In this document: one piece after another, positions 1 through 21,407 of the stretch
How positions within the stretch are numbered: the first letter of the stretch is position 1
Layout: every line of letters starts with the position of its first letter
DNA from: Baffinella frigidus
Lineage: Eukaryota > Cryptophyceae > Cryptomonadales > Baffinellaceae
DNA length: 21,407 bases
Direction: 5' to 3'
NCBI GenBank assembly: GCA_026770585.1
Contig: MU646669.1
Location: 8,792 to 30,198 of the forward strand
Made by a program: the position numbers and the translations under genes
The notes under the pieces: generated by a model
Seen by the model: the letters and a program-made list of their open reading frames with translations, nothing else
Databases searched by the model: none
Told to the model about the DNA's origin: nothing

Positions 1-266
1 TTGCCGCACCCCTTCAGATTAGCCTCAAAATCCGGAGTAGCACTGCCGCATGCGCGCGCTCGCTCCCGATCGAGCGTGCGCATCCGTTGCACCTTCCAGC
101 TGTGCGCATGATGAGCTGTCCAGCTTCCGCGCCCAGCCCCTCGCTGGCCTGAATCTGCAGTGGGCTCGTGAAGGGTCAGGTCATCGATTGCATGATCCTT
201 AGGGTTTGTTCGTGGCTCAACAGGTTATGAAGCCTGAAACTCTTTCGCCACGAGACGGACGGACAG
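1..266. other. Upstream flank of the OPR-like gene
   Basis: No gene is recognised here. The stretch should hold the promoter and 5' leader of the OPR-like gene that starts at 267. I see no clear TATA box and no repeat family shared with the rest of the window. Short reading frames on both strands have no recognisable content. Confidence 0.4.
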
Positions 267-3200
267 ATGGCGCTTGTCGCCCTCCGCTTCGGCTCGAAGG
301 CCGTAGTCTTTGGGAGCAGGGCCGCGACGCCGCTTCTTTCTCTGGTTCCAGCATGGCGGACGCTGGGTGGGGGATCGAGCTTCGTAGGAGCCCGAGTTGG
401 CACAGACACGCTCATGCTCTCGAGGCGACTCACTGGCTCGACAGGCGGGTCCAATGAGGGCGGACTCACTGGCTCGAGAGGCGGGTCCAATGGGGACGGG
501 AGCAAGGCAATCGACCCCAAGCCAATCGACCCCAAGCAGGTGACGTGTTGGCTCCACAAATGCGCCGACGCAGGATCACTCCTGCGGCTGCTTGAGAAGC
601 ATGCCGACAGCTTCAACCAAATCCATCTCGTGACTGCGTGGGTGGCTCTTGGAAAGATGCCAGGTGGGGGGGGAGGGGCGGAAAGTGTGGCGGTCGTCCA
701 GCGGCTTGAGGTCCTTACGAGGGCGACTATGCAAAAGATGGAGGCGAGGGGGTTGGCAAACGTTGTGCACGCGGTGGGAAAGATGGAGGGAAGAGGGGAT
801 ACGTGTGTTGATAAAGAGCTGGTGGGCGAGCTGCTGGCTCGAGCGAGGGAGACGGCGGGCGACTTCAAGCCTCAGGAAGTTGCGAACCTCATGTGGGGGG
901 TGGCCAAGATGGGCATCAAGAATCCGGATGCTGGTCTGCTGGAGGCGTTGCAGGGACGGGCGACGGCGACGGCGGGCGACTTCAAGCCTCAGGAAGTCAC
1001 GAACCTCCTCTGGGCGCTGGCCAAAATGGGCGTCAAGAATCCGGATGCGGGTCTGCTCGAGGCGATGCAGGGACGGGCGACGGCGACGGCGGGCGACTTC
1101 ATGCCTAATGCAGTCACGAACCTTCTCTGGGCGCTGGCCACAATGGGCGTCAAGACTCCGGATGCGGGTCTGCTGGAGGCGATGCAGGGACGGGCGAGGG
1201 AGATAGCGGTCGATTTCAAGCCTCAGGAAGTTGCCAACCTCATGTGGGGGCTGGCCAAGATGGGCGTCAAGAAACCCGATGCCGGCCTGCTGCAGGCGAT
1301 GCAGGGACGAGCAACGGTGACGGCGGGTGACTGCGCCCCTCAGGCCGTGGCGAACATCATGTGGGCGCTGGCCAAGATGGGCGTCAAGCCGGACGCAGGT
1401 CTGCTAACGGTCATGCAGAGCCGTGCGAGGGCAACGGCGGGCGACTTCAAGCCCCAGGAAATCGCCACCCTGATGTGGGCGCTCGCGAAGAACGTCATCA
1501 AGCCGGACTCTGTCCTGCTGGAGGCGATGCAGGGGCAGGCCAAGGCGACCGCGGGCGATTTCAACCCGCTGGGAGTGTCGAACCTCATGTGGGCGCTGGC
1601 CAAGATTGGCATCGCGCCGGATGCAGGTCGTCGCATACTTCGCCTATCCCTTAAGCGCCCACAGGGTGAATATTCACCCTTACTCGCCCATAGGCAGGTC
1701 CTAGGGCCCTACCGTAGGGCGTATGCACCTATGCTCCTATGCTGGCCAAGATTGGGACCGCGCCGGATGCAGGTCTGCCACACGAGGCTATCGATGCGAA
1801 CAGCATAAATGTCGGCTGTAAGCATTTGTGTAGTAATTTTGGTATGTTTGGTCGAATAGATGGACATGCTACACGCTTTCCGTGTAGGCACGTGACCATT
1901 CTCCCCAATTTCTCCCCCCAAAATTTAAAATTGACATTGATTCTGTTCGCATGGATAGCCTCGTGTGGTTATCCGGAGCCTCGTGTGGTTATCCGGGGAG
2001 CCCTATTTTTCTTTCATTTGATTCCAATGAAAATTCATACACGAATGATTTAGTATTACTAGTAAGAACGAATTGTGTAGTAATTTTCATTGCCATCAAA
2101 TGAAAGAAAAATAGGTTTCCCTGGATAAGGTCCACACGAGAATGCTAGAGGGGCCTATTTAAAATCAATGTCATTTTAAAAGTGGGCATTTGTGTAGTAA
2201 CTTTCGTTGATTGGTCACGTAACTAGCTATGTATTAGCCCGTCACGAGGTTGGAACACCTTATCCTGGTACACATATTTACAACCCCACATACAAATAGG
2301 ATCCTGCAGCATTCTCGAGTGGGTTGTCGTCACCCGCCCCTACCTCGCCTATAAGAAACTGCAACCCCCTAGGACCCTACAGTAGGCCTATCTAGCTCCC
2401 CACGGTGGTCCTATGGGGGGGGCAGTTTCTTATCAGCGAGGTACCCCTCCGCTGCCGAGCGAGGACGTCATTCAATTTTGGGGTTTAAAAACTTTCACCT
2501 GAATCCTAAGGGAAATGGGCTTTTTCAAATGAAAAAGCTGAGGCCCGATTCTGGCCCCAGCTTTTAAACGAACCCTGGGGTGCTTCGATAGCGGTACATG
2601 GGATACCTTGCCTGTAAGAACACCCCTTGCTCGAGGGTCGGTCGGGCATCGTGTTCTTAAAACTTCGCAGCAGTAGGTTAACTGGTAGCAGCGGAGGTTC
2701 AGTCAACCCTCTGGTCTAAATTAAAAACGCGAGATTTAGTCAACCCTCTGGTACGTAATTAAGAACACGCAGGGGTCGAATCCGTCCCGTGTTCTTAAGC
2801 CACGGGTTCTTGTACACGAGGTACCCCATGTAGCCTGTGGTGGGCGTGCAGCCTACTTCGGGTCCATAGTAATAACTATGAGAATCCACAATCCATGGTA
2901 ATAGTTACTATGAGAACCCATAACCCATAGTAATTGCTGCGACCGGCGCTCGCCCGGACTCCGAACTAAACCATCTCAGATCGCGCGATTGTATGGGTAC
3001 AGGGCTACCTCGCTCACAAGAAAGTGCCCCCCCCCCCCCTAGGGTTACCATATGGCCCTAGATATAGCTCTACTGTAGGGTCCTAGGGGCAGGCGCGTTC
3101 TGGTGAGCGAGGTCAAACTGGTCAAACTGTAGCTCCGGGCTGTGGTTGGGTACTCCTAGTTGGCTCATCCCTGGCCACTTATGGCGTGCCAAGTGGACCG

Positions 3201-4163
3201 CACTACATGCTGTGGTACCTAACGTCTGCACCGGGGGGCCTGAATGTGATCCGAAAGGAAGCATGGCTTTTCTGCAGAACCAGTCCCGGTGTCCGCCTAT
3301 GTTGGGAGCTCGAAGAACCTAAAGGACCTAAAGGACGACCTCCTCGCGATGCAGATCTGCTGGAGGCGATGCTGGGGCGGGCGACGGCGACGGCGGGCGC
3401 CTTCGAGCGCCAGGTGCGTTCCGCGCCAGATTCTTGAAAGGGCCAGAAGTCAATTTGCTGAATACTTTCTGGTCGCTTAGGTCCCCACGCCAGAGTCAAA
3501 GAAGGGGTCGTCAAAAGTCAATTTCCCCTCAAGACAGTGGTTTTCAAACGTCAACAGCAGTCCTATCCTGGAAGGTTCTAAAAAATTGAACCCCCTCCTC
3601 CAATCTGGCGTGGTTCTCGCTCTGCCTGAGTTTTATTCTGGCTCATCCTGACGGCTTTCTATTCGCCCTTTTTCACTGGATTTCTGCTCTTAAAAGCTTT
3701 TAAGGACGAGCCAGAATAAAACTCAGGCAGCGCTAGGCTTTGGTGCTTTCGGTGCTTTTGGTGCTTTGGTGCTTTGTGTTGCACACTCGCATCGCATGCC
3801 GCGCCCACCTCGCATAGGGAGATGGGAACAGTCCGCGGCTGAGCTCCCCCGGTCCGACCCATGAAATTACTATGAGAATCCATAATGCATAGTAATGATT
3901 ACTATGGGAATCCATAACCCATTTACTGTGAGCATCCATAATCCATAGTTATAATTACTACGAGAATCCAGAATCCATAGTAATAATTACTACGAGAATC
4001 CAGAATCCATAGTAATAATTACTATGAGAATCCATAATCCATAACCCATAGTATTTACTGCGACCTCACGCGGCAGGAAATCAAGGACCTCTTGTGGGCG
4101 CTGGCCAAGATGGACGTGAAGCCCCCCGCAGGATTCCTGGAGGCGCTGCAGTCACAGGACTGA
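267..4163 (+). CDS. OPR-like helical repeat protein, probably organellar RNA-binding; 3 exons
   Basis: Coding exons are inferred as 267-1626, 3355-3413 and 4077-4163, giving about 501 residues. Both introns are GT-AG (donors CAG|GTCGTC and CAG|GTGCGT) and all phases match. Each junction continues the repeat, and the last exon ends the final repeat at a TGA. Residues 1-60 are rich in Ala, Leu, Arg and Ser with few acids, like an organellar transit peptide. Residues 60-90 hold two short direct repeats (LTGS.GGSN and IDPK). From about residue 198 there are eight units of about 38 residues with the pattern DFKPQEV.NLMWALAKMG followed by PDAGLLEAMQGRA. Octotricopeptide repeats are of this length and type and bind organellar RNA in algae; that role here is inferred from the family. 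No RAP or other C-terminal domain is seen. An unspliced reading would run past 1626 into a hairpin element and stop at 1808 after non-repeat sequence, so splicing is preferred. The exact repeat class (OPR or a related FASTK-like type) is less certain than the gene. Confidence 0.82.
1645..1735. repeat. Hairpin element family B, truncated copy
   Basis: It begins with TATCCCTTAAG just after the exon 1 donor and contains the family core (GGTCCTAGGGCCCTACCGTAGG, 1696-1717). The right inverted end found in the other copies (4198-4307, 4502-4606, 8568-8672) is missing. It lies at the start of intron 1 of the OPR gene. Confidence 0.6.
1741..1772 (+). pseudogene. Copy of the 3' edge of OPR exon 1, with its donor
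   Basis: These 32 bases match 1595-1626, the last 32 bases of exon 1, with two differences. They are again followed by GT at the same place (GATGCAG|GTCTGC). The copy sits 146 bp downstream, in intron 1, beyond the family B element. It is not preceded by an acceptor, so it is not a usable internal exon. Confidence 0.8.
1963..2131. repeat. Inverted-repeat element in OPR intron 1
   Basis: The left end has a doubled 19-21 bp word (GCCTCGTGTGGTTATCCGG), then CCCTATTTTTCTTTCATTTGAT. The right half mirrors it with ATCAAATGAAAGAAAAATAGG and CCTGGATAAGG. The middle holds the word TGTGTAGTAATTTTC, which also appears in elements near 8317-8383 and 19300. It directly abuts the next element at 2132. Confidence 0.6.
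2132..2322. repeat. Short inverted-repeat element family L, copy 1
   Basis: It runs from CCACACGAGAATGC to GCATTCTCGAGTGG, imperfect inverted ends, about 190 bp. The interior has GTGGGCATTTGTGTAGTAAC and TTGGTCACGTAAC, shared with the copies at 5202-5513 and 14082-14272. The 17822-18032 element has related ends. It has no coding capacity, so it is a MITE-like non-autonomous element by inference. Confidence 0.75.
2341..2448. repeat. Hairpin element family A, copy 1 (degraded ends)
   Basis: The left arm TACCTCGCCTATAAGAAAC is mirrored by GTTTCTTATCAGCGAGGTA, with the CCTAGGACCCTACAGTAGG core between. Better copies begin TACAGGGGTACCTCGCTC and end GGTACCCCTGTA. At least seven copies lie in this window. 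Confidence 0.7.
2449..2997. other. Non-coding part of OPR intron 1 with small repeats
   Basis: No exon is seen. It holds a small foldback at 2515-2575 (an AAAAGC arm and GGCCC words), a doubled AGTCAACCCTCTGGT at about 2701 and 2738, and at 2866-2936 two units of the short repeat ACTATGAGAATCCATAA that is expanded at 3865-4053. Confidence 0.5.
2998..3113. repeat. Hairpin element family A, copy 2
   Basis: The left end TACAGGGCTACCTCGCTC is intact. The core CCCTACTGTAGGGTCCTAGG-like words are present. The right arm decays after GTGAGCGAGGT. It lies in OPR intron 1, shortly before the dispersed repeat at 3128-3210. Confidence 0.7.
3128..3210. repeat. Dispersed repeat N, copy 1
   Basis: It contains GTTGGCTCATCCCTGGCCAC and TGGCGTGCCAAGTGGACCGC. 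The same 47-bp unit recurs at 5561-5607 and 5733-5780 on the same strand. Confidence 0.6.
3485..3613. repeat. Inverted-repeat element family M, copy in OPR intron 2
   Basis: The ends are CCACGCCAGAGTC and CCAATCTGGCGTGG. The two longer relatives, 8033-8170 and 18478-18615, share these ends and lie in opposite orientation to each other. No coding content. Confidence 0.65.
3622..3730. repeat. Inverted-repeat element family C, copy 1
   Basis: The terminal inverted repeats are long (CTGCCTGAGTTTTATTCTGG and its mirror, about 25 bp) and flank about 60 bp. The flanks repeat CGCT on both sides, a possible target duplication. A second, longer copy is at 7492-7650 in ERD2 intron 7. Confidence 0.75.
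3865..4053. repeat. Minisatellite of about 33 bp in OPR intron 2
   Basis: Units of the form AATTACTATGAGAATCCATA plus ATCCATAGTAAT repeat about six times. Each unit is itself nearly palindromic. Related units are at 2866-2936 and, on the other strand, at 6164-6240. Confidence 0.8.
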
Positions 4164-4197
4164 GCTCGCAGGACCTTTGGGATTGGTTCCATCCCGC

Positions 4198-4307
4198 TAT
4201 GCCCTGAAGTGGCCATGCGGTCAAATTTGACCGCACAGAGATCGTAGGCAGGTCCTAGCTAGGACCTTACGGTAGGGCGTGTGCGCCTACTGGCCACTGA
4301 AGGGATA
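4198..4307. repeat. Hairpin element family B, copy 2
   Basis: It runs from TATGCCCTGAAGTGGCCA to TGGCCACTGAAGGGATA. An internal palindrome GCGGTCAAATTTGACCGC and the core CCTTACGGTAGG are present. It starts 35 bp after the OPR stop codon. Its right-hand TA is also the left-hand TA of the next family A element. Confidence 0.8.
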
Positions 4308-4426
4308 CAGGGGTACCTCGCTCATAAGAAACGCCCACCCCCCTAGGATCACCATAGGGCCCTAGGCATCGTCCTACTGTAGGGTCCTAGGTGGGGGCGG
4401 TTTCTTATGAGCGAGGCACCCCTGTA
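4306..4426. repeat. Hairpin element family A, copy 3 (nearly perfect)
   Basis: TACAGGGGTACCTCGCTCAT at the left is mirrored by ATGAGCGAGGCACCCCTGTA at the right. The arms continue into GAAACGCCC and GGGCGGTTTC and then CCTAGG cores. It would fold into one long hairpin. Ends at TA fit insertion with a 2-bp TA target duplication. Confidence 0.85.
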
Positions 4427-4501
4427 GTCGGGCACCTTGCCCTTCCGTGGAAAGACTCGGCAGAACCGCTCAAGGGCAGCCCGCAACTACGGCATAGGAG
4501 T

Positions 4502-4606
4502 TATCCCTTAAGTGGCCAGGTGGTCAAATTTGACCACCAAGAGGTCCTAGGCAGGTCCTAGGACCCTACGGTAGGGCGTATGAGCCTACTGGGCACTTAA
4601 GGGATA
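4502..4606. repeat. Hairpin element family B, copy 3 (best copy)
   Basis: TATCCCTTAAGTGGCCAGG at the left and TGGGCACTTAAGGGATA at the right form the inverted ends. Inside are the palindrome GTGGTCAAATTTGACCAC and GGTCCTAGGACCCTACGGTAGG (4551-4572). Confidence 0.85.
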
Positions 4607-4629
4607 GCGACGGAGTTCGGACGCGGTCC

Positions 4630-4748
4630 TATTTGTACTTCGCTCATAAGAAAGCCCCCCCCCCCTAGGACCACCATATGACCCTAGGCATGGGCCTACT
4701 GTAGGGTCCTAGCGGGGGGCGGTTTCTTATGAGCGAGGTACCCCTGTA
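4630..4748. repeat. Hairpin element family A, copy 4
   Basis: The left end is slightly decayed (TATTTGTACTTCGCTC). The right end is intact (GAGCGAGGTACCCCTGTA). The core CCTACTGTAGGGTCCTAG is present. Confidence 0.8.
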
Positions 4749-4789
4749 CCCTGAACCCCTCAGGCCTGAACCCCTCGGGGTTCTCGGGC

Positions 4790-4913
4790 TACAGGGGTAC
4801 CTCGCTCATAAGAAACCGCTCCCCCCTAGGGCCTTGCAGTAGGCCTATGCCTAGGGTCCTATGGTGGTCCTCTAGGGGGGCGCGCGCTTTCTTACGAGCG
4901 AGGTACCCCAGTA
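4790..4913. repeat. Hairpin element family A, copy 5
   Basis: It runs from TACAGGGGTACCTCGCTC to GAGCGAGGTACCCCAGTA. Compared with copies 3 and 4 the asymmetric core lies in the opposite orientation. The final TA is also the first TA of the family D element. Confidence 0.85.
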
Positions 4914-5117
4914 GAGCGTTTGCGGTAATTGTTGTCCGTTTTGGACGTACGGTTTTCCGGTTTTACGTTTTTTTTAAATGCTGTCAAGGTCGTTGAATGT
5001 TTTAAATGGACACTTCTCTGGTACAAATGAATCGGGGGGGGGAGCAAATGAAAACCGGAAAACCGGAAAACCGCACGTCCAAAACGGACAACAATTACAT
5101 GTACCGCAAACGCTCTA
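4912..5117. repeat. Inverted-repeat element family D
   Basis: TAGAGCGTTTGCGG at the left and CCGCAAACGCTCTA at the right. The inverted repeats continue inward for about 60 bp (TTGTTGTCCGTTTTGGACGT mirrored near 5075-5093, and CGGTTTTCCGGTTTT). The unique centre is about 70 bp with a G run. TA ends resemble those of the 19210-19412 element, which begins TAGAGC. Confidence 0.8.
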
Positions 5118-5201
5118 GTGTCCCGCACAGCCCGTCCTCTCATGTCCTCTGGTGGTGCCTGACGCTGTCGTGTTTCGTGGTCGTTCAATAAAGGGGCCTT
5201 C

Positions 5202-5513
5202 CCACACGAGAACGCTAGAGGGACCTATTTAAAACCGATGTGCTTTTAAAAGTGGGCATTTGTGTACAGGGGTACCTCGCTCATAAGAAACAGCCCCCCC
5301 CATAGGACCACCACAGGGCCCTCAGGAATAGGCCTACTGTAGGGTCCTAGGGGGGCGCAGTTTCTCATGAGCAAGGTACCCCATGTAGTAACTTTCGTTG
5401 ATTGGTCACGTAACTCTGCAAAATTAGCACAGTCACGAGGTTGGAATACCCTATCCTGGTACAAATATTTACAACCCCACATGTAAATAGGTGCCTCCAG
5501 CATTTTCCAGAGG
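5202..5513. repeat. Inverted-repeat element family L, copy 2, split by a family A insertion
   Basis: It begins CCCACACGAGAACGCTAGAG and ends GCATTTTCCAGAGG. Its interior matches copy 1 up to GGCATTTGTGTA, resumes at GTAACTTTCGTTGATTGG, and is interrupted at 5265-5387 by a family A hairpin. Removing that insertion and one TA restores the order seen in copy 1. Confidence 0.85.
5265..5387. repeat. Hairpin element family A, copy 6, nested in family L
   Basis: TACAGGGGTACCTCGCTC to GCAAGGTACCCCATGTA. It sits at a TA in the middle of the L element, with TA on both sides, a clear 2-bp target duplication because the empty site is known from L copy 1. Confidence 0.88.
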
Positions 5514-5560
5514 TCTCTCTCCCACGCCAGTGCAAGAGGTGCGCTGTGGTTGGGCAATCC

Positions 5561-5780
5561 TAGTTGGCTAATCCCTAGCCACTTATGGCGTGACAAGTGG
5601 ACCGCACTACAGGGGTACACCTCGCTCATAAGAAACCGCCCCACCATAGGACCCTACAGTAGGACCATGCGTAGGGCCTATGATAGTGGTCCTATGGGGG
5701 GGGGGCAGTTTCTTATGAGCGAGGTACCCCTGTAGTTGGCTAATCCCTGGCCACGTATGTCGTGACAAGTGGACCGCACT
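5561..5780. repeat. Tandem repeat N (two 47-bp units) split by a family A element
   Basis: Units at 5561-5607 and 5733-5780 both read TAGTTGGCTAATCCCT and end AAGTGGACCGCAC. The family A element at 5608-5734 lies exactly between them at a TA. Confidence 0.75.
5608..5734. repeat. Hairpin element family A, copy 7
   Basis: TACAGGGGTACACCTCGCTC to GAGCGAGGTACCCCTGTA, with the core in the same orientation as copy 5. It is inserted in the tandem repeat N. Confidence 0.85.
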
Positions 5781-5888
5781 ACAACCGGTGTGAGAGAAGG
5801 GGGCGCGAGTGTATGGAATTCGGAACGGTGTGCTGGCGTGGGTAGCTGTATTTATCAACAGCCGCAGGCCTTTTCGATCGCTGATCTC

Positions 5889-6025
5889 TCTCTCAGCCCA
5901 GAGAGAGAGAGGAAGAGAGAGAGAGAGGAGAGAGAGAGGAGAGAGAGAGATGGAGGGAGCAAGAGGGAGAGAGAGAAGGAGAGAGAGAAGGAGAGAGAGA
6001 AGGAGAGAGAGAGAGAGAGAGAGAG
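5889..6025. repeat. GA-rich microsatellite downstream of ERD2
   Basis: It is made of GAGA and GGAGAGAGA runs on the + strand, CT-rich in the ERD2 sense. It starts about 10 bp beyond the ERD2 stop codon, so it probably lies in its 3' untranslated region. It creates long but meaningless reading frames. Confidence 0.85.
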
Positions 6026-6033
6026 TGGCACGA

Positions 6034-6323
6034 TCAGCCCGGGAGCTGGAACTTGGAGCCCTCCTTGACCGCGACAATGTAGTAGTAGAAGAAGTCCGCG
6101 TATAGCAGCGTCTGCACCACGCCTGCGAGAGCGAGCGAAGATGTGTTAGCATATTGCTTCCTAGCAATTGCCATGGATTATGGATTCGCCTAGTAATTAT
6201 TACTATGGATTATGGATTCTGATAGTAATTATTACCATGGTGTCTGCACCACCCCTGCGCGAGCGAGCGAAGACGCGTTAGGGCTTCGCACCGCAGAGCA
6301 GTGCCTGCTTCCGTAATGAACTC

Positions 6324-6369
<46 letters not shown>

Positions 6370-7086
6370 TTCTATGTCATCTGTCTGACTGGAGGGGTGA
6401 GGGGTACCCGCGGTCCAGTCGAGGGGCTGCAAGTAGCGCGGCTCCGAGCAGTAGCGGCAGGGGTCTCAGATATCGCTTACGTTAACGCAATTCTCTCTCT
6501 CTCTCTCTCTAACACACACACACACTCCCTCTCTCTCTCTCTCTCGCACGCGCACGCTCTCTCTCTCTCTCACGCGCGCGCTCTCTCTCCCTCTCTCTAT
6601 CTCTCTCTGTCTCTCTCTCTCTCCCTCTCGCTCTCTCTCTCTCAGCGTACCCGCGGTCCAGACGAGGGGCTGCCAGTAGTGCGGCTCCGTGAAGTAGCGG
6701 TAGATCCAGTTGATCAGGTACAAGCCCCTGCTCGCCATCCCATGTCGTCAGTTGGCAAGGATAGGGCGTCAGTTGGCAAGGATAGGGCGTCAGTTGGCAA
6801 GGATAGGGCGTCAGTTGGCAGGATAGGGCGTCAGTTGGCAAGCCCCTGCCCCCGGAAGTGGATGCCATTTCAGAACTGAGGGTGAGCTTGTGCGCACTCA
6901 CACTGTCTCACTCGCTCTCACTCTCTCACTCTCTCACTCTCACAGTCTCACACAGTCTCGCTCGCTCACTCTGTCACTCTGTCACTGTCACTGTCACTGT
7001 CACTGTCACTGTCACTGTCACTGTCACTCTCTCTCTCACACACACACACTCTCTCTCTCGCACACACACTCTCTCTCTCTTTCACA

Positions 7087-7127
<41 letters not shown>

Positions 7128-10100
7128 TCTCTCTCACACACACACTTGTGCGCACCCGTTGCTCTCGCGCACGAACCAGGATGACTTTTCGAAACGGGGT
7201 GACTTTTCGAAATGTGCTGCGCAGAGGTGCGCACACCCCAAACCCTAACCCCCCAATCCTGAACCATAAATTCAAGAGGCTCCTTCGAACCAGGAAACCC
7301 TCGAAGGCGACCCCCCCCCCCCCCCCCCCTCTCGGAGCATCACGGATCTCCTTTCTCTACCGATGAAGGCTCTGTTTCCTCTGTCTAGATTCGTACCAGG
7401 ACACCCTTCCAGGCGATTCCTCCCTCTCCCCCTCTCTCGGTGGATCAAGGGTCTTCTTTCTCTACCGATGAAGGCATAGCTCTGCCCGAGGTTATTCTGG
7501 CCCGCCCTTAACAACTATTTAACGCCCTTAAAAATATTTGAGAGCAGCAGTATTTAAGAGCAGAACAAAAAGGCGAAAATAAAGCCTGAGGGCGAGTACA
7601 AAAAGGCGAATATAAAGCCTCAGGGCGAGCCAGAATTAAAACTCAGGCAGAGTTAGAAGGCTCTGTTTCCTCTATCGATCCAGACTGGGCTTCGAAGGGA
7701 ATTTCGACAGAAAATCCGGTCGAAACATCGGTTAACAAGATGTCTTTGCACAGAGCTGTTCTTATTTCGTACCACGCACATAAACGGACCGATAATTATT
7801 AATGATTAATTAGAACCACACAAATAAACGGAGCGATCTGCGAGAAGCCCACTGTGTGGTCATGGACATTCTTTAGCGAGCTCTGGTTCCGAGGCGAACT
7901 CGTTTTATTAGGGCTCATAGACTTTTGTATCACTCAACTCAAGGCTTAAGGGCCTATCTAGGACCTGTGTCGAGTACAATAAAGAAAAGAAAAGACCCTC
8001 TTTAGTGTTGCCCCACACGGGAGCAAATCTCACCACGCTAGAGTTCTCGTGGGGGTTTGGCTCTTTCCGAGCGCACTGTTGGGCGCCGAACTATCCCAAA
8101 AGTGAACAATTCCCCCTCATTCCTTCCGGGGAATCGACTTTTGGCAACCCCTTCCAAGATGCTGGCGTGGCAAACACCCTGGTACAAACACATGCTCCCT
8201 CCACACATGGGGACCCTCGCCGGGACCTAGGGTTCAGGGTTTCGGGTTTCGGGGGCAGGGTGTAGGGTGCAGGGTCTCATCTCAGAGAATCCTTTCTAAG
8301 ACGGGGTTCTCTCCACAACGAAATTTACTACACAAACGCTTTACTATTACTAGCATGATGAAACTGTGTAGTAAATTTTGTTGACAGAACCCCTTTATAA
8401 AAAGCTTTATTTGAGAGGAGGTTTCGCCCTATGTCCAAAACGGATTGCCTACCGTAGGGTCCTACGTCCAATCGCTAAGGGGTCATTCAAAATCCCTTCG
8501 AAGCCCGCTGTGTGGGTAGGGTGCAGGGTCTCACTACCCAGAGTCGTACATCACCAAGAGTACAACGTATCTCCTAAGTGGCCAGGCGGTCAAATTTGAC
8601 CGCCAAGAGGTCCTAGGCAGGCCCTGTGGCCATACGGTAGGACGTATGAGCCTACTCACCACTTGAGAGATAGAGTCGTATATTTCCAAGGAAACAACGT
8701 ATACCAAGATTCTTTGGGGTCGGGGTCTCACCGGCAGGCCCCCACGCAGAAGATGTCTCACTACCAAGAGTGGTATATCACCAAGTATACAACGTATACG
8801 AAGATTATTTGGGTACAGGGTCTCACTGCCCAGAGTCGTATATCACCAAGTAAACAATATATACGAAGATTATTTGAGAGGAGGTCTACCCTGGAGGCAA
8901 CTTATGGCCAAACCGATGGTTTCTGAAGTCAACTCCCATACAAAGGCGCCCGAAATCCGGGCGCATCTCAATCTCCCTGAAGAATCTTAAGTCATCTCCA
9001 CTTAAGATTTGCCCGTGGGTTCCCTCCTGGGTGGCTCACCGGTAGGCCCCTACGCAGAAGATGTCTCACTACCCAGAATAGTATATCACCAAGTATACAA
9101 CGTATACCAAGATTATTTGGGTGCAGGGTCTCACTACCCAGAGTCGTATATTTCAAAGTATACAACGTATACCAAGATTATTTGGGGTCAGGGTCTCACC
9201 GGTAGGCCCCCACGCAGAAGATGTAGAGCAGCGTGAATGCCTCGCCTGAGGGGTTTGGGGTTTAGGGTTGAGGGTTGAGGGTTTAGGGTTTAGGGTTTAG
9301 GGTACAGGGTACAGGGTTTAGGGTTGAGGGGTTGGGGGGTAGGGTTTGGGTTTGGGGTTCGGGGTTTGGGGTTTGGGGTTTGGGGGGTTTGGGGTTTGGG
9401 GGCTGGGTCTTGGGGTTTAGGGTTCAGGGTTTAAGGTTTAGGGTTTCAACCCGAAACACGAACCCCCCGAACCCGTGGGAGAAGGGGAGGGTACCCTCCT
9501 TCGTCTCGCGACCCGTCTCCTTACACCCCTACACCCCTAACCCCTAAACGATAAAATCACAACCCGAAACGCGTTGGAAGAGGGGCGGACCACTCGCTAG
9601 TCTACGGGGCACGTCCCTCCCCGGAAATCTGGGGAGGGACGTGACAGATTGCTGACTGTTGGCGTGTTTCTAAGGCAAGAATCCAATAATAAACTTAAGC
9701 ATGGTTCCTCGTAGTGTTCCGAGCGGGTACCCTCCTTCGTCTTCTATATCACGAAAATCTGCAGCAGGATTGCCACTGCCCCCACGTAGATGGAAAACGT
9801 TGAAATGCTATTCCCAAGTTGACATGCTGGGTGTGCGGTACAACCCCGTCCACGTTGGAGCGGGAAAGACCCCGGGCTCATCACATCACATTGTTGACCC
9901 CCCAACAAATTGTTGAGCCCACATAAGACTGAGGCAGAGCTAGTAAACGCATGGAACTTGTTGAGCCCACATAGACTGAGGCAGAGCGTGGAAACGCATG
10001 GGAGTTTCGGAGGAGGGGGGGGGGTACCCTCCTTGGTCTTCTGTAGCATGAAAAGCTGCCGCCGCCCCCAAGTAGATCAAACACGTTGACCGACTATTCT

Positions 10101-13100
10101 CAAGTTGACATGCTGGGTGTGCGGTACAACCCCGTCAACTTTAGAGCGGGAAAGACCCCGGGCCAACCACATTGTTGAGCCCAATAAACTGAGACAGACT
10201 TTTGAGCCGTCCTTGTCCAAGAGGCCCCGAAGCATGTCGCAGGGCTCTGCCTCACCCGGGCTGACCGACTGTTCTCAAGTGACTGATGTGGGCTCAGGCA
10301 GAGCTTGGAAACGCATGGGAGTTTCGGAGGAGGGGGGGGGGGTACCCTCCTTGGTCTTCTGTAGCATGAAAAGCTGCGGCAGGATTGCCACCGCCTCCAA
10401 ATAGATGGAAAACGCCCACAGAATCTGCCGGGTTGGGGTGCAGGGTTCAGGGTTGAGAGATCGGGGGTCCCCGCTCATGACTTGAGAGGAGAAGAGGGAG
10501 GGAGGGAGGGAGGGAGGGAGGGAGGGAGGGAGGGAGGGAGCGAGAGATATTTCCCACTCCCTCAAAGTAGATCGAAACCGCCCACATAATCTGCCGAGGC
10601 GGGCTCGTCGTAAGACGCATAGACTTTTGGATCACTCATCTCCAGGCTTGAGAGAATAAAGCAGAAGAACCTGAAGAAGCAGAAGAAGAGGAAGAAGGAA
10701 GACACAATTTGCCGGGAGATATCGGGGGTCCCCGCTCATAACTCAAGAGAAGCAACTTGCTTCAGAGAGAGAGAGAGAGCCCTCTATTAATTGGCAATAA
10801 AGTCTTGATTACTGCCAACACGGCCGCCATGTATGCCCTCTCTCTCTCCCCCCCCCCACCCTCCCCTCCCCCAGCCTGCCGGCGGGGCCCGCTCGTGGGT
10901 TCGAGGCCACAAGACGCCTTTGCCAGGGGCAAAAAGAGGCCGTTCACGAGCCTGCCGACGGGCCCCATAAGAGCCCCCGCCGGCGCTCCTTCCTTCCTGT
11001 CGAGTCCCAGGAAAGATCTTTCGAAAGATCCCAGGAAAGATCTTTCGAATTCCGGAATTCGAATTTCGGAACAGGACAGCATCTGGCCCGCTTTTCAAGG
11101 CTGGCAATTTGTCACGTCCCTCCCCAGATTTCCGCCACAGATAGATATGCTATTTAGGGCATGAAACGAAGGCTTCGCATAGCATGCATTAGGACAGATT
11201 CTGGTATGTTCCGAGATGAAATCGAATTCAGAGAGTTTAGCATGAATTAGGACAGATTCTGGTATGTTCCGAGATGAAATCGAATTCAGAGAGTTGAGGG
11301 TGGAGATACCTTCCCGGTGCAAAGGCCTCCCGGTTTAGTCAACGGGTTTTCGGTTTAGTCAACACTCCCTCGGTTTAGTCAGCAGTCCTTCAGTTTAGTC
11401 AACACTCTTTCGGTTTGCAAAGGCTTCTCGGCTTAGTCATCGGTCCTTCGACCGCTGTCGAGCGAAAGAAGCACGTTTTTAAAAGCCAGGTCCAGATTCT
11501 GGACCTGGCTTTTTTCATCTTAAAAGTCCATCTCTTTGAGGATGCAGGGGAAAGTTTTTGAAATCCTTTAAAATTGTGTCCCGTCCTCACTCGGCAGCGG
11601 TTAGTCAACAGTCCTTCGAGGGAGACTCAAAGGGCTCAAAGCCCTCGTTGCAGACGACCCCTTAAGTTAATTTTTCGGGTGCGTGGTACACATCCGTCAA
11701 CTTTCGGCGATGAGGAAACACGCCTCGAAAGGCTAGCAACCCTCGTCCCACAAGATTCCTTAGGTTGATTTTTCGGGTACAGAATTCCGTCAACCGGCGA
11801 GACTAATCTCGGAACGTAACAGAATCTGTTGATCAAGTACAATCATCTAAGCCTCGGTTTTATGCCTAAAATAGCATATCCACTCTTACCCAAGCGCTGG
11901 AAGCCTCAAAAGATACACCACAGATTCTGTTATGTTCCGAAATGAAAACGCTCCTCGCAAGGCTCGTAACCATTGTTCCACACGAGAGCGTTCCACACGA
12001 CCCCTCAAGTTGATTTCTCGGATTTGTAGTACAAATCCGTCAACTTGGTTCAGTTACGCTTTCCACGGGTCAGATGGCGAACACACGATTTCTCGTTCCA
12101 CACGATCCCTTAAGTTGATTTCTCGCAAGACAAATCCGGCAACTTTCGGCGGATCAAACCTCGAAAGGCTCATAACCCTCGTTCCACACGAGGGAGAGGA
12201 GGAGGCACGGGAGGATGATGAAGCCCAGCACCCCGTGCGGCGGGAAGTGCCCAAAGAACGACCCATCCTGCATCAGGGTTTGTTTCAGCAACCAATCGAA
12301 ACTTTTACTGAAATTAAAAGGGGTTCAGGATTTTACTGTCGGTATTTTTTTAGATTGCTTTTGGGCAACGCAAATTACTACACAGGTGGATCATACGAGT
12401 GACAGTAAAACTTTTGGGTGGGAATTTTCGCTGTCCCAACAGCAAATGATCAATGATTTTGCTGACATTAGGTTATGCACCCCATGACCACGTGCGGCGG
12501 GGAATGCCCAAAAACCGACCCATCCTGAATTAAACTTGATGGCTTATGTTTTTCATTATCATTCGGGTTTAGGGTTTAGGGTGCATGGTGTAGGGTGCAG
12601 GGTGCAGGGTTTAGAGTGTAGGGTTTAGGGTTCAGGGTGTATGGGTCAGGGTTGTAGGTTTGCCCCATGAAACTTGTCGTTTTCAAGGTCTTATGAGGTC
12701 TTGTTTTTGGGGGTTGGGTTGAAGGTTTACGGTTCAGGGTGCAGGGTCCAGGGTTCGCGGTGCAAGGTCCGCTCAAAAGGCTACGTGTCACCTCTTCCCC
12801 GGATATCCGGGGATAACGTGACCAACCATTGCCGACGTTAGGCGTGTTTCCTAATTAAAAATGCAATAATTAACTTTGGAACGTTCCCTGAAGTGTTCTG
12901 AGTGGCCGCCAAGGTCCACTTAGTGGACACACGGAGCCAGGAATGAGCCGTGGAGGTGTTAGGGTTTACCTCGTGGAACTTGTCGTTCTCAAGGTCTGAT
13001 TGGGTTAACGGTTTACGGTTTACGGTCCAAGGTTCAGGGGTCAGGGTGCAGGGTTCAGGGTTCAGGGTTCAGGGTTTAGGGGTACGGGTTTGCCGTTCAG

Positions 13101-15745
13101 GGTTCAGGGTTCGCGGTTCAGGGTTTGGGGTTTAGGGTTTAGGGTTTAGGGTTTAGGGTTTGGGGTTTAGGGTTTAGGGTTTAGGGTTTAGGGTTTAGGG
13201 TTTAGGGGTGAGCGTTTACCCCGTGGAACTTATCGTTCTCAAGGTCGTAGGAGGTCTTGTATTTCTCGAGGATCCAGTAGACGGTTGTCGCCGTAGCGCT
13301 GATGAACAAGACCTGGTCAGGGGTTCGGGGTTTGGGGTTTAGGGTTTAGGGTTTGGGGATGATTGGAAAACATCCTGATGATGAACACGACCTGGTGTGG
13401 GGTTTGGAGTTTAGGGTTTGGGGTTTAGGGTCTAGGGTTTAAGGTTTAGGGTTTATGGTTTAGGGTTTAAGGTTTGGGGGGTGGGGTTTAGGGTTTAGGG
13501 TTTAGGGTTTAGGGTTTAGGGTTTAGGGTTTGAGGTTTAGGGTGTGGGGTTTGGGGATGATGCAGCACACCTGCTGAGCTCGTGCAGGGGATGCGGGTTG
13601 AGGTTTTGAGGGTTGAGGCTGTAGGATTAGGGGCTGGAAGCTAGGGTTCAGGGTTTAGGGTTCAAGGTTCGGGGGTTAGGATTGAGGCGTCGAGAGGTTG
13701 GGGGTTAGATCCGGGGTTCAGGTTGAGGGGTCGGGGGTTCAGGGTTTCGAGTTCAAAAGAGGGGGGTTGGGGGCGGCACCTTCATGAGGGTGTTGTAGAT
13801 CGAAATGAAGGAGAAGAAGAGATCCAAGTACCGGCAACTGCCCGGCAAGGTTTGGGGGTTAGGGTTTAGGTTAGGGTTTCGGGTAACCCCAAACAACTCC
13901 AGATTCGTATTGATCAACCACTTAGCAGCCACCGCGGTCTTCACGGATGCAGTCCATCTAAATGATTTGTACTAGAATCTTATCCATTGCTATGGATTCC
14001 AATCGGAAATTTTCCCGAGAATCCGGGGGAAAATATCTTCGGTCGCCGCTAAGTGGCCAGTGGCCCATCCGGGGGGGGGGGCACACGAGAATGCTAAAGG
14101 AACCTATTGAAAATCGTTGGCTTTTACAAGTGGGCATGTGTGTAGGAACGTTCGTGAGTTTGGTCACGTTCCTGACTCGAACGGAGTCAGGCACGTCACC
14201 AACCCGCCCGTGACTGGTACAAATCTTTACAATCCCACATGTAAATAGGATCATCCAGCATTCTCGAGTGGGGCAGGGTCAGCGGCAACGTACCCACAGG
14301 AAAACCTCCCCCTTCTGAATGCTTTACAAAATTCGGCTGGAAGGGGATCCTCCCAAGGACCTTTGTTTGAAAAACGAACCCTTCTGGATACTGTAGAAAA
14401 ACGAACTCTCACTGCTTTTCATGAGGCCGGGGAGGGATCCTCGAAGAACCCTTGGTGGTGGGGAATCAGAGTCGGTACGGCGTTTGGGGTTTAGGGTTTA
14501 GGGTTTAGGGTTTAGGGTTTAGGGTTTAGGGTTTAGGGTTTAGGGTTTAGGGTTTAGCTAGTCGAAGCCTAACCCCCATCCTCCTCCCGGGAATTGGAGC
14601 CGTTCGCTGAATCTTCGAGGTGGAAGGCATACCCTTCAACCCCTCAACCCTCAACCCTAAACACATACCCCCTCTCGAGGTTGTTGCAGCTCTGATCTGT
14701 CGACAGGGGTGGGAGCTTCGGGCAAGAGTTTAGGGTTGGGGGTTCGGGTTTTGGGTTTTGGGTTTCGGGGTTTGGGGTTTGGGGTTTGGTGTTTGGTGTT
14801 TGGTGTTTGGCGTTTGGGGTGCAGGGTTCAGGGGTTCAGGGGTGAGGGGTTAGGGGTTTGGAGTTTAGGGGGTTAGGGGTCAGTGCGGGGTTTAAGGGGT
14901 TGGGGTTTGGTGTCAGCCTGTCAGGGGGACAGGGGTCGGGGGTTTGGGGTTGAAGGGGTTGAGGGGTTAGGGGTTGAGGGCTCTGGGGTGAAGAGTTGGT
15001 GTGGAAAGGATCCAGCAGCCGCTCTCGTGACCTGTTTATGTCGCAAATTTTGTAATGGGAATCAGTAACGCCTTAGATGGCTCCACCCAATCGGTTCGAT
15101 CTTGGTTGGTACCTGAAGACGATGAGGAAGAGGAGCTGCGTCTTGAGTGAAACCTGCCGCAGGGGACAGCGCGGCACGTCAACCAGCGCGCTCCCCAGCA
15201 GCATCCCGCTCGCCGCGTGGAGGATGCGGTGGGCGTCGCTTTCCAGCTGGAATCCCTCCGGATCCTCGTCAGGGGTTCGCGGCTCGAGGAGCGAGTTTAT
15301 TTTGGTTTGTTCAGAGGCGGGAGGTGTGAGGGGGAGCGGAGGAGCCTCGCTCAGCGGTTCAGCAAACGATGTGAGTGGGGGCGTGCACAGACGAGGAGGA
15401 CCATGGGTCTCAGCCCTGTGAGAGAGCGCTCTCGGGGAAGGGCGGCGCTAAATGGAGGTAGGACGAAATGGATTTGGCGGGGTGCGCCACGGCAGCTCCG
15501 CAGGAAATGCGTGCACGAGAAGGAGATAGCTTCTAGAGACGCGGACGCTGGGGTGAATTGGCTGATCTGGGGGACTCTGCTGCGGGGATTCGCGAGCCGT
15601 AGAACCCCCCTGGCGGCGCGATGTGAGGGGTTTGGAAGGCGGGAAGGCACACCCCGCGGCAGGATCGCTGCGAGCGCATGCGGAAGAGCAAGACGAAGAA
15701 CGAGAGCAGGTGGAGCATGTCCGCTGAGAAGCGGAAGATGTTCAT
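6034..15745 (-). CDS. ERD2: ER lumen protein-retaining receptor (KDEL receptor), 9 exons
   Basis: This seven-helix Golgi/ER membrane receptor binds C-terminal KDEL-type signals of escaped ER proteins and returns them by COPI vesicles (family knowledge). Exons on the complement: 15653-15745, 15113-15153, 13780-13837, 13220-13312, 12160-12267, 10346-10424, 9200-9245, 6651-6727, 6034-6122. The total is 684 bases, 227 residues plus TGA; typical family length is 210-220. All eight introns are GT-AG and all phases match. Family motifs appear in order: MNIFRF, RSCRGVSLKTQ, RYLDLFFSFISIYNTLMK, LPCLLLSL, EILWAFSIYLEAVAILPQLF, AYRGLYLINWIYRYF, GVVQTLLYADFFYYY, and a C-terminus ending KFQLPG. Key residues are kept: Arg5, His12, Arg47 and Asp50 at the human numbering, and Glu141, Tyr172, Tyr176, Trp180 and Arg183 at human plus 14. 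The offset comes from about 14 extra residues at the exon 4/5 junction. The start ATG is the family start. Only about 7% of the gene is coding. It is transcribed away from gene 3 (start 16223) and converges with the OPR gene. Confidence 0.95.
6164..6240. repeat. Copy of the ATGGATTATGGATT repeat in ERD2 intron 8
   Basis: Two units reading TAGTAATTATTACTATGG and ATTATGGATTC are the reverse of the minisatellite in OPR intron 2. They sit between exon 9 and the copy of its 5' edge at 6241, and so probably were inserted or expanded within a duplicated junction. Confidence 0.65.
6241..6290 (-). pseudogene. Copy of the 5' edge of ERD2 exon 9 with acceptor and intron flank
   Basis: On the minus strand the bases GCGCAG|GGGTGGTGCAGA repeat the true junction CTCGCAG|GCGTGGTGCAGA (6111-6130). 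The intron flank GCGAGCGAAGA is also repeated. It lies upstream of the real exon 9, as the other 5' edge copies do. Confidence 0.75.
6327..6365. repeat. CT microsatellite
   Basis: Pure CT dinucleotides on the + strand in ERD2 intron 8. Confidence 0.95.
6408..6460 (-). pseudogene. Copy of the 3' edge of ERD2 exon 8 with donor
   Basis: It matches 6651-6700 closely: in frame it reads EPRYLQPLDWTA where exon 8 reads EPHYWQPLVWTA. The donor G|GTACCC stands at the same place. The match fades toward the exon 5' side. His to Arg, Trp to Leu and Val to Asp changes suggest decay. Confidence 0.85.
6491..6644. repeat. CT, CA and CG dinucleotide microsatellites
   Basis: Mixed CT, CACA and CGCG runs in ERD2 intron 8, ending 7 bp before the exon 8 donor. 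Confidence 0.9.
6747..6842. repeat. 21-bp tandem repeat, about 4.5 units
   Basis: The unit GTCAGTTGGCAAGGATAGGG plus C is repeated four times; the fourth lacks one A. A partial fifth unit ends in AAGCCCCTG, the same word as at the exon 8 acceptor (6722-6730), so this too may be a duplicated junction. Confidence 0.9.
6899..7147. repeat. CT, CTGTCA and CA microsatellites in ERD2 intron 7
   Basis: It includes a CACTGT hexamer run at about 6973-7028, CT runs and CACA runs. Reading frames through it are artefacts. Confidence 0.92.
7275..7478. repeat. Tandem duplication of about 105 bp, with a C run
   Basis: Two units share TCTCTACCGATGAAGGC and the words ACCAGGA.ACCCTTC and CTCTCGG. The first holds a run of about 22 C (7310-7329). 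The start of a third unit (GAAGGCTCTGTTTCCTCTA) follows the family C element at about 7657. Confidence 0.7.
7492..7650. repeat. Inverted-repeat element family C, copy 2
   Basis: CTGCCCGAGGTTATTCTGGC at the left and GCCAGAATTAAAACTCAGGC at the right match the ends of copy 1 (3622-3730). The interior has an AAAAGGCGAATATAAAGCC word repeated twice. It splits the 105-bp tandem repeat. Confidence 0.75.
7651..8032. other. Non-coding part of ERD2 intron 7
   Basis: No exon or strong repeat is seen. The word CATAGACTTTTG.ATCACTCA at about 7917-7936 recurs at 10618-10638 in intron 5. Confidence 0.4.
8033..8170. repeat. Inverted-repeat element family M, copy 1
   Basis: It matches the reverse complement of 18478-18615 along its length (shared words CTCTTTCCGAGCGCACT and CCTTCCGGGGAAT) and has CCACGC and GCGTGG ends. 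Confidence 0.8.
8317..8383. repeat. Small foldback with the TGTGTAGTAAATTT word
   Basis: CAACGAAATTTACTACACA at the left is mirrored by TGTGTAGTAAATTTTGTTG at the right around about 28 bp. Confidence 0.7.
8568..8672. repeat. Hairpin element family B, copy 4
   Basis: TATCTCCTAAGTGGCCAGG to ACCACTTGAGAGATA, with the palindrome GCGGTCAAATTTGACCGC. It is inserted in the TATACAACGTATAC minisatellite at a TA. Confidence 0.8.
8732..8754 (-). pseudogene. Copy of the 3' edge of ERD2 exon 7 with donor
   Basis: On the minus strand ATCTTCTGCGTGGGGGCC is followed by TGCCG|GTGAGACC; the true exon has TACCG|GTGAGACC (9200). Tyr becomes Cys. Confidence 0.85.
9040..9062 (-). pseudogene. Second copy of the 3' edge of ERD2 exon 7 with donor
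   Basis: On the minus strand ATCTTCTGCGTAGGGGCC and TACCG|GTGAGCC; one synonymous change against the true exon. The exon 5' half is absent. Confidence 0.85.
9246..9450. repeat. TTTAGGG-like satellite upstream of ERD2 exon 7
   Basis: Degenerate GGGTTTAGGG and GGGTTTGGGG units on the + strand. On the ERD2 sense strand this is a C-rich tract running into the acceptor CCCCTCAG. Confidence 0.9.
9495..9506 (-). pseudogene. Short copy of the 3' end of ERD2 exon 6 with donor
   Basis: Minus strand GACGAAGGAGG|GTACCC matches the exon 6 end ACCAAGGAGG|GTACCC. Only about 12 bases match, but it continues the spacing of the larger copies. Confidence 0.5.
9610..9645. repeat. Foldback CACGTCCCTCCCC
   Basis: CACGTCCCTCCCC is mirrored by GGGGAGGGACGTG around GGAAATCT. 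A decayed relative is at 12784-12822, and both precede the shared word GCGTGTTTC. A single arm occurs at 11113-11126. Confidence 0.7.
9731..9806 (-). pseudogene. Tandem copy of ERD2 exon 6 (decayed)
   Basis: In frame it reads FSIYVGAVAILLQIFVI then a stop, where exon 6 reads FSIYLEAVAILPQLFMLQ. KTKEG and the donor G|GTACCC follow. The key Glu is Gly here. It is part of a roughly 300-bp tandem array with 10028-10087 and the true exon. Confidence 0.88.
10028..10087 (-). pseudogene. Tandem copy of ERD2 exon 6 with internal deletion
   Basis: The 3' half (GCTTTTCATGCTACAGAAGA and the donor) is identical to exon 6, but several bases are missing within the SIYLEAVAILP segment, which shifts the frame. 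Confidence 0.88.
10495..10540. repeat. GGGA tetranucleotide repeat
   Basis: About ten AGGG units in ERD2 intron 5. It joins directly onto the exon 6 5' edge copy. Confidence 0.92.
10548..10590 (-). pseudogene. Copy of the 5' edge of ERD2 exon 6 with acceptor
   Basis: Minus strand CGGCAG|ATTATGTGGGCGG reads IMWAVSIYFEG where exon 6 reads ILWAFSIYLEA. It lies upstream of the real exon and runs into the GGGA repeat. Confidence 0.85.
10640..11180. other. Non-coding part of ERD2 intron 5
   Basis: It has a GAAGAAG-rich stretch at 10662-10700, a GA run at 10766-10780, a C-rich tract at 10840-10875, and a palindromic block at 11007-11060 built from AAAGATCTTTCGAAAGATC and CGAATTCCGGAATTCG. Long reading frames on both strands show no family features. 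Confidence 0.5.
11182..11297. repeat. Tandem duplication of a 58-bp unit
   Basis: Two nearly identical units contain AGGACAGATTCTGGTATG and TTCCGAGATGAAATCGAATT. A partial relative, ACAGATTCTGTTATGTTCCG, is at 11923-11942. Confidence 0.92.
11327..11450. repeat. Minisatellite CGGTTTAGTCAACACTC
   Basis: About six imperfect units of 20-24 bp of the form CGGTTTAGTCAACACTC.CTT. Confidence 0.88.
11478..11514. repeat. Foldback AAAAGCCAGGTCCAG
   Basis: AAAAGCCAGGTCCAG is mirrored by CTGGACCTGGCTTTT. It looks like a bacterial terminator but lies in a eukaryotic intron, so it is listed only as a hairpin. Confidence 0.8.
11630..11663 (-). pseudogene. Copy of the 3' edge of ERD2 exon 5 (VCNEGFEPFE)
   Basis: In frame it reads VVCNEGFEPFE where exon 5 reads LVWNEGYEPFE. 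Several changes are silent. The donor GAG|GT is lost (GAG|TCTCCC). Confidence 0.75.
11725..11752 (-). pseudogene. Copy of the 3' edge of ERD2 exon 5 with a deletion and a stop
   Basis: Minus strand GACGAGGGTTGCTAGCCTTTCGAG, 11725-11748, against AACGAGGGTTATGAGCCTTTCGAG in exon 5. A small deletion lies before it and a TAG in frame. Confidence 0.7.
11945..11982 (-). pseudogene. Copy of the 3' edge of ERD2 exon 5 (VWNNGYEPCE)
   Basis: It reads VWNNGYEPCE against VWNEGYEPFE. The bases after the exon end (GAGCG) do not keep a GT donor. Confidence 0.75.
12478..12524 (-). pseudogene. Copy of the 5' edge of ERD2 exon 5 with acceptor
   Basis: Minus strand ATTCAG|GATGGGTCGG reads DGSVFGHSPPHVVMG where exon 5 reads DGSFFGHFPPHGVLG, and meets a stop soon after. 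It lies upstream of the true exon. Confidence 0.85.
12568..12760. repeat. TTTAGGG-like satellite with an embedded exon 4 edge
   Basis: GGGTTTAGGGT and GGGTGCAGGGT units on the + strand in ERD2 intron 4, interrupted by the exon 4 copy at 12664-12709. Confidence 0.85.
12664..12709 (-). pseudogene. Copy of the 3' edge of ERD2 exon 4, GC donor
   Basis: It reads KTS, stop, DLENDKFHG against KTSYDLENDKFHG. The donor is GCAAAC instead of GTAAAC. Confidence 0.85.
12970..12999 (-). pseudogene. Second copy of the 3' edge of ERD2 exon 4 with donor
   Basis: It reads LENDKFHE followed by the donor GTAAAC, against LENDKFHG|GTAAAC in the true exon. Only about 28 bases match. Confidence 0.85.
13010..13208. 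repeat. TTTAGGG-like satellite in ERD2 intron 4
   Basis: GGGTTCAGGG units grade into clean TTTAGGG units (13125-13205), ending 11 bp before the exon 4 donor. Confidence 0.9.
13320..13560. repeat. TTTAGGG satellite in ERD2 intron 3 with possible exon 4 5' edges
   Basis: The array directly precedes exon 4 in transcription order. At 13374-13391 the minus strand reads ACCAG|GTCGTGTTCATCAT, like the exon 4 start ACCAG|GTCTTGTTCATCAG. A weaker match is at 13556-13576. Confidence 0.8.
13600..13885. repeat. Degenerate TTTAGGG-like satellite around ERD2 exon 3
   Basis: GGGTTCAGGG and GGGGTTAGG units flank the 58-bp exon 3 (13780-13837) on both sides. Confidence 0.75.
14082..14272. repeat. Inverted-repeat element family L, copy 3
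   Basis: It runs from CACACGAGAATGCTAAAGG to AGCATTCTCGAGTGG, with interior GTGGGCATGTGTGTAGGAAC and CCACATGTAAATAGGAT as in the other copies. It lies in ERD2 intron 2. Confidence 0.85.
14484..14557. repeat. Pure TTTAGGG array
   Basis: About ten uninterrupted TTTAGGG units, the cleanest telomere-like tract in the window, inside ERD2 intron 2. Confidence 0.95.
14720..15000. repeat. Degenerate GGGTTTGGGG satellite in ERD2 intron 2
   Basis: GGGTTTCGGGG, GTTTGGTGTTTGG and GGGGTTGAGGGG units on the + strand. Confidence 0.85.
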
Positions 15746-16222
15746 CCTGAACGGCTGCCCACTCCCCAATCAACAACCAGCGCTCCGTTTCTCGGTAATT
15801 TTCGATTCTGACGTGGCAGTTGACTGAACGCCCGAGAGGGGGTCAATAAAAAAAGTCAACTCCGCTTACCAGATGGGCCTTGTCGACCTAATGCTTGGTG
15901 TCTTATCGGCAGCCGGCCAATGAGTTGATTTTTGATTGAATCCCTTGCGGTCTAAAGTGGCCTCTTCTGGTTAGCGGCTCTTTCCTCGACAAAGCGCGCC
16001 CGGGAGGTGCGGCTTAAGCAGACTGGACACGCACTTGTTCGGAAGCAGGCAAGCGGATCTGCGCTTGGGCTGCGGGGGCGCCCAGTGAAAGAAAAGGGCG
16101 ACGCGGTCGATCCTCGCTGCCTGATTTGTGCGAGGTTTTGCAAGAAGGAGGCGCTCCAAAAAAGCTGAAGCAGAGGAGAGGAAGCAGGCGACCGACGACG
16201 TCAGTGAAGGTAGGTTGGTGCC
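15746..16222. promoter_or_regulatory. Divergent promoter region between ERD2 and gene 3
   Basis: It is the 477-bp gap between two start codons that point away from each other, so both promoters and leaders should lie here (inference). No clear TATA box. The part nearest ERD2 (to about 16060) recurs in inverted form at about 17410-17744. Shared words include GTTGACTGAACG and AAGTGGCCTCTT. Confidence 0.65.
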
Positions 16223-19200
16223 ATGGGTGATGTGAACGATGTGGACGGGGGCGGGGCGCCGGTGAAGAGGGAGGGGCTGGTGCAACGCCATCAAAGCAAG
16301 GGTGGGAGCAGCAAAGAAGCAAAGGGGGCCGAAGCAAGCAGGCCGGCGAGGGAGGAGGGGGGCGGTGCTGAACGCGGCTACGCCGACCTCTTTCGGGAGC
16401 TAGAGGGAATCGAGGCGCGGAGGCGGGGCGAGACAGGTCTCTCCCGGGAGGACTAGGGACCTACTAAAGCCTAAAGCCTGAACCCTAAACCGTGAACCCT
16501 GAATCCTGAACCCTGAACCCTGAATCCTGAACCCTAAACCGTGACACCTAACCCCTACCACCCAACCCATCAACCCTATCCCCCAACCCCTAGCCCCTTA
16601 ACCCAGCCCCCAACCCTGGCTCAGTCCCGTAATCCCCGCATAGCACGTTCGCACACAGCGGGCTACGAAGGGGTTTTCGGCCCGATGCTGACTAAGAATC
16701 AGCTAGGATGTCCGTAGGAAGAACCCTATGTCCCTACTGATGACCTACCGTAGGTACCTATGGATGGTCCACTAAGGGTGATTCGCGAAATCCCTTTGTA
16801 GTCCGCTGTGTGGAGCGGGGCTGTGTCGACGTGCGACGAGAGGTACCACTAGCCCTGGGAGGTGACTCACATAGTGCTCTGGAACATTTTCAATTCACCT
16901 TGCAGACACCCCAGATCTGGGGTGTCTGTGTCAACTTACGTCCCAATCTTGGTACAAAATCAACTTTTGGGATTTCAGTTCCAGAGCACCATTTGAGCCA
17001 CTTGCAAGGGCTAGTGGTAGTGCGTCCACCGACCCTCCCGATTGGACCAAATCATCGATTTTACACTTGAGATTTACCCTTGCAGAGACCTCATATCCGG
17101 GGTCCCTGCAAGGGTAAATCAAGGGTAAATCTGAAATCTAAAATCGACGATTTGGTCCAATCGTGAGGGTTGGTGGGTCGCCCTTTTCTTACACTGTTTT
17201 TTCCCTTTTTTTCCCGCAGCCCACCTGGAAGCGCACTACGCGAAACGACTGTCTAGAATTCGAGAATTGCGGTCAGTTCACAATTCTTCCCCACAAATTG
17301 GCCACTTTTAGGGGGAAAACGATTTTTTTCTCGGGTAAAATGACTTTTGGCGAGGTGCCCATTTGGGCACCGATAAGGTGTCGGTTGGCATCCAGTGATT
17401 TCCCGTAGCAGCTCGGCGTGCCTCCCTCCAAACACGTGCGCGCCCGGTCTGCTCAAGGGCAACCGCACCGACGGATCGCGTCAATCCCAAAGTTTTGCCG
17501 AGGAAGGAGTCGCTTTACAGAAAGAGGCCACTTTAGACCTCAAGGGGTTCAATCAAAAGTCTACGCATTGGCCGGTTGCTGGGATAACAGAAGAGGTGTT
17601 GGGTCAAGCGGCCCCAGCTGGCATGGGAGTTGACTTTTGTGATTGGCCCCCTCTCGGTCGTTCAGTCAACTGCCACGTCAGAATAGAAAATCGCCGAGAA
17701 ATGAAGGGCGCTGTCGTTGAGTGCGGAGTGGGCAGGCGTTCAGGATGAAATTTCATCCTGAAATTTCATCCTGGAACATCTTCCGTTTCTAAGCGGACAT
17801 GCTCCACCTCCTCTCGTTCTTCCACTCGAGGCTGGCAAGGAGAGCATTTTAAATGTGGGGTTGTAAACATTTGGACGAGTCACGGCCGGTGTTGGTCACG
17901 TAGCTCCCGGATATCCGCGAGCTGGGGACGATAAGCTGACTATGTGTGTGGAAATCACTAAGCACTGGTCCAATTGAAAAGGACTTGTAAAGTTACAACT
18001 TTTAAAATCCTCACATTTCTAGCCTCGAGTGGTTCGTCCTGCTCTTCCTCATGCGCTCGCAGCGAAAAAAACTTTCAATACCCGGATCCGGTATTTTTTT
18101 CGGGCTCCGACGACCTTACGGTAGCACGACCCGATTTTTTCTTCTCAATACCTGGATCCTGTAAAAAATATCGGGGTCGGACGACCCTACAGTAGCACAT
18201 TTTCTCGGGGTCGGACGACCCTACGATAGCACATCCCTAGTAGGGACCTAGGGATTTTCTAGGGACCTGGGGGTTTCCGACCCTACGATAGCACTTACCT
18301 AGGGACCTAGGGATTTCCTAGGGACCTAGGGATTTTCCATCGACATGACTGCCTACTCTGAGAGTAGACGTCCTGTGAAATTTACTACAGGCGGTCGTCC
18401 CGATCTGGTAAACTTCTTGAATGGCTCCAAAAACGTAAGTGTCTGGTACACTTGTTGAATGGCTCCGCGGGTTGGTGCCACGCCAGATTCTTGGAGGGGG
18501 TCGCCACAAGTCAATTCCCCGGAAGGAATAAGGGGGGATTGTTTACTTTTGGGATAATTCGGCGCCCAGAAGTGCGCTCGGAAAGAGCCGAACCCCCACG
18601 AGGAATCTGGCGTGGGGTGGGATCGGGTGGGGTGGGGGGTGGTATGCGATTTAGGGGGGGTTGGAGTTCGAACTTCGGACCATCCCTGAAAGGTCCGAAC
18701 TTCGGACTATCCCTGAAACGAGCTTGGTGAGAAGAACCTTCCCAGGCCGTGGTCAGATAGCGAGGGGGCAAATTCATAGGCTAACGGCAAGAAAATGGGG
18801 TTGTTAGGCATACGGGATTGCCTAGGACCTCCTACCATAGGCCGAGGGATCCTAGGACCAAAAAGTCTCGGCCTACGGTAGGAGGTCCTAGGCAATGCCG
18901 TATGCCTAACTACCCCATTTTCAGGCCGTTACCCTACTAAAATGAACGGGCAATTTCTCGACTGGACTCCATTTCGGACGTCACTTTTTAGTACGAACTG
19001 GACCCGACTGGTACTTGACACGTCGAATTTCCGTAATTCGTACCCGAATTGAAAAGACCCGTTTGCCCCCTCGCTATCCGACCAAGGGCACGGCCTCGGC
19101 GGGGGTGCATGCTTGGCGGCCGTGTCGGTAGAAACAAAGGTCTCTCTCTCACTAAGGTGCGGTGAAAAGCCGTTGGCCGTATTGCCAAGTCCCGGTGTTT

Positions 19201-21407
19201 TAAATTTCGTAGAGCTCGTTGCTGATTAGTTGACACCTTTGTTGGTCCGCAAAACTTCCAAACTTCCAAACTCTTTTAGTCAACTCGTATGAAGTCTACC
19301 ACAGCGAAATTCATGCTGTAGTAAATTTCAGGTGAGTTGACTAAAAGAGTTTGGAAGTTTAGAAGTTTTTCGACCCCCCAAAAAAGTGTCAACTAATCAG
19401 CAACGCGCTCTACCGGGAATTCAGAAATGGCTCCCAAAAAGTAATTCCTTCGCTACACACCAAAGCGATCCACGGCTGAACACTTCACCTACGAAGGTGG
19501 GGAGGAAGCGGTGCGTCGCAAGGCCGCGCGGAAACCGAAGCCTCGAAGGCGAGACCCGCCGCACTGGGTCTGCGAGATCATGTGAGACCGAAATCCAGAA
19601 CCCGAAACCCGGAACCCGAAATCCGGAACCCGAATCCCAAAATCTGAAATCCGAAACTGAGCCGCACTGGGTCTGCGAGATCATGTGAGCCCGAAATCCA
19701 GAACCCGAAACCCGGAACCCGGAATCCGGAACCCGAGACTCGGAACCCGGAAACCGAAATCCGGAAACCGAAGCCTCGAAGGCGAGACCCGCCGCACTGG
19801 GTGTGCGAGATCATGTGAGACCGAAACCCGAAACCCAGAAACCGAAACCCACGACCGGAAACCCGAAACCCGAGGCCCGAAACCGAGCCGCACTGGGTGT
19901 GCGAGATCATGTGAGCCCTGCACCCCAAATCCGAAGCCCGAAATCCGGAAGCCGAAATTCGAAACCCGTAACCGGAAATCCGGAACCCGAATCCCAAAAT
20001 CTGAAATCCGATACTGAGCCGCACTGGGTCTGCGAGATCATGTGAGCCCGAAATCCGGAACCCGAAACCCGGAACCGGGAACCCGAAATTCGGAACCCGA
20101 AACCCGAAACACGAAATTCGGAACCCGAAGCCCTGGACCGAGCCGCACTGGATGTGAGAGAGCATGTTCGAGTCATGACAGCACACCCGAAACCAGAAAC
20201 TAGAAACCCGAAACCCGAAACCCGAATCCCAGAACTCGAAACCCGAAACCCGAAACCCTAAACCCTAAGCCCCAAACCTCAAACAATCGGGTTTCGGGGT
20301 CCGGGGTTCGGGTTCAATAAACGTGTCTCCTTCACTAGGCAATGGCTGCACGTGATGCTGATCATCAAGTTGATCGTAAAACCCACGGAAACTTCGGTAG
20401 TTTCTCCTACCGCATTGCCTAGGACCTCCTACCGTAGGCCAAAATCCTAGGACGTTTTGGTCCTAGGAGCCCTACGGCCTACGGTAGGTAGGTCCTACCT
20501 AAATCCGTAGAGAAACTACCGAACTTTCCGTGGGTTTCCCAATTAAAGTTGATCGTCTACCGCAAAAGAGCCTGGGCTCACCAAACTGGTGAGCCCAAAT
20601 AGACTGAGACAGAGGTAGGCGGTACCCAAGAAACCCCCAACCCTCAACCCTCAACCCTCTCCCTCTTCCTCTCTCTCTCTCCCTCTCTCTCCAGGCAATG
20701 GCTGCACGTGATGCTGATCCTCAAGTTCCTCTTCTACCTCTACCTCGACGGCTGGAAGACATCGGCCCTCGCCCTCGCCTTCTGCTTCGTCGGGTAACAA
20801 ACCCGTATCACCAACCGCATCCACATCCTGAACCCACCTCTTGAACCATAAACCATAAACCATTAACCATTAACCATTAGCCATGAACCATGAACCATAA
20901 ACCATGAACCATAAACCATAAACCAAAAATGGAAGACCTCGGCGCTCGCCCTCGCTTTCTGTTTCGTCGGGTCAGCCCCCCATTGCCTACTATCCACGCA
21001 GGGCTGGAGGGGGGGGTATTCAAAAGTCATTTTTGATGGGAAAACTTTGTCAAAGGTGGATTTTTAGCACAAAAACGGCTCCAAGAACGAGCACACGGCT
21101 CCAAGAACGAGCACGGAATACCCCACCCAAGGTCCTGGAGTGGGTACAACACACACACACACGATGTGCGCATGGTAACCTAAACCGTAATCCCTGAACC
21201 CCAAACCCTAAACCCTAAACCTTAAACCCTAAACACAAAACCCTAAACCCTAAACCCTAAACCCTAAACCCCAAACCCCAAACCCTAAACCCCAAACCCC
21301 AAACCCTAAACACTAAACCCGAACCCCTTACCCCTAAACCCTAAACCCCACACCCCAAACCCCACACCCTAAACCCTCAACAGGGGGCAGTACTGGCTGG
21401 ACCGTTT
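16223..21407 (+). CDS. Unidentified membrane protein gene, partial; at least 4 exons
   Basis: I do not recognise this gene. Proposed exons are 16223-16436, 17220-17271, 20695-20793 and 21384 to beyond the window. Each has GT-AG borders and the phases fit at every join. The start has a good context (GCCATGG). Exon 1 (71 codons) is rich in Gly, Lys, Glu and Arg and ends YADLFRELEGIEARRRGET. Exon 2 follows a strong pyrimidine tract (TTTTTTCCCGCAG) and reads AHLEAHYAKRLSRIRELR, helical and coiled-coil-like. Exon 3 reads QWLHVMLILKFLFYLYLDGW and then KTSALALAFCFVG, one or two membrane segments. The last part reads GQYWLDRF. This suggests a cytosolic N-terminus followed by membrane helices. A further exon ending at 19581 (HWVCEI) would also fit in phase between exons 2 and 3. 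It is divergent from ERD2. The hydrophobic exon is the most secure part; the link from exon 1 to exon 3 is inferred from phase. Confidence 0.55.
16475..16620. repeat. CCCTAAA-like satellite in gene 3 intron 1
   Basis: CCTGAACCCTAAACC and CAACCCCTAGCCCC units. The C-rich strand is now on the + strand, opposite to nearly all arrays in ERD2. Confidence 0.88.
16652..16811. repeat. Inverted-repeat element with CACACAGCGGGCTACGAAGG ends
   Basis: The left end is mirrored by CCCTTTGTAGTCCGCTGTGTG. The inside holds a palindrome GACCTACCGTAGGTACC. A single related end is at 8496-8517. Confidence 0.75.
16843..17020. repeat. Inverted-repeat element with CCACTAGCCCT ends
   Basis: GTACCACTAGCCCTGGGAGG and AGTGCTCTGGAAC are mirrored by GTTCCAGAGCACC and AAGGGCTAGTGGTA. 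An inner palindrome CACCCCAGATCTGGGGTG is present. Confidence 0.8.
17026..17176. repeat. Long foldback ending just before gene 3 exon 2
   Basis: CCCGATTGGACCAAATCATC is mirrored by GACGATTTGGTCCAATCGTG. The arms continue to TTTACCCTTGCAGAGACC and GGTCCCTGCAAGGGTAAA, so nearly the whole 150 bp folds. It ends 43 bp before the exon 2 acceptor. Confidence 0.85.
17410..18066 (+). pseudogene. Inverted broken copy of the ERD2 promoter and exon 1
   Basis: Reading along +, 17410-17744 resembles the ERD2 upstream region read on -: AAGAGGCCACTTTAG and TTGGCC..CTCTCGG..GTTCAGTCAACTG are shared. The ATG at 17745 is followed by a 27-base foldback insertion. Then come AACATCTTCCGTTTC, a TAA stop (17790-17792), and ADMLHLLSFF. 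A 211-bp element (17822-18032) interrupts it, and the rest (FVLLF.MRSQR) resumes at 18033. Stop and insertions make it non-functional. It lies inside intron 2 of gene 3. Confidence 0.9.
17822..18032. repeat. Inverted-repeat element related to family L, inserted in the ERD2 exon 1 copy
   Basis: Ends are CCACTCGAGGCT and AGCCTCGAGTGG. The empty site is known from the true exon 1 (CTCTCGTTCTTCGTCC), which gives a target duplication of 2-3 bases (TT or TTC). The interior has GCATTTTAAATGTGGGG and TTGGTCACGTAGC as in family L. Confidence 0.88.
18090..18335. repeat. Repeats of GGTCGGACGACCCTACAGTA and TAGGGACCTAGGGATTT
   Basis: Three or four units end in CGACCCTACGATAGCAC. They are followed by four TAGGGACCTAGGGATTT units. 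The words belong to the same CCTAGG / CCTAC.GTAGG vocabulary as the hairpin elements. Confidence 0.75.
18478..18615. repeat. Inverted-repeat element family M, copy 2
   Basis: CCACGCCAGATTCTTGG to GGAATCTGGCGTGG. Reverse complement of the 8033-8170 copy. Confidence 0.82.
18744..19096. repeat. Large inverted-repeat element with a hairpin inside
   Basis: AGGCCGTGGTCAGATAGC plus GAGGGGGCAAAT is mirrored by GTTTGCCCCCTCGCTATC and CACGGCCT. Inside, 18779-18934 is a second long hairpin whose arms read GAAAATGGGGTTGTTAGGC and GCCTAACTACCCCATTTTC, with a GCCTAGGACCTCCTACC core. Confidence 0.8.
19210..19412. repeat. Inverted-repeat element with TAGAGC ends
   Basis: TAGAGCTCGTTGCTGATTAG is mirrored by CTAATCAGCAACGCGCTCTA. 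Further in, TTCCAAACTCTTTTAGTCAA is mirrored by TTGACTAAAAGAGTTTGGAA. TA ends and the TAGAGC start resemble the element at 4912-5117. Confidence 0.85.
19444..19581 (+). CDS. Possible exon of gene 3 ending in HWVCEI
   Basis: An open frame of 46 codons runs to a good donor (ATCAT|GTGAGA) and would join gene 3 exon 3 in phase. It reads TAEHFTYEGGEEAVRRKAA and then RKPKPRRRDPPHWVCEI, a basic stretch and then a hydrophobic patch. I cannot place its acceptor; a stop lies in frame at 19441. Its 3' edge is copied at least four times downstream, which in this window is a habit of real exons. Confidence 0.35.
19577..20280. repeat. CCGAAACCC satellite with recurring exon-edge units
   Basis: CCCGAAACCCGGAACCCGAA-type sequence is interrupted by GCCGCACTGGGT.TGCGAG plus ATCATGTGAG at about 19660, 19790, 19888, 20018 and, decayed, 20140. 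Spacing alternates between about 100 and 130 bp. The long shadow frames here (FGFRISG and similar) are repeat artefacts. Confidence 0.85.
20339..20377 (+). pseudogene. Copy of the 5' edge of gene 3 exon 3 with acceptor
   Basis: CTAG|GCAATGGCTGCACGTG and on to GATGCTGATCATCAAGTTGA, against CCAG|GCAATGG... at 20693. It reads QWLHVMLIIKLIV; the true exon reads QWLHVMLILKFLF. A hairpin element cuts it at 20378 and it resumes briefly at 20557. Confidence 0.88.
20378..20545. repeat. Hairpin element in the exon 3 copy, with an 11-bp flanking repeat
   Basis: CCCACGGAAACTTCGGTAGT is mirrored by ACTACCGAACTTTCCGTGGG. The core repeats GCCTAGGACCTCCTACCGTA, as in 18779-18934. AAGTTGATCGT flanks both sides (20367-20377 and 20546-20556). 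A target duplication of this size would fit Mutator-like elements, but the right end carries eight extra bases. Confidence 0.7.
20845..20928. repeat. ACCATAA / ACCATGA heptamer array
   Basis: Twelve or so 7-bp units ACCATAA, ACCATTA or ACCATGA, a 7-bp array resembling a drifted CCCTAAA repeat. Confidence 0.9.
20930..20970 (+). pseudogene. Copy of the 3' edge of gene 3 exon 3 with donor
   Basis: These 41 bases match 20753-20793 with four differences, all silent; both read WKTSALALAFCFV. The donor is GTCAGC instead of GTAACA. Upstream is a CCATAAACCATGAA repeat, with no acceptor next to it. Confidence 0.88.
21180..21380. repeat. CCCTAAA satellite running into gene 3 exon 4 acceptor
   Basis: CCCTAAA and CCCCAAA units on the + strand end at CCCTCAACAG, the acceptor proposed for the last visible exon (21384). 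Confidence 0.92.

Follow-up and report, generated by a model that had tools for sequence, protein, structure and literature searches.

Why should exons be accompanied in the neighbouring introns by partial copies of their own edges, each on one predictable side of the exon? The question is raised by a stretch of 21,407 nucleotides from Baffinella frigidus (contig MU646669.1, positions 8,792 to 30,198), referred to here as the window. A preliminary description, made from the letters alone, had stated that in three genes of the window copies of 3' exon edges lie downstream and copies of 5' exon edges upstream of the exon, and had proposed tandem duplication across exon-intron junctions as their source.

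The ERD2 (KDEL receptor) gene of the window is encoded on the minus strand and has nine exons, and all of its introns are of the GT-AG type. The translation of the joined exons is identical to the transcript-derived protein P0001 in 227 of 227 amino acids, and P0001 contains every exon once and no decoy copy. The protein belongs to Pfam family PF00810 (E 5.6e-54). In a protein search the top three matches bear MMETSP transcript names, and the fifth match is from Rhodomonas sp. CCMP768 (taxid 302021), a cryptophyte, with 82% identity over 74% of the query. The exons, delimited by the agreement of the joined exons with P0001, are:

15653..15745, minus strand: exon 1, no in-place copy
15113..15153, minus strand: exon 2, no local copy
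13780..13837, minus strand: exon 3, no local copy
13220..13312, minus strand: exon 4
12160..12267, minus strand: exon 5
10346..10424, minus strand: exon 6
9200..9245, minus strand: exon 7
6651..6727, minus strand: exon 8
6034..6122, minus strand: exon 9, including the stop codon

Fifteen edge copies (E-values from 1e-20 to 0.015) were recovered in this gene, all of them direct and all within the intron adjoining their exon. The eleven 3'-edge copies are downstream (two each for exons 4, 6 and 7, four for exon 5 and one for exon 8), and the four 5'-edge copies, which belong to exons 4, 5, 6 and 9, are upstream:

13379..13411, minus strand: 5' edge of exon 4 with AG, upstream (85%, E 7e-6)
12954..12996, minus strand: 3' edge of exon 4 with GT, downstream (88%, E 3e-11)
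12658..12708, minus strand: 3' edge of exon 4 with GC at the donor, downstream (84%, E 8e-12)
12475..12530, minus strand: 5' edge of exon 5 with AG, upstream (82%, E 9e-12)
12092..12105, minus strand: weak 14-nt copy of the 3' part of exon 5, downstream (100% over 14 nt, E 0.015)
11953..11986, minus strand: 3' edge of exon 5 with GA at the donor position, downstream (88%)
11698..11755, minus strand: 3' edge of exon 5 with TT at the donor position, downstream (78%)
11626..11657, minus strand: 3' edge of exon 5, downstream (81%)
10551..10596, minus strand: 5' edge of exon 6 with AG, upstream (83%)
10025..10062, minus strand: 3' edge of exon 6 with GT, downstream (97%)
9728..9799, minus strand: 3' part of exon 6 with GT, downstream (86%, E 1e-20)
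9035..9064, minus strand: 3' edge of exon 7 with GT, downstream (97%; spacer duplicated past the copy)
8713..8756, minus strand: 3' edge of exon 7 with GT, downstream (95%)
6404..6460, minus strand: 3' part of exon 8 with GT, downstream (89%, E 7e-18)
6242..6273, minus strand: 5' edge of exon 9 with AG, upstream (94%)

The copy at 10025..10062 belongs to units of about 300 bp (9725-10062 and 10022-10380, 71%, self-BLAST). As the preliminary description had expected, the copies add intron length and extra splice-site-like sequences: AG is retained in all four acceptor-spanning copies and GT in six of the nine donor-spanning ones (GC and GT for exon 4, GA and TT for exon 5, GT in the other five). 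No local copy of exons 1 to 3 was found at E < 0.05; the single weak match of exon 2 (E 0.007), which lies 4.4 kb away, looks like chance. All 15 in-place copies thus obey the geometry and are direct. A large copy of exon 1 breaks the rule, but it is dispersed and inverted, and the rule had been limited to in-place copies. This copy repeats the start of the gene (exon 1 and upstream sequence, 15665-16062) in inverted orientation within 17408-18065, about 2 kb away, at 73% identity and in a divergent arrangement, and an element with inverted-repeat ends (about 17823-18032) interrupts this copy.

The protein P0103 of a relative, predicted on environmental contigs, spans ERD2 exons 3-6 uninterrupted, which suggests that the introns between these exons are absent in its source. 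A scan of viral contigs with P0103 yielded no intronless ERD2 locus, and tblastn of P0001 against plasmids gave no match.

Similar structures are present elsewhere in the window. In the following list, X-spacer-X denotes two direct copies of a sequence X around a spacer:

1595..1629, plus strand: 3' edge of exon 1 of a predicted OPR-type gene (self-BLAST)
1630..1740, plus strand: spacer behind this exon, a member of a dispersed repeat family (its positions ~14-102 match elsewhere)
1741..1775, plus strand: downstream copy of the 3' edge of this exon (94%, self-BLAST)
5561..5783, plus strand: X-spacer-X away from recognised exons, a 51-bp direct repeat (5561-5611, 5733-5783) with a 121-bp hairpin element (5612-5732) between
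20337..20371, plus strand: 5' edge copy with acceptor, upstream of the gene 3 exon (97%, against 20693-20727)
20693..20795, plus strand: predicted exon of gene 3, its exon 3 in the preliminary description (self-BLAST)
20930..20972, plus strand: downstream copy of the 3' edge of this exon (91%, against 20753-20795)

Every copy that had been listed in the three genes was found by self-BLAST, for ERD2 with the final gene model, including the 5' copy of ERD2 exon 4 that had been named with a "perhaps". The spacer at 1630..1740 occurs in at least 40 other places (the best 40 of 864 candidates were scored). The predicted OPR-type gene, whose name stems from the preliminary description, matches Pfam DUF1601 and FAST_1, and the predicted 34-aa exon of gene 3 has no Pfam family match. 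Both introns of the OPR-type gene (1625-4087) interrupt protein repeat units that have intronless siblings, so that the corresponding intron-free sites can be read from neighbouring units; of 20 positions, 10 agree between the ends of intron 1 and 12 between those of intron 2 (cross-pair mean 6.6, 95th percentile 10), which is suggestive of a diverged direct repeat at the ends of intron 2 only. A roughly 120-bp hairpin repeat, which resembles a mariner-type MITE in its ends and the flanking TA, is present many times (2341-2448, 2995-3113, 4303-4426, 4635-4914, 5265-5389, 5606-5736). Many degenerate arrays of heptamers similar to TTTAGGG/CCCTAAA or CCCGAAA are also present in the window (9251-9446, 12565-12658, 13002-13218, 14482-14557, 19588-20278, 21179-21381).

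The geometry was then scored across the host assembly (382 Mb, 1364 contigs). To locate exons of conserved families, Pfam models were searched against the host genome (PF00118, 14 matches; PF00069, 150; PF00071, 37; PF00225, 83; PF00227, 12; PF00004, 17; PF00063, 9; PF00270, 36), and sequence was fetched for part of the matches. Ten of the 83 kinesin matches were removed beforehand as decoys, each having a better match to the same part of the model on the same contig, which left 73. The 110 exons examined comprised 51 of these 73 (from 20 of 58 planned stretches), the best 30 of 150 kinase matches by E-value, 12 of 14 TCP1 and four of 37 Ras matches, the nine ERD2 exons (whose borders deviated by a few bases from the final model), the gene 3 exon and three exons of one kinase gene that was picked because its match list already showed decoys. 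Matches within 1.5 kb at E < 1e-3 were counted as copies.

Among these exons there were 53 partial 3' copies downstream, 60 partial 5' copies upstream and a single exception, C23:404695, where a 5' part is copied downstream. Direct matches numbered 117 and inverted ones four; three direct matches stand outside the tally, two inside a stop-containing kinesin match and one a copy of a whole exon. Outside the window, 98 of 99 partial direct copies, at 30 of 31 exons on 13 contigs, obeyed the geometry (93 of 94 without the kinase gene chosen for its decoys). The claim of a genome-wide recurrence was thereby borne out, and an equal distribution of copies over the two sides was not seen. Of the 38 copy-bearing exons, 18 have copies on both sides. 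Identity of the copies ranges from 68% to 100%.

Any local match was found for 37 of 67 exons of up to 180 bp (kinesin 24/39, ERD2 6/9, TCP1 4/10, the chosen kinase 1/3, Ras 0/4, gene 3 1/1, other kinase 1/1). Such matches are scarce in longer exons (kinesin 2/12, kinase 1/29, TCP1 1/2), in part because a family match may stop short of the exon edge. Copies are also absent from some kinesin stretches with short exons (C834). The long-exon kinesin genes on C82, C131, C942 and C62 (L048, L050, L051, L053) have no edge copies, unlike most short-exon kinesins, and two gene classes, with and without edge copies, may coexist. The match lists beyond the fetched stretches agree with this picture in part: the DEAD list shows two partial matches upstream of the best exon on C309 and one downstream on C989, the nine myosin matches include no decoys, the AAA list contains a weak pair on C97 (model positions 1-31 and 1-26; E 0.4 and 0.8) whose fit to the rule is doubtful, and two kinase matches on C612 share the same part of the model.

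A genome rich in repeats invites assembly errors, and the copies could in principle be an artefact of this kind. The copies differ from each other in sequence and flanks, though, and are present on 13 other contigs, one of them of 2.1 Mb; moreover, an assembler is blind to the rule that they obey. We give this explanation practically no credence.

The exon-to-flank alignments, scored for side and strand, were compared with 240 random segments of exon-matched lengths from the kinesin and ERD2 sequences, taken away from known exons. Local direct copies were found for 118 of the 240 segments and for 29 of 48 short exons (p 0.21). The positions of the copies differed, with 232 consistent and 260 inconsistent for random segments versus 89:1 for exons (Fisher p 8e-25). 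Because random segments are copied almost as often as exons but without order, local duplication is common throughout these introns, and the ordered placement is a property of real exons.

In a simulation, insertions flanked by direct repeats were placed at random and rejected if an exon was broken or fully duplicated. Consistent and wrong copies numbered 31:0 for exons and 85:84 for pseudo-exons; summed over 12 parameter sets, they were 315 and 3 for exons and 634 and 618 for pseudo-exons. The rejection of exon-breaking events thus reproduces the geometry, so that selection for the intact exon suffices to explain it. A process aimed at exon edges is not required, since random intron segments are copied nearly as often and selection creates the order; the ordered placement itself stood. 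The ratio of copy frequencies between exons and pseudo-exons was 1.23 in the observed data and 0.36-1.09 in the simulations, with no parameter set reaching 1.23; six of the 12 sets gave 0.9-1.1, of which five started from short introns and the sixth combined long introns with the highest mutation rate. In a rotation test on 11 intron-rich sources, which had been selected after exon copies had been seen, contacts between duplicated pairs and exons were 2.0-2.8 times as frequent as in the rotated controls. In the 10 other sources two pairs touched exons versus about nine expected, and the pooled excess was 1.5- to 2.1-fold. Exon edges as special targets were rejected, because the frequency in pseudo-exons is comparable (p 0.21) and the positive rotation test used a post hoc group; a modest excess at exon edges may exist but is not claimed.

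The same control bears on the idea that the copies are retained for a function, for example as decoy splice sites or exon-definition signals. The splice dinucleotides that ERD2 copies often keep would agree with it, but the identity of the copies spreads from 68% to 100%, the donor is gone in two copies of exon 5, and like duplications exist in introns outside the neighbourhood of known exons. We consider such a function highly improbable.

What kind of event produced the copies was read from the spacers between exon and copy. The events are mixed: plain tandem duplications form the minority, and X-spacer-X is the commoner structure. The nearest copies at 55 exon sides were adjacent (within 10 bp) at four, and the quartiles of spacer length were 86, 134 and 181 bp. 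At least half of the spacer was duplicated beyond the copy in eight of the 50 spacers longer than 40 bp, at least one fifth in 17 and less in 33. When farther array members are included, four of 114 copies lie within 10 bp of the exon, and none of the 16 with at least 95% identity. The middle half of the copies measures 37-83 bp, with the 5th and 95th percentiles at 20 and 167 bp.

These figures bear directly on ordinary tandem duplication, by slippage, unequal exchange or filler-free fill-in of staggered breaks, with subsequent loss or decay of one spacer copy. The geometry is a direct consequence of tandem duplication, and tandem units are real: arrays are present at ERD2 exons 6 and 7 and at C123 exon 70647, and 12 of the 55 exon sides are tandem-like, with an adjacent copy or a spacer at least half duplicated. 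To this extent the original proposal stood; the remaining sides have an unduplicated spacer. Young copies weigh against it as the general explanation, because six of the nine nearest copies with 94-100% identity lack a spacer duplicate beyond the copy (three are tandem-like). Likewise, only 12% of 32 local pairs of at least 95% identity (22 sources, median repeat 43 bp) are tandem; strongly periodic pairs had been filtered from this set, and some pairs were counted double where stretches overlap (L046/L047, L054/L055, L060/L061). Tandem duplication with later loss is thus, in our judgement, unlikely to be the main source, although it retains some weight.

The content of the spacers was compared with random segments. 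Relatives at other fetched loci were found for 29 of 76 spacers and 86 of 228 random segments, so that there is no enrichment in dispersed repeats, and 47 of the 76 had no match at other fetched loci (~300 kb covered). Spacers that consist of one dispersed element from end to end are in excess (9/76 vs 8/304 random segments, p 0.002) and make up seven of the 24 youngest nearest pairs (at least 94% identity); two or three of the nine elements are partly of low complexity, and some are clipped at the junction. The hairpin structure at 5561-5783, exon 1 of the OPR-type gene with its 35-bp repeats and a kinesin exon on C123 exemplify such spacers. Telomere-like heptamers were rejected as the usual filler, since strong 7-periodicity was found in 6.3% of 143 spacers versus 15.5% of 715 random segments.

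One of the spacers raises the possibility of template switching. In a kinesin gene (C123), 61-bp repeats surround a palindromic piece of 134 bp, which recurs complete or nearly so at dozens of loci on both strands (at least 82 rows; the best 40 of 853 candidates were scored). This element ends abruptly where the exon copy starts and has a short match in common with the exon, as would be expected if replication stalled within or next to a palindromic repeat, returned to a short matching sequence in the exon and copied the exon edge anew (an MMBIR/FoSTeS-like process). Repeated switching would also fit the multi-copy arrays and the short nested copies. A single backward jump, however, should duplicate the spacer as well, which is true for a minority only, and many template-switching events are expected to give inverted copies, of which there are just four against 117 direct ones. 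We therefore hold template switching to be a rather improbable general source. Templated insertion by polymerase theta likewise leaves local copies in both orientations, unlike the near-exclusively direct copies counted here.

The end-to-end elements could also point to a family of mobile elements with unusually long target-site duplications, in an introner-like invasion, and the nine filled spacers speak in its favour. Against it, the repeats have no fixed length (20-167 bp between the 5th and 95th percentiles), unlike the fixed short target-site duplications of transposons, the spacers include several distinct elements, and 47 of the 76 are unmatched in the fetched ~300 kb. The copies also differ from introners in that these 47 spacers are unrelated to the fetched loci, the ends of the ERD2 introns are unmatched and the repeats lie inside introns. 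A single invading family is very unlikely. An origin of the introns themselves in the same events was discarded, because the ends of all eight ERD2 introns match within the 95% range of the cross-pairs, with no match beyond this control.

We favour, with moderate confidence, the reading that the introns were enlarged by insertions that duplicated their flanks, probably at staggered breaks, and that were filtered by selection for the whole exon. Many insertions would each have left X-insert-X, with X mostly tens of bases long. The likely source would be the repair of staggered double-strand breaks, in which the overhangs were filled in on both sides and filler DNA, sometimes pieces of the hairpin repeat elements, was captured between them. 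Where X lay over an exon end, the exon would use whichever copy adjoins the rest of it, and the second copy would stay in the intron together with its splice-site sequence. Selection would remove events inside an exon or those that break it, so that copies of 5' edges would survive upstream and copies of 3' edges downstream. From the observed copies, their geometry and direct orientation, the mostly unduplicated spacers, the surplus of spacers that are exactly one dispersed element and the decoy-free transcript-derived protein, we infer staggered-break repair, the order of events and the action of selection as a filter. In this reading the spacer would be the insert, and either of the two copies may be the new one.

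Similar duplications have been attributed to repair in other organisms. Patch-mediated double-strand-break repair in rice (Vaughn and Bennetzen 2014) reportedly produces local direct duplications from two offset single-strand breaks and fill-in. The local direct duplications are alike; most copies reported here flank an unduplicated insert of tens to hundreds of bases. We know of no report of such duplications in the context of exons with an edge-copy geometry, and a literature search, largely without subscription journals, turned up no account of intronic exon-edge copies with such a directionality.

In Daphnia pulex, new introns are lengthened by the repair of staggered double-strand breaks with repeated insertions, which leave direct repeats within the intron and at its ends; internal repeats are present in 55 of 90 new introns versus 100 of 617 established ones, and repeats shared with the exon measure 4-12 bp (PMC4202315). 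Compared with these figures, the repeats reported here are longer (middle half 37-83 bp), have a wide range of identities and touch 37 of 67 short exons (counting any local match), and, unlike the 4-12 bp repeats, the copies include exon edges with splice sites. On this comparison, the process is best read as a long-repeat, high-frequency variant of that in new Daphnia introns. The fill-in of 3' overhangs has experimental support as an origin of small tandem duplications (PMC8355091). In mammals, telomeric repeat arrays are inserted at breaks, with target duplications at six of 130 rodent and four of 25 primate loci (PMC2246262); unlike these insertions, the spacers reported here are not enriched in heptamer arrays. 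Introners are small elements that create introns, some of them MITE-like, with duplications of 3-9 bp where present (PMC9860276); here, longer and variable repeats surround differing spacers inside introns. Direct repeats of 4-30 bp at intron borders have been taken as traces of insertion (PMC11782384); these compare the two ends of one intron, and the ERD2 intron ends have no match beyond the control.

Lengthening of introns is usually visible solely through transposons or after its traces have faded, whereas the traces described here are long, numerous and of many ages. Because the exon edges mark the position of each event, intron growth could be measured event by event. The decoys also provide a natural test of how the spliceosome chooses the true site among near-identical ones. 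Gene finders would encounter many false partial exons in such genomes, and protein-family searches already report some of them as separate matches. It is possible, although we put this forward only tentatively, that the nuclear genome of this cryptophyte is subject to an ongoing, genome-wide process of repair or transposition that copies tens of flanking bases with every insertion. If so, a large share of its short exons are enclosed by arrays that partially copy the exon's own edges and contain seemingly functional splice sites, which would impose a heavy load on splice-site choice and would represent a distinct mode of intron growth, possibly linked to an unusual end-processing enzyme.
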